From NCBI RefSeq assembly GCF_038593265.1, contig NZ_CP151979.1:1550001-1614000 (forward strand): 64,000 nt of DNA, written 5' to 3'. Source of the DNA: Ureibacillus sp. FSL W7-1570. GTDB taxonomy: Bacteria; Bacillota; Bacilli; Bacillales_A; Planococcaceae. Positions 1 through 64,000 of the stretch are shown here, in pieces (position 1 is the stretch's first letter; each line of letters starts with the position of its first letter). The notes below the pieces were generated by a model. It did no database searches. It was not told where the DNA came from and worked only from the letters and a program-made list of their open reading frames with translations. A program made the translations under genes and the position numbers.

Positions 1-454
1 CGCCCCATTTATCTCTGTAAATCGGACTCAGAACCGTCTCTTTTTCTTCAAAGGATGTTTTTTGATCCCCCGTAAACGGAGACTCAACCATAAAATCGTC
101 ACTGTCATTTAAAGCGACAATGACATCCTTTCCATTTTTTCTGGACAATACATATACATATTCGATTCCCTTTTTCCCTTCAAAAAATGAATCTAATTTC
201 CGCTTCAGCTGCATCCCGTATTTTTCCGGGGATTCCATCGTATTCTTGATTAAATCCGGATCAATCGACTGTGCCAATAATTGCCCATTTTCTTTTAACC
301 GTTCATCAAATTGTGGAATCACATGTTCTTGAATAATGTAATCTGATACATATTTAACAAACCCGAAAAGAATCATTGAAAATATAAGAAACGGAAATAA
401 GAAACTGACAATTAATTGGGTTTTTATCGATTTCTTCCGAGTTATATTTCTCAT
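1..454 (-). CDS. Membrane sensor or chemoreceptor, N-terminal part (runs off window)
   Basis: Reading frame with ATG at 452-454 that runs off the left edge, about 151 codons visible. A short basic start is followed by one hydrophobic segment at about residues 14-36 (LIVSFLFPFLIFSMILFGF). A hydrophilic, probably extracytoplasmic stretch follows. This is the topology of methyl-accepting chemotaxis proteins and sensor kinases; the deciding C-terminal domains lie outside the window. The ATG is three bases past the TAA of the upstream ATP-grasp gene, and a GGGAGA-type ribosome binding site lies within that gene's end, so the two are probably translationally coupled. The first frame is clear; the class is inference. 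Confidence 0.6.
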   Translation of the reverse strand, partial: MRNITRKKSIKTQLIVSFLFPFLIFSMILFGFVKYVSDYIIQEHVIPQFDERLKENGQLLAQSIDPDLIKNTMESPEKYGMQLKRKLDSFFEGKKGIEYVYVLSRKNGKDVIVALNDSDDFMVESPFTGDQKTSFEEKETVLSPIYRDKWG

Positions 455-457
455 TCC

Positions 458-1630
458 TTATCTCTCCCTCGATTGCTCCATTTCCTTTAATGCAATAAAT
501 GGCCGTAAATCCATTTGCAGTAATTGAAAAAGCTCTTCCATTGTTTCGTTTTTGAAAAACACAACGGCAAACATTCTGTCATTGGTTGCTTGGATTTCTC
601 GGTATTCCAAAATCTGGTTGAATTGTTCTTTGAATGACTGATGATCAATGGATTTTATCAGATTTTGTGAAAGATCCATCGGAATTTCCGCACAGAAGAA
701 ACCGTACAAACTTTGGTCCATCTGGCGGAGCACCGCTTCCCAGTCCGGGCTGGTTCCTTGAAAATAATGTTTATACACATTGCAGCCATAAGCATGATAG
801 CCGAGATCCGTCGTTCCGGCCCCGGCAAATCTGAGCGGATTCATTTCAATCGGAATAATCGTTTGATTATGTTTTCTCACTTCAAAGTGAAGCGGAAAAT
901 TTTTTAACGGAACGATTTCTCTAAACTTATGCATAAAAGTCAACAGGTCATCATAGATTTCTTCGATCACTTGTTTGGACGTATAGTAGATTCGATCCGA
1001 CGTATCATATTCGTCTTTGAACACATGCTTAAAAATATTTAAAATCACAGGATTGCCATCTTGATCATAATAACTGTCAACAGCATATTCTTCTCCAAAT
1101 ACCCATTGTTCAATTAATATACTCTCTCCGTTAATCACTTCATTGTCATACATGTTTTTTATAAAAAGCATATCCACACTTAACTTATGTAAGGCTTCCC
1201 GCCATTCTTCCGCGCTTTTTACTTTATAGACTCCAACGCTTGAATATCCTTTGCTCGGCTTAATTACAACGGGAAAAGGGATTTCCTCCACCGGAATTTT
1301 ATAAAGCTCCTCCAGGTTTACCACCTTATAAAAATAATCAGGGTACATTTTAGTAAGGAGTTGACGGAACATTCCTTTATCTTTCAATTGTTTTGCCCAA
1401 CGATTTTGAACAATGTTTGGAGCATAAGATTCAAGCAATGCCAAGCAGCTTTCCGAATTTGTCAATAACTTTTGATGTTCATCGATGGTAGAGAAAAAAC
1501 CCTCAGCATCCATTATCTGTAGCGCATCCGGCATTTCCGGGCGGTTACTTTGTTTGAAAACTGGCACATCCAGTTCTTGCAACGATTTGACCAGAATAGG
1601 AGAAATGATTTGATCGTCAAGGAGAATCAT
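458..1630 (-). CDS. ATP-grasp domain enzyme of unknown substrate
   Basis: A 390-residue protein with the ATP-grasp core. The nucleotide lysine and flexible glycine/serine loop are at about 118-134 (FPVVIKPSKGYSSVGVY). The second strand with acidic ATP contacts is near 173-182 (IEQWVFGEEY), and the metal-binding Glu/Asn pair is at 262-264 (EMNP). The family makes carboxylate-amine or carboxylate-thiol bonds through an acylphosphate; similar stand-alone proteins resemble the carbamoyl-phosphate synthase large-subunit domain. The substrate cannot be read from sequence. A strong AGGAAGGTG site lies upstream of the ATG at 1630. The gene is followed three bases later by the start of a membrane sensor. 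A gene-poor stretch precedes it. Confidence 0.75.
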   Translation of the reverse strand: MILLDDQIISPILVKSLQELDVPVFKQSNRPEMPDALQIMDAEGFFSTIDEHQKLLTNSESCLALLESYAPNIVQNRWAKQLKDKGMFRQLLTKMYPDYFYKVVNLEELYKIPVEEIPFPVVIKPSKGYSSVGVYKVKSAEEWREALHKLSVDMLFIKNMYDNEVINGESILIEQWVFGEEYAVDSYYDQDGNPVILNIFKHVFKDEYDTSDRIYYTSKQVIEEIYDDLLTFMHKFREIVPLKNFPLHFEVRKHNQTIIPIEMNPLRFAGAGTTDLGYHAYGCNVYKHYFQGTSPDWEAVLRQMDQSLYGFFCAEIPMDLSQNLIKSIDHQSFKEQFNQILEYREIQATNDRMFAVVFFKNETMEELFQLLQMDLRPFIALKEMEQSRER

Positions 1631-1640
1631 GTTGAATCAC

Positions 1641-2426
1641 CTTCCTAAAGTTGAGATTCTGCTTTTCCATAAAATTGAAATGTTTTAACGAAAAAATAAG
1701 ATAAAATGGACAGTCCGCTCTTTTACCTCTCGTTCCGTATACATTCAATATGGCATCTAATCAATCCAATTGCTGAACCACAGCTGTCGCTGGAATCAAA
1801 CGAAATAAGACCTACTACCGCTGATGAAAAGTCGCGACATTATTCTCGTTCTTTTTTTCGATGAATGGGCCCTTTATCTTATCGTCAAAATGATGAAGAA
1901 TTTTAGCATTTTAAATGTTTTTTCCTTTTTAGGTAATTTCCTTATTTATTGGAAAATAAAGAATATTGACTAATTAGTTTCCTTCATAAATTGTTGACTA
2001 TCCTGACCTACTGCCGTTTCTGTTTTTAGAAAATGGAAGATTTGCAAAATGAAATGGAAAGTGGAACTTGTAAAACCACTCAACTGCGAAGATCCGGAAA
2101 AGACACATGTATATCGTGCCTCCAGGATGCGAGCAAAGACGGATCATTGGGATGAACAAAGGGGAAATGGATGCAAAATCGGGGAATTAAAACCCTTGAA
2201 CTTGGATGGGGTTAAAATGGATGGATGAAATCAAAAAAACCTGAAATCAAAATATTTTCCCGACCCATCATTTTAGTTGCGATTGCCAAGGTGCACGTCC
2301 TCCGAACTGGGACTGACATGGGATTGCTTGGATTTCAAATACAAAAGGACAAAAAAAATCCCGGGACACGCAATGAAGTGACACTACTATGAAAATAACC
2401 GGGCAACATTTTTTCAGGTCCCCGAA
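1641..2426. other. Gene-poor intergenic stretch
   Basis: About 800 bases between the ATP-grasp gene and the tRNA terminator. I see no long coding frame on either strand. A 59-codon frame lies at 2049-2228 (listed separately). A word GACCTACTrCCG occurs twice, at about 1809 and 2005. No tRNA, riboswitch or mobile-element signature was recognised. It may be decayed sequence. Confidence 0.5.
2049..2228 (+). CDS. Hypothetical 59-residue protein
   Basis: ATG at 2049 to TGA at 2226, 59 codons. A weak GGAAGA site lies about 10 bases upstream. The product is charged, has two cysteines (positions about 13 and 43) and a weak internal repeat, VKPLNCED near the start and LKPLNLDG near the end. I recognise no family. 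It lies in an otherwise empty region and could equally be a gene remnant or chance. No promoter is obvious. Confidence 0.25.
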   Translation: MKWKVELVKPLNCEDPEKTHVYRASRMRAKTDHWDEQRGNGCKIGELKPLNLDGVKMDG

Positions 2427-2456
2427 AAAATGAAAAACGACTGCAAAAGCAGTCGT
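2427..2456 (-). terminator. Terminator of tRNA-Arg
   Basis: Perfect 8-bp stem ACGACTGC/GCAGTCGT with a 4-base loop at 2437-2456. On the minus strand it is followed by a T-rich run. It lies 25 bases beyond the 3' end of the tRNA. Confidence 0.85.
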
Positions 2457-2480
2457 ATCAAGGAATTTAATGTTTTGTAG

Positions 2481-2552
2481 CGCCCTCGGAGGGAATCGAA
2501 CCCCCAGTGCAAGAACCGGAATCTTGAGTGTTATCCATTACACCACGAGGGC
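2481..2552 (-). tRNA. tRNA-Arg (anticodon CCG)
   Basis: Full cloverleaf on the minus strand. The 7-bp acceptor stem is GCCCTCG (2546-2552) with CGAGGGC (2482-2488). The anticodon stem is CAAGA/TCTTG around loop TTCCGGT, which gives anticodon CCG, reading codon CGG. The T-loop is TTCGATT. The discriminator base is G and no CCA is encoded. Its position next to clpP matches the trnQ-Arg location of Bacillus subtilis. A strong terminator follows. Confidence 0.95.
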
Positions 2553-2772
2553 ATATTAATCAACAAAAATTGAACGTATTGCCATTATTTGCATAATTTT
2601 AATCATTTTTCATATAATAATACATATGCAACACAGTTTTATTATATGATTACTTACGACTCTAATATTATACACAGGACTGCCAAACAATTCAACCATT
2701 AAAACACGAAATAATTATTTATTGCAAAGGAAACTGGATATTTGTAAATTCCATGAATTGCTGTACTTAATA

Positions 2773-2803
2773 TTTGACCATTATTGACTATTATGTGTAT
2801 GAT
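2773..2803 (+). promoter_or_regulatory. clpP promoter with CtsR operator
   Basis: The tandem heptad TTTGACC-ATT-ATTGACT at 2773-2789 is, on the other strand, AGTCAAT-AAT-GGTCAAA. This matches the CtsR heptad repeat with one deviation. It overlaps a sigma-A-type promoter with TTGACC at 2774-2779, an 18-bp spacer and TATGAT at 2798-2803. CtsR repression of clpP is established in Firmicutes; its use here is inferred from the site. The rest of 2553-2772 shows nothing further. Confidence 0.85.
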
Positions 2804-2879
2804 AAACATACAAGCTGAAACTATTTCTGTTTCGGTACGTAGAAACATAATAACAATTATTGCTTAAGGAGGACATAAA

Positions 2880-3470
2880 ATGAATTTAGTTCCTACAGTC
2901 ATTGAACAAACAAGCCGTGGTGAGCGCGCTTATGACATCTATTCCCGCTTATTGAAAGACCGCATTATTTTACTTGGCAGCCCAATTGATGATAACGTTG
3001 CAAACTCTATTGTAGCACAATTATTGTTCTTAGCTGCGGAAGATCCTGATAAAGATATTTCATTGTACATCAACTCACCAGGTGGATCCATCACTGCAGG
3101 TATGGCCATCTACGACACAATGCAATACATTAAACCGGATGTACAAACAATCTGTATCGGTATGGCGGCATCGATGGGTGCTTTCCTCCTTTCAGCAGGC
3201 GCAAAAGGAAAACGTTATGCATTGCCAAACGCGGAAGTGATGATTCACCAACCACTAGGCGGTGCCCAAGGTCAAGCTACTGAAATTGAAATTGCTGCAA
3301 AACGCATTCTTTTCTTGCGTGACAAATTAAACAAATTGTTGGCTGATCATACTGGCCAACCAATCGAAAAAATCGCGCAAGATACAGACCGCGATAACTT
3401 CATGACCGCACAACAAGCCAAAGATTATGGTTTGATCGACCATATCATCTCTTCCAGCGAAGAAAAATAA
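2880..3470 (+). CDS. clpP: ATP-dependent Clp protease proteolytic subunit ClpP
   Basis: A 196-residue serine peptidase of the usual family length. The catalytic triad is in the standard positions: Ser98 in GMAASMGAF, His123 in MIHQPLGG and Asp172 in DTDRDNFM. The oxyanion-loop motif SPGGSI precedes it. ClpP forms a cytoplasmic tetradecamer that degrades proteins unfolded by ClpC, ClpX or ClpE. A strong AAGGAGG site lies just before the ATG. The gene is monocistronic, with a CtsR-type operator upstream and a perfect terminator directly after the stop, so heat and stress control is likely. Confidence 0.98.
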
Positions 3471-3476
3471 TTTTTG

Positions 3477-3516
3477 AAAAGAGGTATCATCCATTCGGGT
3501 GATACCTCTTTTTTAT
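3477..3516 (+). terminator. clpP terminator
   Basis: Stem AGAGGTATCA paired with TGATACCTCT around a short loop, followed by a run of T. It begins about ten bases after the clpP stop. The 150 bases from here to the next terminator contain no convincing gene. Confidence 0.9.
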
Positions 3517-3663
3517 ATTTTGGCAAATTCCATTGGCGGTTATGTACTCCATTCCAGAGGATTTTTGCTCAAGAATGGCGAATTCTTATACAGGATTAGC
3601 GGATATCCCGATCAGGCAATGGAGGATTTCCCGGCATGGATCCCTTCTAAAGCGCCGGAAAAT

Positions 3664-3707
3664 AAAAAAACTCACAATTCTCGAAAAAGTCTTCGAAAAA
3701 TTGCGAG
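3664..3707 (-). terminator. Terminator of the nudix-rapZ-yvcK-whiA-crh operon
   Basis: Minus-strand hairpin with arms CTCGCAATT and AATTGTGAG, followed by seven T. It lies 22 bases beyond the crh stop and faces the clpP terminator. Confidence 0.8.
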
Positions 3708-3728
3708 CGTTTTCAAATTATGAATAAA

Positions 3729-3986
3729 TTAATCTTCTTTTGAAATAAATGATGATAACCCTTCAATAGCCTCGTTTTCATCATTGCCCTCTGCAATCAG
3801 TGTTACCGATGTCCCTCTTGCAATAGCCAAGCTCATGATTCCCATGATGGATTTTGCATTCACTTTCTTCTCATCTTTTTGCAAAAAGACATCGGATTTA
3901 TAGCGGTTTGCCTCTTGAACAAATAATGCTGCTTGCCGAGCTTGCAAGCCGTTTTTCAACTTAACCTCCACTGTGGTTTCAACCAT
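3729..3986 (-). CDS. crh: Catabolite repression HPr-like protein Crh
   Basis: An 85-residue HPr fold. Position 15 is glutamine (NGLQARQA) where HPr has the phosphoryl-accepting histidine, and Ser46 is kept in AKSIMGIMSL. That pair of residues defines Crh: it cannot take phosphate from enzyme I, but it is phosphorylated on Ser46 by HprK and then acts as a CcpA co-repressor. Last gene of the operon after whiA, with an AAGGGTG site before the ATG. The kinase that would modify it, hprK, is at 20291-21229 in this window. Confidence 0.96.
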   Translation of the reverse strand: MVETTVEVKLKNGLQARQAALFVQEANRYKSDVFLQKDEKKVNAKSIMGIMSLAIARGTSVTLIAEGNDENEAIEGLSSFISKED

Positions 3987-4075
3987 TCTATTTCCACACC
4001 CTTTCTAAACCGTTCATCTCATTTTATATTTATCTTATCGAAATTATATGAAAAGAACAATGCGATTCTTTTGAA

Positions 4076-5023
4076 TTATTTTATCACTTTTTCGCCTCGG
4101 CGTAACTTTTCGGCAATTTCATCAATTTTTCTCAAGCGATGGTTGATTCCGGATTTGCTGACTGTCCCCGTTGAAATCATCTCACCCAATTCTTTCAACG
4201 TCACATCTTGATGTTCAATGCGGAGTCTTGCCACCTCCCGCAATTTTTCCGGCAGTTGGTCGATTCCGATGGTTTGATCGATAAATTTAATATTTTCCAC
4301 TTGTCTTAAGGCAGCGCCAATGGTTTTATTCAAATTGGCCGTTTCACAATTGACGATCCGGTTGACGCTGTTCCGCATATCGCGAAGAATCCGGACATCT
4401 TCAAATTTCAGCATCGCTTGGAAGGCGCCGGTCAAGCCAAGAAATTCGGAAATTTTCTCCGCTTCTTTCAAATAAGTGATATGCCCTTTTTTCCGTTCGA
4501 TGGTTTTGGCATTCAAGTTAAACTCATTCATCAAATGTGCCAATGCTTCACTGTGTTCTTTGTACATTGAATAGATTTCCAAATGATAGGAAGAGGTTTC
4601 AGGGTTATTGACAGATCCTCCCGCCAAAAAAGCGCCTCTCAAGTATGCCCTTTTTTGATTGCTTGTTTTTAATAAGGAGTTGGAAATTGAATGATTTAAC
4701 TGGAATTCTCCCTGCAATATGTCAAGATCGTTCAAAATCTCGCGCGCACCTTCACGAATGCGGCAAATGTAAACATTATTCTTTTTCAAGCGCATTTTTT
4801 TGCGGACCAAGAGTTCAACATTATATGGATAAAGTTTCTTGATAATCGTATAAATTCTTCTGGCAATGGCTGCATTCTCCGTTTGCACATCCAAGATCAG
4901 CTGTTTGCTTGAAAAGGATAATGTGCCATTCATTCGGATAATGGCAGAGACCTCAGCCTTTAAACATTGATCGTTTGCCTCAATTTGAGTCAATTCCTTC
5001 TTCGTTTCCGATGCAAATGACAT
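4076..5023 (-). CDS. whiA: WhiA family DNA-binding protein
   Basis: A 315-residue protein with the two-part WhiA architecture. An N-terminal and central LAGLIDADG-like homing-endonuclease fold contains [17 protein letters not shown] near 125-141 but lacks nuclease residues. A C-terminal helix-turn-helix carries [20 protein letters not shown]. In Bacillus, WhiA affects cell division and chromosome segregation; in actinomycetes it controls sporulation. It sits between yvcK and crh as in Bacillus subtilis (yvcL), with a strong GAGGGGGG site upstream. Its exact role in this organism is inference. Confidence 0.95.
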
Positions 5024-5059
5024 TCAAGCCCCCCCTCTCATCCTTGACCATGCTTTTTT

Positions 5060-6004
5060 TCATGAATATTCGAGCAGCCATTCCGCAATGGCTTTTCCCT
5101 CATGCCGAACAGCACCATTTTTTATTGTGGCAATATTTTTTTTAATAATTTCTAACCCCAGTTTTTTTAATTCTTCTTCATTTACTCTGACCGGTTCTGC
5201 GTTTCGTTCTTTATAGTTTTCTTTAATGGGGGATGGCAAATCGTTGCTGTTGACTAATATGGCATCCAAAAAAGGTGTGCCGACATGGTCATAAATCGCT
5301 TTCACATGATCCGCCGCCTGAAACTGATTGGTTTCCCCTTGTTGAGTCATCAAGTTGCAAATATAAATTTTTCTTGCTTTGGATCGGACAATGGTTTCTC
5401 CGATTTCTTTCACCAATAAATTCGGAATGATACTCGTATAAAGACTTCCTGGACCGATCAATATGACATCCGCGCTGTTGATTGCATTGATTGCTTCAGG
5501 AAGGGGCTTCACATCTTCCGGTACTAAAAAAACGCGTTTAATCCGCTTGTTGGACAATGGGATTTTCGATTCACCCTGAATAATCCGGCCGTCCAACAAC
5601 TCTGCATGCAAATTGACTTTTGCATTTGCGGATGGAATGACCTTTCCATGCACATTTAATACTTTGCTCATCTCAATGATGGCACTAAAAAAATCACCGG
5701 TGATGTCGGTTAATGCGGTCAGCATCAAATTTCCCAAGGAATGTCCGCCCAAGTCCTGGGAATTTGAAAAGCGGTATTGAAACATTTGTTCCAGCAACGG
5801 CTCCGTATCAGATAAAGCGGCAATGACATTGCGGATATCCCCGGGAGGAGGAATGTCATAATCATCCCTGAGTCTCCCTGAAGATCCCCCATCATCGGTC
5901 ACCGTGACAATGGCGGTTATATGAAAGGGATAAAGTTTCAACCCCCGTAAAATGGTCGATAATCCGGTCCCTCCTCCGATGACTACAATATTCAGTTTTT
6001 CCAT
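5060..6004 (-). CDS. yvcK: Gluconeogenesis factor YvcK/GlmR
   Basis: A 314-residue member of the CofD-like YvcK family. The N-terminal phosphate loop VVIGGGTGLSTILRGL is followed by VTVTDDGGSSGRLR and by the IPPPGDIRNV signature. Later GPGSLYTSI and LMTQQGET complete the fold. The protein binds UDP-sugars (UDP-GlcNAc in Bacillus) and steers carbon to cell-wall precursors, so mutants fail on gluconeogenic carbon sources. It follows rapZ after 16 bases, with a GAGAGGAT site. Length and position match the Bacillus gene. Confidence 0.95.
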   Translation of the reverse strand: MEKLNIVVIGGGTGLSTILRGLKLYPFHITAIVTVTDDGGSSGRLRDDYDIPPPGDIRNVIAALSDTEPLLEQMFQYRFSNSQDLGGHSLGNLMLTALTDITGDFFSAIIEMSKVLNVHGKVIPSANAKVNLHAELLDGRIIQGESKIPLSNKRIKRVFLVPEDVKPLPEAINAINSADVILIGPGSLYTSIIPNLLVKEIGETIVRSKARKIYICNLMTQQGETNQFQAADHVKAIYDHVGTPFLDAILVNSNDLPSPIKENYKERNAEPVRVNEEELKKLGLEIIKKNIATIKNGAVRHEGKAIAEWLLEYS

Positions 6005-6020
6005 CCAAACAATCCTCTCT

Positions 6021-6902
6021 TTAAGAACGAATATCCCGGTGGGTTACTTCCGTATGATATTTCTTGCTAAAATATTTTCCAAAATATTCAGTTAATGTAA
6101 CCGAACGATGTTGGCCGCCTGTGCAGCCAAAGGCGATCACCAATTGCGGTTTCCCTTCTTTGATATATTGTGGAATGATGAAATCAAATAAGTCTTCCAA
6201 TTTCTTGATTAAAATTTTTGTTTCAGCCGTGTTATAAACATAATCGTAAACTTCCTGGTCCAATCCCGTTTTATTTCTCAATTCTTCAACATAATAAGGA
6301 TTATTTAAGAATCTTACATCAAAAACCAAGTCCGCATCAATAGGAATCCCGTTTTTATATCCAAAAGATACAACATTTATTGAAAATTTCGGACTGGACG
6401 AAAGGGAAAATTCTTCAGTAATACGTTCACGAAGCTCCCGCGGTTTCATTTTTGATGTATTGTAAATGTAACGGGCTCTGCCTTTTAATTCTGAGAGCAT
6501 TTCCCTTTCTTTTTTGATTCCTTCAAGAGGCAGCCCACCGGGAGCCAACGGATGTTGCCGTCTCGTTTCCTTATATCTTCGGACAAGCGTCTGATCGTCT
6601 GCATCCAAAAATAATACCCGCGTATTTACGCTTTTTTCTTTTTCCAACGCATCCAGGGCATCAATGAGGGAATTGAAGAATTCCCCGCCGCGCATGTCCA
6701 TGACTGCGGCAATTTTTGAAATTCTTTTTTTCGATTGTTTCATCAACGCCAAAAAAGTTGTCAACAATTTGGGTGGCAAGTTATCAATGCAATAATAGCC
6801 CATGTCTTCAAAGCTTTGCACTGCCACTGTTTTTCCGGCACCGGACATTCCTGTGATGATCACTAATTCATATTCATATTCTTTTCCATCTTTATCATCC
6901 AT
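6021..6902 (-). CDS. rapZ: RapZ/YvcJ family nucleotide-binding protein
   Basis: About 293 residues. The Walker A motif GMSGAGKT is at about 18-25. The C-terminal half carries the [10 protein letters not shown] motif of the phosphate-binding domain. In Escherichia coli RapZ directs decay of the GlmZ RNA; in Bacillus, YvcJ is a GTP/ATP-hydrolysing protein linked to competence. Start choice: an upstream ATG at 6911 is possible, but AAGGAG lies right against it. The ATG at 6902 has proper spacing and gives an 8-bp overlap with the end of the nudix gene, so it is preferred. Confidence 0.93.
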
Positions 6903-7386
6903 AAATTTCATCTCCTTCGATTAATTCCATCGAAGACTGATATTTTGCCTCTATCAATTCGTAATCTTTTGTATATACGCAAGTTCCGTACTGAATTCCT
7001 TTATTTAACGCACTAAACAACAGGATTTTCCGATCACCTTCCGCCATTGGAAGATGGTGAAGGTCTTCGATTGGGCGCCATTCCAAAATGCCTTCCCTGT
7101 TTTCCTTGTCAGGAGTCCCTTCAACACCTGTTGCGACAAAGGTAAATAGCATCCATTCATCGATGACTTGGTCATCTTCTTTGATGACAATTGTATATAC
7201 CCCTTTTAAATGGGCATTTTTAGGAGTAACATTCGTCTCCTCTTGAAATTCCCTTACCGCCGCTTCTAATATGGATTCTCCGCTCTCCATTTTTCCTCCG
7301 GGAGCTACATACCATCCTCTTCTGGGTTTTTTCAGAAGAAGAACTTGTCCATCCTGTATTGCTAATAAGTTGGCAATTCTCTGCAT
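6895..7386 (-). CDS. Nudix hydrolase (YvcI-like)
   Basis: A 163-residue hydrolase with a complete nudix box at about 31-53: GKMESGE, then REFQEE and a hydrophobic close, where the glutamates bind the metal. [11 protein letters not shown] precedes it. The family cleaves nucleoside diphosphates linked to a further group; the substrate is unknown. I prefer ATG at 7386, six bases after GGGGTG, over a GTG at 7395 that would add three residues and overlap that site. First gene of the operon, with a promoter just upstream. Its stop overlaps the rapZ start. Confidence 0.9.
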
Positions 7387-7421
7387 AATCCACACCCCAA
7401 ATCTTTGTTACTCCTACTTTT

Positions 7422-7451
7422 ATTATACCGTGACTGTTCATTCCGTTACAA
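7422..7451 (-). promoter_or_regulatory. Promoter of the nudix-rapZ-yvcK-whiA-crh operon
   Basis: Minus-strand TTGTAA (7446-7451), an 18-bp spacer and a perfect TATAAT (7422-7427), about 36 bases before the nudix ATG. The -35 element is weak and the spacer is one base long. Confidence 0.6.
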
Positions 7452-7517
7452 AACAATACCTTAATAAACAATCTATAATTTAGAATTTATGATTAGAAGG
7501 CTTTTCGTAGAATCTTC

Positions 7518-7551
7518 AAAAAAAAAGTTGTTTCCAAAAATGGAAACAACT
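7518..7551 (-). terminator. trxB terminator
   Basis: Minus-strand hairpin with 11-bp arms AGTTGTTTCCA/TGGAAACAACT at 7526-7551 and nine T after it. It lies about 85 bases beyond the trxB stop. Confidence 0.9.
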
Positions 7552-7637
7552 AAAAACTAACTAAAGGGGGGTTAAATTCTATTTTTATTATACCCCATTT
7601 TTACGGTGGAAAAAGTTACAATAAAGTTAATTTCTCA

Positions 7638-8603
<966 letters not shown>

Positions 8604-8649
8604 CTACCTTTAATGTAGTGAAACCAAAATGAAACTTCAATTAATTTGC

Positions 8650-10185
8650 CTATTCTTCATTAAATGGTAAAAACTCCAATAATTGGTCTACATACTTTGT
8701 CAATGTGGAGACCGTTATGCCATATTTTTCTGCAAATTGTTTTTTTGTGATTTTCTTTGAACTGACCGTTGAATAATACATATATTCCACTGCGGCGGTC
8801 AGGGCTTTCACATTTTTGAATTCGTAACCGTTCAAGAACGCTTTCTCACTGAGTACGAACCACATTTGGAACAGGTGCTGGATTTCGAGAGTCAACGCTT
8901 CAACATTGTTGAAAAGTTCCTCTGCAACGGCGATCAGGCGGATAAAATTTTTTTCCACTTTATTGTTCATATTGAATTGATGATTCAATGCATAAGCTAA
9001 ACAAAGCTTTTCCAATCCGTTGTATTTGGATAAATCGATCAATTTCGGATGGGAGATGATCTCCTGTTTAAATGCCGATTTGCCTAGCAGGAAAAAGCCG
9101 AACATCCGGTGGGCGGAATAATTGCTGCTGATTTTCTTGATAATGTAGTCCCGATTTTGATCGAGTGTCGGAATTTCGGACAGTTCTTTTCTTTTGATGT
9201 GTCTCCACGGTTCCATGCCGTTTTTTGAAGGATCCAGCTGGGTCAGCATTTCCCAGGCTCTTTCCGCTTCTTTCACATGATTTGAGAAGTATGCGGCTTG
9301 ACTTAACCAAAAATAAAAACCGGGATCATTCGGCATCATCCGCTTTGACATGCTATGGAGCCATTTGTATGCCAAATCATATTCGCCAATCAGCGCCAAC
9401 GTGGCACCCAGTTTATATCGGCTGTCAAAATCGAAAGGATGCACCTTTTTCAACACGTCCACCAAATAATGAAGCGCCGGTTCATCTTTTTCGTAATAAG
9501 CGATGATCGTTAAATTGCATAGCGCGTGCAGATTTCCGACATTTTCCCGGAGGACATGATTCAGGATGGCTTTCGATTGTTCCAAATCCCCTACATAAAA
9601 ATAAGCGAGAGATAAATTGTTATAGGCTGGCCAAAGTTCCGGATATTGATCAACAAGATTTTCCAACACTTCAATCGCTTCATGGAATTGCTTTTCTTCT
9701 ATCAAGCGGCGGGCTTTTTCTTGCATAATGATTTGTTCAAATGAATCCTCTTCATCAAAATCGTCAATTTCATTTTGCTCGAAATGGACGTAATCGATGA
9801 TTTCTTTTGCTTCCCATGCGTAATATCCATCAGGCTCAAGTTCCAAATATTTTTCCGCATATTTTTTCGCATCATTCATCAAGCCCAAATAACCTGATAC
9901 TTCTGCCAAATAATAAACATGTTCCGGTTCGTCCGGTTCCATGCAATATGCGGTGTGTATTAATTCATAAGCCTTTTCAAAATTTTGAGCGTTCATTTCC
10001 AACAGCCCGTAATGCATTAACACATGCGCATCATCCGGGCTCAATTCCGCTGCTCTTTTCATATATTTGTACGCCCGATCCATTTGGTCCTTTTCCAAGG
10101 CTTTGATTGCTTTGTTGAAATAATATTCTCCATCTGGAATGAACGAAACGATGTTATTTTTCTCTTTTTGTTGTTTCTTTTCCAA
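8650..10185 (-). CDS. TPR-repeat protein (YvcD-like)
   Basis: About 511 residues, mostly tetratricopeptide-type helical repeats. Repeats are visible from residue 20 (YYFNKAIKALEKDQMDRAY) through about 330, for example AYNNLSLAYFYVGDLEQSKA. The C-terminal 60 residues end in a helix-turn-helix-like segment, KKQFAEKYGITVSTLTKYV. TPR arrays bind partner proteins; no partner is known. Start choice: TTG at 10185 lies six bases after TGGAGG, whereas the frame open to 10203 would start inside that site. It is co-oriented with trxB, 61 bases ahead of it, suggesting one transcript. Confidence 0.85.
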   Translation of the reverse strand: MEKKQQKEKNNIVSFIPDGEYYFNKAIKALEKDQMDRAYKYMKRAAELSPDDAHVLMHYGLLEMNAQNFEKAYELIHTAYCMEPDEPEHVYYLAEVSGYLGLMNDAKKYAEKYLELEPDGYYAWEAKEIIDYVHFEQNEIDDFDEEDSFEQIIMQEKARRLIEEKQFHEAIEVLENLVDQYPELWPAYNNLSLAYFYVGDLEQSKAILNHVLRENVGNLHALCNLTIIAYYEKDEPALHYLVDVLKKVHPFDFDSRYKLGATLALIGEYDLAYKWLHSMSKRMMPNDPGFYFWLSQAAYFSNHVKEAERAWEMLTQLDPSKNGMEPWRHIKRKELSEIPTLDQNRDYIIKKISSNYSAHRMFGFFLLGKSAFKQEIISHPKLIDLSKYNGLEKLCLAYALNHQFNMNNKVEKNFIRLIAVAEELFNNVEALTLEIQHLFQMWFVLSEKAFLNGYEFKNVKALTAAVEYMYYSTVSSKKITKKQFAEKYGITVSTLTKYVDQLLEFLPFNEE

Positions 10186-10208
10186 AATGAACCTCCAAGA
10201 CAATAAAT

Positions 10209-10233
10209 AAGGAACGTTTTAGAAACGTTCCTT
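10209..10233 (-). terminator. Probable terminator of the his operon
   Basis: Hairpin with 11-bp arms AAGGAACGTTT/AAACGTTCCTT, 70 bases beyond the hisIE stop. The following T run is interrupted (TTATTTATT), so termination may be imperfect and read into the TPR gene. Confidence 0.6.
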
Positions 10234-10302
10234 TTATTAATCCACTTTATTATATCACATTTCCAACAATCGTCATTTCAAATGCTTATTCGATTGTTGA
10301 AT

Positions 10303-10950
10303 TTATTTTGTATTTTTTGTGCTGGCCCTTTTTTGCTTATGGCGCTCCACCAACACATCCAATACATCATACACGCTGATTTTCTGCTCTTGCAATAGTA
10401 CAAGCAAGTGGTAAATCAAATCGGCCGCTTCCCATTTCACTTCTTCCGGATTGCGGTTTTTTGCGCCGATGACCACTTCTGTCGCCTCTTCACCGACTTT
10501 TTTGCAGATTTTATCGATTCCTTCAGTGAATAAGTAAGTTGTATAGGCACCCTCAGGCATTTCTTCTTCCCGTTTCTTGATGATTTCCACCAATTCCGGA
10601 ATGATGCCGACACTGCCGACATGTCCGTTTTCAACAACGGTTTCCGTAAAGCAGGAAGTTGTCCCTTTATGGCAAGCGGGACCTGCCGGAACAACCTCAA
10701 CCACCAACGCATCCTGATCGCAATCGGTTGTGATGGAGATGACCTTTTGCGTATTGCCGCTTGTTTCTCCTTTGTGCCAAAGTTCGCCGCGTGAACGGGA
10801 ATAGAACCACGTTTCCCCAGTTTCGATCGTTTTTTGAAGGGATTCCTTATTCATATAAGCAACGGTCAACACTTGTTTTGAACGTGCATCTTGCACAACG
10901 GCGGGAATTAATCCCTTTTCATCGAATTTCAAATTTTCTATTTCAATCAT
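10303..10950 (-). CDS. hisI: Bifunctional phosphoribosyl-AMP cyclohydrolase / phosphoribosyl-ATP pyrophosphatase
   Basis: A 215-residue HisI-HisE fusion. The N-terminal cyclohydrolase half has the [11 protein letters not shown] and [12 protein letters not shown] metal/zinc motifs. The C-terminal pyrophosphatase half, from about residue 118, has [13 protein letters not shown] and [13 protein letters not shown] with the acidic metal ligands. Together they carry out steps 2 and 3 of histidine synthesis, giving ProFAR, the substrate of HisA. It overlaps hisF by four bases (ATGA) and is the last gene of the operon. The fused form is usual in Bacillales. Confidence 0.97.
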
Positions 10951-11705
10951 CTGACACAGACTCCTTTTTCTCGTAAGTACGCCTTCACTTCAGGCACGCT
11001 TGTTTCTTTATAGTGGAAAATGGAAGCTGCAAGGGCTGCATCCGCATCCACATCTTGCAACACTTCGCGGAAATGTTCCTTGTTTCCTGCTCCGCCGCTT
11101 GCAATCACCGGCACTGTCACCGCATCTCGTACGGCTTTCGTCAAAGCCAAGTCGAACCCGGACTTTTCGCCATCTTTGTTCATACTTGTGAGCAGAATTT
11201 CACCAGCTCCAAGCTCCACCGCTTTTTTTGCCCACTCCACAGCGGTCCAATCCGTTTTGTTCCGGCCGCCATGGGTATATACCATCCAAGTGCCATCTTC
11301 ATCGCTGTAACGGGCATCAATCGCGACTACGATGCATTGGGAGCCGAAAAAATCCGCCCCTTCTTTGATCAATTCCGGTCTTTCGATGGCGGAAGTGTTG
11401 ACGGATACTTTATCCGCACCTGCCCGCAAAATCCGTTTCATATCATCCAATGTGCGGATGCCGCCGCCCACCGTAAAAGGAATGGATACTTCCGTAGCTG
11501 TTTTTCTCACGACATCCACCATCGTTTGCCGGCCTTCGTAGGATGCGGAAATATCCAAAAATACGAGCTCATCGGCTCTTTGCCCATCATAATACTTTGC
11601 AAGTTCCACCGGGTCACCAGCATCCCTTAATCCTACGAACTGAATGCCTTTTACGACCCTTCCGTCTTTTACGTCCAAACAAGGTATGATCCGTTTCGTC
11701 AACAT
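10947..11705 (-). CDS. hisF: Imidazole glycerol phosphate synthase cyclase subunit HisF
   Basis: A 252-residue (beta/alpha)8 barrel. Catalytic Asp11 is in [13 protein letters not shown] and Asp130 in [13 protein letters not shown]. The phosphate-binding loops VGGGIRT and ASGGAG are intact. HisF uses ammonia from HisH and PRFAR to make imidazole glycerol phosphate and AICAR. Its ATG directly abuts the hisH stop codon (TAA at 11706-11708), with GGGGTG inside the end of hisH as ribosome binding site. The paralogous barrel HisA, usually found between hisH and hisF, is absent here. HisF itself is normal length and unfused. Confidence 0.97.
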
Positions 11706-12338
11706 TTATTTCACCCCTTGCAGCCACTTTTTCAATAAATACACGCCGAATCCCCCTGACTTTTCAGGATGGAACTGCATGCCGCAAACATTGCCGTTTT
11801 GAACAATGCCGGGAACTTGAACGCCAAAATAATCGGCAGTAGCCACCACTTGAGGGGAGTCGGTGTTTGCATAATAAGAATGGACAAAATAAACATGCTT
11901 GTCCTCCGGCAATTGTTCCCCTTTCAACCAATCGGGAACCGAATGGAATGTCAATGAATTCCATCCCATATGGGGAACCCGGTATTTTTCACCTTTTTCT
12001 GAAATACCGGAAAAGCGGACAACTTTGCCTTCAAAGAAACCAAAGCCATTGGTCGGAGCAACTTCTTCACTTTCTTCAAACAAAAGCTGCATTCCTAAAC
12101 AGATGCCTAGAAGGGGTTTGCCGTTTTTGACTTCACTGCGGATAAACCCATCAAGCCCGGTTTCCTGCAATCGTTTCATCGCATCCGGAAAAGCGCCTAC
12201 TCCAGGCAAAATGAGCGCATCGGCTTCTCTCAATTCTTCCGGTTTGGAAGACAGAATCACTTCTGCATTTAATTTTTTTAGCGCTTGCGTCACGCTGAAT
12301 AAATTTCCCATTCCGTAATCGATAACACCTATTTTCAT
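11706..12338 (-). CDS. hisH: Imidazole glycerol phosphate synthase glutaminase subunit HisH
   Basis: A 210-residue class I glutamine amidotransferase. The nucleophile Cys80 is in [11 protein letters not shown], and the His/Glu pair is in QFHPEKSG near the C-terminus. The oxyanion motif [10 protein letters not shown] is near 45-54. It releases ammonia from glutamine and channels it through HisF. It overlaps hisB by four bases at its start and abuts hisF at its end. In most Bacillales hisA would follow immediately; there is no room for it here. Confidence 0.96.
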
Positions 12339-12940
12339 GCGAGTAGTCCTTTCGTTGAAGGTACTCCTTTGACCCGCGGATCGCTTTGTACCGCATCATC
12401 AATTGCGCGGGCAAGGGCTTTAAAAATGGCTTCAATGATATGGTGCGTATTGTGGCCATAAGGGACAATCACATGCACGTTCATTCTCGCTTCCAAAGCA
12501 AACTTCCATAAAAATTCATGGACCAATTCCGTATCGAATGTTCCCACTTTTGGTTTCAATTCCGGCGTCACACGGTATTCCAAGTGCGGGCGGTTGGAAC
12601 AATCCACCACCACTTGGGCCAAAGCATCATCCATCGGCACAAAGGCGTTTCCGTATCGCCGGATGCCCCGTTTATCCCCAAGGGCTTCTTTCACCGCTTG
12701 TCCCAAAACGATGCCGAGATCCTCCGTCGTATGGTGATCATCGATATGCGTATCCCCATTCGCCACAATTTTACCGTCGAACAAGCCGTGCTTCATAAAT
12801 AAATCAAGCATGTGGTCCATAAAGGGAACGCCGGTATCAACTTCCGCTTTTCCTTCCCCATCCAGATAAAATTCCACTTTGATTTGGGTTTCTTTCGTTG
12901 TCCGTTCGATTTGGGCAAATCGTTTTTTGGCTTGCGTCAT
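12335..12940 (-). CDS. hisB: Imidazoleglycerol-phosphate dehydratase
   Basis: A 201-residue monofunctional dehydratase without the phosphatase domain of enteric HisB. The manganese-binding histidine clusters are visible: [15 protein letters not shown] at about 37-52, [15 protein letters not shown] and [19 protein letters not shown]. It removes water from imidazole glycerol phosphate. Histidinol-phosphate phosphatase must be encoded elsewhere, since no such gene is in this operon. It starts three bases after hisD and overlaps hisH. Confidence 0.97.
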
Positions 12941-12943
12941 TGA

Positions 12944-14221
12944 TTATTCTCCTTTCTTCCAAACGCGCGATTCCACGGCTCTCGCATGGGCTTCCAACCC
13001 TTCCATCCGGGCAAGTCTCGCAATTTTCGGCGCATTCTCTTCCCAAGTTTTTTCCGAATAATAAATGATGTTTGTCTTTTTAATAAAGTCATCCACATTT
13101 AATCCGCTGGCAAAACGCGCCGTGCTGTTTGTAGGGAGTACGTGGTTCGGGCCGGCAAAGTAATCACCCACCGGTTCCGAACTGTACCGTCCAAGGAAGA
13201 TGGCTCCTGCATGGCGGATCCCTTTGCTCACTTCTTCCGCATTTTCTGTCACAATCTCCAAGTGTTCAGGAGCAAGGGTGTTCACCGCATCCACCGCCTG
13301 ATCCATTGTTTCCGCAATATAAATGTGGCCGAAGTTTTCAATGGACGCTCGCGCAATATTCTCTCTTGGAAGTTGTTTTAATTGCTCTTCCACTTGTTCG
13401 CTGACCGCATTGGCCAAATTTTCGCTCGTTGTGATTAAAATCGCGCAAGCCCGCATGTCGTGCTCCGCTTGGCTCAATAAGTCCGCCGCAATTTCATCAG
13501 GGTAGGCGGAGTCATCGGCAAGGATGCAAATTTCACTTGGTCCGGCAATCATATCAATCGCCACTTGGCCGAATACTTCCCGCTTCGCAAGGGCCACAAA
13601 AATGTTTCCGGGACCTGTGATTTTATCGACAGGGGCGATGGATTCCGTTCCATAGGCGAGTGCGGCAATGGCTTGGGCGCCGCCGATTTTATAGATTTCC
13701 TCCACCCCTAAAATGCTCGCGCAAACAAGCACGGCAGGAGGAAGTTTTCCGTCTTTGCCGCAAGGGGAGGTGATCACGATCCGTTTCACCCCGGCCACTT
13801 GGGCAGGAATCACGTTCATCAATACAGAAGAAGGATAGGCTGCAGATCCCCCCGGCACGTATAATCCCACCGAATCCAACGGAACAATCCGTTGGGCAAG
13901 GTACGAACCGTCAGCCAAAGGCAATGTATAGCCTTCCCGCTTTTGCGCTTCATGATATTTGCGGATATTGTCCGCCGCTTCTTCCAGGTCCTTTTTCAAT
14001 TGGGGGTCGAAGTTTTGAAGGGCTTCATTGATTTCTTCTTCTGTCACCCGGAAATCAGAGAGGACGACTTTGTCCCACATCTCCGTATATTTGCGGATCG
14101 CTGCATCCCCATTTTCCCGAACGTCCGCGATTACTTGGCGCACGGTTTTCAATTGTTCTTCATTTCCGTTCTCAAGCTCTCTTTTCAAAGAAATGTTTTT
14201 GGTTAACTTGGAAATCTTCAT
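12944..14221 (-). CDS. hisD: Histidinol dehydrogenase
   Basis: A 425-residue zinc enzyme of the usual length that catalyses the last two oxidations, from L-histidinol to L-histidine. Recognisable signatures are VPGGSAAYPSSVLMN, KIGGAQAIAALAYG, TGPGNIFVALAKREV and MIAGPSE. The base/zinc histidine pair is in SQAEHDMRACAILIT, and TLAPEHLEIV follows. The ATG at 14221 follows an AGGGAAGG site. It sits 15 bases after hisG in the operon. Confidence 0.97.
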   Translation of the reverse strand: MKISKLTKNISLKRELENGNEEQLKTVRQVIADVRENGDAAIRKYTEMWDKVVLSDFRVTEEEINEALQNFDPQLKKDLEEAADNIRKYHEAQKREGYTLPLADGSYLAQRIVPLDSVGLYVPGGSAAYPSSVLMNVIPAQVAGVKRIVITSPCGKDGKLPPAVLVCASILGVEEIYKIGGAQAIAALAYGTESIAPVDKITGPGNIFVALAKREVFGQVAIDMIAGPSEICILADDSAYPDEIAADLLSQAEHDMRACAILITTSENLANAVSEQVEEQLKQLPRENIARASIENFGHIYIAETMDQAVDAVNTLAPEHLEIVTENAEEVSKGIRHAGAIFLGRYSSEPVGDYFAGPNHVLPTNSTARFASGLNVDDFIKKTNIIYYSEKTWEENAPKIARLARMEGLEAHARAVESRVWKKGE

Positions 14222-14236
14222 TTGGCAACCTTCCCT

Positions 14237-14863
14237 TTACTTCACAATTTTCTTCAATCGGGATACGATTTCTTGTATGCGTTCATTTTTCATCCGATAA
14301 CTTACCGGGTTGGCAATTAGGCGGGATGATACATCGGCGATATGTTCATATTCCACCAACCCATTTTCCCTTAACGTTCTGCCGGTTGACACGATATCCA
14401 CGATGCGATCTGCAAGGCCGATCATCGGCGCAAGTTCGATGGAACCGTTCAATTCGATGATTTCCACTTGCTCGCCAATGCCTTTATAATAATTCATCGC
14501 GATATTGGGATATTTTGTTGCGATGCGCGGGGCGATTTCATCCATTTGCGTATTCGGCAATCCCGCTGATGCAATATGGCATTTGCTAATTTTTAAATCC
14601 AACAGTTCATGGACATTCCGCTGCTGTTCCATTAACACATCTTTCCCCGCAATGCCGATATCCGCAACCCCATGTTCCACATAAACCGGCACATCCATCG
14701 GTTTCGCTAAAATAAAGCGGATATTTTCTTCCGGAATCTCAATCATCAATTTTCTCGACATTTCCACTTCTTCCGGCAGCTTGAATCCTGCTTCAATCAA
14801 CATTTGATATGCTTCTTCGAAAATCCGCCCTTTTGGCATGGCAATCGTCAATTCGCTACTCAT
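14237..14863 (-). CDS. hisG: ATP phosphoribosyltransferase, short form
   Basis: A 208-residue catalytic subunit of the short HisG class, which lacks the C-terminal regulatory domain and needs HisZ. Motifs include [16 protein letters not shown] at the start, [13 protein letters not shown], and the PRPP loop [14 protein letters not shown] near 170-184. It joins ATP and PRPP as the first committed step of histidine synthesis. Start overlaps the hisZ end by four bases, consistent with the HisG-HisZ complex being made from adjacent genes. Confidence 0.97.
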
Positions 14864-16023
14864 TGTGCTTCCTCCTGGCTCAAATCAACAACCCGACTAA
14901 ACAGTTTCGTGAATGCTTCTTTATTCATTAACCCTTTTTTGGATTGGACCGTTACACGGGCTCCCTGTTCCCTTAATGTGGATGCAAGATCCAATGCCTT
15001 GATAAAATCTTCGTCATCAAATAAAATGCAGACGGTTTCTTCTTCCACTTCTTCTTTCGGCAACACTTCAAGCAGCCGGTCGATGCGGATGCTGAATCCA
15101 GTGGCTCCCACGTCACTTCCAAACAAATGCAACAAACCGTCATAACGGCCGCCATTGCCTAACGGGAAACCGCTGCCCGATGCAAATACTTCAAACAGCA
15201 TGCCCGTGTAATAGCTCATATGGCTTGAGAGGGTAAAATCGAATGACACATATTGGGAAAGATCGTATGCATCAATTAATTTGGAAAGTTGTTTCATATA
15301 TTCGATACCGTCGTTTTTGCGCACGTATTTTTCCATATCTTCAATGGAAGACAGATTTGTTGCTTCATTGATAAACTCAAGCAACGCATTGGCTTTCGTT
15401 GCCGGCAAATCAAATTCATGCACCGCCTCTTCGAATCCGACATAATTGCGCTCCACAAGCAAATTCCGCAAAATTTCCCGCTGATAATCATGATCTGTAT
15501 AATCGTCCAAAATATCATGGAGTACGCCTGCATGCCCAATCGTCAATTTGAACGACTCGATGCCCAACTCTTTCATTAATTGTACCGCTGTTATGATCAC
15601 TTCCGCATCAGCAAAAACCGTTTTATCTCCAATAATTTCAATGCCCATTTGTCCGAATTCAGCCGGTCTTCCGCCTTCCATTTGCTGTGCGCGGAACACA
15701 TTGGCTGAATAGGCAAGCCGTAGCGGTATTTTTTCTTTCAACAATTTGGATGTGGCCACCCTTGTAATCGGCGTTGTCATATCCGGACGCAAAACAAGGG
15801 TATTTCCTTGGCTGTCCACCAATTTGAATAAGAAGGAATCAGAGATGGCGGACGCTTTTCCGACAGTATCGTAATATTCCAATGTAGGCGTTTCGATAAA
15901 ATCAAATCCCCTTGAACGAAAGACTTGGCGCCCGATTTGCCTTGCCCTCTCCATTTTTTCATAAATTCGAGGGAATGTATCTCTCATTCCAAGGGGTTTT
16001 TCAAATTTTTTGATGGATGACAT
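14860..16023 (-). CDS. hisZ: ATP phosphoribosyltransferase regulatory subunit HisZ
   Basis: A 387-residue paralogue of histidyl-tRNA synthetase without the anticodon domain. The class II core shows [11 protein letters not shown] (motif 1 area), [11 protein letters not shown] and [13 protein letters not shown] (motif 2). [12 protein letters not shown] is near 290, where true HisRS has its histidine-binding motifs. HisZ activates the short HisG and carries feedback inhibition by histidine. First gene of the operon; AGGAAG lies nine bases before the ATG. A sigma-A promoter is 75 bases upstream, and no T-box is present in the short leader. Confidence 0.95.
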
Positions 16024-16056
16024 ATATACACACTTCCTATTACATTTACTTTAGTA

Positions 16057-16088
16057 TGCTAGAGTATTAGAGAGTTAGAGAATTAGTA
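16057..16088 (-). repeat. Four 8-bp repeats at the start of the his transcript
   Basis: On the plus strand the units are TGCTAGAG, TATTAGAG, AGTTAGAG and AATTAGTA, so the core is yTAGAG at 8-bp spacing. The predicted start point of the hisZ transcript is near 16091, so the repeats would form the first bases of the leader RNA. Confidence 0.6.
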
Positions 16089-16097
16089 TATGAAAGC

Positions 16098-16126
16098 ATT
16101 GTATCGAACTATTAAAAAATAGTCAA
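16098..16126 (-). promoter_or_regulatory. his operon promoter
   Basis: Minus-strand TTGACT (16121-16126), a 17-bp spacer and TACAAT (16098-16103): a near-consensus sigma-A promoter 75 bases before the hisZ ATG. The big repeat array begins about 80 bases upstream of it. Confidence 0.85.
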
Positions 16127-16204
16127 TTCATAAAAGGGGCTTTTAGGAAATTTTTATCTTTCGCTTGATTGGATCAATGAAAATTTCCTCTTTCAAAGTT
16201 AGAT

Positions 16205-17260
16205 ATCCGCCAAACTTGCGTAAGAATCCGCCGTTTCCAGCGCCATATCCGCCAAGTTTGTGAATTTATCCGCCAATCGTAAAATTTTGGCTTTACGAAA
16301 GACGGATATCCGCCAAACTTGCGTAAGAATCCGCCATTTCCAGCGCCATATCCGCCAAATTTGCGAACTTATCCGCCAAGCCTAACAATTTGGCTTTACG
16401 AAAGAAGAATATCCGCCAAACTTGCGCAAGAATCCGCCATTTCCAGCGCCATATCCGCCAAGTTTGTGAATTTATCCGCCAATCGTAAAATTTTGGCTTT
16501 ACGAAAGAAGGATATCCGCCAAGTTTGTGAATTTATCCGCCAATCGTAAAATTTTGGCTTTACGAAAGAAGAATATCCGCCAAACTTGCGCAAGAATCCG
16601 CCATTTCCAGCGCCATATCCGCCAAATTTGCGAACTTATCCGCCAATCGTAAACTTTAGACTTTACGAAAGAAGGATATCCGCCAATCTTGTGCAAGAAT
16701 CCGCCATATCCAACCTAATATCCGCCAAATTCACGAACTTATCCGCCAAGCCTAACAATTTGGCTTTACGAAAGAAGGATATCCGCCAATCTTGCGCAAG
16801 AATCCGCCATTTCCAGCGCCATATCCGCCAAGTTTGTGAATTTATCCGCCAATCGTAAAATTTTGGCTTTACGAAAGAAGGATATCCGCCAAGTTTGTGA
16901 ATTTATCCGCCAATCGTAAAATTTTGGCTTTACGAAAGAAGAATATCCGCCAAACTTGCGCAAGAATCCGCCATTTCCAGCGCCATATCCGCCAAATTTG
17001 CGAACTTATCCGCCAATCGTAAACTTTAGACTTTACGAAAGACGGATATCCGCCAATCTTGTGCAAGAATCCGCCATATCCAACCTAATATCCGCCAAAT
17101 TCACGAACTTATCCGCCAAGCCTAACAATTTGGCTTTACGAAAGAAGGATATCCGCCAATCTTGCGCAAGAATCCGTCATTTCCAACCTAATATCCGCCA
17201 AATTCGCGAACTTATCCGCCAATCGTAAACTTTAGACTTTACGAAAGAAGGATATCCGCA
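16205..17260 (+). repeat. Noncoding tandem array A: 103-bp units of 21-bp-spaced ATCCGCC words
   Basis: Nine full 103-bp units begin at 16205, 16308, 16411, 16575, 16678, 16781, 16945, 17048 and 17151. Two 61-bp units begin at 16514 and 16884, and a partial unit ends the array. Within a full unit ATCCGCC recurs at offsets 0, 21, 42 and 63, then the next unit starts 40 bases on. The 61-bp units have lost exactly 42 bp, two of the 21-bp steps. The tail of each unit can form a hairpin. Blocks 16411-16780 and 16781-17150 are near-identical 370-bp copies. The array lies between the yvoF terminator and the his promoter. Since 103 and 61 are not multiples of three, it does not encode a protein repeat. 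Confidence 0.95.
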
Positions 17261-17274
17261 AACCATCCAATATA

Positions 17275-17315
17275 CGAAAAAAGGCTGTTTAGAAAGCACT
17301 TCTTTCTATACAGCC
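17275..17315 (-). terminator. Terminator of the hprK-lgt-yvoD-ppaX-yvoF genes
   Basis: Minus-strand hairpin with 14-base arms GGCTGTATAGAAAG/CTTTCTAAACAGCC (one mismatch) at 17283-17315, followed by six T. The hairpin overlaps the stop codon of yvoF, so array A beyond it should not be part of that transcript. Confidence 0.85.
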
Positions 17316-17845
17316 CCATCCCCCTTCATTTGTCTTTTCTTTTTCCGTTCCGCCATTTCTTCCGCCGTGTAAATGATGCGCATCGGGTTTCCTCCCACCA
17401 TTGCTCCGGCAGGAACATCTTTATTCACCAAAGTCGCTGCCGAAACAATCGCGCCATCACCGATTTCCACTCCCGGCAAAATCGTTGAATTTGCACCAAC
17501 CATCACTTCATTCCCGATTTTCACATCACCCAAGCGGTACTCATCGATCAAATACTCATGAGCCAAAATCGTCGTATTGTACCCAATAATGGTATTGTCG
17601 CCGATGGTTATGCGCTCCGGGAACATCGTATCAGGCATGACCATCAATGCAAGGGACGTTTTCTTCCCGATTTTCATTTTCAAAAAGGTGCGATAAATCC
17701 AATTTTTCAATCCCATAAATGGCGTGATCCGGCCGATTTGAATAAAGATAAAGCATTTGACAACCTTCCAAAAGGATACGGTTTTATAAACATGCCATAA
17801 AGAGTTGGCGCCTCCTTGAACCTGGTACCTTTCAGTTCTCCGCAT
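17306..17845 (-). CDS. Hexapeptide-repeat acyltransferase (YvoF-like)
   Basis: A 179-residue left-handed beta-helix acyltransferase. Isoleucine-rich hexapeptide turns run from about 75 to 155: ITIGDNTIIGYNTTI, VKIGNEVMVGANSTI, VEIGDGAIVSAATLV. It ends in a lysine-rich tail. Family members acetylate sugars or other small acceptors using acetyl-CoA; the acceptor here is unknown. The start is one base after the ppaX stop. The neighbourhood hprK-lgt-yvoD-ppaX-yvoF-hisZ is the Bacillus subtilis order, which supports the identification. Confidence 0.85.
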   Translation of the reverse strand: MRRTERYQVQGGANSLWHVYKTVSFWKVVKCFIFIQIGRITPFMGLKNWIYRTFLKMKIGKKTSLALMVMPDTMFPERITIGDNTIIGYNTTILAHEYLIDEYRLGDVKIGNEVMVGANSTILPGVEIGDGAIVSAATLVNKDVPAGAMVGGNPMRIIYTAEEMAERKKKRQMKGDGAV

Positions 17846-17846
17846 A

Positions 17847-18482
17847 TTACAACCCCTTCACGATCGTTAGTAAGTCGGACATGTGATGCAACATATAATC
17901 CGGCTGGAACTGTCTCAAATAATCCTCCCCTTTGATTGACCAAGCCACTCCGGCAGTTTTAACACCCGCATTTTTTCCCGCCAAAATATCGTGATAATTA
18001 TCCCCGATCATTAAAGCTTTTTCTTTCGGCACTTTCAAGCGGTCCAATGCCAACAAGACCGGCTCCGGATCCGGTTTTACCCTGCTTACATCTTCCAAGC
18101 CGATCCAAAAATCAAAATAATGCTCCGCTTTCATCAATTTGAGACCACGTTCAATCGTTTCCTTTTTTTTCGTGGAAACGATGACTAATTTATGTCCTTC
18201 CTGTTTCAACTGTTCCAACGTTTCATTCACGCCGTCAAATTCTTTCGCATATTGGTCGTGATAAGCATGGTTCCACTCGCGATATTTCGAGATCATTTCA
18301 TCGACTTCATTTGGCGTAATTTGTTCAAATGTCTCTTTTAATGACGGACCAATGAATTTGATGCAATCTTGCGGCGAATATTGCCCAGGAAATTTGTCGT
18401 TTAATACATGCATAAATGTCCGGATAATTAATTCATTTGTATTTAATAATGTACCATCAAAATCAAATAGTAAAGCTTTCAT
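17847..18482 (-). CDS. ppaX: Pyrophosphatase PpaX
   Basis: A 211-residue HAD phosphatase of beta-phosphoglucomutase-like size. Motif I is FDFDGTLLNT with the nucleophile Asp9. Motif II is VIVSTKKK, the lysine lies in VKPDPEPVLLALD, and motif IV is MIGDNYHDILAG. In Bacillus, PpaX hydrolyses the pyrophosphate released when HprK removes phosphate from Ser-P-HPr by phosphorolysis, so its place in the hprK gene cluster fits its role. It overlaps yvoD by four bases. Confidence 0.92.
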   Translation of the reverse strand: MKALLFDFDGTLLNTNELIIRTFMHVLNDKFPGQYSPQDCIKFIGPSLKETFEQITPNEVDEMISKYREWNHAYHDQYAKEFDGVNETLEQLKQEGHKLVIVSTKKKETIERGLKLMKAEHYFDFWIGLEDVSRVKPDPEPVLLALDRLKVPKEKALMIGDNYHDILAGKNAGVKTAGVAWSIKGEDYLRQFQPDYMLHHMSDLLTIVKGL

Positions 18483-19423
18483 TCTGTTTGTGCCACTTCC
18501 TTGTTTAATGCCTTCAGATCTGCCCTATTCCAAATATAAGCCACAATGATTGTCAAAACAAATGCTGTAATCAGTCGAATCAACAACAAATATAAAATTG
18601 GTACCCCCAACGGCGCGAAGATGAGCGTATCCTCAATCACCGCATGGCAAGCGACCAAGAAGATGAAACATAACGTAGCGTCTTTTTTGCTCACGCCATC
18701 CTCTTTGACAGATTGAATCATCACACCTGCCCCGTAAGCCAAGCCGATGACTAAACCGGCAACCAATGTCATGGCAGCGTTTGGCTTTACGCCAATCACT
18801 TTCGTCACCGGAGCCAATGCATTCGATAATTTATCCAAGAAATGATAGTCGCGCAAAAATTGCACGATGATCATCAAAGGAATTACAATGATCAACAATT
18901 GCAAAATTCCGTAACACGCTTTTTCAAGTCCCAAAAATAAAATTTCCCCCCAGCCGTTCGGATCCGGAGTTTGGGTAGGAACCAATCCATAATGGGCCAT
19001 CTCTCCACCGCCGTTCCAAACAAAACGGATCACAATGGCGGAAAGGATCGCCAATCCAAAGCGCACCGCGAGTACCACCCAAAGCTTTACCCCCACTTTC
19101 AAGGCGACGCCCGTTTCGATAAACATATTGTGGGAGAAGGAAAGCATCACCGCAAGAATAAACACTTCTTTTACGGTAAGATCAACGGACAAAATCCCCG
19201 CAATGGCTGCATATAAGTTCAGGAAATTTCCAAGAACAAGCGGAATTGCCGCCTCCCCGCTCAATCCGAGTATCCCCATCAACGGTTCAATGATATGGAT
19301 AAGCCAAGGCAGAACCGGTGTAAATTGTAAAATCGTAACAATAAATGTAATCGGAAAAATGACTTTGCTTAATGACCAAGCGGTTTGGCCGCCTGCGACG
19401 AACCCCTTTTTTAACGTAGACAT
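18479..19423 (-). CDS. Nucleoside-recognition (Gate) domain membrane protein (YvoD-like)
   Basis: A 314-residue protein with about eight hydrophobic segments, including FPITFIVTILQFTPVLPWLI near 23-42 and VIVIPLMIIVQFL in the middle. Residues such as GLVIGLAYGAGVM near 225 and the repeated half-structure match the Gate/nucleoside-recognition family also seen in SpmA/SpmB-type proteins. Transport or sensing has been proposed for the family, but no substrate is established. Its gene lies between lgt and ppaX and overlaps ppaX by four bases. Confidence 0.8.
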   Translation of the reverse strand: MSTLKKGFVAGGQTAWSLSKVIFPITFIVTILQFTPVLPWLIHIIEPLMGILGLSGEAAIPLVLGNFLNLYAAIAGILSVDLTVKEVFILAVMLSFSHNMFIETGVALKVGVKLWVVLAVRFGLAILSAIVIRFVWNGGGEMAHYGLVPTQTPDPNGWGEILFLGLEKACYGILQLLIIVIPLMIIVQFLRDYHFLDKLSNALAPVTKVIGVKPNAAMTLVAGLVIGLAYGAGVMIQSVKEDGVSKKDATLCFIFLVACHAVIEDTLIFAPLGVPILYLLLIRLITAFVLTIIVAYIWNRADLKALNKEVAQTE

Positions 19424-19438
19424 TTCCCATTTTCCTTT

Positions 19439-20257
19439 CTATTTATCTAGATAACGAACGACTGGCCGAACTTTCCACCGGCGATAGAATATCGAAACAA
19501 AACCGACGATGATCAATGTGATCGAAACGACTTGGGCTGAGCGCAAATCCCCAACCAAATACAAACTGTCTGTTCGCAGAGCTTCGATAAAAAACCGGCC
19601 AATGGAATACCAAATTAAATAGGAGAAGAAAATTTCCCCACGTTGCAAATTGGCTTTTCTGAACAACAGTAAAATGATGAGCCCGACAAAATTCCATGCG
19701 GATTCATAGAGGAAAGTCGGATGAACATATGTACCCAAATCATGGATGTACATTTGTTCTATCAGCCAATCCGGCAAAAATAAATTTTCAAGAAACTCAC
19801 GGGATACAGGACCTCCATAAGCTTCTTGATTCATGAAATTTCCCCAGCGACCGATGATTTGGCCAATCAATATGCTTGGAGCCGCAATATCCGCAACCTT
19901 TAAAAAGCTCACTTTTCTCACTCGACAGAAAATATACGCGGTCGTGATCGCACCAATCAATGCCCCGTGGATGGCAATCCCGCCATTCCAAATTTCAATG
20001 ATTTTCCCAGGGTTTGCACCGTAATAATCCCATTTCATGATGACATAGTAGAGGCGGGCGCAAAGGATTGAAATCGGCACCGCCCACAACAACAAATCCC
20101 CGAAAAAATCTTCAGGTAATCCGCGCTTTTTCCCCTCAGCCTGGGCAACGATATACCCGAGGATGATGCCTGTGACAATGATAATGCCATACCACCGGAC
20201 AGTGAGTGGACCAATGCTTATGGCAACCGGATCAATTGCTAACAAAATCGTATCCAT
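19439..20257 (-). CDS. lgt: Prolipoprotein diacylglyceryl transferase
   Basis: A 272-residue membrane enzyme with about seven transmembrane helices. The Lgt signature [16 protein letters not shown] is near 137-152, the catalytic histidine region is [10 protein letters not shown], and the arginine in [14 protein letters not shown] is conserved. It transfers diacylglyceryl from phosphatidylglycerol to the lipobox cysteine of lipoproteins, several of which are encoded here (prsA, the cytochrome, the YtkA and propeller proteins). The ATG at 20257 follows GGGAGGAG; an upstream start at 20278 would overlap that site. Confidence 0.97.
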
Positions 20258-20290
20258 ATGAACTCCTCCCAACACCATAATCTCCCATAA

Positions 20291-21229
20291 TTAATATTCA
20301 TCTATTTCATCATGCATTGCAATGACCTCGTCCAACCTTCTAGAAAATTCCAATGCAGGATTGATGCCGATTTTTTTCAAACGATAGTTCATCGCTGCCA
20401 CTTCAATAATTACGGAAACATTTCGTCCTGGCCGTACCGGAATCGTCAATTTTGTTATTTCCGTATCAATGATTTTCATTTTTTCTTCATCCAGGCCCAA
20501 ACGGTCGTATGTTTTATTTGGATCCCAGGTTTCCAGCTCCACGATCAATGTAATGCGTTTATATGGACGAACAGCGCTTGCGCCGAACAAAGTCATGATG
20601 TTGATGATGCCGATTCCCCGAATTTCCAGTAAATGCTCCAATAATGGCGGCGGACTTCCAATCAATAAATTCTCGGCTTCCTGGCGTATTTCCACACAAT
20701 CGTCCGCGACCAAACGATGGCCCTTCTTAATTAACTCCAGAGCGGTTTCACTTTTCCCTACACCGCTTTTTCCGATAATCAATACACCGATTCCATAAAC
20801 ATCCACCAATACGCCATGAATGGCCGTAGATGGAGCCAGTTTACTTTCCAGAAAGTTTGTCAGCCTGCTCGAGAATCTTGTCGTTTTCATGGAAGTGACA
20901 AGTACAGGCACATTGTTGTGATTGGAAGCATCGATCAATTCCTGCGGCACTTCCATATTTCTTGAAATGATAATTGCCGGCGTTTCCTGTGAGCACAATT
21001 TCATCATTCGTTCTCTTTTCAAATCCGGAGGGAGCATTTCAAAAAAAGATAACTCGGTTCTTCCAATCAGTTGCACGCGGTCTGCAGGATAATGGGTAAA
21101 ATACCCGGCCATCTCCAATCCAGGCCTTGAAATATCGCTTGTTGTAATATACCGGCCGATCCCTTCATGACCGCTGACAAGCTTTAAATCAAATTTTTCC
21201 ATTACATCTTTTGTTGTAACTTGTGCCAT
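20291..21229 (-). CDS. hprK: HPr kinase/phosphorylase
   Basis: A 312-residue bifunctional enzyme. The N-terminal half is the regulatory domain. The catalytic half has Walker A GKSGVGKS at 153-160, His138 in AIHGVLVD and the HprK signature [17 protein letters not shown]. It phosphorylates Ser46 of HPr and of Crh at high fructose-1,6-bisphosphate and reverses the reaction at high phosphate. First gene of the hprK-lgt-yvoD-ppaX-yvoF series. The ATG is preceded by a GGTGGGAGAG site. Confidence 0.97.
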
Positions 21230-21270
21230 TCCACTCTCCCACCTTTTTTCTCATATGTATTTATTTTAGC

Positions 21271-21276
21271 ATTATA
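21271..21276 (-). promoter_or_regulatory. -10 element of the hprK promoter
   Basis: A perfect minus-strand TATAAT, 41 bases before the hprK start. The -35 region at the right distance is only a T run, so the promoter is tentative. Confidence 0.4.
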
Positions 21277-21292
21277 GTATACTTAACCAAAA

Positions 21293-21322
21293 TAAAAAAG
21301 GAGACGCACTTGCAACGTCCCC
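21293..21322 (-). terminator. Cytochrome c gene terminator
   Basis: Minus-strand hairpin with arms GGGGACG/CGTCTCC (one mismatch), followed by six T, 37 bases beyond the cytochrome c stop. Confidence 0.75.
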
Positions 21323-21358
21323 TAATTTTTTTCCAATGTAAACGCTTTTAATTTTTCA

Positions 21359-21691
21359 TTATTTTTGTTGTGCCAACCAAGCAGCAGCAGCTTCAGCATC
21401 TTCACCTGAAAGCAAACCTTTAGGCATGGCATTTCTACCGTTGTTGATGACATCTAAGATTTCTTCTTCAGATAATCTTGAACCAACGTCATTTAATGCA
21501 GGCGTATTGCCCATACCTTCCAAATTTCCACCATGGCAAGAAGTACAGTTTTTCTTAACTAGCTCTTCGCCTTTGCTTGCATCTGCAGTAGTGTCGCCGT
21601 TTGAACCTCCGTCAGCAGTGTCGTCTCCGCCACCACAAGCTCCAAGTACAAGCGCGGACCCTAATAGTAGTGCTAACCATGCTTTTTTCAT
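21359..21691 (-). CDS. Small membrane-anchored cytochrome c lipoprotein (CccB/c551-like)
   Basis: A 110-residue lipoprotein. The signal peptide MKKAWLALLLGSALVLGACG has its lipobox cysteine at residue 19, then a Gly/Asp/Ser-rich linker. The single haem-binding site is CTSCH, and the axial methionine is probably in NAMPKGLL. The domain of about 75 residues is the size of Bacillus cytochrome c551 (CccB). It would carry electrons on the outer face of the membrane. The start at 21691 follows GGAGGGG; the frame is open further upstream, but that part has no signal sequence. Monocistronic, with its own terminator. Confidence 0.88.
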   Translation of the reverse strand: MKKAWLALLLGSALVLGACGGGDDTADGGSNGDTTADASKGEELVKKNCTSCHGGNLEGMGNTPALNDVGSRLSEEEILDVINNGRNAMPKGLLSGEDAEAAAAWLAQQK

Positions 21692-21984
21692 TTCTTGAAC
21701 CCCTCCAAGTAATAAAAATTTGCAATACAAGTTCATTATATCAAAATGATTGAAGAAAGAAACATTTGGTCTTTTCACCAAAGCTTAGAAAACAAGGCAA
21801 AAGCCAATATTTTCAACGCTTTCGGCAATTGTTTCATCTTTGTGAATTCTTTGTGAAAGACCGTTCATAAACGAACAAAATTATTTTGATATAATTTTTG
21901 TCTTATTCAATTGTCTTCGAAGGTTCAGTAATTAATATTGTGGACAAAGAATTGAATCCTATTCGCGCAACTTTGAACGGTTCG

Positions 21985-23211
21985 TCAAAAAGATTTTTTC
22001 GAATAATCTAAAGCGGTTCTGTATATATACCATAATTCCTTCGTTCCGATGCCCAATTCTTTTGCCAATTTCGCCGCCAGATCCAAATCAAGTTTCGAAA
22101 GGGCCGTGCTTAATTGTAAATAAATTGTCATTTCCGTTTCCTTTCCGCAAATCGTTTCAATGACCTTTTTCGAAAACGGCAATTGTTGTACAATGGCTTG
22201 AATCGGTCTGTGCAAGATGGCATCAATCAGTGAAAACATGCCGACAAAATAATACTCCGGATAATTTTCTTTATTCTTTTTTCTTGCCAACATTTCACAT
22301 GCTTTTGCACGCAATATGGACGTTCTCATCAATTCGATTTCAACATCCGACGTCTCTTCCAGCCGCTCTTCATGAACGGCCAATAAATACAGAAATTTTT
22401 TAAGCTCCATCCAGCCAAACATCGTGATGGCCTCCTGAATGGAACGCACTTTTAATTGCTTTCCGGAAATATTGTTGATCAGCCGGAGCAACTTATATGT
22501 GAGTGTCACATTTTGTTCAATTTTTTCGGCAAGTTCTTTGATGTCAGGATTCTCTTTCTTCAAAATGCACATCAATTGGAAAAAATTCAGGGTGTTTAAT
22601 GGGATATCCGTCGTTTTGATAATCTGTGGCTGCTCAAAAAAATAGCCTTGGAATAATGAATAATTTGCCGCCTTCGCTTCTTCAAATTGACTGCGGTTTT
22701 CGACTTTCTCCGCCAACAACCGGATGCGTGGAAAGTGATTTCTTACCCGTTCTTCAATCAGCGATTTTTCATTTTTTGAAGTGCTTAAAAAATCAATTTT
22801 GATAATGTCGATGTGCGGGAACATGAGGTTATAATCTTCTATATTTTGCTGCAAAACAAAATCATCCAATACAATCGTAAAACCCCGTTTTTTCAACTCG
22901 ATAATCCGATCGATCAATTTTTGTGTAATCGGAACATTTTCCAATATTTCAATGACAAATGTGGCAGGATCGATGATATCAAAAATGTCACTCATCAATA
23001 ATCTTTCCGTAAAATTCACAAATCCGGGCAATCCATTCGTCAGTTCTTCCATGCCAATCGAAAACACTGAATTTTTCAATACTTGCATGGTTGCACTATC
23101 TGAATCCACTTTCTCAAAACGGTTGGCCTCATTATTTCTATATAATAATTCATAAGCAACGACCTCTTCATTCCGATTAAAAATTGGCTGCCGTCCTACA
23201 AATACTTCCAC
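21985..23211 (-). CDS. EAL-HDOD signalling protein (YuxH-like), EAL probably inactive
   Basis: A 408-residue protein starting with GTG after GAGG. Residues 1 to about 200 form an EAL-like domain: VGRQPIFNRNEEVVAYELLYR at the start carries ELL where active phosphodiesterases have EAL. VLDDF, KIDFLS, LAEKVE and the QGYFFEQP strand are partly kept. The rest, from about 205, is an HDOD domain, including TLTYKLLRLINN and IQEAITMFGWMELKKFLYL. Such proteins are thought to signal by protein contacts. No neighbour shares its operon. Confidence 0.85.
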   Translation of the reverse strand: MEVFVGRQPIFNRNEEVVAYELLYRNNEANRFEKVDSDSATMQVLKNSVFSIGMEELTNGLPGFVNFTERLLMSDIFDIIDPATFVIEILENVPITQKLIDRIIELKKRGFTIVLDDFVLQQNIEDYNLMFPHIDIIKIDFLSTSKNEKSLIEERVRNHFPRIRLLAEKVENRSQFEEAKAANYSLFQGYFFEQPQIIKTTDIPLNTLNFFQLMCILKKENPDIKELAEKIEQNVTLTYKLLRLINNISGKQLKVRSIQEAITMFGWMELKKFLYLLAVHEERLEETSDVEIELMRTSILRAKACEMLARKKNKENYPEYYFVGMFSLIDAILHRPIQAIVQQLPFSKKVIETICGKETEMTIYLQLSTALSKLDLDLAAKLAKELGIGTKELWYIYRTALDYSKKSF

Positions 23212-23342
23212 ATCGATGGCCTCACTTCACTTCAAAAAATTAGTAACTATTTCAATAATATCCAATTATAGTAAATTATAAAATCACTTCAAAGTACTAA
23301 AATTTACCAGTTAAATCCGAGGGAAATTGGTCTTATTAGGTT

Positions 23343-23374
23343 TAAAAAAAGTATCATCCGAAAAGATGATACTT
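23343..23374 (-). terminator. luxS terminator
   Basis: Minus-strand perfect 10-bp stem AAGTATCATC/GATGATACTT followed by seven T, ten bases beyond the luxS stop. Confidence 0.92.
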
Positions 23375-23383
23375 CCGAAATGT

Positions 23384-23851
23384 TTATTCTTCTTGAAAAA
23401 TGTTTGACCATTCATTCCGTTTTTCCAACATTTCTTTGGCCAATTGTTTTGCCCCTTCCAAGCTGTGGTTTGCCGCCCAGCCGCATTGCACTTCATTACA
23501 TGCGGGAACTTCTGTCGCATTCAACACATCGTTCAGGGTTTTTTCCAAAATGTCCAGCACTTCTTCATAATTATCGTGATTGATCATTGTGAGGTAAAAT
23601 CCGGTTTGGCATCCCATCGGACTTAAATCCACCACTTGATTTGTATGATTGCGGATATTTTCAGCCATTAAATGTTCAAGGGAATGGAGTGCCGGCATTT
23701 CCATGTGATCTTTATTCGGCTGTTTAAAACGGAGATCGTATTTCCGCACCACATCCCCATTTTTTCCTTCAATCACGCCCGCTAAACGCACATATGGCGC
23801 ACTCACTTTTGTATGATCCAAATTGAAACTTTCCACATTCATTTTTTTCAT
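23384..23851 (-). CDS. luxS: S-ribosylhomocysteine lyase LuxS
   Basis: A 155-residue metalloenzyme. The metal-binding motif HSLEH gives His56 and His60, with the third ligand Cys123 in [11 protein letters not shown]. The catalytic cysteine is Cys81 in [11 protein letters not shown]. It splits S-ribosylhomocysteine into homocysteine and DPD, the precursor of autoinducer 2, as part of the activated methyl cycle. The ATG at 23851 has AGGGA upstream; a longer frame to 23872 lacks this. Monocistronic with its own promoter and terminator. Confidence 0.97.
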
Positions 23852-23892
23852 CGTACTTCCCTCTTTTCTCAAATAGCGTTTTCAATAAATTC

Positions 23893-23921
23893 ATTGTACT
23901 GCTTTCCCTTTATTCTGTCAC
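23893..23921 (-). promoter_or_regulatory. luxS promoter
   Basis: Minus-strand GTGACA (23916-23921), a 17-bp spacer and TACAAT (23893-23898), 42 bases before the luxS ATG. Confidence 0.7.
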
Positions 23922-24039
23922 TTTTCTATGAAACCGGCCTTCAATCGGCCATTTCCAAACTTTTTCGGCCTCACGCATCTCAATAGGTGCGGTTGGCAGG
24001 TTGTTTCAATGCCATACCGAACTTGCCGCAATCCATCGC

Positions 24040-25971
24040 TTAATTTTTCACATGGGCAATAAATCGCCAGCGGATCAAGTAGAAATAAATCACTTGCAAT
24101 AAAATCAGGAAAGAAAAAGCGAATATAATTTCCTTTACAATCGAGATATTGGCAATGTCTTTTAAAATGTTTTGCAAAGCCAAGAAAGCGAACAAACTAT
24201 GGACCATCGCCACTCCCCAGGGCAAGAAAAACTGCGGGAATAATTGGGTTGTCACGAGTTTCTTAATTTCGCTGTCGGTTATGCCCATCCGCTTCAACAC
24301 GTCGAATTTCCGTTTTTCCGAGTCCAAATTTGTATGAATTTTAAAATAGATGAAACTTCCGGCCGCCAGCAAAAACACTCCGGCAACCAACAAACCTGCC
24401 AGGGTGAACAGCGAATACATCGATAAAACATAGGAATAATTCAACCCCGCATTTTCAAAATAAAAAGGCAGCTGATACTGTTTTTTGCTATATTCTTTCA
24501 ACACCTGCTGATAGATGGACAATCCCACATCCTGCGCTTCCAGCCATTGGGGAATATCAAAAGCGAACAAATGATATCCCGGCTCCACCCGCGGATAGCC
24601 GTTATACGGATTTTTCAAGCGGGAAAAATCTTCATCGCTGATAATGATCGAGTTTGGACTGACAATGGAACTTGGGAAAATCAATTTTGGATACACCTGG
24701 TCGATGGTAATTGGCAGGTCATTTTCCTTCAATACGGTATTCACCGTTCTTCTGGACAGCTTTTTAATCGATTCTTCCGAATAAGGAATAAACATCCCTT
24801 CCCCACTGTCCAGCTGCACCATCGGATACCCATAGGAAAACAGCAAACTGTTGATATCCGATTCTTTAAACACTTCCACCTCGTAATTCGTAAAAGAAGA
24901 GGTTTGTTTTTTCACTTCAAAACGGGCCATATGATAGGAAAGCCCCTTCTCTTCCAATTCGTTCACAATGGATGTTATATGCTGTTTTTCATAAGGATTA
25001 TCGATATGCCCTTTGTATATCAACCCCAATGGATTGAATTTGTCGTATTGGGACGTGTAGGAAGACAAAGCCGCAAGCAGCCCGATGCATAGAAAAGCCG
25101 CTGCCGAAACCATCGTCACCACAAAATACACTTTCCCGTTGTTTTTCAAAATCACCGTATGTTCCGCAATGGACAACATTCGCGATTTTTTCCAATAAAA
25201 GTTTTTCCTGCTTTTCATAAACCGGACGAACCATTGGATTGCATCTGTGAAGAACAAATAAGTTCCAATCGTGATGAGAATCGGCAATAATACGACAAAT
25301 GGATAAAAGTTCACCCGATTCGTAAGCAACGCCAAAACATATGAAATTCCCAATAACACGATTGCCAAAATGGCACGCTTTTTGGAATATTGATCGTCAA
25401 TATTGGAAGATTGATACCATTTCAATAAATCAATAATCTTTCTCTCCGGGGAAAAGTTGACACTGATGATGGAGATGATGACAAAGGCGCTGAAATATAC
25501 AGCGATCGTCAAAACGAAAGGCTCCCATTTCAAATATAGGGGCAGCTGTTCCAGCATCAAAATTTCCCGGACAATCATAAAGAAAAATTTCGTAAAGGCG
25601 TAGCCAAACAGGATGCCGCAAGCAATGGACAGACTTCCGATAATCATCGTTTCCAAAAAGATCAGCTTGCTGAGCTGCCGTTTCTCCATGCCCAAATGGA
25701 GCAAAATGGCAAACTCCTTCGCCCTCGACTCCAAAAATGCTTTCATGGAATAAAAAATAAAGAACCATGAAAACAGAACCAAAATCATTTCCGCAAATAC
25801 CAACCCGCCAATCGGCACTTTTCCCAAATACCCGTCGTCGATTTCCGGATGAAACATCAGCATCGAATAGATGAAAAACACAAAGACGGAAAAGAAACTG
25901 GCCATAAAAAAGGCCGCATAGATCCGGAAATTGCGGATCACGTTACGGTAAGCGAATTGATGAAAGGTCAC
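24040..25971 (-). CDS. Bce-type ABC transporter permease
   Basis: A 643-residue FtsX-family permease with the BceB layout. One helix near the start (FRIYAAFFMASFFSVFVFF) is followed by three helices to about 190. A large extracellular domain lies near 310-520, and the last three helices follow. BceB-like permeases bind lipid II cycle intermediates complexed with antimicrobial peptides and signal to the partner kinase. The start is GTG at 25971, after GGGGGGAAG. This overlaps the ATPase gene by 29 bases, so the two are translationally linked. Confidence 0.88.
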   Translation of the reverse strand: MTFHQFAYRNVIRNFRIYAAFFMASFFSVFVFFIYSMLMFHPEIDDGYLGKVPIGGLVFAEMILVLFSWFFIFYSMKAFLESRAKEFAILLHLGMEKRQLSKLIFLETMIIGSLSIACGILFGYAFTKFFFMIVREILMLEQLPLYLKWEPFVLTIAVYFSAFVIISIISVNFSPERKIIDLLKWYQSSNIDDQYSKKRAILAIVLLGISYVLALLTNRVNFYPFVVLLPILITIGTYLFFTDAIQWFVRFMKSRKNFYWKKSRMLSIAEHTVILKNNGKVYFVVTMVSAAAFLCIGLLAALSSYTSQYDKFNPLGLIYKGHIDNPYEKQHITSIVNELEEKGLSYHMARFEVKKQTSSFTNYEVEVFKESDINSLLFSYGYPMVQLDSGEGMFIPYSEESIKKLSRRTVNTVLKENDLPITIDQVYPKLIFPSSIVSPNSIIISDEDFSRLKNPYNGYPRVEPGYHLFAFDIPQWLEAQDVGLSIYQQVLKEYSKKQYQLPFYFENAGLNYSYVLSMYSLFTLAGLLVAGVFLLAAGSFIYFKIHTNLDSEKRKFDVLKRMGITDSEIKKLVTTQLFPQFFLPWGVAMVHSLFAFLALQNILKDIANISIVKEIIFAFSFLILLQVIYFYLIRWRFIAHVKN

Positions 25972-26716
25972 CGACTCTTCCCCCCAACAGGCTCAAGACG
26001 TTTAGTATGCGTTGGAAAAACGTTTGTCTTCGGTCATCCCGGTAAATTTCATTAAAATATTCACCGTCTTTGATAAAAAGCACCCGGTCACAGAAACTTG
26101 CGGCAATCGGGTCATGGGTGACCATGATGATGGTTGCATTTCTTTCTTTGTTGATTTTGCTTAACAGTTCAAGCACTTCTCTTGAGTTGTGGGAGTCAAG
26201 ATTCCCTGTCGGTTCATCGGCCAAAATAATGGACGGTTTATGAATGAGGGCTCTTGCAATCGCCACCCGTTGTGCTTGGCCGCCGGATAATTCATCCGGT
26301 CTTTTATTTAGGACACTGGACAATCCCAACTTTTCTGTCAGCTCTTTTACGCGCTCTTTCATCAATGCAACAGGCTGATTGTCCAGCGTAAGGGGCAATA
26401 CGATATTTTCTTCGACCGTCAACATCGGAAGCAGGTTAAAATCCTGGAAGATAAATCCAAGTTCCCTTCTGCGGAAATAAGCAAGCTCCGTTTTGTTAAA
26501 AAGATGCGGCTTTGTGCCATTAAAAATGATTTCGCCCGATGTCGGCTTATCAATCGTTGAAATGATATTCAGCAAAGTTGTTTTCCCGCTTCCGCTGGGC
26601 CCCATGACCGCCAGAAATTCGCCTTTTTCCACATCAAAACTCAACTGATTCAATGCGCGGTTCGTAACCTTTCCTTCATATACTTTTGTAACATCCACTA
26701 CTTGTAAAATTGGCAT
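25943..26716 (-). CDS. Bce-type ABC transporter ATP-binding protein
   Basis: A 257-residue ATPase. Walker A is GPSGSGKTTLLN at about 39-50, the Q-loop is FIFQDFNLLP, the signature is LSGGQAQRVAIARAL, Walker B is IILADEPTGNLDS and the H-loop is MVTHDP. The C-terminal extension with DRRQTFFQRILNVLS is typical of the BceA/YxdL group. It powers removal of cell-wall-targeting peptides such as bacitracin-type compounds; which peptide is not known. It lies 50 bases after the kinase gene in the same operon. Confidence 0.92.
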   Translation of the reverse strand: MPILQVVDVTKVYEGKVTNRALNQLSFDVEKGEFLAVMGPSGSGKTTLLNIISTIDKPTSGEIIFNGTKPHLFNKTELAYFRRRELGFIFQDFNLLPMLTVEENIVLPLTLDNQPVALMKERVKELTEKLGLSSVLNKRPDELSGGQAQRVAIARALIHKPSIILADEPTGNLDSHNSREVLELLSKINKERNATIIMVTHDPIAASFCDRVLFIKDGEYFNEIYRDDRRQTFFQRILNVLSLLGGRVGDLSSIRLP

Positions 26717-26766
26717 AAAAGTTCCCTCTTTTTAGCAATTAATCTTCCAATCATTCTTGCTTCCAT

Positions 26767-27744
26767 TCATGAAAAAACCACTTTGACGATTGTTCCTTTT
26801 CCAACTTCCGATTCAATCACAAGTTCATGGCCCAATTTCCCGCAAATTTCCTTCGCCAAAAACAATCCCATACCGGTGGATTCCCCCGTTCTCCGGCCAT
26901 TTTCACCAGTAAAGAACGGTTTGGTCACCCGGGATAAATCGGATTTTGGAATGCCGATCCCTTCATCCTGCACACATAAAACCGTTTTTGTCCCATCTTT
27001 TTCCACATAAATTTTTACTTTTTTATTTGGTTCAAAGGTATATTTCACGGCGTTCGTAATGAATTGACCGAGCATAAACTTCAGCCATTTGGAATCCGTT
27101 GCAACGGTTATGTTTTCGTCAATGTCGATCATCGGGAATACATGATTTGTAATAAATAAACGCTTATTGTCGTTGATTGTTGCAGTGACAATCTCTTTTA
27201 AGTTCACCCGCTCAATCTGCATATCCTCTTCAAATTTTTCAATCCGGGCACTCATCAAAACCATTTCAATGCCCCGTTTCAACCGGTCGACTTCTTCCTG
27301 GATGCTCGATTTATCGATCTCCTCTTCCTGCAGCAACAGTTCTATAACAGAAATGGGAGTTTTCATTTGGTGGATCCATTGATTCAAAAACTTTTCCTGT
27401 CTGTTTTGTTTTGCATAAAGGTTTTGCACTTCATGTTGATAATGCCGATACAATTCCTGCAAATATGCCTCTGTTTGAAGGTGCTCCGCTGTTTTCGCAT
27501 TTTTTTGAAGGGCATCATCCATCGAAACAGGCAAATTGGATATTTTATTTAAAAAATTTCTCCGCAGCGTATAACGTACGGCAAGAAAGGAAACAATCAG
27601 AACCATGCTGATCACGATGGAATAGACAGCCGTATCCAAATTACGGAAGCCGTCCAGCCAGTACAACGACAAAATAAAAAGATCGACGAGCAACTGGAAA
27701 ATGATAAAGAAGATGTTTTCTTTCAAGAATAGTTTTAATCCCAT
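26767..27744 (-). CDS. Intramembrane-sensing histidine kinase, BceS-like
   Basis: A 325-residue kinase. Two hydrophobic segments near residues 10-29 and 38-58 have almost no extracytoplasmic loop, as in BceS-type kinases that receive their signal from the transporter. The phosphoacceptor is in WIHQMKTPIS, the N-box in FITNAVKYT, and the ATP lid in DEGIGIPKSDL and GESTGMGLFLAKEIC. It stops two bases before where the permease/ATPase pair's 50-base leader begins and starts two bases after its regulator. Confidence 0.92.
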   Translation of the reverse strand: MGLKLFLKENIFFIIFQLLVDLFILSLYWLDGFRNLDTAVYSIVISMVLIVSFLAVRYTLRRNFLNKISNLPVSMDDALQKNAKTAEHLQTEAYLQELYRHYQHEVQNLYAKQNRQEKFLNQWIHQMKTPISVIELLLQEEEIDKSSIQEEVDRLKRGIEMVLMSARIEKFEEDMQIERVNLKEIVTATINDNKRLFITNHVFPMIDIDENITVATDSKWLKFMLGQFITNAVKYTFEPNKKVKIYVEKDGTKTVLCVQDEGIGIPKSDLSRVTKPFFTGENGRRTGESTGMGLFLAKEICGKLGHELVIESEVGKGTIVKVVFS

Positions 27745-27746
27745 AC

Positions 27747-28451
27747 CTATTTTTCCTCCGGATGTAAAACGAATCGATAACCGGCGCCGCGAACCGTTTC
27801 AATGGCGGATTGGACACCATATTCGGCAAGTTTTTTCCGGACGCGGGTCATGTTTACATTTAATGTGTTTTCATCAACAAAGGCCTGGTCATCCCATAGC
27901 TCTTCCAGCAATTTCTCTCTGGACACCACTTTCGGTGACTCCCTCATGAGCAGGTTTAAAATGGCACACTCCTTTTTTTGTAATGGAATTTCCTCATTTT
28001 TTACATGCAGCTCCATCCGTTCCAAATAAAGCGTCAATTGCCCCAATTGAACAGTCCGTTCTTCTTGTCTTGATGAATATTCCCCGTAAGTTCTTCTTAA
28101 GTGGCTTTTGATTTTTGCCAATACGATTTCATAGTTGAATGGTTTTGTAATAAAATCATCTCCGCCATTCTCCAATGCGAAAACCTGGTCCATTTCCCCG
28201 GAACGGGCAGAAATGAAGATGATCGGACATTTTGTATATTGTCTCAATTGTCTGCACCAGTAATAGCCATCATAAGAAGGCAGGTTTATATCAAGCAATA
28301 TGAGATGCGGTGAAAATGCAAGGCATTCTTCTATAATCTCATCAAAGTTTTTGACGATTTCCACTTCATATTGATATTTTTTTAACATTTCAGCCAGTAA
28401 CGAAGCGATTTTATAATCATCTTCTATGATATAAATTCGCGTACTTTCCAA
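27747..28451 (-). CDS. OmpR-family response regulator, BceR-like
   Basis: A 234-residue regulator. The receiver domain has acidic residues EDD at 10-12, the phosphoacceptor Asp in LILLDINLP near 55, and the Lys in FITKPFNYE. The C-terminal winged helix ends with NMTRVRKKLAEYG and TVRGAGYRFVL. First gene of the regulator-kinase-ATPase-permease operon. It starts at TTG (28451), after GGGGGGAAGGAG. It is expected to activate the operon in response to peptide flux. Confidence 0.92.
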   Translation of the reverse strand: MESTRIYIIEDDYKIASLLAEMLKKYQYEVEIVKNFDEIIEECLAFSPHLILLDINLPSYDGYYWCRQLRQYTKCPIIFISARSGEMDQVFALENGGDDFITKPFNYEIVLAKIKSHLRRTYGEYSSRQEERTVQLGQLTLYLERMELHVKNEEIPLQKKECAILNLLMRESPKVVSREKLLEELWDDQAFVDENTLNVNMTRVRKKLAEYGVQSAIETVRGAGYRFVLHPEEK

Positions 28452-28604
28452 TCTCCTTCCCCCCTAACGGAAACATCTAATTCTATTTTATCAAAAAATG
28501 GGCTACGGTCATTTAATGGCCCTCTTTCCGTTCCATTTTGTTAATTTCCTCATATTATTTCACAAAAATGTCACAGGTTACTTTTATAAATGGGCAAATT
28601 CCTA

Positions 28605-28633
28605 TTGACGAATCCAAACTGTTATAATACAAT
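28605..28633 (+). promoter_or_regulatory. yhfH promoter
   Basis: TTGACG (28605-28610), 17-bp spacer, TACAAT (28628-28633), followed about 50 bases later by a strong ribosome binding site. A second TATAAT overlaps the spacer end. Confidence 0.75.
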
Positions 28634-28685
28634 TACAAATACAAACAGGTATTATAAAACAGTTAGTCCACAAGGAGGTCCCCTC

Positions 28686-28811
28686 ATGTTAGAAAATATC
28701 GTTGAGTTCTTCAGAAACTTGCCTGAAAAAATCTGTGTTAAATGCGGCGAAAAAATTGAAGAACAAAGTGAATGCTACACAAATACATGTGACAAATGCA
28801 GCACACATTAA
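28686..28811 (+). CDS. YhfH family small zinc-ribbon-like protein
   Basis: A 41-residue protein starting at ATG 28686, nine bases after AAGGAGG; a frame open from 28590 extends upstream of this site and of the promoter spacer. Four cysteines occur as two pairs, CVKCG and CDKCST, with a fifth in ECYTN, suggesting a zinc ribbon. The N-terminal LENIVEFFRNLPEKIC matches the YhfH family of Bacilli. No function is known. Confidence 0.85.
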   Translation: MLENIVEFFRNLPEKICVKCGEKIEEQSECYTNTCDKCSTH

Positions 28812-28960
28812 TCATAATCGTTGCATAATATAACAGTAATGCGCTCCTGACCTATGAAATGAACTTAATATTAAATCGCTTAACATTAAATTAAATCGCT
28901 CAACAAACTGTCGCAGATATAAAAACTTATTCACTGTTTTTTGTCATAGTAAAATGTTTG

Positions 28961-29006
28961 ACGGCTTAAGTTTTCAATTTCGGAGAACTTAAGCCGTTTA
29001 TTTTTT
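28961..29006 (+). terminator. Terminator-like hairpin with CTTAAG arms
   Basis: Perfect 12-bp arms ACGGCTTAAGTT/AACTTAAGCCGT around a 13-base loop, followed by TTATTTTTT on the plus strand, 150 bases beyond yhfH. The loop and arms resemble the ecsB terminator at 40382-40416. Confidence 0.75.
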
Positions 29007-29104
29007 CAGCTTTTGATTTTAACAGTCATTCATGATTCATGTTTATTTCACAAAAAAGAAACAGCACAAACTTTTATGGTCTGTACTGCTTAATAAGTTG
29101 ACAA

Positions 29105-29395
29105 TCATTTATCTTTTCCTGCATTTATGATGACTTGTTCTGACAATATTTTCGGACTGCCTAAAAATGGTTTTGTTTCATACCGGGAAGTAATTGATAA
29201 TGGTGCTATACCACTGCCTGCAAGATAAGATCTGACATCTAAAACAATGATACCATCCTTTAACACATAATTTTTTCCATCAATTTTTTTTCTAGAATCA
29301 AATTCAGTATAGAATTTATCAAGAAGCGTAACGAAAAAGGAATGGATGGGTATGGGGTCGCGCAGTTTCGGTTCTATTCCATAAATTATCCCCAA
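29105..29395 (-). pseudogene. Probable 5'-truncated gene remnant
   Basis: A 96-codon open frame with no ATG; the first available start is TTG at 29395 with no ribosome binding site. It opens directly next to the T run of the upstream terminator hairpin, as if the 5' part had been deleted. Residues such as GIEPKLRDPIPIHSFF and YVLKDGIIVLDVRSYL look protein-like, but I recognise no family. A hairpin with a T-run follows the stop (29050-29095), as for a former gene. It could instead be a short functional gene. Confidence 0.4.
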
Positions 29396-29440
29396 AAAAG
29401 ATAACCTGTGAAATTTTTACGAAATGTAAAATTTCACAGG
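29391..29440 (-). terminator. Terminator of the propeller/two-component/YtkA operon
   Basis: 13-bp arms CCTGTGAAATTTT/AAAATTTCACAGG at 29405-29440. On the minus strand TTATCTTTTTT follows; a T run also follows on the plus strand, so it may act both ways. It lies about 75 bases beyond the YtkA-like gene. Confidence 0.8.
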
Positions 29441-29513
29441 CTTTTTCATTTCAGATGTGTATATCATTCCAGCCTTTTCTTATTATCTGAACCAGTTAAA
29501 ACTATTCTTCATC

Positions 29514-30035
29514 TTAATGGTTTTCATGGGAATCTTCATGTTCATCCTGACTGTAATCATGCTGCATTTGTTCCGTGTCTTCTTTGGATGTATCTTGTTC
29601 CGGAAGCACTTTGCTCATATCCGGATTTCCTGCAACGATTTGTTTTTTCGGCATCACGTGCAAGCCTCTTGCTGTTGTATGGGCATACATATAATACACG
29701 CCATCATGGTTGAACGTAAATTCGGCTTTATACACGCCATCTCCCGCATGTTCCGCTTTAATCATGGCTCCTTGTTCGCGCAACCCGGATTCCCATACTT
29801 CGAATTCCACGGAATCCGCATCTTCCACGTTTTCATTGTTCTGTGTCACATGGGCAGCCAGTTCCACCGGTTCGCCCACTTTCACTTCATCAGGAGTCAA
29901 AATATCCACTTTCACTTCCAATGCGGAAACGTCAACTGGTTCCTCATTTGTATCCACTTCCGATTGTTCCTCATTTGTATTGCATCCAACCAACAAAATG
30001 GGTACAGCCAACAAAGAAATAATCCATTTTTTCAT
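29514..30035 (-). CDS. YtkA-like lipoprotein with His/Asp-rich tail
   Basis: A 173-residue lipoprotein. The signal peptide ends at the lipobox LLVGC (Cys18), followed by a Glu/Asn/Thr-rich linker. A beta-sandwich at about 43-135 resembles the YtkA/FixH-like domain (DEVKVGEPVELAAHV, DGVYKAEFTFNHDGVYYMY). It ends in an acidic, histidine-rich tail, QHDYSQDEHEDSHENH, which could bind metal. The YtkA family is linked to copper or respiratory functions, but its role is not settled. It starts one base after the kinase gene, last in a four-gene operon. Confidence 0.78.
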   Translation of the reverse strand: MKKWIISLLAVPILLVGCNTNEEQSEVDTNEEPVDVSALEVKVDILTPDEVKVGEPVELAAHVTQNNENVEDADSVEFEVWESGLREQGAMIKAEHAGDGVYKAEFTFNHDGVYYMYAHTTARGLHVMPKKQIVAGNPDMSKVLPEQDTSKEDTEQMQHDYSQDEHEDSHENH

Positions 30036-30036
30036 G

Positions 30037-31422
30037 TTAATCTTCCTCCATTAAAGGTAATGATATGGTAACAAGCGTTCCTTCACCCACAACACTCTTA
30101 ATTGCAAGTGCCCCATCGTGCTGCTTCACCAACTGTTTCACGATTGATAATCCCAAACCGGCTCCACCGTCTATGCGGCTTCTCGCCTTATTGACCCGGT
30201 AAAATCTTTCGGTGATATGAGGGAGATCCTCTTCAGGAATACCAATTCCTTCATCCTGTATCTCAATGATCGCACGATGATCTGATTGATAACTGTGAAC
30301 CGTGATTTTCGCGTTTTCATTCGAATAGCGAATGGCATTTTCAATCACGTTAATGAAAATCTGTTTCAGCTTCTCTTCATCCCCTTGGACAATACAATTT
30401 TCATCCAAGTTTTGCACGATGCGAATATTCTTTTTGTTCGCTTGTCCTTCCAACAGTTTCACCGATTCACGGATGGTTTCCGAAAGGACGATTGGAAGCA
30501 TCTCAATTTCTTCCTGTTGTTTCCGGACTAGTTGCAGCAATTCATTTGTTAACCGTTCCATTCGGATCGCTTCCCGATGAATCAACTCCAACGCTTCCTC
30601 GCGCTCTTTCCCGTCAAGAAGCTGATTTTGGATCGCCTCGCTGTATCCTTTGATATAGCTGATCGGCGTACGCAATTCATGGGATACGGTCGCCAGGAAG
30701 GTTTTTTGCTTTTCATCTTCCTGCTGAATGGATTCGGCCATGTGGTTAAATGCTTCCGACAGCATGCCGATTTCATCTTTTGATGTAACCTTTACCCTCG
30801 TGCTATAATCCCCTTCCGTCATTTGTTCTACCGCTTTTTGCAAATCGTTCAGCGGGCGCATGATCCGCTTCAGGCTCTGATAAACAAAAACGGCGATGAC
30901 AAGGGCAAAAAGAATCCCTCCACCTATAAATATAGCCACTTCCGTTTTAGCTAATTCAGTAATTTTTGCTAAAGGATAATAAAGATAGATAATTCCTTCC
31001 AACCGGTTTTGATCCACAAGCGGCAAAATGACCGATACGACTTCACGGTTGAACCGCTCTTCATAGCCGATTTTTGTCACGTTTTCACCATTTAACAAAA
31101 CCCGCCGCTCATCCGGACCAATCAATGTATTGTAATCGATTTCGAAAGGAACACATGCGCTCAGTTCACGAGGGTTGCGGACAGCAAACACATTGTAGGT
31201 GGAATACTGATTAAATTCCTCCACCATTTCCACATATCCATCGGTCACTTTTCCCCCGGTATACATGGATTGGAGGTTTTCGCCGATTTCCACCATTTCG
31301 CTTTTTGTATCTTCCACATAAAATTTTTCATATAGAAAATCCGCGAAAATGTACATAAATGCAATGGTCAATATCAGATAAACGATTATTAATACCCATA
31401 TTTTCGTTGAAAGCTTTCTCAT
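30037..31422 (-). CDS. Sensor histidine kinase (OmpR-partner type)
   Basis: A 461-residue kinase. A transmembrane helix near 10-30 and another near 160-180 (IFIGGGILFALVIAVFVYQS) bracket an extracytoplasmic sensor region of about 130 residues with two cysteines. HAMP is near 185-235. The phosphoacceptor is in TVSHELRTPISYIKGYSEA, the N-box in VIENAIRYSNEN, and the lid in GGAGLGLSIVKQL. The signal is unknown. Its start overlaps the regulator stop by four bases (ATGA). Confidence 0.92.
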   Translation of the reverse strand: MRKLSTKIWVLIIVYLILTIAFMYIFADFLYEKFYVEDTKSEMVEIGENLQSMYTGGKVTDGYVEMVEEFNQYSTYNVFAVRNPRELSACVPFEIDYNTLIGPDERRVLLNGENVTKIGYEERFNREVVSVILPLVDQNRLEGIIYLYYPLAKITELAKTEVAIFIGGGILFALVIAVFVYQSLKRIMRPLNDLQKAVEQMTEGDYSTRVKVTSKDEIGMLSEAFNHMAESIQQEDEKQKTFLATVSHELRTPISYIKGYSEAIQNQLLDGKEREEALELIHREAIRMERLTNELLQLVRKQQEEIEMLPIVLSETIRESVKLLEGQANKKNIRIVQNLDENCIVQGDEEKLKQIFINVIENAIRYSNENAKITVHSYQSDHRAIIEIQDEGIGIPEEDLPHITERFYRVNKARSRIDGGAGLGLSIVKQLVKQHDGALAIKSVVGEGTLVTISLPLMEED

Positions 31423-32096
31423 ACTTGATCAAAGCGATAACCAATCCCCCAAACAGTTTGGATGTAGTCGCTTGCCTCCTTCGAAATTTTCCCCAATTTT
31501 AGCCGCAATGTTTTGATGTGGGTGTCCACCGTTCTTGTGCCACCGTCATAATCCATTTCCCAAATTTTCTCCAACAATTGCTCGCGGGAAAAAACGGTGT
31601 TTGGATTTTTCATAAATAGTTGAAGCAAATCGAATTCCTTGAGTGTCAATGTGACTTTTTGATTGTTTACATACACTTTGCGGGAAGCTTCATCCAGTTT
31701 GATGACTCCCCGTTCAAGGAACTGTTGCTTATTGACTCCTGTTCTTCTGAGAACGGCTTGTATTCTGGCAATCAATTCACTGGAGGTGAAAGGTTTTACG
31801 ATGTAATCATCGCCCCCGATGGTCAACCCTTTCACTTTGTCCTCATTGTCATCTCTTGCGGTCAAAAAAATGATTGGAACGGAAGAGATTTTCCGGATCT
31901 TTTCGCATACTGTAAAACCGTCTTCTTTCGGCATCATGACATCCAAAAGGACGATATCCACTTCTTTTCTTTCAATGAACGGATAAGCTTCTTCACCGCT
32001 TTCAACTGCAATGGTTTGAAAGTCGGATTTTGAAAGCATCAATTCGATTAGATTTCTCATATCTTGTTCATCGTCTATGATCAATACGGTTGGCAT
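31419..32096 (-). CDS. OmpR-family response regulator
   Basis: A 225-residue regulator. The receiver has DDEQD near the start, the phosphoacceptor Asp in IVLLDVMMPKEDG and the Lys in YIVKPFTSSE. The winged-helix domain ends with RTVDTHIKTLRLKLG and TVWGIGYRFDQ. The ATG at 32096 follows GGGAGG and lies two bases after the stop of the propeller gene, so it is coupled to it. It partners with the following kinase. Confidence 0.92.
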   Translation of the reverse strand: MPTVLIIDDEQDMRNLIELMLSKSDFQTIAVESGEEAYPFIERKEVDIVLLDVMMPKEDGFTVCEKIRKISSVPIIFLTARDDNEDKVKGLTIGGDDYIVKPFTSSELIARIQAVLRRTGVNKQQFLERGVIKLDEASRKVYVNNQKVTLTLKEFDLLQLFMKNPNTVFSREQLLEKIWEMDYDGGTRTVDTHIKTLRLKLGKISKEASDYIQTVWGIGYRFDQV

Positions 32097-32098
32097 TT

Positions 32099-33055
32099 TC
32101 AAACCTCCCTTACCAGCAACTGGAACGGCCCGGATTTGGTCGGATTTTTATGTAACACTTTCCCATCTTCTTCCAGAAAATAGATTTGATTATCGTCAAA
32201 TCCAGCAACAATAATCATATCTTTAAATGCAGCGACAGAAAACGGGTTTGCCCCCACTTCTTTGCTCCATAACACGTTTCCATTCACGTCGCATGCGTAC
32301 AATTCATTGGAACCATGGTTGGTGATATAAACGACCTCTCCATTTTTTGTAAACCCGACAGGCATATGTGATGCTTGGATTTCCTGGACCAACTGGCCTG
32401 TTTGCAAATCGAGCACTTTCACTTTCTGATTTGGATGGCTTCCGGCACCATGCCCTCCTACCCAAAGTGTATCGGTTTCCTCCACAACCAATAGACCGGT
32501 CGAGGATTTATCGATTGGCCATTCATCAATGAGAGCCATGGATTTTATATCAACAACGGATAGTACAGGGGATTTGTAGTTGACGACATATAACTTTCCT
32601 TGGTGACTATCCATTGACATCGGGTAATCTTTCAGGCGGATTTCCCCCAGCTTTTTGCCATGTTCATTAAAACTGGCAACAGTATTCTTTTTGCTATTTG
32701 TAATGAAAAGCACATTTTCTTCTTCATCGTAATAGGCGTTCGTTGTTCCGGTACCCGTTTCTATGGATTGTATCAATTTTCCGGTGGACAGTTCATATAT
32801 ATCCACTTCGTTCAATTCATGCCCGTAAAGCACGATGCGATCGTAAGGAATCAACGTTGCGCCCGTATACGCTTTATCGAACTCCCATGTGGCAATCCGT
32901 TCCCCTTTCGAATCAAAAAAATCGATGGAAGGCTCCAGTATATTTACGGATGCAACAAAGGATTGATGCTGATTGATCGATGTGAAATGCTCATCATTAC
33001 AGCCTTGCAAGATCCAAATAATGCATAAAAATAATAATGCTGTCCATTTTTTCAA
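32099..33055 (-). CDS. YncE-like beta-propeller lipoprotein
   Basis: A 318-residue protein with a signal peptide and lipobox ILQGC at about 15-19. After this, repeats of about 40 residues form a propeller: ATWEFDKAYTGATLIPYDRIVLYGH, then NAYYDEEENVLFITNSKKNTV, then SVVDIKSMALIDEW, then VLDLQTGQLVQEIQ. The family includes surface or periplasmic proteins of unknown or metal-related role. It begins with TTG at 33055 after GGGGTG. It heads the operon with a two-component system, so it may be a sensory accessory or a target. Confidence 0.8.
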   Translation of the reverse strand: MKKWTALLFLCIIWILQGCNDEHFTSINQHQSFVASVNILEPSIDFFDSKGERIATWEFDKAYTGATLIPYDRIVLYGHELNEVDIYELSTGKLIQSIETGTGTTNAYYDEEENVLFITNSKKNTVASFNEHGKKLGEIRLKDYPMSMDSHQGKLYVVNYKSPVLSVVDIKSMALIDEWPIDKSSTGLLVVEETDTLWVGGHGAGSHPNQKVKVLDLQTGQLVQEIQASHMPVGFTKNGEVVYITNHGSNELYACDVNGNVLWSKEVGANPFSVAAFKDMIIVAGFDDNQIYFLEEDGKVLHKNPTKSGPFQLLVREV

Positions 33056-33219
33056 GCAATCACCCCTAATTCTATAGTGTAGTGAAAAAGTGTGAAGTTT
33101 CGATGAAATAAATTTGACAATCGTTTCAAATTTTTAAACATCGTTAGGGGATTTTTCATTGATTTTGTAATGATTGATATTACTTAGAGCAAATATTATG
33201 TGTTGGGATGGTCCTTCTT

Positions 33220-33312
33220 GCTCGGATAAACATCTTACTTGCTCGGATACGCATCCCTCTTGCTCGGATAACTCTTCTTCTCGCTCGGATACGCATCCCT
33301 CTCGCTCGGATA
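33220..33312 (-). repeat. Noncoding array B: five TATCCGAGC words at exact 21-bp spacing
   Basis: On the plus strand GCTCGGATA occurs at 33220, 33241, 33262, 33283 and 33304, always 21 bases apart. Spacers are pyrimidine-rich and partly repeated (CGCATCCCTCT twice). Read on the minus strand the word is TATCCGAGC(A/G)AG, close to the word of array A. It lies between the hemY terminator and the propeller gene's upstream region. The rest of 33056-33219 shows only the presumed promoter area. Confidence 0.9.
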
Positions 33313-33342
33313 AACTCTCCTCTTACTAAATTCCATCCTTTA

Positions 33343-33387
33343 CGAAAAAAGCTGCTTCGAAGGTGGCATTGACCATCGAAAGCAGCT
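33343..33387 (-). terminator. hemE-hemH-hemY operon terminator
   Basis: Minus-strand arms AGCTGCTTTCGA/TCGAAGCAGCT (one bulge) followed by six T, about 55 bases beyond the hemY stop. Confidence 0.85.
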
Positions 33388-33441
33388 ATTGATCCGAGAT
33401 ATGAATTTGTTAACTGGCGATTATAAAGAATCAAAACGCCC

Positions 33442-34863
33442 TTAAACCAATTGTTCCTGAAACAATTCAGCCGTTATTTCTTCCGCCGCCTGTCTTCCCT
33501 GCAGCACACAATCCGGCACACTGATTCCTTCATAAGAACTTCCAGCCAATTTCACATGCGGGAAATCTTTTTTCAGAATTTCCCTCATTTTTTCCAAACG
33601 ATTTTCATGACCCACTGTGTATTGAGGCATCGATTGCTTCCAGCGGGAAACGATGGTGAACACCGGTTTTTGATTGATTCCTAGCGATTTTTCCAGGTCA
33701 TGAAGCACCGTTTTTTCAATGTCCGCATCCGACAATTCCACGATGGCCTCGTCCCCCACACGGCCAATATACGTTCTGAGCAAATCATATCCTTCAGGCG
33801 CCACATTCTCCCATTTATGATTGCTCCAAGTGCATGTCGTGATGGAAATATCGTTGTTCCGAGCAAAATAGAAGCTGATCGCATCATCATAATTTTGGCA
33901 ATTTACCTTTTCAAACGCCATCGTTACAGTAGCGATTGTCGCATAATTCATATCTTGAATTTCATCGAAAATGCCATAATGGTTGAACATATTTTTCGCT
34001 TCATTCAATGAAGTCGTCACGATTACCGCGTGGCATTTGATCGGGGAAATATTATTGAAATAAATTTGGAACGTACCATCCTGCAATTTATCGATGGATT
34101 CCACTTTTACACCTTTTAGCACCGTTTTGGACGGCAATTGTTCTTCCAATTTTTCCACTAAAGTTTCCAAACCGTTTTTAAAAGTTTGATAACCTTTCAT
34201 TTGATTACTTAAGAAGGAAAAGTGCGTCTTTTTCATTCCATAAATCAAGCTGCGATATTGTTTTTCCAATTCGTAAATTTCCGGAAACATCGATTGGATG
34301 CTCAACCGGTCGATATCTCCGGCAAAAGTTCCTGCAAGCAGCGGTTCAACCAAATTTTCTACCACTTCTTTTCCAAAGCGGCGTCGGAAAAAGTCCCCAA
34401 TCGGTTCATCCTTGTCTTCCCTGGTTTTAGGTAATACTAAATCTCCTGCAGCGCGAAACTTTCCACTTAATGATACAATCCCGGTTGTCAATAATGAGGG
34501 GACAATAGGTGATCCTCCAAACAAAATACCATTTGGAATAGGGTACAGATGTCCACCGACAGCCACATAAGTTTGACCTTTTTTGTTGTTCACTACTGCC
34601 TCTTCTATTCCTAAATGTTTTGCTAACTCCGCCATGCTGTTTTCATGATCGATAAAAGATTCCGGACCCCGCTCGATAATAAATCCATCTTTTCGCAATG
34701 TTTGGATTTTGCCGCCCAATCTTAACGAAGATTCAATCAACACCACATCTAAAGGCAAATGATGATCCCGTGCACACTTTTCTAAATAAAACGCTGCAGT
34801 CAACCCTGTAATACCACCGCCAATGACAGCAATTTTTTTTCGATTCGTCACCCTCATCATCAC
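33442..34863 (-). CDS. hemY: Coproporphyrinogen III oxidase HemY/CgoX
   Basis: A 473-residue FAD enzyme. The dinucleotide motif KIAVIGGGITGLTAAFYLE is near residues 10-28, and VVLIESSLRLGGKIQT follows. The C-terminal segment DFPHVKLAGSSYEGISVPD is typical of HemY-type oxidases. In Gram-positive bacteria it oxidises coproporphyrinogen III to coproporphyrin III at the membrane, as part of the coproporphyrin-dependent haem route. Start is uncertain: GTG at 34863 or one of the two following ATGs. It follows hemH after six bases. Confidence 0.95.
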   Translation of the reverse strand: MMMRVTNRKKIAVIGGGITGLTAAFYLEKCARDHHLPLDVVLIESSLRLGGKIQTLRKDGFIIERGPESFIDHENSMAELAKHLGIEEAVVNNKKGQTYVAVGGHLYPIPNGILFGGSPIVPSLLTTGIVSLSGKFRAAGDLVLPKTREDKDEPIGDFFRRRFGKEVVENLVEPLLAGTFAGDIDRLSIQSMFPEIYELEKQYRSLIYGMKKTHFSFLSNQMKGYQTFKNGLETLVEKLEEQLPSKTVLKGVKVESIDKLQDGTFQIYFNNISPIKCHAVIVTTSLNEAKNMFNHYGIFDEIQDMNYATIATVTMAFEKVNCQNYDDAISFYFARNNDISITTCTWSNHKWENVAPEGYDLLRTYIGRVGDEAIVELSDADIEKTVLHDLEKSLGINQKPVFTIVSRWKQSMPQYTVGHENRLEKMREILKKDFPHVKLAGSSYEGISVPDCVLQGRQAAEEITAELFQEQLV

Positions 34864-34869
34864 TTTCTA

Positions 34870-35802
34870 TCATTTCTCTAACTTTTTAAAAATGGCATCA
34901 ATCATCGCATCAATAAACAATGGATGAGTATTCGGCATTGGTGGGCGATAGTAGCCTGCTCCCAATTCATCGCACACAGCTTTACATTCAATATCGTTAT
35001 CGTATAAAACTTCCAAATGCTCTGTCACAAATCCGACCGGAGCATATACAAATGAACGGTATCCTTTTTTCTCATAAAGTTCTCTTGTCAAATCCTGCAC
35101 ATCCGGTCCAAGCCATGGTTCCGGTGTTTGCCCGGCTGATTGCCATCCGATTTCGACATTTGGAAGACCTGTTTTTTCTTGAATCAAACGGGCAGTTTCA
35201 ATTAATTGTTCTTCATACGGGTCGCCCAATTTTTTGATCTTTTCAGGCAATGAGTGGTTTGAAACAATCACGCAAGCTTTTTCCCGTTCTTCTTCAGTCA
35301 TTTTATCGAATTCTGCAAGAATCGCTTTTGCCCAATAGTCGATGAATTTCGGTTCATCATACCATGCTTCCACAGAAGTGATTTTCAAAGTGCCGCCCAA
35401 TTTTTCGGCAGCTTCTTTCGCTCTTCCATTGTAGGATTGAATGGAAAAAGTCGAGAAGTGAGGTGCCAATACAATGGAAACCGCTTCTTGTATTCCGTCT
35501 TTCACCATTTGTTCAACGGCATCTTCAATAAATGGTTCAATATGTTTTAATCCGATATACAATTGATATTCCACTTCATCCTGGACTTCATTTAAACGGT
35601 TGACAAGGGCCTCCGCCTGTTTTTTGGTCATTTCCGCAAGAGGAGAAATTCCACCAATCGCTTTATAACGCGCTTTCAAATCATCTATATGTTCCTGAGA
35701 AGGTCTTCTCCCATGACGAATATGTGTGTAATATCTTTCGATGTCTTCTTCTTTGTATGGCGTTCCATAAGCCATCACTAACAGACCGTGTACTGGTTTC
35801 AA
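34870..35802 (-). CDS. hemH: Coproporphyrin III ferrochelatase
   Basis: About 310 residues, the size of Bacillus ferrochelatase. Key parts: [20 protein letters not shown] near the start, the metal-site histidine in [10 protein letters not shown], and the Glu in [16 protein letters not shown]. It inserts iron into coproporphyrin III. TTG at 35802 lies six bases after GAGGTG and is the likely start; the frame open to 35820 would start within that site. Middle gene of hemE-hemH-hemY. Confidence 0.95.
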
Positions 35803-35828
35803 TGTTTTCACCTCAAACAATTTTTTTG

Positions 35829-36884
35829 TTACTCATTCGTTAGTTTTGCAATTCGTTCACGACTATAATCATGAATTAATGCCGTTAACCGTTTTAATAC
35901 ATCCGGATTGACGTCAGGGAATACTCCGTGACCCAAGTTGAAAATGTGTCCCGGCACTTCCAATCCTTGATCGATAATATCTTTCGCTCTTCGTTCAATG
36001 ACAGACCAATCCCCCAATAGGATGGAAGGATCCAAGTTTCCTTGAACCGCTTTTTCGATTCCCATTTCACGGGCTTTTCGGATCGGCATGCGCCAATCTA
36101 ATCCGATCACATCAATTGGCAAGTCATTCCATTCCAAAATTAAATGGCTTGCGCCAACACCAAATAGGATCACAGGGACATTTTGATTTCTCAATTCCGC
36201 AAAAATCCGTGTCATCACCGGTTTGATAAACACCCGGTAATCTTCAACATTCAACGCGCCAACCCAGGAGTCAAACACTTGAATGGCACTCGCACCTGCT
36301 TCCACCTGTGCAGTAATATCCGCAATAATCATGTCTGCCAGCTTATCCATCAATTTAAACCATGCTTTTGGATCGGAAACCATGAAAGATTTCGTTTTGC
36401 TGTAATTTTTCGATGGACCGCCTTCAATCATATAGCTGGCCAACGTAAATGGAGCGCCGGTAAATCCAATCAATGGCACATCCAACTGTTCTTCCGTTAA
36501 AAGTCTGATTGTTTCAAGCACGTATGGTGTATGCTCTTTTGGATAAAATTCGCCCAACTTTTCCACATCTTCCACACGTCGGATCGGATTGGAGATCACT
36601 GGTCCAATGCCGGCTTGAATTTTCACATCAACACCGATGCTAGGCAAAGGCGTCACAATGTCTTTGTAAAGAATTGCCGCATCCACGTTATATTGTTCCA
36701 CAGGAAGTCTTGTCACATAAGCGCAAAGTTCCGGCTGCTTCGTAATTTCTTCCAACGAATATTTCTCTTTTATTTTCCGGTACTCCGGCTGGGAACGCCC
36801 CGCTTGCCGCATGTACCATACTGGAGTATATTCCGTTCTTTCTCCTCTTGCTGCTCTGATTAAAGTGTCATTAATTAGCCTCAT
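35829..36884 (-). CDS. hemE: Uroporphyrinogen decarboxylase
   Basis: About 351 residues. The N-terminal signature [16 protein letters not shown] is near 21-36. [16 protein letters not shown] and FDSWVGAL follow, and the C-terminal [16 protein letters not shown] is also standard. It decarboxylates uroporphyrinogen III to coproporphyrinogen III. Start: ATG at 36884, ten bases after GGGGAAGG; TTG at 36890 is an alternative with shorter spacing. First gene of the operon; a cre-like palindrome lies 48 bases upstream. Confidence 0.96.
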
Positions 36885-36931
36885 GTTCAATTAACCTTCC
36901 CCTCAAAAATAATCGTTGACGAAAAGTGCAA

Positions 36932-36945
36932 TGAAATCGATTTCA
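36932..36945. promoter_or_regulatory. Candidate CcpA cre site upstream of hemE
   Basis: TGAAATCGATTTCA is a perfect 14-bp palindrome and matches the cre consensus TGWAANCGNTNWCA at every fixed position. A minus-strand TATAAT lies at 36986-36991, so the site would be just downstream of the start of hemE transcription. The remaining intergenic bases to 37192 hold the start signals of hmoB and nothing else recognised. Confidence 0.55.
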
Positions 36946-37192
36946 ATCTTACAAGGAATTTCATCGCTAAAAATTGCTACAATTAATTATAATAACTATA
37001 ACCTTGTAAATAATCTACTAAATCACTGATACCCTTCAATATATACTGTTCCTTTAACATTGTATAGTTTTCTCTGACAAATGTCATAAAATTGTTCTTT
37101 TAATAGCCTATTTTTCTTACTGAATATTTGACAAAATTAAGGCAAAGAAAATTGAGCAGGAGTTTTCTTTTTCATTCAAGGAGGAATCAAAA

Positions 37193-37714
37193 ATGAATTT
37201 TTACATGACGACCGGAACTCCCACTTTTATGGAAAAATTGCATAAAAAATATGAACATGAAAAAATGTTGATTTTGTATGGCGCAAACCAAACCCTGTTG
37301 CTTCATGAGACAGCGGGCAAGACCGTTTTTCAAACACCCAGAAAATATGAAGTTGTGGATGGGATGAACGAACTGCAACAGGCAGGTTACTTCACTTTCT
37401 ACCATATTCCGGTTTCTGATGAAGGACGCCCGGTATTTGAAAAAAACATCGTTCAGCGTTTGAAAGGAATGAAGGATCAAACGGGGTTGACCGCCATGCG
37501 ACTGCTTCGTCCGAAAAAATCGGAAACCTATATTATTCTCCTTCAATGGAAAGATAAACGCTCATATGACATATGGAAAAAATACGACCCAATCGCCCAG
37601 GAACTCGAAAACTTTTCAGTGGGTGTAAAAAAAGACAATATCTTTAATGCAGCAACGTACATCTCCACTTACTCCGGCGCGAAACAAAAAGAAGGGGAAG
37701 AGAATGAAAGCTGA
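37193..37714 (+). CDS. hmoB: Haem-degrading monooxygenase HmoB-like
   Basis: A 173-residue protein. The N-terminal 60-70 residues form the extra beta-strand domain seen in HmoB/YhgC. The C-terminal antibiotic-biosynthesis-monooxygenase fold includes LTAMRLLRPKKSETYIILLQ and WKDKRSYDIWKKYDP. HmoB opens haem and releases iron in Bacillus. It is divergent from hemE, the same neighbourhood as in Bacillus subtilis. AAGGAGG lies nine bases before the ATG. Confidence 0.85.
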   Translation: MNFYMTTGTPTFMEKLHKKYEHEKMLILYGANQTLLLHETAGKTVFQTPRKYEVVDGMNELQQAGYFTFYHIPVSDEGRPVFEKNIVQRLKGMKDQTGLTAMRLLRPKKSETYIILLQWKDKRSYDIWKKYDPIAQELENFSVGVKKDNIFNAATYISTYSGAKQKEGEENES

Positions 37715-37739
37715 TCTGTCCCCCGGGCAAAGGATGAAA

Positions 37740-37780
37740 AGGGCGGATGAGAAAATTATAAAATTTCCTCCATCCGCCCT
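37740..37780. terminator. Bidirectional terminator between hmoB and the cyclodeaminase-like gene
   Basis: 10-bp arms AGGGCGGATG/CATCCGCCCT around an AT-rich loop, with short T runs on both sides, between two convergent genes. Confidence 0.75.
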
Positions 37781-37796
37781 GGGGCAAATTTTTCAA

Positions 37797-38780
37797 TTAC
37801 ATCTCAAATGATATGCCAAGATGAAGTTCAACCGCTTTTTTGTACACACCCTTTGCAACGGCAAGATCATAATAAGAAGCCCCGACGGATTTGAAAAAAG
37901 TGATTTCTTCCTCATGTTCCCTCGGTGCAATTTTTCCGCTCACCAACTGGGCAAGTTCCCCATGCAAGTTGGAAAAAGACCACTCCCCGCTTTTGTGGGC
38001 ATCAATCAATTCCCCCGCTTCTTCTTTGACGCCTTCCACATCATCCACCACAATTTTCGAAGCTTTTCTTATCGTTGTCCGATCGACTTCCAGCATATGG
38101 GGCAAATAAGAGCCGACCCCGTTTACGTGGACACCGGGTTTTAAATAGTTTCCATCAAACACGGGGCTTTTTGCATTTGTCGCACAACAAACAATGTCTG
38201 ATGAACTGACGGCCTCATTCACATCATCGACCACTTCCAAGAATGCAGTGACACCATGATCAATCAATTGTTGCTTGAAACGATGCGCTTTTTCTTTCGT
38301 TCGATTATACAAATAAATGCTTTCGATTTTTCTTACCGAAAGTACCCCGAGAACTTGCTCAAAGGCCATTCTTCCCGTGCCAATCACCGTCAGCGATTTT
38401 GCATCAATGTTCGCCAGTTTCATCGTGGCAAGCCCTGTCATCGCGCCAGTGCGAAGACTTGTGAGATATGAAGCGTTCATCACCGCCAAGTGCTCACCGT
38501 TTTCAGTGCTTGAAAGAAGCAGGATGCCCTGGGTTGTCGGCAAGCCTTTCCCGGGATTGTCCGGGAAAATCGTGACGACTTTTACTGCGGCAATTTGATC
38601 TTCCAAATCGGCACTTGGCATATAAAGGGAAGAAGCATTCTTTTCAGGAAAATCAATCACTGTTCTAATCGGGGCAAGCACTTTGTCTTTTTGCTTTGCC
38701 ATCAACATTTGTTCCACATCTTTTAAGGCATCTTCCATTTTGTAAAAACGTTTGATTTGTTCTTCATTTAATAGAATCAA
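37797..38780 (-). CDS. Ornithine cyclodeaminase / mu-crystallin family dehydrogenase
   Basis: A 327-residue NAD(P)-binding enzyme. The Rossmann part shows LTVIGTGRMAFEQVLGVL near 133-150 and IYLYNRTKEKA. DIVCCATNAKSPVF and GVHVNGVGSYLPHM are typical of the family. Members act as ornithine cyclodeaminase, ketimine reductase, or alanine or lysine cyclising enzymes, so the substrate is open. The start is TTG at 38780 after GAGAGGA. It follows an MFS transporter gene by 19 bases, suggesting the two handle the same compound. Confidence 0.85.
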   Translation of the reverse strand: MILLNEEQIKRFYKMEDALKDVEQMLMAKQKDKVLAPIRTVIDFPEKNASSLYMPSADLEDQIAAVKVVTIFPDNPGKGLPTTQGILLLSSTENGEHLAVMNASYLTSLRTGAMTGLATMKLANIDAKSLTVIGTGRMAFEQVLGVLSVRKIESIYLYNRTKEKAHRFKQQLIDHGVTAFLEVVDDVNEAVSSSDIVCCATNAKSPVFDGNYLKPGVHVNGVGSYLPHMLEVDRTTIRKASKIVVDDVEGVKEEAGELIDAHKSGEWSFSNLHGELAQLVSGKIAPREHEEEITFFKSVGASYYDLAVAKGVYKKAVELHLGISFEM

Positions 38781-38799
38781 TGGCTATCCTCTCCGTTTT

Positions 38800-40119
38800 C
38801 TATACTCTTTGCAAAGTTCTTTCTTCCGTGTTTTTGAATTCATCCAACTCTTGATTGCTCTTGTCTTTGACAGTGAATACCGCAATCAGTGAGATGATGG
38901 CCGTCAAAACGATATAAAGCGCAACGGGAACATAAGAGTCATTGAATTGGACCAACAGCCATGTTGCAATCAAAGGAGCTGTTCCTCCCGCAACGGCCGC
39001 ACCGATTTGATAGCCCAATGATACCCCTGTGTAGCGCACTTTTGCATCAAATATTTCCGAAAACATTGTACCGAGCACCGCCGTAATCGGAGCCCAGATT
39101 ATCCCCAATCCCAAAACCGTTGCAATAAGGAGCGCGGCGAAATTTCTTTGTTCGAGCAGCCAGAAATACGGAAAAGCATATAGGATCATTCCGATCACTC
39201 CGGCAATGTACACCTTTTTGCGGCCAATTTTATCCGATAACCTGCCCATAAACGGCATGAGAATCGTTGTCACAATGGTGGAAACCATGATGGAAATCAA
39301 CACTTGGGAACTTTTGAATCCAAGGTTGTTCGTACCATACGAAACAATGAATGTAGAAAAGATGTAAAACGGCGCCGTTTCAACCACTTTTCCTCCGACC
39401 GCAATGAGCACTTCTTTCCATTGGGTTTTAAATATGTCTACAAAAGGAAGTCTCGTCACTTCCCCGGTTTCCTGAATTCTTTTGAATGAAGGTGTTTCAT
39501 CCAGCCCTTTGCGGATCCAAAGACCAAAAATCACTAAAATTGCACTCAAAATGAATGGAATCCGCCATCCCCATGCCACAAAACTTTCAGGAGAAACGAT
39601 GGACGTGATGAACGATAATGCGCCCGAACCTAAAAACATCCCGACTGTGACTCCCATTTGCGGGAAGGCACCGTAGAATCCCCTTTTTTCTTTTGGAGAA
39701 AATTCAACGGCAAGCAGCACTGCCCCTCCCCACTCACCGCCGATTCCCAAACCTTGTACCAACCGCAAAATGATCAGGATAATCGGTGCAGCCACGCCGA
39801 TTGCCTGATATGTGGGCAACAACCCCATCAATACGGTCGCAACCCCCATGATGGTCAAAGTTAATACAAGCGTCCGTTTTCTGCCGATCTTATCGCCAAT
39901 ATACCCAAAAAGGATGCCTCCAAACGGCCGAATAAAAAACGCGAGAGCCAAAGAAGCATAAGACAGCAACAACCCCACCGTCGGATCATCCGCAACAAAG
40001 AACACTTGATAGAATACAAGTCCGGCTACCGTTCCATAAAGAAAGTAGTCGAACCATTCAATGGAGCTCCCTACCAAACTGGCAATCCAAACTTTTGTCA
40101 TATCATTTTTTCCGCCCAT
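38800..40119 (-). CDS. MFS transporter, metabolite:H+ symporter family (ShiA/ProP type)
   Basis: A 439-residue protein with about twelve hydrophobic segments. The loop 2-3 motif GYIGDKIGRKRTL is clear. SSIEWFDYFLYG near residue 17 and LRLVQGLGIGGEWGGAVLL are signatures of the metabolite:H+ symporter subfamily that includes shikimate and proline/betaine carriers. The substrate is unknown. ATG at 40119 follows GGGGAGG. Probably transcribed with the cyclodeaminase-like gene. Confidence 0.88.
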   Translation of the reverse strand: MGGKNDMTKVWIASLVGSSIEWFDYFLYGTVAGLVFYQVFFVADDPTVGLLLSYASLALAFFIRPFGGILFGYIGDKIGRKRTLVLTLTIMGVATVLMGLLPTYQAIGVAAPIILIILRLVQGLGIGGEWGGAVLLAVEFSPKEKRGFYGAFPQMGVTVGMFLGSGALSFITSIVSPESFVAWGWRIPFILSAILVIFGLWIRKGLDETPSFKRIQETGEVTRLPFVDIFKTQWKEVLIAVGGKVVETAPFYIFSTFIVSYGTNNLGFKSSQVLISIMVSTIVTTILMPFMGRLSDKIGRKKVYIAGVIGMILYAFPYFWLLEQRNFAALLIATVLGLGIIWAPITAVLGTMFSEIFDAKVRYTGVSLGYQIGAAVAGGTAPLIATWLLVQFNDSYVPVALYIVLTAIISLIAVFTVKDKSNQELDEFKNTEERTLQRV

Positions 40120-40185
40120 TGGATACCTCCCCGTTGAATTGTTAAGTAGAGAAGTTAGTAAAATTTATGCTAAAAAAATACATAT

Positions 40186-40214
40186 ATTCTAAGATTTCTA
40201 ACATAGATGGACAA
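40186..40214 (-). promoter_or_regulatory. Promoter of the MFS-cyclodeaminase operon
   Basis: Minus-strand TTGTCC (40209-40214), a 17-bp spacer and TAGAAT (40186-40191), about 65 bases before the MFS ATG. Between it and the ecsB terminator I see nothing else. Confidence 0.6.
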
Positions 40215-40376
40215 TTATGGGTCCTTTCATTCTATTAGAACAATTACAGGAGGCTCCAAATGGGCACAGACTCGGTTGATCGATTCCCGAATTTTTCATT
40301 CATTGGCATGCAATTGTGGAAAGAAAAGGCAAGACACATTTATGGAGGCATTTCCTTTTAGCCATCCAATGAAATG

Positions 40377-40416
40377 CAAAAGCGGCTTAAGTCCCAAAAT
40401 CGGGAACTTAAGCCGC
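40377..40416 (-). terminator. ecsAB terminator with CTTAAG arms
   Basis: 11-bp arms GCGGCTTAAGT/ACTTAAGCCGC around a 13-base loop, followed on the minus strand by TTTTGCATTT, 28 bases beyond the ecsB stop. Closely similar in arms and loop to the hairpin at 28961-28997. Confidence 0.82.
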
Positions 40417-40444
40417 CCAACAATCAAAACCAAATTCTTCATTC

Positions 40445-41644
40445 TTAAACATGCACCGCCGGATCCTTCGACAATCGGAAAGTCAATTCGTTCATTCCGA
40501 TCACGATGATCGCCGGAATAAAGAACAGCGGTTGTCCAATGGCGCAAAGCATCACAATGATGGCTTGAATCACCATAAAGAGGCGCAACAGCTTCTGAAC
40601 CGCTTGCTTCCGTTGATTGTCTTTGACCGGATAGAGCATGTCCATACGGAAATCGGTTGAAGATAACAGTGCATATTTCAACTGGATGACCGTGGCGAAA
40701 CTTAACGCTCCTGCCACAATCCATAAGACAACCGGAATATCAATCATCAGCGCAATGATTGCCGAAATGAGCGTTAAACGCACCCATAAATAAAAATGGT
40801 CGTTGGTTCTGACAAAGGTGCGGAATACCAGATAACTTTGCGTATTTTCCTTTTTATATGGAACGAATTTATAGATTGCGTCCAGCCATGCTCTCCGTTT
40901 CACTGCGCCACGGATATGCGGGACATCCGTAAAGTAATTCGCAAACCGGTAAAATGCCATCATCCGGTTTTCTTCCAGTTTGACCAAATGCTCGTACGGG
41001 ATCGGTTGGACCTTTGCCCGCTTTGCCAGCGAAAAATTGTACACAACGAGCAAAAGCAAATAGATCAATGCCCACCAAAATGAGACGGACAAAATGGCTT
41101 GGATCGCCAAAATGGATACCGCCATCCGCGCAATGCGATCAAAGACAACATGATTCCCCCGATTCGCAAAGCGGTAATGGAATTCCGACTGAACGTTTAC
41201 AAATTTCAGGACAATGATGAACAATAGCCCCAACCATGTCCGCCATGCAGGCAAATCAGTGACCGCGTTTAATAAAGGGATTGAAACAATGTAGCAGATC
41301 ACAGGCAAAAACACCTGGGACCAGAATGTCCAATTCAAGGCTTTCCGGAAATAGAGGTGCATTTCCTTCTCCAATGGCAACAAATATACCTGATCCGGCT
41401 CCCTGAGCAATGTCACGGGACGGGAAAAAGCAACAACGATTCCGATAACTCCGGCAACGAGCCATTCTGCAGGAAATTCCGGTGACACCACTTGCAGCCA
41501 TTCGCTGTATTGATACCCGAGCGCCCCAATGGCAAACACCAGCACAATCGCCAAATGCCCAGTGAACACAAACCGCATATATTTCTGAATTTCCGTAAGA
41601 TAATGTTCAAACCGCTTTGACCAAACATCCGCCAAATTATTCAT
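40445..41644 (-). CDS. ecsB: ABC transporter permease EcsB
   Basis: A 399-residue membrane protein with about six hydrophobic segments, for example FVFTGHLAIVLVFAIGALG near 27-45 and paired segments near 105-145 and 180-215. Charged loops between them match the Bacillus EcsB family. The Ecs transporter influences protein secretion, processing and competence; the transported substrate is unknown. It overlaps ecsA by eight bases. EcsC, the third gene in Bacillus subtilis, is absent. Confidence 0.88.
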   Translation of the reverse strand: MNNLADVWSKRFEHYLTEIQKYMRFVFTGHLAIVLVFAIGALGYQYSEWLQVVSPEFPAEWLVAGVIGIVVAFSRPVTLLREPDQVYLLPLEKEMHLYFRKALNWTFWSQVFLPVICYIVSIPLLNAVTDLPAWRTWLGLLFIIVLKFVNVQSEFHYRFANRGNHVVFDRIARMAVSILAIQAILSVSFWWALIYLLLLVVYNFSLAKRAKVQPIPYEHLVKLEENRMMAFYRFANYFTDVPHIRGAVKRRAWLDAIYKFVPYKKENTQSYLVFRTFVRTNDHFYLWVRLTLISAIIALMIDIPVVLWIVAGALSFATVIQLKYALLSSTDFRMDMLYPVKDNQRKQAVQKLLRLFMVIQAIIVMLCAIGQPLFFIPAIIVIGMNELTFRLSKDPAVHV

Positions 41645-42371
41645 GGTGCTGCTCCTTCGTCATGGCAATATACAAATCATCCAGAGTGGCATTCGGCATG
41701 CCAAAAGCCTTTCTCAAATCATCCATCGTCCCCTGGGCGCGAACACGGCCTTCGTGAAGGAAAATGATGCGGTCGCAATATTTTTCGGCAGTCGATAATA
41801 CATGGGTGGACATCAACACGGAAGCTCCCTGCTTTTTCCGTTCCGACATTTGGTCAAGCAAAGATTGGATGGCCAATGGATCCAGCCCTATGAATGGTTC
41901 ATCCACAATATATAAGGAAGGGTTGACCAAAAAGGCGCACATGATCATGACCTTTTGCTTCATCCCCTTGGAGAAATGGGATGGGAACCAGTTCAAGCGC
42001 TTCTCCATCCGGAATTCTTCCAACAATTTTCCGGACCGTTCCTTTAATGTCTTCTCATCAATGCCGTATGCCATGGCGGTCAATTCCAAATGTTCCTTCA
42101 ATGTCAATTCCTCGTATAATACAGGCGTTTCCGGAATGTAGGAAAAAGATGAGCGGTATTTTTCAATATCTTCCTGCAATGTCACGCCATTCAAGCGGAT
42201 TTCCCCTTTTTGCGGTATAAGGGTTCCGATAATGTGTTTGATTGTTGTGCTTTTTCCTGCACCGTTCAATCCAATCAATCCAACCAATTCACCTTGTTCA
42301 ATGGAAAAGTTTAAATCTTTGATGACCGGTTTTCTTGTATAGCCACCTGTTACATCCTTTAATTCCAACAT
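41637..42371 (-). CDS. ecsA: ABC transporter ATP-binding protein EcsA
   Basis: About 244 residues. Walker A is GLNGAGKSTTIKHIIG near 33-48. The signature region is FSKGMKQKVMIMCAFL, Walker B is LYIVDEPFIGLDPLA and the H-loop is STHVLSTAE. It energises EcsB. I prefer ATG at 42371, eight bases after AGGAG, to GTG at 42380. It is divergent from hit, the same arrangement as in Bacillus subtilis. Confidence 0.93.
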   Translation of the reverse strand: MLELKDVTGGYTRKPVIKDLNFSIEQGELVGLIGLNGAGKSTTIKHIIGTLIPQKGEIRLNGVTLQEDIEKYRSSFSYIPETPVLYEELTLKEHLELTAMAYGIDEKTLKERSGKLLEEFRMEKRLNWFPSHFSKGMKQKVMIMCAFLVNPSLYIVDEPFIGLDPLAIQSLLDQMSERKKQGASVLMSTHVLSTAEKYCDRIIFLHEGRVRAQGTMDDLRKAFGMPNATLDDLYIAMTKEQHHE

Positions 42372-42477
42372 AGCCAACACTCCTATTCTTCCTACAGTGT
42401 ATCAAAATTAGAAAATGTATTCATCTCATGAAATATGTTAAAATGTAGATAAATTTTGTAAGAAAGGATTGGGTGAA

Positions 42478-42903
42478 ATGAGCGACTGCATTTTCTGCAA
42501 AATCATTGATGGATCCATTCCATCCAATAAAGTATATGAAGATGAACATGTATTGGCTTTCATGGACGTAGCCCCATTGACAAAAGGACATACATTGCTT
42601 ATCCCAAAACAACACGTAAAAGATCTGTATGAAATGCCGGAAGATGTGGCAAGAAACTTATATGCGGCTGCACCAAAAATCGCGAATGCCATTAAAAAAG
42701 CTTTCAATCCGCAAGGTCTAAACACGATCAATAATAATGGCGCCTTTGCCGGACAATCCGTGTTCCATTATCATTTGCACTTCATCCCCCGCTATGATGA
42801 CAGTGACGGCTTAAAAGTGAGATGGGAAGCAAAAAACGGCGAGTTCACTCCTGAACAATTAAAAGCGATTGCGGAAGAAATCAAAACGAATTTAAATGAA
42901 TAA
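42478..42903 (+). CDS. hit: HIT family nucleotide-binding protein
   Basis: A 141-residue HINT-type protein. The zinc-site CIFC is at residues 4-7 and the histidine triad HYHLHFIPRY near 98-107 carries the nucleophile. The family hydrolyses AMP-lysine or similar phosphoramidates; the cellular role is unsettled. The ATG at 42478 has GGAT and GGGTG upstream; TTG at 42469 is within that region. Monocistronic with a strong terminator. Confidence 0.95.
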   Translation: MSDCIFCKIIDGSIPSNKVYEDEHVLAFMDVAPLTKGHTLLIPKQHVKDLYEMPEDVARNLYAAAPKIANAIKKAFNPQGLNTINNNGAFAGQSVFHYHLHFIPRYDDSDGLKVRWEAKNGEFTPEQLKAIAEEIKTNLNE

Positions 42904-42909
42904 TCCGGC

Positions 42910-42942
42910 AGACTGACTCATCTCCCGAGTCGGTCTTTTTTA
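42910..42942 (+). terminator. hit terminator
   Basis: 10-bp arms AGACTGACTC/GAGTCGGTCT (one G-T pair) followed by six T, seven bases after the stop. Confidence 0.9.
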
Positions 42943-42968
42943 ATATTACAATCATCCTATAAAAATAC

Positions 42969-42997
42969 TTGAAAATTATTTCTTTTAAGATTACAAT
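42969..42997 (+). promoter_or_regulatory. trpP promoter
   Basis: TTGAAA (42969-42974), 17-bp spacer, TACAAT (42992-42997), giving a leader of about 70 bases before the trpP ATG. Confidence 0.8.
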
Positions 42998-43074
42998 AAT
43001 CGTACTATACGATTTCGCTGACAGCATAGAGACTGTTGGGAAGTTGAGCACAGCTTAGCAGAGGAGAGAAGTGT

Positions 43075-43611
43075 ATGAAAACAAAAAATTTGGTATTAAT
43101 GGCTCTTTTAGTTGGTATTGGAACTGTTCTTTATTTGGTGATGCCGCCTATTCCGATCGGCGGTGGAATCAAGCCGGATATGATGTTGACGATGATGTTT
43201 GTGGGGATTATTTTATTCCCTAGCATCCGGGATACATTTATTCTTACAGTCGTTACCGGAGTTCTATCCGGATTATTCTCATCCATTCCGGGTTCACTCA
43301 TTCCAAATCTGATCGATAAAGTTGTAACAGGTTTTGTTTTCTTGGCCGTACTCTATTTGGTCAATAAATTTGCGAAAAACGTTGTTGTTTACGCCATTTT
43401 GATTGGATTAGGAACTTTGTTGTCAGGAACCGTTTTCTTGTCCATGCTTCTATTGTTGGTCGGAGAAATGCCGGCAGCCTTTGGAATCATGTTTGTTACT
43501 GGTGTAATTCCTGCAACAATCGCAAATATCGTTGCGTTCTGCATCATCTATCCGATATTGGCAGGTCTGTTAAAACGTTCCAAATTCGAAACTTCCGTTA
43601 CACAAGCATAA
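43075..43611 (+). CDS. trpP: Tryptophan transporter TrpP
   Basis: A 178-residue, very hydrophobic protein with about five to six helices. The opening MPPIPIGGGIKPDMMLTMM and the closing VTGVIPATIANIVAF match the TrpP/YhaG family of tryptophan importers. The GAGGAGAG ribosome binding site is six bases before the ATG and sits in a leader with spaced TAG/GAG triplets, the kind of site the TRAP protein binds in Bacillus. The flanking order hit-trpP-yhaH-scoC supports the name. Confidence 0.88.
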   Translation: MKTKNLVLMALLVGIGTVLYLVMPPIPIGGGIKPDMMLTMMFVGIILFPSIRDTFILTVVTGVLSGLFSSIPGSLIPNLIDKVVTGFVFLAVLYLVNKFAKNVVVYAILIGLGTLLSGTVFLSMLLLLVGEMPAAFGIMFVTGVIPATIANIVAFCIIYPILAGLLKRSKFETSVTQA

Positions 43612-43628
43612 TAAATAATGAAAACTTT

Positions 43629-43659
43629 GCTATCTAAGTTTTACTTAGATAGCTTTTTT
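43629..43659 (+). terminator. trpP terminator
   Basis: Perfect 11-bp arms GCTATCTAAGT/ACTTAGATAGC with a 3-base loop and six T. Confidence 0.93.
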
Positions 43660-43759
43660 ATTTCCTTTGATTTTGGTTTAATATGGTTAAGTACATTAAT
43701 TTATAATCCAACCATTTTCTTTACATACTATTGAATACAAAATGAAGGAGAGATTCACC

Positions 43760-44125
43760 ATGCGTGCTAAACCATTTTTCATCGGACTGTCCGCCGGAAT
43801 GATCGCTGGACTGACTGCAGCCATTTTCACTGCTCCACAAAACGGAAATCAATTGAGAGCAAACATGAAATATGCGGCAAAGAATGTAAAAACGACCATC
43901 AGCGAATTAAATTATCAAATCAATGACTTGAAAAATGCGGTCTCTAAATTATCCAACGAAGCGAAAATTACTATTCCAAAAATATTATTTGACTTAAAAA
44001 CCTCCGTTTCCAATTACAGTGAAGAAATCAAACCGGATGCCGAAAAATTGAAAGAAGAAATAGAAAAGTTACAGAATAGCATCAACGAAATCGAGAATAA
44101 ATTTTCACAACTCAAAAAAGAATAA
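43760..44125 (+). CDS. YtxH-domain protein (YhaH-like)
   Basis: A 121-residue protein. One hydrophobic helix near residues 6-24 (FIGLSAGMIAGLTAAIFTAP) is followed by a charged, amphipathic region that looks coiled-coil (LNYQINDLKNAVSKLSNE, then KLKEEIEKLQNSINEIENK). This is the YtxH layout seen in stress-induced Bacillus membrane proteins. ATG at 43760 follows GGAGAG; the earlier frame start at 43742 has no site. In Bacillus subtilis yhaI would follow; here scoC follows directly. Confidence 0.78.
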   Translation: MRAKPFFIGLSAGMIAGLTAAIFTAPQNGNQLRANMKYAAKNVKTTISELNYQINDLKNAVSKLSNEAKITIPKILFDLKTSVSNYSEEIKPDAEKLKEEIEKLQNSINEIENKFSQLKKE

Positions 44126-44314
44126 AATCATTTCAAAAAACCGATTTTTAGTCCTTTTTTACCAAAAACACAAATTTTTATTTCATTTATTTATTATTTT
44201 TTATCAAAAAATAACATTTATTAATCACTTTTCATTTATGTATTTTTTTTAACTTTAAACTTTTTTCTTTTATTGCTATAATATTTTAAAAACTTACAAA
44301 AAGAAGGTGAATCG

Positions 44315-44890
44315 ATGACTGTGGAATCCTACACATTAAAAGAGGCCATGATTTATAGTCAGCGAATCGCTCAACTGTCCAAAGCCTTGTGGAAAGCAGT
44401 TGAGAAAGACTGGCAACAATGGATCAAACCGTTCAATTTAAACATTAACGAGCATCACATTTTATGGATTGCTTATCATTTACAAGGCGCTTCCATTTCA
44501 GATGTTGCCAGATTCGGGGTCATGCACGTATCAACGGCCTTCAACTTCTCAAAGAAATTGGAAGAGCGTGGGCTTCTTAAATTTTCGAAACGCGATGATG
44601 ACAAACGCAATACGTACGTTGAATTGACTCCAAAAGGCGCAGAGCTTGTCATCAAAATGTATGACCATTACTTGGATACAGAGCACTCTATATTGGAAGG
44701 CTCTCTAGCATTAAAAGAATTGTATGGAAGATTTCCAGAATTTTTAGACGTTATGGCCATCATCCGAAATATTTACGGAGAAGATTTTATCGAAATATTT
44801 GAAAGATCCTTTAAAAACTTTAAAGAATCCATTGAAGAAAAAGATAAAGATCAAGTGGTATTCAAGAATGAAATTATGGTGAACAAATAA
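44315..44890 (+). CDS. scoC: MarR-family transition-state regulator ScoC (Hpr)
   Basis: A 191-residue repressor. Its winged helix spans about 40-115: [20 protein letters not shown], then the recognition helix [17 protein letters not shown], then the wing [16 protein letters not shown]. The C-terminal 60 residues are the Hpr-specific dimerisation extension. In Bacillus it represses extracellular protease genes and sporulation genes during exponential growth. AAGAAGGTG precedes the ATG. A very AT-rich 190-base upstream region probably contains its promoter. Confidence 0.93.
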
Positions 44891-44907
44891 GCAATTGGGG
44901 ATTTGGG

Positions 44908-44940
44908 GAGTGTATCAGGTACACTCTTTTTTCTTTTTTT
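44908..44940 (+). terminator. scoC terminator
   Basis: Arms GAGTGTA/TACACTC with a 5-base loop, followed by a long T-rich run. Confidence 0.88.
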
Positions 44941-45016
44941 GGGATAAAAATCATTAGCATAAACACCATACTTGTTTTACAATTTTCTTGAAATTATATG
45001 GAGAGGTAGCCACACT

Positions 45017-45577
45017 ATGCATTGTTGGAAAACGATCAATATCAAAAGGGAATATCGTGTACCACGAATTGTATTATACATGATTATTGTGTTTATCCTT
45101 GTTTTTTCCTTTTCATTCATTCTTGTCGGCATCAACCGGCCTTTAAAATATGACGATCACTATGTTCCATTATTTCTTTTGGTCCTTTTATTGCTTTATC
45201 CATTGCATAAACTCATCCATTACTATTCGCTCTTTTCCTACCGAAAATCGGTAAAACTGAAATGGAAACTTGAGTTGAAAGTTGTTCCCATCGTTCACCT
45301 TCGAATTAAAAAAATGATACCGAAAAATAGATATATGTTTATTCTGATCACCCCATTCGTTCTTTTAAATATGATATTGATTCTCATGGCGGTTCTCTTC
45401 CCTTACTATTCCCATTACGCGTGTTTATTGCTCGGATATCATTGTTCCATCTGCCTGGTCGACATATTATATTTTATACACCTGGTAAACGCGCCAAAAA
45501 ACGCGGTCATCGAGGAAACGCCCAAGGGGTACGAAATTCTAGTTCCTCCTAGTTTTTCAAAAACTTCTAACAATTAA
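45017..45577 (+). CDS. DUF3267-like membrane protein
   Basis: A 186-residue protein with four hydrophobic segments (near 18-38, 50-67, 105-125 and 133-150). DUF3267 proteins resemble membrane metalloproteases with an HExxH site. The matching helix here reads HKLIHYY, so the catalytic glutamate is not present and activity is doubtful. ATG at 45017 follows GAGAGGT; the longer frame from 44972 would begin in the scoC downstream region. Assignment to the family rests on layout and is moderate. Confidence 0.6.
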   Translation: MHCWKTINIKREYRVPRIVLYMIIVFILVFSFSFILVGINRPLKYDDHYVPLFLLVLLLLYPLHKLIHYYSLFSYRKSVKLKWKLELKVVPIVHLRIKKMIPKNRYMFILITPFVLLNMILILMAVLFPYYSHYACLLLGYHCSICLVDILYFIHLVNAPKNAVIEETPKGYEILVPPSFSKTSNN

Positions 45578-45660
45578 ATGCTAAAGAATGGTGAACTTAC
45601 TTGTAGAATGGCAACACTTTTTGATATTCTTAAGTGAAGTGATAGAGGGGAGGAACAACT

Positions 45661-45852
45661 TTGCTACTGTTAGTTGTAGTGCTATTCTCGGTACTTTATT
45701 TATTTCAAATAAATCGGATGACATACGCATTATGTATGCAAAAAGATATTCCTGAAGAAAAACAGACAAAGATTTTCAGCACAATCAATATTTTAATCAC
45801 TATTTTGCTTATATCTTTTTATATTGAAGTATACTTTGCCATCAAATTTTAA
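45661..45852 (+). CDS. Small membrane protein, 63 residues
   Basis: TTG start at 45661, seven bases after a very strong GAGGGGAGG site. The product has two hydrophobic segments (residues 1-17 and about 43-62) joined by a charged loop, KDIPEEKQTKIF. I do not recognise the family. It occupies the place of the short yhaK/yhaL genes between hpr and prsA in Bacillus subtilis. It probably shares a transcript with the preceding gene, 83 bases upstream. Confidence 0.6.
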   Translation: MLLLVVVLFSVLYLFQINRMTYALCMQKDIPEEKQTKIFSTINILITILLISFYIEVYFAIKF

Positions 45853-45875
45853 TGATGGTTTTGATACATTCCCGC

Positions 45876-45911
45876 AAAAATAAACAAGAGCTAAAGGATC
45901 TCCTTTAGCTC
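45876..45911 (-). terminator. Terminator of the yjcZ-like gene
   Basis: Perfect 11-bp arms GAGCTAAAGGA/TCCTTTAGCTC with a 2-base centre; on the minus strand followed by TTGTTTATTTTTG. It may also end the plus-strand transcript. Confidence 0.75.
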
Positions 45912-45922
45912 AAATTTTGATA

Positions 45923-46030
45923 TTAGTGCACGAAAGCTGCACCAACAATGATTAATAAAATAAACAACACAACCAATAACGCGAACCAGCTACCTCCATA
46001 TCCATATCCACCACCATAGCTTTGACCCAT
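45923..46030 (-). CDS. YjcZ family sporulation-type mini-protein, 35 residues
   Basis: ATG at 46030 to TAA at 45923. The protein begins MGQSYGGGYGYGGSW, a Gly/Tyr-rich head, followed by one transmembrane helix, FALLVVLFILLIIVGAAFV. This is the signature of the YjcZ family of tiny proteins in spore-forming Bacilli. A strong AAAGGAGGTG site lies upstream, and a terminator follows. Too short for usual gene callers, but well supported. Confidence 0.85.
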   Translation of the reverse strand: MGQSYGGGYGYGGSWFALLVVLFILLIIVGAAFVH

Positions 46031-46179
46031 AACGACACCTCCTTTCCTATCTACTGCTTATAGTATGCGGGCAAGGTTGGGTTACCTGGGCAAACATAAT
46101 TAGTGGAACCATTTCGTTTTTGATTCGTTTATGTTATAGTTACAAATGGAAATTAAATACAGGGAGAGAAAGTGAGTTT

Positions 46180-47067
46180 ATGAAAAAAACATTTTTAGCA
46201 ATCGCATTAGCCACATCCGTTTTTGCATTGTCTGCTTGCAATTCAGACGATGAAGTCGTTGTTTCTACAAAATACGGCGATATTACAAAAGATGAATTTT
46301 ATAATGATATCAAAGACATGGCAGGCAGCATGCTGTTGGAACAAGTAGTCGTCGAACACATCCTGGAAAATAAATATAAAGTGTCGGATGAAGAAGTGGA
46401 AGAACGTTTAAAACAATATAAAGACCAACTCGGGGACTCTTTCGATGACGTCTTGAAACAACAAAACATGACGGAAGAACAATTCAAAACCAATATCCGC
46501 TACACTTTATTGCAAGAAAAAGCTGAAAACGACATCAAAATTTCAGAAGAAGAAATGAAAAAATATTATGAACAAGGCAAATATGAATTACATGCCCGCC
46601 ATATTTTAGTGGAAGACGAAAAAACTGCTAAAGAAGTTCTTAATAAACTCAAAAAAGGTGAAGACTTTGCAAAATTGGCGAAAGAATATTCATTGGATAC
46701 AGGTAACGCACAAGACGGTGGCGATTTAGGCTGGTTTACTGTCGGCACAATGGTGACAGAATTCAACGATGCCGCTTATGCATTGGATGTAAATGAAATC
46801 AGCGAACCGGTGAAAACAGAGTTCGGATACCATATCATTCAATTATTGGATAAACGTGAAGTGAAAAACTATGGCACTTACGAAGAGAAAAAAGATGAAA
46901 TCCGCCAAAACTTAATCAAAATGAAAGGCGGCGTCAATGCCAAATTAGAGGAATTAATCAAAGATGCGGATATCGATATCAAAGATGAAGATTTAAAATC
47001 CGCATTCTCTCAAATTTTAGGAACTGACAGCGACAAAGACAGCAAAGACAAAGAAAAAGATAAATAA
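46180..47067 (+). CDS. prsA: Foldase lipoprotein PrsA (peptidyl-prolyl isomerase)
   Basis: A 295-residue lipoprotein. The signal peptide has lipobox ALSAC (Cys20). N-terminal foldase helices follow. A parvulin domain from about 135 to 230 shows [27 protein letters not shown] and [11 protein letters not shown]. It ends in a lysine/aspartate-rich tail. PrsA folds secreted proteins on the outer membrane face and is essential in Bacillus subtilis. ATG at 46180 follows GGGAGAG. Repression by ScoC, encoded nearby, is known in Bacillus for this region, but is not shown here. Confidence 0.95.
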
Positions 47068-47103
47068 GAACGGGATATGATGGACAGGCTGTGACAGCTG
47101 AAA

Positions 47104-47138
47104 ATGGTGCCGGTAATTACACCGGCACCATTTTTTTG
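47104..47138 (+). terminator. prsA terminator
   Basis: 11-bp arms ATGGTGCCGGT/ACCGGCACCAT around a short loop, followed by seven T. Confidence 0.93.
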
Positions 47139-47174
47139 TGGTGGCAATATTTCTTTGGCCGCAACACCTTTCCC

Positions 47175-47369
47175 CTATAAGGGATCGCCAATCACGGTAA
47201 CCGGATTCCTCTCCATATGAAGGCAATTCCGATATTCAAATAAACCGTCGTAAAGAGAAAGGCGACAAATCCATTTTGTCGGATTGCCTAAAGTCAAATC
47301 TTTCAATGCTTCACCGACTGCGCTGAAGAATTTGAACCCATGGCCGGAAAAACCCATGCAAATCGGCCC
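47175..47369 (-). pseudogene. Remnant of a sarcosine/N-methyl-amino-acid oxidase-like gene (C-terminal end only)
   Basis: A minus-strand frame reads GPICMGFSGHGFKFFSAVGEALKDL, written here in two parts: GPICMGFSGHGFKF and FSAVGEALKDLTLGN. GFSGHGFKF is the conserved FAD-contact segment near the C-terminus of monomeric sarcosine oxidase and N-methyltryptophan oxidase, where it occurs about 40-50 residues before the end. The other roughly 300 residues are missing. The frame opens right after the T run of the yhaM terminator. No ribosome binding site is present. I take it as a deletion remnant. Confidence 0.65.
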
Positions 47370-47370
47370 A

Positions 47371-47413
47371 AAAGAAAAAGCGAATTGGAATACCCTTTGT
47401 TTCCAAGTTCGCT
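47371..47413 (-). terminator. yhaM terminator
   Basis: Minus-strand arms AGCGAACTTGGAA/TTCCAATTCGCT (one bulge) followed by five T, about ten bases beyond the yhaM stop. Confidence 0.8.
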
Positions 47414-47423
47414 CTTTTTATAC

Positions 47424-48368
47424 TCAAGAGTCTTCAAATTTGGGCTTATAGAAGGAACGATTATCCAATGCAAAAATGCGCTCCGTAAATTCCCCGGGCT
47501 TCGTTTTGCCCAAAGCTCTCGTCAACATATTCATTTTTGCATCAATATTATCAATATAATGCAACATTTCCGCTTCTTGGATCATCGGTTTTTTCGGACT
47601 TCCCCATTCTTCCTTGCCGTGATGGGCCAACACGATGTGCTGCAATACCATCACTTCTTCTCCTTCAATCCCCAGTTCTTTTGCTGCCTGCCCAATTTCA
47701 TCGACCATGATCGTAATATGCCCCAACAAATTCCCTTCAACCGTATACGTTGTGGAAACAGGGCCCGATAATTCCTTCACTTTTCCCAAATCATGCAATA
47801 TAATTCCCGCATAAATCAGATCTTTATTTAAAGTCGGATATAGTTCGCAAAGGGCTTTCCCCAGCCTCAACATATGCACCACATGGTCCAATAGCCCTGA
47901 AACATAGTCGTGGTGGTTTTTGGTGGCGGCAGGATAAACCGACATTTCCAATTGGTATTTCTTCATCAAGTAGCGGGTGATTCTTGAAATTTTCGGATTT
48001 TTTATTTCAAAGAAATATTGGGTCAATTCTTCAAACAATTCTTCCTTTGGTGTTGCGGCGGAAGGCATTAAATCTTTTATCTGAACACCGTCTTCCGGTC
48101 TGGCCGGGCGAATCTGCTTGATGCGAAGCTGGTTTTTCCCCCGATATTCATGGATTTCCCCACCGATTTTGACAATGGTTTGCGGCTGGTACAATTTTTC
48201 ATGTTCTTCATTCGTATCCCAAAGTTTCGCTTCGATATCGCCGCTTTTATCTTGGAGAATGAGGGTCATGAACGGCTTCCCGACGGTAGTGATTCCTTTG
48301 GTCGCTTGTTTGATCAATAAAAATTGATTCACTTCATCTCCAGGCTGAAGTTGAGTAATTCCTGGCAT
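47424..48368 (-). CDS. yhaM: 3'-5' exoribonuclease YhaM
   Basis: A 314-residue protein, exactly the usual YhaM length. An N-terminal OB-fold ([39 protein letters not shown]) is followed by an HD hydrolase domain with [11 protein letters not shown] and [11 protein letters not shown] as metal ligands. It degrades RNA 3' to 5' in the cytoplasm. Start: ATG at 48368, nine bases after AAGGGG; the frame continues upstream to 48458 without a better site. Confidence 0.95.
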
Positions 48369-48468
48369 AAGAGACATCCCCTTTTCATTCGTTCGAAACA
48401 ATCGTTCATTCTTTATTGTACCATTTGTTTCAAAGGGATTCGATGATTGAATCTTCATTCTGAATCTA

Positions 48469-48496
48469 CTGACATTCTTTCCATATGTTGTATAAT
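48469..48496 (+). promoter_or_regulatory. Promoter of the yhzC-like gene
   Basis: CTGACA (48469-48474), a 16-bp spacer and TATAAT (48491-48496), 34 bases before the ATG. Confidence 0.65.
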
Positions 48497-48529
48497 AAAA
48501 TTGACTATTCTATAAAGGATGGGATGAGA

Positions 48530-48715
48530 ATGGCAAATTTTTATTTCACGGCTTTTGAAAAAACAGGGGAAATTTTATTCAATGAAGTATGGGAATTCGA
48601 AAATGAACAGCAAGCGAAAATCGAGGGGCAAAAACGCATTGAGGAAAAAGGGGTTCAAGATAAAACCCATCGGCTCGTAAACTCCCAAGGAAAAGTGATT
48701 TTATTCCATGTATAA
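48530..48715 (+). CDS. YhzC-like small conserved protein
   Basis: A 61-residue, charged protein beginning MANFYFTAFEKTGEILFNE and ending with QGKVILFHV. The pattern of a short beta-hairpin, an acidic Gln/Glu helix (EQQAKIEGQKRIEEKG) and a closing strand fits the YhzC family of Bacilli, which has no known function. ATG at 48530 follows AAGGATGGG. It is divergent from yhaM. Confidence 0.65.
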   Translation: MANFYFTAFEKTGEILFNEVWEFENEQQAKIEGQKRIEEKGVQDKTHRLVNSQGKVILFHV

Positions 48716-48723
48716 TAAAGCAG

Positions 48724-48746
48724 GAGGTTGACCATGAGTCAACCTC
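48724..48746. terminator. Weak shared hairpin between convergent genes
   Basis: Perfect 9-bp arms GAGGTTGAC/GTCAACCTC between convergent genes. T runs on either side are poor, so it is a tentative terminator for both. Confidence 0.5.
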
Positions 48747-48752
48747 TCTTCA

Positions 48753-49535
48753 TTATTGGCCAATAAATTGCGGGCTTCGTTTTTCTACAAAAGCTTTGAT
48801 GCCTTCCAGATGATCTTTCGTTTGTCTCATCTTTGTTTGTGCCACCAATTCTTTTGACAGCACTTTTTTCAGTTCTTCCACCCGTTCAGAATGATAAATT
48901 TGCTTCGTCTCCAGCATCGCCAAAATTGGAGCGGATAGCAACTTTTTCACAAAACCTTGAACGTATTGTTCGGACTCCCCTTCCTTCACCACGACATCCA
49001 CGAGTCCAAGTTGCTGCGCTTCTTCCCCGTTCATGATTTTGCCTTCCCAAATAATTTGCTTTGCCTTTGGTACACCTACGCGTTCCTGCATGAAGAAATG
49101 ACCGCCGCCATCCGGGATCAACCCGATTCCTATGAAATTCATTGCCAATTTGCTGTTTTGTTCCGCAATGACAATATCGGATGCTATGGCAAGACTGAAG
49201 CCGAGCCCTGCTGCAGCACCATGCACCTGGGCAACCGTAATCATCGGCAATTGATAATAAGCCGTCGCCATTCTTGAAATGATATCCATGATTTCATGGA
49301 AATCCTCTATTTTATCCTTTTGCAGCATCATTTTGATGTCGCCGCCGGATGAAAATGCACGTCCATCCCCTTTGATCACCAACACTTGAATCCCTTTTTC
49401 CCCTTGAAGCCGTTCAAAGCAGTCTGCCAACTCATTCAACATCACTTCATTCATGGCATTCAACGCTTCCGGACGCTTTAAAGTGAGCACCGCATACCGG
49501 TCATTTACCGACAATTCAATTGTTTCGTAAGCCAA
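48753..49535 (-). CDS. Enoyl-CoA hydratase/isomerase family protein
   Basis: A 260-residue crotonase-fold protein. The oxyanion-hole segments are RAFSSGGDIKMML near 63-75 and HGAAAGLGFSLAIASDI near 108-124, and the second acid region is IGIGLIPDGGGHFFM. It probably acts in fatty-acid or phenylacetate-type degradation; a yhaR gene of this family lies near yhaM in Bacillus subtilis. Start: TTG at 49535 directly after GGGGTGGAG; the frame open to 49565 has no such site. Confidence 0.88.
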   Translation of the reverse strand: MAYETIELSVNDRYAVLTLKRPEALNAMNEVMLNELADCFERLQGEKGIQVLVIKGDGRAFSSGGDIKMMLQKDKIEDFHEIMDIISRMATAYYQLPMITVAQVHGAAAGLGFSLAIASDIVIAEQNSKLAMNFIGIGLIPDGGGHFFMQERVGVPKAKQIIWEGKIMNGEEAQQLGLVDVVVKEGESEQYVQGFVKKLLSAPILAMLETKQIYHSERVEELKKVLSKELVAQTKMRQTKDHLEGIKAFVEKRSPQFIGQ

Positions 49536-49747
49536 TTTCTCCACCCCTTTATTTTTCTCGTACACTATTAACTTCTACTTGAAGGAAAAAATTCCTTTCA
49601 TGAAACTCAAATCAAAGAATATTTGAAAAAACATGTGGAATAACAAAAACACGAATAATATTTTTTATTTTTTTAATTAATGTTCGTTAAAAAACGTAAA
49701 ATTAAAGCGTTTTCATTAAAAATATTTCATTTTGTTAAGGAAATGAG

Positions 49748-49777
49748 TTGACAAAAGTGAACAATTCAGTTTATTAT
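49748..49777 (+). promoter_or_regulatory. serA promoter
   Basis: Perfect TTGACA (49748-49753), an 18-bp spacer and TATTAT (49772-49777), about 20 bases before the T-box leader. Confidence 0.8.
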
Positions 49778-49794
49778 GTAGACACATTGAAATA

Positions 49795-50065
49795 AGAGTC
49801 AAAATATTATGACGGAGACATGCTCTTGCGTTCAGAATCCTCAGAGAGCTGATGGTCGGTGCAAATCAGCGTTTCTGGCGTCAGTAGTTCCACTCCTGAA
49901 TAGAATGGCTGAAATTCAGTAAGTCATCTCCGGATTATGCACGTTACGCATCACTTGAGATTGTCGGAATCTTTGCAATTTTCGGCAATGAAAAAGGGTG
50001 GTACCGCGTGAAGTTGATAACCAGCTTTTCGCCCCTTACTTTGTAGGGGGTGGAAGGCTTTTTTT
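49795..50065 (+). promoter_or_regulatory. T-box leader of serA
   Basis: The T-box sequence AGGGTGGTACCGCG is at 49995-50008. Stem I elements (GACGGAGACATGCTC, GGTCGGTGCAAATCAGCG) lie upstream. The long terminator arms AGCTTTTCGCCCC and GGGGGTGGAAGGCT end in seven T at 50059-50065. The specifier region AGTAGTTCCACTCCTGAA contains UCC, a serine codon, at 49889-49891 and again at 49894-49896. Uncharged tRNA-Ser would favour the antiterminator and switch on serA. Confidence 0.93.
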
Positions 50066-50195
50066 AATATACTTCGGAATGAAAGGAGTATTTTTATCGA
50101 AAACTATTAACTCAATTGCCTCTAATTTTTCGATATTTTGACGTTGTATTTACACCCATCATTCGAAAATAATTATTAAAAAAGGAGTTTTTCAA

Positions 50196-51815
50196 ATGGT
50201 AACAAAAGAAACAACAGCTACAGATGTCATTAAAGTGTTTATTGCAGACCCATTAAGCGAAGACGGTATTTTCCCATTGCGCGAAGAAAAAGATTTGAAC
50301 TTGGAAATCATCATTGACACTGGCAACTCCCAAGAAGAATTGATCCAAAAAATCAAAGGCGTGGATGCCTTGATCGTGCGCAGTGCGACAAAAGTGACTC
50401 GTGAAGTGATTGAAGCTGCAGATAAATTAAAATTGATCGGCCGCGCAGGGGTAGGGGTGGACAACATCGACTTGCAAGCTGCCACTGAACGCGGAATCAT
50501 CGTTGTCAACGCGCCAGACGGAAATACAAACTCTGCCGCTGAACATACGATTGCGATGATGACATCTCTTGCTCGCCATATCCCTCAAGCGTATTTATCA
50601 TTAAAAAATGGTAAATGGGACCGCAAATCTTATGTTGGGGTTGAATTGAAAAACAAAACTTTGGGTGTTATCGGTTTTGGCCGTATCGGAACAGAAGTGG
50701 CGTTCAGAGCAAAAGGACAAAGAATGAATGTCATGGCCTATGACCCATTCTTGACTGAAGAACGCGCAAAAGAACTTGGCGTTACAAAAGCGACTGTCGA
50801 TGAAATTTGCAAAGAAGCCGACTTCATTACAGTGCACACACCACTATTGCCTGAAACAAAAAATCTGATTAATAAAGAAAAATTCGCATTAATGAAACCA
50901 GGTGTGCGCATCATCAACTGTGCCCGCGGTGGAATCATCAACGAAGATGATTTATATGATGCCATCGTGGAAGGAAAAGTGGCAGGTGCCGCACTTGACG
51001 TATTCGTTGAAGAACCTGCAACAGACCATAAATTGCTCACATTGCCTCAAGTGATTGCAACTCCACACTTGGGTGCATCTACAGTAGAAGCGCAAGAATC
51101 TGTTGCCATCGACGTATCAAAAGACATTATCAAATACTTCAAAACTGGCACTGTGACAAACCCTGTTAACATGCCATCCATTCCAAAAGAATTGCTTGCT
51201 GAAGTGGAACCATTCTTTGAATTGGCTGAAAAACTTGGTTCATTCTTATCACAAGTAACTTCTGAACCATTAAAAGAAATCAACTTGTTCTATGCCGGGG
51301 AAATCGCCAATTTCGATGTACGCCCATTAACAGCGAATACATTGAAAGGCTACTTGAAGAAAACTCACGGCGAAAACGTGAACGACGTCAATGCCCGTTA
51401 TTTGACTGAACGCGTCGGCGTGAAAATTAACGAAAATAAAACAACAACAGCCAAAGGTTTCACAAACTTAATTACAGTTGAAGTAAAAACAGCAAACGAA
51501 ACACATTCTGTGGCTGGTACATTGTTAAATGGCCTTGGCGCCCGTATCGTAAAAGTGGAAAACTTTGTAGTGGACGTTGTTCCTGAAGGCCACTTATTAT
51601 ACATCAAAAACATCGACAAACCAGGGGCAATCGGCCGCGTTGCCACTAAACTTGCCGAAAAAGACATCAACATCGCAACAATGCAAGTGGGACGCGAACG
51701 TGTCGGCGGTTCCGCTGTCATGATTCTTGCCATCGATAATGAAGTGACATCAGAAGATTTGGCATATGTTGCAACATTAGAAAATATTGATGAAGTAAAA
51801 GCAATCACTCTATAA
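50196..51815 (+). CDS. serA: D-3-phosphoglycerate dehydrogenase
   Basis: A 539-residue long-form SerA. The N-terminal substrate/NAD domains show [15 protein letters not shown], the NAD loop [28 protein letters not shown] with the catalytic Arg, and [12 protein letters not shown] with the catalytic His. An allosteric intervening domain is at about 310-450. A C-terminal ACT domain ([20 protein letters not shown]) could bind serine. It is the first step from 3-phosphoglycerate to serine. AAAAGGAG precedes the ATG; a serine T-box lies upstream. Confidence 0.97.
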
Positions 51816-51831
51816 GCCCTGATATTTTATG

Positions 51832-51868
51832 AGCAGGCAAAGGACATGTTCCTTTGCCTGCTTTTTTC
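51832..51868 (+). terminator. serA terminator
   Basis: 13-bp arms AGCAGGCAAAGGA/TCCTTTGCCTGCT followed by six T, 17 bases after the stop. Confidence 0.95.
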
Positions 51869-51986
51869 GTTGACTTGACTACTTGATGCTCTCATCCGCC
51901 ATCCCGGTTTCATTGTCCAAAGAAAACTTTCCCCGCCCTTTAATTTTCATTTTTCTGCTCATACTATGGATGAACGAAAGGATGTG

Positions 51987-52673
51987 ATGAACATTTTAAC
52001 GGAAAAACAAATCGCCAAATTAAAAAAGCAGCTGATTGAAGAAAAAGAGGCATTAACGAAAAATTTGTCCGCCGACGAAAAACCTTTTGATAACGGCGGC
52101 ATCCGGGATTCTGTGGATGAATTATCCACCGTCGACAACCATCCTGCCGACCTGGCAACGGAATTATTCGAAAGAGAAAAGGACCTTTCCTTAAAAATCC
52201 ACCAGGAAGATGAATTATCGAAAATCAATGCTGCTTTGGAAAAAATCGAAAATGGTACATATGGAGTTTGTGAAGTGTGCAAAGAACCCATTCCATATGA
52301 CCGTCTGGCAGCGATTCCATATACATCCTTCTGCATTGAACATGCCGAGGCGAAAGAAGTGCCGGCAGATCGGCCTGTGGAAGAAGACTTGCTGATTCCG
52401 CCAGTGGACAATTCCTTTGCGGAAAGGGAGCCTGATGGGAACATTCAAGATTTTGAGGATACTTTCCAAATCGTGGCGAAATACGGAACTTCGGAAACCC
52501 CATCGGATTTGGAAGGGGATACGGAAGATATCAACGAACTGTACGATGATCCCGAGGAATATGCCAACAACGATGAACCTCAATCCTTCCATGTTTCCCT
52601 GAAGGATGAAATTCCTTTCCCAATGTCAAAACGTGAAATTGAAGAAGCAAGCAAATACGATTATTTGGAATAA
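51987..52673 (+). CDS. TraR/DksA-type zinc-finger protein, YteA-like sporulation family
   Basis: A 228-residue protein. The N-terminal coiled coil (LTEKQIAKLKKQLIEEKEAL) is followed by VDELSTVDNHPADLATELF, a strong YteA-family signature. The DksA-like finger CEVCKEPIPY continues to SFCIEH, so it has three cysteines and a histidine rather than four cysteines. A long acidic tail follows. YteA is a sporulation-associated protein of unknown function. ATG at 51987 follows AAAGGATGTG; the frame open to 51966 has no site. Confidence 0.85.
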   Translation: MNILTEKQIAKLKKQLIEEKEALTKNLSADEKPFDNGGIRDSVDELSTVDNHPADLATELFEREKDLSLKIHQEDELSKINAALEKIENGTYGVCEVCKEPIPYDRLAAIPYTSFCIEHAEAKEVPADRPVEEDLLIPPVDNSFAEREPDGNIQDFEDTFQIVAKYGTSETPSDLEGDTEDINELYDDPEEYANNDEPQSFHVSLKDEIPFPMSKREIEEASKYDYLE

Positions 52674-52708
52674 AACAATGCGAGACCAATTCCGTCTCGC
52701 ATTGTTTT
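52672..52708. terminator. Bidirectional terminator
   Basis: Perfect 15-bp arms AAAACAATGCGAGAC/GTCTCGCATTGTTTT with an 7-base loop between two convergent genes; the arms themselves supply T runs on both strands. Confidence 0.9.
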
Positions 52709-52714
52709 CAATCA

Positions 52715-53506
52715 TTATGAGATTTTTTCGAGCAATTGCAAAAATTCCGTCAAAGAAGTCACTTCGTATGTCGGCACGATATCCGGATTTTTCGGTTTAT
52801 TTTCACGGTTGATCCAAACATTTCTCATTCCTACTCTGGAAGAACCTAAAATGTCCGTATTCAAATTATCTCCAACCATAATGCCTTCATCCGGTGTAAT
52901 TCCCGCTTTTTTCATCATGTATTCAAATAATGATGGATCCGGTTTCCCTTTTCCGAAATCGCCGGAGATGATCACATGGTCAAAATAAGGGCGGATTTCC
53001 GGAGTCAATGTCAATTTCAGATTTTGCAAACTTGGCGCACCGTTTGTAAGAAGCACCAATTGGTATTTTCCTTTTAACGCATCAAGCACTTTATAAGTAT
53101 CCTCATAAACAAAAGGATGTTTCTTCCGTTCTTCGACAAAACGTTCTCCAAGCTCTGCACCAAGGGCTTCATCATCGATGCCCAATGCCTTCAAACCGTT
53201 TGTCCATGCATCTTTTCGATAGTTCGGCACAATGTTTTTCATTTTTTGGAAAGATTCAGTCGGATCGTCAAATGTCCCCCATAATCCTTCAAAAGGGTTG
53301 ATTCCAATCAATACCGTATAATCGTAAATTTCATAGGATTCATACAGCTTTCTTGCTTCTGCGCGAACCGCTTCTTCCAATTGTTCCAGATCGAGTTCGT
53401 ATTTTGTCGCGGCATATTCACATGTTTTTTCAAAAGCTGTTTTGATGCTTTTTTTATCCCAAAGCAACGTGTCATCTAAATCAAATACGATTGTAGTAAT
53501 TGCCAT
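52715..53506 (-). CDS. HAD-superfamily hydrolase
   Basis: A 263-residue phosphatase. Motif I is [11 protein letters not shown], with nucleophile Asp and acid Asp. A helical cap spans about 20-120. Motif II is VLLTNGAP, the lysine is in [13 protein letters not shown], and motif IV is [14 protein letters not shown]. The cap type and size fit the YjjG/YfnB-like nucleotidase or phosphoglycolate-phosphatase groups; the substrate is unknown. ATG at 53506 follows GGGGAAG; TTG at 53512 lies inside the spacer. Confidence 0.85.
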
Positions 53507-53649
53507 TTCCAACTTCCCCTATTAGTTTTTTGTCACATTTTCTATTCTAACATATATTTCAATTCTATCCAGTGAGTAAATCAAATGAAACTTTATGAAA
53601 CCCTTTTCGTATTAATATCAAATACTGTTTTTGAAAGGAGTCCATTTAC

Positions 53650-54261
53650 ATGTTAAAAAAATTCGCATCGGACGCGTTGGGGTTATCCGATATCGGAAAA
53701 GTGATCGAACCGCAAGATTATGATAAAACGGATTCAGATGATTATGTGTTGCACGAAATCGGGGAAAAAATATACTTTCTCATCAAAACAAAAGCGGATG
53801 AATATTGCTTTACGAATTTGGCGTTGATTCATGTGGACGGCGATTCGGCTGTCAGCAAAAAACGCACGTTAAAAAGATACGAATACAAATGGAACCCAAT
53901 CAGCAACGTCTCTTTGGAAACAGCAGGAACCATCGATTTGGATGTGGAGATCAAATTTACAATCGGGAATACACCATTCAGCATCGATATCAGCAAAAAC
54001 GAATTGGACAAGGTCAAAGATTTGTACAAAGCGCTTGTTGAAATGGAACGCATCATGAAATACAATGATAAATATATGAAATTTGCCCAAGACAGTTTGG
54101 AATATGCGCAAAAAAGCATTTCCCACGGAATGGCGCAAGGTTCTCCGGCAGAATCCTTCAAAGCGATCGCCGAATTTACGAATGATTGGTTGACCAATAT
54201 GAATAAAAAATATGCATATGACGACTATGGCAGCGTCTTTGAATTGTTTATCAACAATTAA
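53650..54261 (+). CDS. PH-domain protein, YvbH-like
   Basis: A 203-residue soluble protein. Residues 20 to about 125 form a bacterial PH-like beta-barrel (YVLHEIGEKIYFLIKTKADEY, RTLKRYEYKWNPISNV). The C-terminal part is helical (ELDKVKDLYKALVEMERIM), with an EYAQKSISHGMAQ segment like the YvbH oligomerisation region. Function is unknown. AAAGGAG precedes the ATG. It is monocistronic or followed by the RDD gene 96 bases later. Confidence 0.65.
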   Translation: MLKKFASDALGLSDIGKVIEPQDYDKTDSDDYVLHEIGEKIYFLIKTKADEYCFTNLALIHVDGDSAVSKKRTLKRYEYKWNPISNVSLETAGTIDLDVEIKFTIGNTPFSIDISKNELDKVKDLYKALVEMERIMKYNDKYMKFAQDSLEYAQKSISHGMAQGSPAESFKAIAEFTNDWLTNMNKKYAYDDYGSVFELFINN

Positions 54262-54357
54262 TCCATAAGTGAATAACGCCCGCGGATAATTGGTGGGCGT
54301 TATTTGGCATTTTGGAAGATGGCGGACATTTTCAGAAACTAAAAATGAGGTGGCATG

Positions 54358-54750
54358 ATGAAAGAATTGACAAAAAAACGGTTAAAAGCCTGCGCGATTG
54401 ATTTGGGGATCTCCACAGCCCTTTCCCTGACCATTGAATACTTTTTACGGAAAAAGGTGAAAAGTGAATTTGTACATAATGTGGTGACGCCGACTGCCGT
54501 ATTTTGGGGATTGGAATACGCCCAATTCAAATGCGGCGGCCAGACGATCGGCTATAAAATGATGGGATTGAAGCTTGAAAGTGAAGACGGCTCAACACCG
54601 ACATGCAAACAAATTCTAAAGCGCTGCGCTTATCGCGATACGCTTGGACCTTTCGCCTATTTGAAAGACCGGGAAGCTTACGAAGGGGAAGACGGCTCGA
54701 GACTTGCCCAGGACCGTTTTGCCGGAACGGTTGTAAAGGAAATAGAGTGA
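54358..54750 (+). CDS. RDD-family small membrane protein
   Basis: A 130-residue protein with the family-naming residues: Arg and Asp in KKRLKACAIDLGIS in the first helix, and a later Asp in the QDRFAGTVV segment near the end. GQTIGYKMMGLKL is a standard RDD signature after the second helix. RDD proteins may affect ion or solute transport; nothing specific is known here. ATG at 54358 or the adjoining one at 54355 follows GAGGTGG; the former has better spacing. A strong terminator follows. Confidence 0.8.
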   Translation: MKELTKKRLKACAIDLGISTALSLTIEYFLRKKVKSEFVHNVVTPTAVFWGLEYAQFKCGGQTIGYKMMGLKLESEDGSTPTCKQILKRCAYRDTLGPFAYLKDREAYEGEDGSRLAQDRFAGTVVKEIE

Positions 54751-54788
54751 TTTCCTCATTAAGATTCTTTTCCCGCACTGAAAAAGAA

Positions 54789-54832
54789 AAATGGCTGGCT
54801 AAACGTATTTCTGCCAGCCATTTTATTTTATT
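54789..54832 (+). terminator. RDD gene terminator
   Basis: 11-bp arms AAATGGCTGGC/GCCAGCCATTT with a 13-base loop, followed by a T-rich run. Array C begins 16 bases later. Confidence 0.88.
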
Positions 54833-54847
54833 GTCGTGAAAATGATA

Positions 54848-55023
54848 TTCGCCAAAATGTTGACTATTATCGCCGGATTCGGAATTTTAATCGCCAAAAT
54901 TGTGAACATATTCGCCAATCGTGAAATTTCATCCCTTGATTATAGCGATAATCGCAAGTAGCAGGCAGTTAATCGCCACTCCCCATTGCATTATCGCCAA
55001 AGGGATTAACTTAATCGCCAAAC
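54848..55023 (+). repeat. Noncoding array C: TCGCC words at 21-bp spacing with a 40-bp jump
   Basis: TCGCC, usually in TTATCGCCAAA, occurs at 54849, 54870, 54891, 54912, then (as TCGCA) at 54952, and again as TCGCC at 54973, 54994 and 55015. All intervals are 21 bases except one of 40, in which a degenerate copy (ATCCC) sits at 54931. The array fills the gap between the RDD terminator and the end of hemZ, which is convergent. Word, period and jump match array A. Confidence 0.9.
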
Positions 55024-55025
55024 TG

Positions 55026-56540
55026 TTATTTTTTCAATTCCACCCCATACAACTGATCCAACATCTCAATTTTTTTCTCGATAGCCCCTTCAAAAGAAGC
55101 AATATATTGGAAAGGTTCCTTTGGATTGTAGTATTGGGTAATTGCTCCGGTTTCCGGATTAACGAATTTGGAGGCGGCGCCGCATCCGATTCCCACAATC
55201 GTTTGCACTTCTTCCATAATGACGATATTGTAGATGCTTTCCTCGCCAGGCTTTGAATAGCCGACATTCTCCAAATTCCCTAAAATATTTTTCTGCCGGT
55301 ACAAATAATACGGATGGTAGCCGTTTGCGCGGGTCCACTCCTGGGCCATCTCCATCATCCGTGCCACCGTCGCCCGGTCCGCCACTTTGTACTTATCCTT
55401 ATTTTTTGTCATTTCGGAAGCCCGTTTAAAGGATAAAGTATGTACCGTCAACGATTCCGGCATCAGCTTCTCCGTTTCATTCAAGGAATGCCGGAATTCT
55501 TCTATCCCTTCATTTGGCAACCCGATGATCAAATCCATATTGATATTGTTCATGCCTGAATTGCGGGCGAGCCAAAATTTATCGATGGTCTCCCGCACCG
55601 AATGACGTCGGCCGATCGCTTTCAACGTTTCATCCGTATAACTTTGCGGATTGACGGAAATGCGGTCAATTCCCCACTTTTTCAATACGGCCAATTTCTC
55701 CGGTGTAATCGTATCAGGACGGCCCGCTTCCACCGTAATTTCCCGGATGTTTTCCGGATTCGGAAAGGATTCATACATCGTTTGGTAAAGGGCATCCATC
55801 TCCTCCGCTTCAATGGATGTCGGCGTGCCGCCACCCCAATAGATCGATGTCACTTTCATATCATGTTCCTTCAGCCATTTTCCAATTTCCCGCATCTCGA
55901 TGTGCAATGCATCAAGGAAAGAAGCCACCCTTCCCGTCTTCCGGTTCGGTGCGATGGCATAGGCAGGGAAGGTGCAATAGGCGCATTTTGTCGGGCAGAA
56001 AGGAACGCCGATGTAAACAGATACTTCTTTCCCGATTTCATCCAAATCCGGAATGGTTGTGAGTTGCCGCTCCACTATGGAATTTAATAAAGTAATTTTT
56101 TCGTCGGATACGCGGAAATCCTTTTTGAGCACTTCATTAATGTCATCACGGGCAAGGCCTTGTTTTCTCAATTTATGATAAAGTTTCGTTGGACGAACGC
56201 CGGTTAGAATCCCCCACTGTTGCGCGATTCCCGTATATTGCTCCAAAACGTCCAACAATACATGGGACAACGCCCGCTTCATGCGGATGTTTTGCTCCCG
56301 GTCATTTCCATCATTGTCATATTGCTTGGAATATGTACTGTAAAACGTTTTTCCGTCCACTTCCAATTGGCACGCCGTGGAATAACAATTATTTTCCTGT
56401 TTATATTGAAAATGAACGGATAGATCCGGATCCTCTATCGATTCATAGAGTTTACTATCTTCGAAAAATAGGTTCGCGATATGCGTCAATACTTGAATCC
56501 AATCTTGCTTAAAACGTTCATGAACCAAAATTTTTTTCAT
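55026..56540 (-). CDS. hemZ: Radical SAM coproporphyrinogen dehydrogenase-like protein HemZ
   Basis: A 504-residue protein. An N-terminal extension of about 160 residues is followed by the radical SAM core, with CPTKCAYCTFPAYA supplying the three cysteines of the 4Fe-4S cluster. Then IYWGGGTPTSIEAEEM, TVEAGRPDTIT and RISVNPQSYTDETLKAIGR follow, all typical of the HemN/HemZ group. HemZ is proposed to act in anaerobic haem synthesis. Array C lies directly beyond its stop and no separate terminator is seen. Confidence 0.92.
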   Translation of the reverse strand: MKKILVHERFKQDWIQVLTHIANLFFEDSKLYESIEDPDLSVHFQYKQENNCYSTACQLEVDGKTFYSTYSKQYDNDGNDREQNIRMKRALSHVLLDVLEQYTGIAQQWGILTGVRPTKLYHKLRKQGLARDDINEVLKKDFRVSDEKITLLNSIVERQLTTIPDLDEIGKEVSVYIGVPFCPTKCAYCTFPAYAIAPNRKTGRVASFLDALHIEMREIGKWLKEHDMKVTSIYWGGGTPTSIEAEEMDALYQTMYESFPNPENIREITVEAGRPDTITPEKLAVLKKWGIDRISVNPQSYTDETLKAIGRRHSVRETIDKFWLARNSGMNNINMDLIIGLPNEGIEEFRHSLNETEKLMPESLTVHTLSFKRASEMTKNKDKYKVADRATVARMMEMAQEWTRANGYHPYYLYRQKNILGNLENVGYSKPGEESIYNIVIMEEVQTIVGIGCGAASKFVNPETGAITQYYNPKEPFQYIASFEGAIEKKIEMLDQLYGVELKK

Positions 56541-56635
56541 CCATACCTCTTCCTTTAATGTTGTCTCTCAGATGAACTTAATTTTATCAGTGAACGTCCT
56601 GATTGACCATCCATTCACTTCTGTTTTTTTATGGC

Positions 56636-56666
56636 AATAAAAAAGACCACACCTTTCCGTGCGGTC
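56636..56666 (-). terminator. yheB-yheA terminator
   Basis: Minus-strand arms GACCGCAC/GTGTGGTC (one G-T pair) followed by six T, 15 bases beyond the yheA stop. Confidence 0.88.
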
Positions 56667-56680
56667 CATTCTGTTCTTTC

Positions 56681-57025
56681 TTATAGCCCTTCGTAAATGG
56701 ATTGGATCGGTTTGATTAAAGAACGATTCAATTCATCAATCAGGCGGCTTAATGCCATTTCAGCTTCAAATAACGCTGTAATTTTAGGATTTGCTTCCGC
56801 AAGTTGGAACACTTTTTGCAAATAGAATAATTCTTCCTCTTGCAATTCTTCCCCTTGCATTTGCATTTGTTGCAATTTTAATTGGGCATCACGGAACTGT
56901 GTGAAAATTGTTCTTGCTTCATCGTCATTACGAACGACTTCAACCGCCCCTTTTAATTGTTGAAATTCTTCCGTTTGACTGATGGAAGCTTCTACCTGTT
57001 GGATTGTTTCCAAAAAATTGCTCAT
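56681..57025 (-). CDS. YlbF/YmcA family protein (YheA-like)
   Basis: A 114-residue all-helical protein: SNFLETIQQVEASISQTEEF, then VEVVRNDDEARTIFTQFRDA, then glutamine-rich helices and ALSRLIDELNRSLI. This is the YlbF/YmcA domain; the YheA branch has no assigned role. ATG at 57025 lies eight bases after AGGA; the frame open to 57043 starts in the yheB stop region. It is 20 bases after yheB, as in Bacillus subtilis yheB-yheA. Confidence 0.88.
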   Translation of the reverse strand: MSNFLETIQQVEASISQTEEFQQLKGAVEVVRNDDEARTIFTQFRDAQLKLQQMQMQGEELQEEELFYLQKVFQLAEANPKITALFEAEMALSRLIDELNRSLIKPIQSIYEGL

Positions 57026-57044
57026 TTTATCATTCCTATTCATT

Positions 57045-58187
57045 TTAATTTAACAATTGTACAATCAAGCCTTGCACGATACCAATCAACCCACCCAAAA
57101 ATCCGCCTAAAAAGGTGATCATCATCAACTCGCGGCTTGCAATGCCCACTACAATCTCTTCCAATTTTTCGATTGGGAAAGAATCCACCTGTTCGCGGAC
57201 AACTTCTTTTATATCTAATCGCTTCAGCACATCTTCAAGGTGGGATTCGGCGATTTCCAATGCTTTATCGACAACTTTAGGCATTATCTCATACTTGACC
57301 CATTCGTGTCCATTTGGGAAGTAGTAATGAATCGTTTTATTCAACCGCTCGTCAATGGCCAATTCTTTTTTGGCGTAGGATTGGATATTCATTAGTATTG
57401 GTTCTAATTGTATCTCATTTAAGTAATTCATGATAGGACGTTTTTTAACTTTTTCCCATTCATCATTCATGATATTCACAATTGAATGTTTTGTTTCCGA
57501 TGAACGGAGAATGCGTACAAGCTCATGCTGGATCTTTGCCACAATGGAAGATGAATCGCTGAGAAACATTTGGAAAATGCCGCCGAGCGTTCCTTTGGAT
57601 GCGAGAAAATCATTCAATAAATTTTTAATGGTAATTTCTCCGCTGGAAGATAAAATATAATCTTCCCCTTTAAGCAGCAAAGTATCCACCAATTCCGGAA
57701 CTTTTTTATCCACCGTTTTCATGATGTCTTCCGGCACGATTTCTTCGATCGGTTTTGTGGACAAGGTTTGTTTTAATGCAACAAATTGTTTTTCAATAAA
57801 TTCATCCACTCGCCCTTCGACTTTTTCAGGCACATCTTTGAATCCGGCCAGTTCCAGCCAGTCCTTCAATGTTTTGTTGTTTAAAAAAATCGCTTCTTCC
57901 GCTTTGGTTTGGGCAAACTGCAAAATCGCAAACCGGATTTCCGGAGAGAACAATTTGTTTTTGATGACATCCGGCGTCAATAAATAATCGTTGACCGTGA
58001 TTCCGATTTGCCTTGCAAGTTCCCCCCTGCGTTTCGGAATCAAGCCGGGCGTGAAGGGCAACTTCCATTTTCCGATATACATTGGTTTATAAGGTCTAAA
58101 AATCATTTTGATTGCCAGAAAATTTGTCGCACTCCCGATGATTGCGCCGACAATTGCCATGAATAGTATGACTAATACTGCTTCCAT
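57045..58187 (-). CDS. DUF445 membrane protein (YheB-like)
   Basis: A 380-residue protein. It opens with a helix (VLVILFMAIVGAIIGSATN) and NFLAIKMIFRPYKPMYIGKW, then FTPGLIPKRRGELARQIG, which are the defining DUF445 stretches. A long soluble helical middle and a final helix (FLGGFLGGLIGIVQGLIVQL) complete it. Function is unknown. It is the first gene of a two-gene operon with the YheA-like gene. Confidence 0.9.
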   Translation of the reverse strand: MEAVLVILFMAIVGAIIGSATNFLAIKMIFRPYKPMYIGKWKLPFTPGLIPKRRGELARQIGITVNDYLLTPDVIKNKLFSPEIRFAILQFAQTKAEEAIFLNNKTLKDWLELAGFKDVPEKVEGRVDEFIEKQFVALKQTLSTKPIEEIVPEDIMKTVDKKVPELVDTLLLKGEDYILSSSGEITIKNLLNDFLASKGTLGGIFQMFLSDSSSIVAKIQHELVRILRSSETKHSIVNIMNDEWEKVKKRPIMNYLNEIQLEPILMNIQSYAKKELAIDERLNKTIHYYFPNGHEWVKYEIMPKVVDKALEIAESHLEDVLKRLDIKEVVREQVDSFPIEKLEEIVVGIASRELMMITFLGGFLGGLIGIVQGLIVQLLN

Positions 58188-58541
58188 TAAAATCCTCTTT
58201 TCTTCAAACTATGATTTCTCATTATAGCAGATGCCACTTTTGGACAAAAATATTAGCCCATACTGTTTAATACGATCATTATTCAATATTGTTTCATTCA
58301 GGCCCTTTCAAACATCGGTCCATAATAAGGATAAATTATTCTTTCATCAGAGGATTTAAAATTACGCAGAAAATCGCATAATATAATAAATAGTATCGCT
58401 CACAATCTTCTGAAAATTTCAGAGACGATAATTTGTATTTTCAACAAAAATACGCTATTATTATTTTATTGAAATCAATTTTTTTGTAGGAGGTGTACTC
58501 CTCGTTTCACCCCTCATTCGGGCGTTGAAAGAGGAAAGTAT
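58188..58541. other. Intergenic region between yheB and the HlyC/CorC gene
   Basis: 354 bases with no gene between divergent starts. It contains a perfect inverted repeat TCTGAAA-A-TTTCAGA at 58409-58423. A small hairpin GGAG-GTGTA-CTCC near 58493 could hide a spare GGAGG site about 45 bases before the HlyC-type gene. I could not place a known riboswitch here. Confidence 0.45.
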
Positions 58542-59891
58542 TTGGACGGAGACATAGTAGGGCTGACCATAAAGTTAGCAATTTTTGTCTTATTAATTTT
58601 ACTTTCAGGATTTTTCGTTGCCACCGAATTTGCGATTGTCAAAGTTCGGGCAACACGTATCGATCAATTGGTTGAAGAAGGCGACAAAAAAGCCATCAAG
58701 GCGAAAAAGTTGCTCGACAACCTCGATGAATATTTGTCGGCATGTCAATTAGGGATTACCATTACTTCATTAGGTTTAGGTTGGTTAGGGGAACCTACCG
58801 TACAAATGTTATTGCATCCATTATTCCAATGGATTGGCGTATCAGGACCTATAACCGAGTTTGTATCATTCATTATCGCCTTCAGTATCGTAACGTATCT
58901 CCATGTGGTTGCCGGTGAGTTGGCGCCAAAAACGTTAGCGATTACAAAGGCCGAATGGGTGACACTTAATTTTTCAGGAGCGCTGTATACATTTTATAAA
59001 GTGATGTACCCATTCATTCACTTGTTAAATATGTCTGCCCGTGGTTTGGCAAGATTATTCGGCGTGAAATCTTTCAATGAAAGCGACTCGGCCCATACGG
59101 AAGAAGAGCTTCGTATGATCATGGCTGACAGCTTCAAAAGCGGTGAAATCAAATATTCGGAATTTGAATATATGAACAGTATTTTCGAATTCTCAGACCG
59201 CACAGCCAAAGAAATTATGGTGCCGCGAACAGAAATAACAGCGATCGAAAAGGACGTAACTTTAAAAGAAGTATTCGAAGTAATGGAAGTGGAACAATAC
59301 ACCCGCTATCCGGTCATTGATGGCGACAAAGACCACGTGCTTGGATTAGTGAACTTGAAACATCTATTAACTGCATATATCAAAGATCCAAAAAATGCAG
59401 ACAAACCCATTATGGATTATATGCAGCCAATCATTCGGGTAATTGAAACGGTCCCAATCAGCGACCTGTTATTGAAAATGCAACATGATCGTATACACAT
59501 GGCGATTTTAATGGATGAATACGGAGGTACTTCCGGATTGGTAACCATCGAAGACATCATCGAAGAAATCGTCGGAGATATCCAAGACGAATTCGACGAA
59601 GATGAAATTCCTGAAGTACAAGTAATCAGCGATGGCCATTACATTATAGATGCAAAAATGCTAATTGAAGACGTCAATGAAATGTTAAATATTCATATTG
59701 ATGATGAAGATATTGATACAATCGGTGGTTGGTTCTGGACTCAACGCTACGATGCCGTTGAAGGTGACAGCTTTGTTTATGATGGCTACGAATTCAAAAT
59801 CAAAGAATTGGATGGTCACCATATTTTATACATTGAGGTCATCAAATTGCCAGAAGAACAACAAACAGATTTATATTCAATTGCCGAATAA
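58542..59891 (+). CDS. HlyC/CorC (DUF21-CBS) family transporter
   Basis: A 449-residue protein. A DUF21 membrane domain with four helices spans about 5-200 (LAIFVLLILLSGFFVATEFA, LGITITSLGLGWLGEP). A CBS pair with REIMVPRTEI-type start follows; here EIMVPRTEITAIEKD. Then DEYGGTSGLVTIEDIIEEIVGDI, given in parts DEYGGTSGLVTIED and IIEEIVGDIQDEF, and a CorC_HlyC C-terminal domain. The family is linked to magnesium or other cation efflux. TTG at 58542 follows GAGGAAAG. Confidence 0.9.
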   Translation: MDGDIVGLTIKLAIFVLLILLSGFFVATEFAIVKVRATRIDQLVEEGDKKAIKAKKLLDNLDEYLSACQLGITITSLGLGWLGEPTVQMLLHPLFQWIGVSGPITEFVSFIIAFSIVTYLHVVAGELAPKTLAITKAEWVTLNFSGALYTFYKVMYPFIHLLNMSARGLARLFGVKSFNESDSAHTEEELRMIMADSFKSGEIKYSEFEYMNSIFEFSDRTAKEIMVPRTEITAIEKDVTLKEVFEVMEVEQYTRYPVIDGDKDHVLGLVNLKHLLTAYIKDPKNADKPIMDYMQPIIRVIETVPISDLLLKMQHDRIHMAILMDEYGGTSGLVTIEDIIEEIVGDIQDEFDEDEIPEVQVISDGHYIIDAKMLIEDVNEMLNIHIDDEDIDTIGGWFWTQRYDAVEGDSFVYDGYEFKIKELDGHHILYIEVIKLPEEQQTDLYSIAE

Positions 59892-59903
59892 CGTGATGAT
59901 ATC

Positions 59904-59939
59904 AAAACGACTTTCTTGCAAAAGAAAGTCGTTTTGTCA
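59904..59939 (+). terminator. Terminator after the HlyC/CorC gene
   Basis: Perfect 13-bp arms AAAACGACTTTCT/AGAAAGTCGTTTT. The T run is supplied by the arm only, so it may leak into the CDF gene downstream. Confidence 0.75.
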
Positions 59940-59969
59940 TGTTCGGAACTTTTGCAGGGAGGAAAAAAA

Positions 59970-60854
59970 GTGGAGCTTTATACAAATTTACGGGCAGGGG
60001 AAAAAGGCGCCTGGCTTTCCATTGGAACATACATCTTTCTAAGCGCAATAAAACTCATCATCGGCTATTTGGGAGCTTCGGAAGCATTAAGAGCCGATGG
60101 ACTCAACAACTCAACCGATATCATCTCATCCATCGCCGTCCTGATTGGTCTCAGAATTTCCCAGCGTCCCCCCGATGAAAATCATCAATATGGCCATCTG
60201 CGTGCGGAAACGGTTGCTTCATTGGTCGCTTCATTCATTATGATGGGAGTCGGATTAGAGGTTATCTATAATTCAGTCATGAACATATTTGACCCTGTCC
60301 GTGAAACCCCTTCCACTTTGACGATCTATGTCGCTTTAGGCTGTGCGCTTGTCATGTATATCGTATACCGGTATAACCTGGCCCTTTCCAAAAAAATTAA
60401 CAGTTCCGCGTTGAAAGCGGCCGCTTTTGATAACCGTTCCGACGCATTGGTAAGCGTTGGAACAGCCATCGGGATTGTTGCGGCCATTATCGGCTTTCCA
60501 ATCATCGATAGCATCACCGCGTTATTCATTGGAATCATCATTATTAAAACTGCCGTCGAAATCTTTTGGGAAGCGGTGCAAACACTGACGGACGCTTTTG
60601 ATACGGAAGAAATTGAAACATTGTCCGCATTGATCAAAAACGTTGATGGGGTTATCGAATTGGTGGATATCAAAGGGAGAAAACATGGCAATGTTACATT
60701 CATTGAAGTGACTGTGACCGTAAATCCTTACTTGAATGTCTGGGAAAGCCACCGGATTACAGAAAAGATTGAGTCAACGGTCAAAAGGTTTGACATCAAT
60801 TGCACCGCTCTCGTACATATTGAACCTCATGAAGAATATTCAGGGAAAGATTAA
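59970..60854 (+). CDS. Cation diffusion facilitator family metal exporter
   Basis: A 294-residue protein with about six helices and a cytoplasmic C-terminal domain. Metal-site residues are present: the Asp pair in ALRADGLNNSTDIISS (helix 2) and in AAAFDNRSDALVSVG (helix 5). HQYGHLRAET follows helix 2, and the C-terminal domain (HGNVTFIEVTVTVN) also fits. CDF proteins export Zn, Mn or Fe in exchange for protons; the metal cannot be told. GTG at 59970 follows GGGAGG; the frame open to 59916 runs through the upstream terminator hairpin. Confidence 0.92.
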   Translation: MELYTNLRAGEKGAWLSIGTYIFLSAIKLIIGYLGASEALRADGLNNSTDIISSIAVLIGLRISQRPPDENHQYGHLRAETVASLVASFIMMGVGLEVIYNSVMNIFDPVRETPSTLTIYVALGCALVMYIVYRYNLALSKKINSSALKAAAFDNRSDALVSVGTAIGIVAAIIGFPIIDSITALFIGIIIIKTAVEIFWEAVQTLTDAFDTEEIETLSALIKNVDGVIELVDIKGRKHGNVTFIEVTVTVNPYLNVWESHRITEKIESTVKRFDINCTALVHIEPHEEYSGKD

Positions 60855-60871
60855 GGATAGGCTTGCGTTGT

Positions 60872-60911
60872 CCAAAAGTCGATGGTGATCGGTTTTTGGG
60901 CATTTTTTTAT
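60872..60911 (+). terminator. CDF gene terminator
   Basis: Imperfect hairpin CCAAAAGTCGAT/ATCGGTTTTTGG followed, after three bases, by seven T; 17 bases beyond the stop. Confidence 0.8.
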
Positions 60912-61025
60912 TTGTGGCATGTTAATTTTTATGAGTTACCTTCTTATTTGATGCATTTACCTCAACAATTGGTGCGGATACCTCCTCCTTTGATACAGTA
61001 CAGCTTACGGATAAGGTTTCCTTTT

Positions 61026-61067
61026 CAAAAAGAGCAAAACCAAGAACGATTCGGTTCCTGGTTTTGC
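61026..61067 (-). terminator. Terminator of the YhcY-YhcZ-like two-component operon
   Basis: Minus-strand 14-bp arms GCAAAACCAGGAAC/GTTCTTGGTTTTGC (one mismatch) followed by TCTTTTTG, 12 bases beyond the regulator stop. Confidence 0.9.
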
Positions 61068-61079
61068 CCATTTCATCAA

Positions 61080-61733
61080 CTACTTCCCTTCTCCGCTTCC
61101 TTCCGTCAAACCGTGTTTGACTGCATAGAGGGCTGCTTGTGTACGGTCTTGCACTTCCAACTTCGCAAATATATTTGAAATGTGGGTTTTCACCGTTTTT
61201 TCCGTAACGAACAATGAAGAAGCGATTTCCCTGTTGCTTTTGCCTTTCGTCAGTTCAGCCAGCACATCTTTCTCCCTTGGTGTCAACGGATTTTTGATGT
61301 GCGGCAAATTTTCTTCTTCCTTCAACGTTTCCTCCAGCTGCGTCGTCGCCACCGGATGCATGATGCTTTCCCCGCGCATCACTTGCCGGATGGAATTGAC
61401 CAAATCATCCGGTTCAATATCCTTCAATTGATATCCCGCCGCTCCCGCTTCAATGGCCGGAACGACGTGATCTTTATCGGAGAAGCTTGTCAACATCAAT
61501 ATTTGCACTTCCGGCCATCTGGCTTTGATTTTTTTCGTCGCTTCGATTCCGTCCATCTCCGGCATGACCAAATCCATCAAAACGATATCCGGTTTCAATT
61601 GTTCCACGAGCTGAACCGCTTCCACCCCGTTTTTCGCTTCCCCCACGACTTCAATATCTTTTTGGGTTTTTAAGAAAAACTGCAATCCCCTGCGGACCAC
61701 ATGATGGTCATCCGCAATTAATACACGTATCAT
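61080..61733 (-). CDS. NarL/LuxR-family response regulator (YhcZ/AirR-like)
   Basis: A 217-residue regulator. The receiver has ADDHHVVRRGL at the start, the phosphoacceptor Asp in DIVLMDLVMPEMDG near 54, and the Lys in GYQLKDIEPDDL. The C-terminal LuxR helix-turn-helix reads LTPREKDVLAELTKGKSN then KTVKTHISNIFAKLEV. It is the partner of the kinase 12 bases upstream. The family includes Bacillus YhcZ and staphylococcal AirR; targets here are unknown. Confidence 0.93.
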   Translation of the reverse strand: MIRVLIADDHHVVRRGLQFFLKTQKDIEVVGEAKNGVEAVQLVEQLKPDIVLMDLVMPEMDGIEATKKIKARWPEVQILMLTSFSDKDHVVPAIEAGAAGYQLKDIEPDDLVNSIRQVMRGESIMHPVATTQLEETLKEEENLPHIKNPLTPREKDVLAELTKGKSNREIASSLFVTEKTVKTHISNIFAKLEVQDRTQAALYAVKHGLTEGSGEGK

Positions 61734-61745
61734 CTACTTCCCTCC

Positions 61746-62861
61746 TCAATAAGGCAACCGGACAAACAATTCCGTTCCTTTGCCGATTTCTGATACCCAT
61801 TCAGCCGTTCCGCCAAGCGCAGTGGCCCGATCCCGTATCGATTGGAGACCCATCGAAGGGATTTTGGCATCCTGATCGATTTTAAAACCTCTGCCTTCAT
61901 CTTTGATCACCAGCAAGATGTCCGTTTTGGTCACCGTCAGATAAATGGTCGCTTCCTGCACTCCTGCATGTTTCCGGATATTATTCAAAGCTTCCTGGGC
62001 AATGCGGAAAAGCGTTTCTTCCACCCTCGAAGGAAATTGAATCACGCCCGAAACATTGATGGTCAACTTTATTTTTAACATTTCCGCGTAAGCTTTGATG
62101 GCATCAATCAAACCGCTTTCCAAACCTTGTGGCCTCAATTGCCAAATGAGCGCCCGCATTTCCGTCAAGGCGGATTGGGTCAAATTCTGGATTTCTTTAA
62201 ATGTTTCTTTTATATCTTCATCCTCCGTCATCTCCACTCCTGCACGGGCCGTCAATGTGACGGAAAACAACAGCTGGTTGACAGAATCGTGCAAATCGCG
62301 GGCCAAACGATTCCGCTCCCGGACCAAAGCCATTTCCTGCTCTTGTTTCGTCAAGTAGATGCGTTTGATGGCAGATCCGATTTGGAATGCCACCGATTCC
62401 AGCAGTTCCAACTCTTCTTCGGTATATTCAACGGTGTAAGGAGTGGCCACATTTAATATGCCGAACCGTTCATTCCCTGATTGCAATGGCACTGTTGCGT
62501 GATGGGTGATTCCCGCCGTATCCCCCACCTTCGCTTCAATCGCATTTTCAATTCGTTGGCATTCAATGATATTTGACGCTTTTTTCAATTGGTCACGCCG
62601 GAATCGGGATACGCACCAGCAACCGCCCTTTTTCAAATATTGGCAGTTATTGTGGCGCAAACCCTCCGGCAAATTTTCATGAACAACAAGATCAATCTTC
62701 CCTTTTTCATCAATGAAGAAAATCCAGCCGGTGCTGAAATTTGTCCCGTTCAAAAGCTTTCTCAGCGCACCCCTCAGCATCGGGATTAATTCCGTTTCCT
62801 CATTCAGCAATTCTGCAATCTCTTTTAACAATGTGATATTGGAATGGTCATTCACTGCCAT
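61746..62861 (-). CDS. GAF-domain histidine kinase with four-cysteine cluster (YhcY/AirS-like)
   Basis: A 371-residue soluble kinase. The N-terminal GAF domain spans about 20-170. It contains NNCQYLKKGGCWCVSRF and, 18 residues after the third cysteine, IIECQRI: Cys73, Cys81, Cys83 and Cys101. The HisKA_3 phosphoacceptor is in RERNRLARDLHDSVNQLL, and the ATPase domain has NNIRKHAG and MGLQSIRDRATALGG. It has no membrane segment. In staphylococcal AirS a GAF-like cysteine set carries an Fe-S cluster that senses oxygen or redox; the same here is inference. ATG at 62861 is closely preceded by GAGGTG. Confidence 0.9.
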   Translation of the reverse strand: MAVNDHSNITLLKEIAELLNEETELIPMLRGALRKLLNGTNFSTGWIFFIDEKGKIDLVVHENLPEGLRHNNCQYLKKGGCWCVSRFRRDQLKKASNIIECQRIENAIEAKVGDTAGITHHATVPLQSGNERFGILNVATPYTVEYTEEELELLESVAFQIGSAIKRIYLTKQEQEMALVRERNRLARDLHDSVNQLLFSVTLTARAGVEMTEDEDIKETFKEIQNLTQSALTEMRALIWQLRPQGLESGLIDAIKAYAEMLKIKLTINVSGVIQFPSRVEETLFRIAQEALNNIRKHAGVQEATIYLTVTKTDILLVIKDEGRGFKIDQDAKIPSMGLQSIRDRATALGGTAEWVSEIGKGTELFVRLPY

Positions 62862-63047
62862 GGCACACCTCGACAAATACTTTGTAATGTAATCATATCA
62901 CTCCCTTACTTCTCTCGCATTTGTTGCACCCTCAGACTTTTGAATGAGATTCATTTTTCTTGAATTCGAAATGATTTCATTTTACTTCGAAGTCAAAACA
63001 ATTTATAATCTAAACTGCATGGAAAATAATCTAGTAGGAGAGTTGAA

Positions 63048-63473
63048 ATGAAAAAAAAATTGGAGAATAGTTTGCTATTTTTATGGTTAGTATCATTGGT
63101 AGCAACACTGGGTTCTTTATATTTTTCGGAAGTTCGCGGTTATGAACCATGTGAACTTTGCTGGTATCAACGGATCCTCATGTATCCGATTGTGCTCATT
63201 ACCCTTGTGGCATATATCCAAAAAAATGCGCGCATTGCTGTGACAACAGCCGTATTTTCTTGTATTGGCGGAGCGATTTCCCTTTACCATTATGGAATCC
63301 AAAAATTGGACTTTTTGGCTGAAAGCGCACCAGCATGCGGAAGAGTTCCATGTACAGGGGAATATATTAACTGGCTCGGCTTTATCACCATCCCATTTTT
63401 GGCGTTGGTTGCCTTTATTTTAATTGCGATCACCAGCTTTTATATGTTGAAAGTGATGAAGGAGGATCAATAG
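63048..63473 (+). CDS. bdbC: DsbB-family thiol-disulfide oxidoreductase (BdbC-like)
   Basis: A 141-residue membrane protein with four helices. The first outer loop has CELCWYQR, whose CxxC faces the quinone side. The second has a cysteine pair, PACGRVPCTG. It reoxidises a DsbA-like thiol oxidase using quinone. The ATG follows GTAGGAGAG. Its stop TAG directly abuts the TTG of the thioredoxin-like gene, so the pair is co-translated. It is divergent from the redox-type two-component system. Confidence 0.93.
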   Translation: MKKKLENSLLFLWLVSLVATLGSLYFSEVRGYEPCELCWYQRILMYPIVLITLVAYIQKNARIAVTTAVFSCIGGAISLYHYGIQKLDFLAESAPACGRVPCTGEYINWLGFITIPFLALVAFILIAITSFYMLKVMKEDQ

Positions 63474-63944
63474 TTGAAAAAACTAGGAATTATTGCTGCC
63501 GTTGTTGTCATTTTATTCGGAATTATCATTGTCTTGACAAATTTATCAAACAAAAGCAAGCTGGAAAACAATCCATACGGAACGGACAATTTGAGACAAT
63601 CCACCATTGATTTATTGGACGATGAAAATTATCAAAATATTATCTTACCGGATGATTTAAGAGAAAAAATTGCATCAGGTGAACCGGTTGTTGCCTACTT
63701 GTTCAGTCCTGAATGTCCGCACTGCAAAGAAATGACGCCGCGGCTCATGCCGATTGCAGAGGAAATGGGTGTTCATATCGACCAACTAAACATTTTGGAG
63801 TATGAAGAAGGTTGGGACGAGTATCATGTGGAAGCAACACCGACATTGATTTTCTTTAAAGATGGAAAAGAAGTGAACCGTATGGTGGGGGCACACCCTG
63901 ATGAAAACATTCGCCAATTCTTTAAAGAAGTGGTATTAAAATAA
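63474..63944 (+). CDS. Membrane-anchored thioredoxin-like protein with CPHC motif
   Basis: A 156-residue protein. An N-terminal signal anchor is at residues 2-22 (KLGIIAAVVVILFGIIIVLT), and the soluble part lies outside the membrane. The thioredoxin fold starts near 68, with the active site SPECPHCKEMTP, and the cis-proline loop ATPTLIFF follows. CPHC is typical of DsbA-like or BdbA/BdbD oxidants. TTG at 63474 follows GGAGG and abuts the bdbC stop. It probably forms disulfides in secreted proteins with BdbC as its oxidant. Confidence 0.9.
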   Translation: MKKLGIIAAVVVILFGIIIVLTNLSNKSKLENNPYGTDNLRQSTIDLLDDENYQNIILPDDLREKIASGEPVVAYLFSPECPHCKEMTPRLMPIAEEMGVHIDQLNILEYEEGWDEYHVEATPTLIFFKDGKEVNRMVGAHPDENIRQFFKEVVLK

Positions 63945-63953
63945 AGAATTTGG

Positions 63954-63985
63954 AAATCGTGTTCATAACGGACACGATTTTTCTA
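63954..63985 (+). terminator. bdbC-thioredoxin operon terminator
   Basis: 9-bp arms AAATCGTGT/ACACGATTT followed by five T. Just beyond, ATG codons at 63985 and 63994 near GGAGG may begin another gene that leaves the window; too little is visible to call it. Confidence 0.85.
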
Positions 63986-64000
63986 TGGAGGAAATGAAAT

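Follow-up and report, generated by a model that had tools for sequence, protein, structure and literature searches.

In a 64,000-nucleotide stretch of the Ureibacillus sp. FSL W7-1570 chromosome, hereafter the window, three intergenic arrays of short direct repeats raise two questions: whether they form one family, as an initial annotation proposed, and what such arrays are for.

16204..17262, plus strand: array A, 39 words of class ATCCGCC(A) on a 21-bp lattice with 40-bp steps, in 103-bp superunits
33217..33312, minus strand: array B, five words of class ATCCGAGCAAG on a 21-bp lattice
54847..55024, plus strand: array C, eight words of class (A)TCGCC, spaced by 21, 21, 21, 40, 21, 21 and 21 bp

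The common 21-bp repeat is confirmed by the word spacings: 27 of 21 bp, ten of 40 bp and one of 42 bp in A, and 4/4 of 21 bp in B. Each array shows a local autocorrelation maximum at 21 (A 0.38, B 0.64, C 0.46). The 103-bp superunit gives a stronger one in A (0.77), and C has a further peak at 103 (0.52). The 40-bp phase jump ascribed to A and C also holds once the CG of C's eight words is aligned; a cruder word count skipped one CGCA word and returned 20, 21, 22 and 62. We read an inverted repeat inside the 40-bp gap of A.

A and C match locally over 38 bp with a score of 46, the maximum of 300 shuffles being 27; judged by their letters, the two are homologous and share a 21-21-21-40 superunit. 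A and B, aligned locally, show no homology (score 17, against a maximum of 24 in 300 shuffles). As far as can be read from the DNA, B is tied to A by its ATCCG start and its lattice, nothing more. The single family thus stands for A and C, and extends to B only in that looser sense.

The initial annotation would have taken the shared spacing for coincidence if no further 21-bp arrays turned up; they were found both in the host genome and in its relatives. A, B and C are three of at least 20 arrays in the host, the longest with about 94 units. In a set of 19 arrays (18 of 26 flagged stretches, plus C), 513 of 518 spacings between words equal one to five whole lattice steps (20-21 bp each); spacings of an odd number of turns, for example 31 or 52, are absent. 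The eight stretches left out comprise six without words, three of them inside genes, and two at a stretch edge. The suggested lattice of two helical turns, with its words on one face, is genome-wide.

A pattern of four ATCNG units at 21 bp, with at most two mismatches, has 445 matches in the host genome, against 7 for the reversed pattern; with at most one mismatch, a 21-bp spacing gives 249 matches and a 24-bp spacing 2. A word-free scan of 20 evenly spaced 20-kb stretches of this genome yielded 11 period-21 runs and six period-42 runs; no other period between 12 and 45 gave more than two. Nine of the 11 period-21 runs come from five arrays, and two lie inside genes.

The surroundings of A, B and C are as follows; genes are identified by Pfam, hairpins by a terminator search and placed by reading. 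We take the hexapeptide transferase to be yvoF, from Bacillus gene order, and the amine oxidoreductase presumably to be hemY.

14860..16023, minus strand: hisZ, flank of A
16096..16126, minus strand: promoter-like TTGAC ... TACAAT, read by eye, in the gap separating array A from hisZ
17275..17317, minus strand: hairpin of yvoF resembling an intrinsic terminator, directed toward array A
17306..17845, minus strand: yvoF-like hexapeptide transferase, flank of A
32099..33055, minus strand: weak PQQ/DUF5711 match, flank of B
33344..33387, minus strand: hairpin of the hemY-like gene resembling an intrinsic terminator, directed toward array B
33442..34863, minus strand: amine oxidoreductase (hemY-like), flank of B
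54355..54750, plus strand: RDD family gene, flank of C
54783..54835, plus strand: hairpin of the RDD family gene resembling an intrinsic terminator, directed toward array C
55026..56540, minus strand: radical SAM protein, flank of C

By eye, the promoter-like TTGAC ... TACAAT near hisZ appears similar in U. terrenus and others.

All 19 arrays are intergenic, as the claim of non-coding arrays implied: 10 lie in convergent gaps, 9 in tandem gaps and none in divergent ones, in a set that is selected with respect to orientation and terminators, since most members were found through their words. Background gaps of at least 150 bp (n = 134) divide into 20 convergent, 88 tandem and 26 divergent. The evenly drawn stretches and the window alone, leaving C aside, have three convergent and four tandem array gaps. 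Orientations derive from gene calls with a hexamer model; a cruder caller made the gap of the 2.966-Mb array divergent, that of the 0.763-Mb array convergent and that of the 3.064-Mb array tandem. The later calls are backed by Pfam matches (SSB, SNF2, biotin-lipoyl, DUF6241). In the same selected set, an intrinsic terminator is aimed at 17 of the 19 arrays within 180 bp. Terminators point toward the array at 23/38 edges and away at 7/38; the figures are 32/400 for random positions and 51/106 for gene 3' ends. Relative to tandem genes, the words run in the same direction in five arrays and in the opposite one in four. Intergenic, usually past terminators and indifferent to orientation, the arrays behave as an element of the DNA itself.

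This bears on two readings at other levels. A transcribed repeat RNA, such as an antitoxin or a sponge, would suit the inverted repeat in A's gap, but the predicted terminators should halt transcription ahead of the arrays, word orientation is mixed, and Rfam matched one tRNA in the window and none of the arrays; we hold this reading to be very improbable. Protein-coding repeats of heptad type, 21 bp being seven codons, are hardly credible: 21-bp coding repeats do exist in other families (L175, and L159 by reading) and many short arrays leave a frame open, but units contain stop codons, as read in the 0.80-Mb array, and steps of 20, 40, 41 and 61 bp are common among the array spacings. For A and C a coding repeat is rejected, the frame being lost at each 40-bp step. 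Gene calling can place spurious open reading frames on arrays of this kind.

The words fall into few genome-wide classes: CGCC, GAGC, CAC and the TCGCC of array C. Between arrays of the same class, hundreds of kb apart, word identity is 0.92, 0.97 and 0.79 in three classes, against 0.30, 0.35 and 0.35 for the spacers (10, 21 and 28 array pairs). Words shared at such distances without their spacers point to a recogniser acting in trans, and local slippage does not explain them. The annotated scenario, local concerted evolution of each word from one seed, finds no support in these few classes with random spacers. In the 2.967-Mb array, 11 word positions are invariant in 15/15 units. Equal conservation of word and spacer, the mark of a minisatellite, is not seen between arrays; within the 1.703-Mb array, spacer conservation nearly equals that of the word and the contrast is weak. 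Such near-equality is as recent duplication would give, and counts against a binding lattice. Longer units of 103, 61 and 42 bp are built by local duplication.

Our preferred reading, which we put forward tentatively, is a helically phased lattice of words for a putative sequence-specific protein that would coat or wrap untranscribed intergenic DNA, with a chromosome-organising or insulating role. One such protein, or a small related set, would read one word of about 9-11 bp per lattice step of 20-21 bp, and all the words would face one side of the helix. By binding cooperatively from word to word, it would coat the DNA or wrap it, giving a regular superhelix of DNA and protein. The strip from one gene's terminator to the next gene being presumably untranscribed, the coat would not hinder RNA polymerase; there the array would most likely serve to organise the chromosome or to insulate neighbouring transcription units topologically from each other. 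Array length would change by block duplication, while binding would hold word and spacing. Several word classes per genome require several proteins or a tolerant one, which counts against this reading.

Alternatively, the DNA itself could be the topological element: 10.5-bp AT/GC phasing would bend it for wrapping by gyrase or HU, and the arrays would absorb positive supercoils after terminators and between convergent genes, like gyrase-binding BIME-2. E. coli gyrase sites are described as showing phased 10-bp G/C variation and as following highly transcribed operons; they include some BIME-2 elements (PMC6379681). The arrays do lie downstream of transcription units, and the 10.5-bp component tops the unit AT profile in 8/8 ATCNG array groups, two of which hold just 2-3 units and all of which share the ATCNG core. 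Among 16 other array segments it is largest in 5 (combined permutation p 0.0014) and not in 11, while it tops 1/7 control repeats. The AT phasing is compatible with gyrase binding, not proof of it, and an invariant 11-base word exceeds what bendability asks; we regard the topology element as quite unlikely.

Such arrays occur in numerous relatives of Ureibacillus and Lysinibacillus, which inform on spread and turnover. At least five matches to the four-unit ATCNG pattern occur at 21 bp in 120 of 261 family genomes, and at 24 bp in 11; the order-level sample consists of the same 261 genomes. The 24-bp spacing is the better control, the reversed pattern being an unclean null: it fires in some relatives (G021 85, G022 157, G230 97 and G244 95 matches), perhaps on 21-bp arrays built from different words. 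In two other Bacilli families, too, ATCNG words recur every 21 bp, apparently in non-coding DNA. In a wider sample, 44/61 genomes have pattern matches, many with 1-4, which is the level of chance or coding; among its genomes from other families 16/24 match, 15 of them with 1-4. A run at the main threshold is absent from 19 family-genome stretches, many partly N, drawn regardless of matches, a point against the lattice reading. A twentieth stretch, picked near a known match, gave one period-21 run. Several of these 20 are short or masked; they say little either way and lend no support to a high array density across the family.

A word-free scan of 80 related loci singled out period 21, and in 11/80 the orthologous gap carries different words at the same period. 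Single arrays are dispensable, which weighs against the binding lattice, as the yvoF-hisZ gap has none in 67/80 species, nor in U. thermosphaericus, close to the host. The word count in this gap is about 39 in the host, about 5 in MAG L049, 2-3 in a U. terrenus remnant and zero in U. thermosphaericus.

This strong length variation between close relatives, with the higher-order block duplications, is what a neutral or selfish satellite would produce, growing by slippage and unequal crossing-over where insertions are harmless and owing its period to common descent or the replication machinery. Avoidance of divergent gaps fits mere tolerance equally well. We nevertheless consider a satellite unlikely: the word is kept while spacers are random between arrays, unrelated words have the period in common, and steps of 20, 40 and 61 bp preserve the phase.

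A mobile origin was also considered. Plasmids searched with A and one CAC array, and phages searched with the CAC array, returned nothing, within the limits set by the BLAST low-complexity filter and word turnover. In IMG/VR, CAC words gave no hit and CGCC words 14 stretches, none lattice-like on reading. Within those limits, a phage, plasmid or viral origin is unsupported.

It is possible, though more doubtful than the coated lattice itself, that the arrays represent a new chromosome-architecture system, shared by the Planococcaceae-type family with two or more other families of Bacilli: lattices phased at two turns and coated with protein would mark and insulate the untranscribed space separating transcription units, the lattice being conserved across the family while word and binder co-evolve and are replaced. 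If real, this would be a nucleoid element spread through an entire bacterial family and missed by sequence comparison, since words change and spacing alone persists; it would also offer a direct test of transcription-unit separation and of word/protein co-evolution. In the open-licence PMC literature we found no description of such 21-bp word arrays; one survey covers repeat units up to 11 bp, and mentions neither 21 bp nor Lysinibacillus (PMC4060949).

Known repeats resemble the arrays in part. Minisatellites and VNTRs are likewise tandem, vary in copy number between relatives and undergo block duplication; unlike them, the arrays keep a word with random spacers, and their period is common to unrelated words and many genera. 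Staphylococcal STAR elements are also short intergenic direct repeats in Bacillota, set apart by another word and an irregular, longer spacing. Enterobacterial REP/BIME elements are described as intergenic, of high copy number and past gene 3' ends, some binding gyrase (PMC6379681; PMC2817692). The arrays too are intergenic, past gene 3' ends and absent from divergent gaps. REPs, however, are given as palindromes in alternating orientation (PMC2817692), whereas the array words are non-palindromic, run in one direction per array (by reading) and sit on a fixed 21-bp lattice.

In the plasmid centromeres pSK41/R1 parC-ParR and tubC-TubR, tandem repeats each take one protein unit, and the DNA runs around or along a protein superhelix (PMC5016525). 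The arrays likewise repeat a word directly and in tandem, once per fixed step, but a centromere is a single locus by its par operon, whereas the arrays are scattered over at least 20 chromosomal loci and their words turn over between species. By Pfam, the 38 flanking proteins include no partition gene and no common family that would mark a neighbouring gene as the binder, which counts against the lattice reading; the most frequent are SLH domains (3/38) and NERD (2/38). The two ParB_N genes of the host genome are at 2.40 Mb. In a single case, a 17-word array lies just upstream of a MarR-type gene.

Each array in the window repeats a short conserved word on a lattice of 20-21 bp, that is, two helical turns:

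1,550,001-1,614,000: the window, in a single-contig genome of 3.28 Mb
16204..17262, plus strand: array A, 39 words; spacings of 21 bp (27), 40 bp (10) and 42 bp (1)
33217..33312, minus strand: array B, 5 words; spacing of 21 bp
54847..55024, plus strand: array C, 8 words; spacings of 21, 21, 21, 40, 21, 21 and 21 bp, aligned on the CG of each word

Arrays A and C have a 38-bp stretch in common (score 46, against at most 27 in 300 shuffles); A and B show no similarity above shuffles (score 17, against a maximum of 24). An inverted repeat, TCGTAAA ... TTTACGA, can be read in the 40-bp steps of A (window 16265-16310 and the others), where it is overlapped by GCCAA ... TTGGC. The host's HisG is closest, among named relatives, to those of Ureibacillus terrenus (98%) and U. 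thermosphaericus (96%).

The lattice extends across the host genome. Allowing two mismatches at most, a 4-unit pattern of ATCNG words 21 bp apart finds 445 matches, against 7 with the reversed pattern. Twenty stretches of 20 kb each, evenly spaced, were also scanned without presupposing a word: period 21 has 11 runs and period 42 has 6, and the other periods between 12 and 45 have 0-2 each. Five arrays account for nine of the 11 period-21 runs, and the other two fall within genes. Nineteen arrays were analysed and a twentieth was noticed at 1.622 Mb, for a total of at least 20. Their 518 word spacings fall at 21 bp (407), 20 or 22 (3), 40-43 (80), 61-63 (20), 84 (2) and 105 (1), with single off-lattice values of 9, 23, 25, 38 and 68; none corresponds to an odd number of helical turns (31, 52). 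We read the 40- and 61-bp steps as lattice sites from which the word is absent. The longest array found, at 2.966-2.968 Mb (locus L145, 3617-5585), is 1,969 bp long, room for some 94 lattice units, and passes from a block of CAC words to a block of GAGC words with its 21-bp register unbroken.

The word classes are ATCCGCC(A), ATCCGAGCAAG, ATNCGNACNAA and the TCGCC of array C. GAGC and CAC words share several arrays; CGCC words are found with neither of them, a single stray word in one array excepted. In the 2.967-Mb array all 11 word positions are common to 15/15 units, and in the spacer the commonest base reaches 0.40-0.80 of units at nine of ten positions and 0.93 at one; the contrast is weak in the 1.703-Mb array. 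Between arrays of one class, mean word identity is 0.92, 0.97 and 0.79 (10, 21 and 28 array pairs), most word positions having served to find the words, and mean spacer identity over the same pairs is 0.30, 0.35 and 0.35. At word positions unused in the finding, identity is 0.84 and 0.58 for CGCC, 0.84, 1.00 and 0.93 for GAGC, and 0.91 and 0.91 for CAC (0.25 at its free N). Slippage would copy word and spacer alike; that the word is kept and the spacer is not suggests, from sequence, a trans-acting factor that reads the word. A neutral satellite, one of the two main rival explanations, is opposed by spacers that are random on a shared lattice.

The lattice also outlives the word. Among 80 yvoF-hisZ gaps, 11 hold a 21-bp array and two more alternate 20 and 21 bp; the same tests find no array in the other 67. 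The words there include CGCGTAAA, CGCTCGTAAA, CGCAAGTAAA, CGCACGTAAG, CGCAGATAAC, TTGCGATT, ATTCCAACTA and one of TTATC type. A metagenome-assembled genome close to the host (L049) carries about five words of A's class in this gap, U. terrenus a remnant of 2-3 words, and U. thermosphaericus no array.

With a 3-unit pattern, 44/61 related genomes match, many just 1-4 times (host 348, reversed 0). The 4-unit pattern matches 198/261 family genomes at 21 bp (host 249; relatives G107 and G276, 467 and 215) against 92/261 at 24 bp (host 2), where many of the matches listed resemble Gly/Ser-rich coding repeats; counted from the match tables, at least five matches per genome occur in 120/261 against 11/261. 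A word-free scan of 80 family HisG loci (1.30 Mb) returns 21 runs at period 42 and 27 at period 21, the latter in 13 loci; of these 27 runs one appears coding (L095, near 5138) and one was counted unread (L125); further periods are 61 (8), 52 (6), 63 (5), 40 (4), 41 (3) and 51 (3), the rest from 10 to 63 giving 0-2 each. Twenty genomes of other families (369 kb) give one period-21 run at the main threshold and two at a looser one, which by their sequence look coding, as heptads and as an acidic repeat. In a class-wide sample, the exact 4-unit pattern occurs in 31/250 genomes, 9/22 of the family and 22/228 others. Eight outside loci were read, 14 further outside genomes being counted by pattern alone: four look like non-coding lattices (G470, G390 and G294 of family f29; G380 of f40), and the other four have long open frames, lack an array in the portion examined, or are ambiguous. 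A 21-bp array also lies downstream of hisG in the his region of Bacillus sp. FJAT-22090 (L113, 8931-9017). The same intergenic spaces also hold a separate repeat class, tandem arrays with a period of 51-53 bp or roughly five helical turns (L065, 1128-2077 and 6239-6718; L068, 5986-6496; L057, 3200-3433); inverted repeats can be read in the arrays of L065 and L068.

All 19 host arrays are intergenic: 10 convergent, 9 tandem and 0 divergent (array C was added to this count separately). The corresponding baseline figures, from 134 gaps measuring 150 bp or more, seven of them array gaps, are 20, 88 and 26. An intrinsic terminator is aimed at the array within 180 bp in 17/19; by edge, 23/38 carry one pointing toward the array and 7/38 one pointing away, and the same rule scores 32/400 random stretches and 51/106 gene 3' ends. 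At array A, yvoF is followed by the terminator, the array, a promoter-like sequence and hisZ, in that order. In the nine tandem cases the word lies on the gene strand in five and on the opposite strand in four. Such placement is that of an untranscribed DNA element. The array nearest a gene start among those seen, a 17-word CAC array (L140, 15046-15512; 2.157 Mb), stands immediately upstream of a MarR-family gene, and a CGCC array at 0.92 Mb (L150, 1747-3129) adjoins a group II intron reverse transcriptase/maturase gene.

We infer the step from lattice to function: a putative protein would read the ~10-bp word every two turns on one helix face, and a spacing held at 20-21 bp would fit cooperative coating or wrapping. 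ParR and TubR coat or wrap plasmid centromeres in this way (PMC5016525). Unlike those centromeres, the arrays are scattered and adjoin no partition gene, which places them outside the ParR/TubR class. Two ParB_N genes lie at 2,398,697-2,400,786, probably near the replication origin; the terminus would then be near 0.76 Mb. Five known arrays lie in that region, at 0.76-0.92 Mb, in a partial census from which we make no claim.

When AT content is folded at 21 bp, the 10.5-bp component dominates its profile in 8/8 ATCNG array groups, which share a common core and two of which have just 2-3 units. Phased 10-bp G/C variation is reported for gyrase sites (PMC6379681); docking of gyrase or HU is the other main rival, and the invariance of the word speaks against it. 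The phasing is compatible with wrapping, of which it is no proof. In arrays with other words the 10.5-bp component is largest in 5/16 segments (combined permutation p 0.0014) and not in 11/16; among control repeats it is largest in 1/7.
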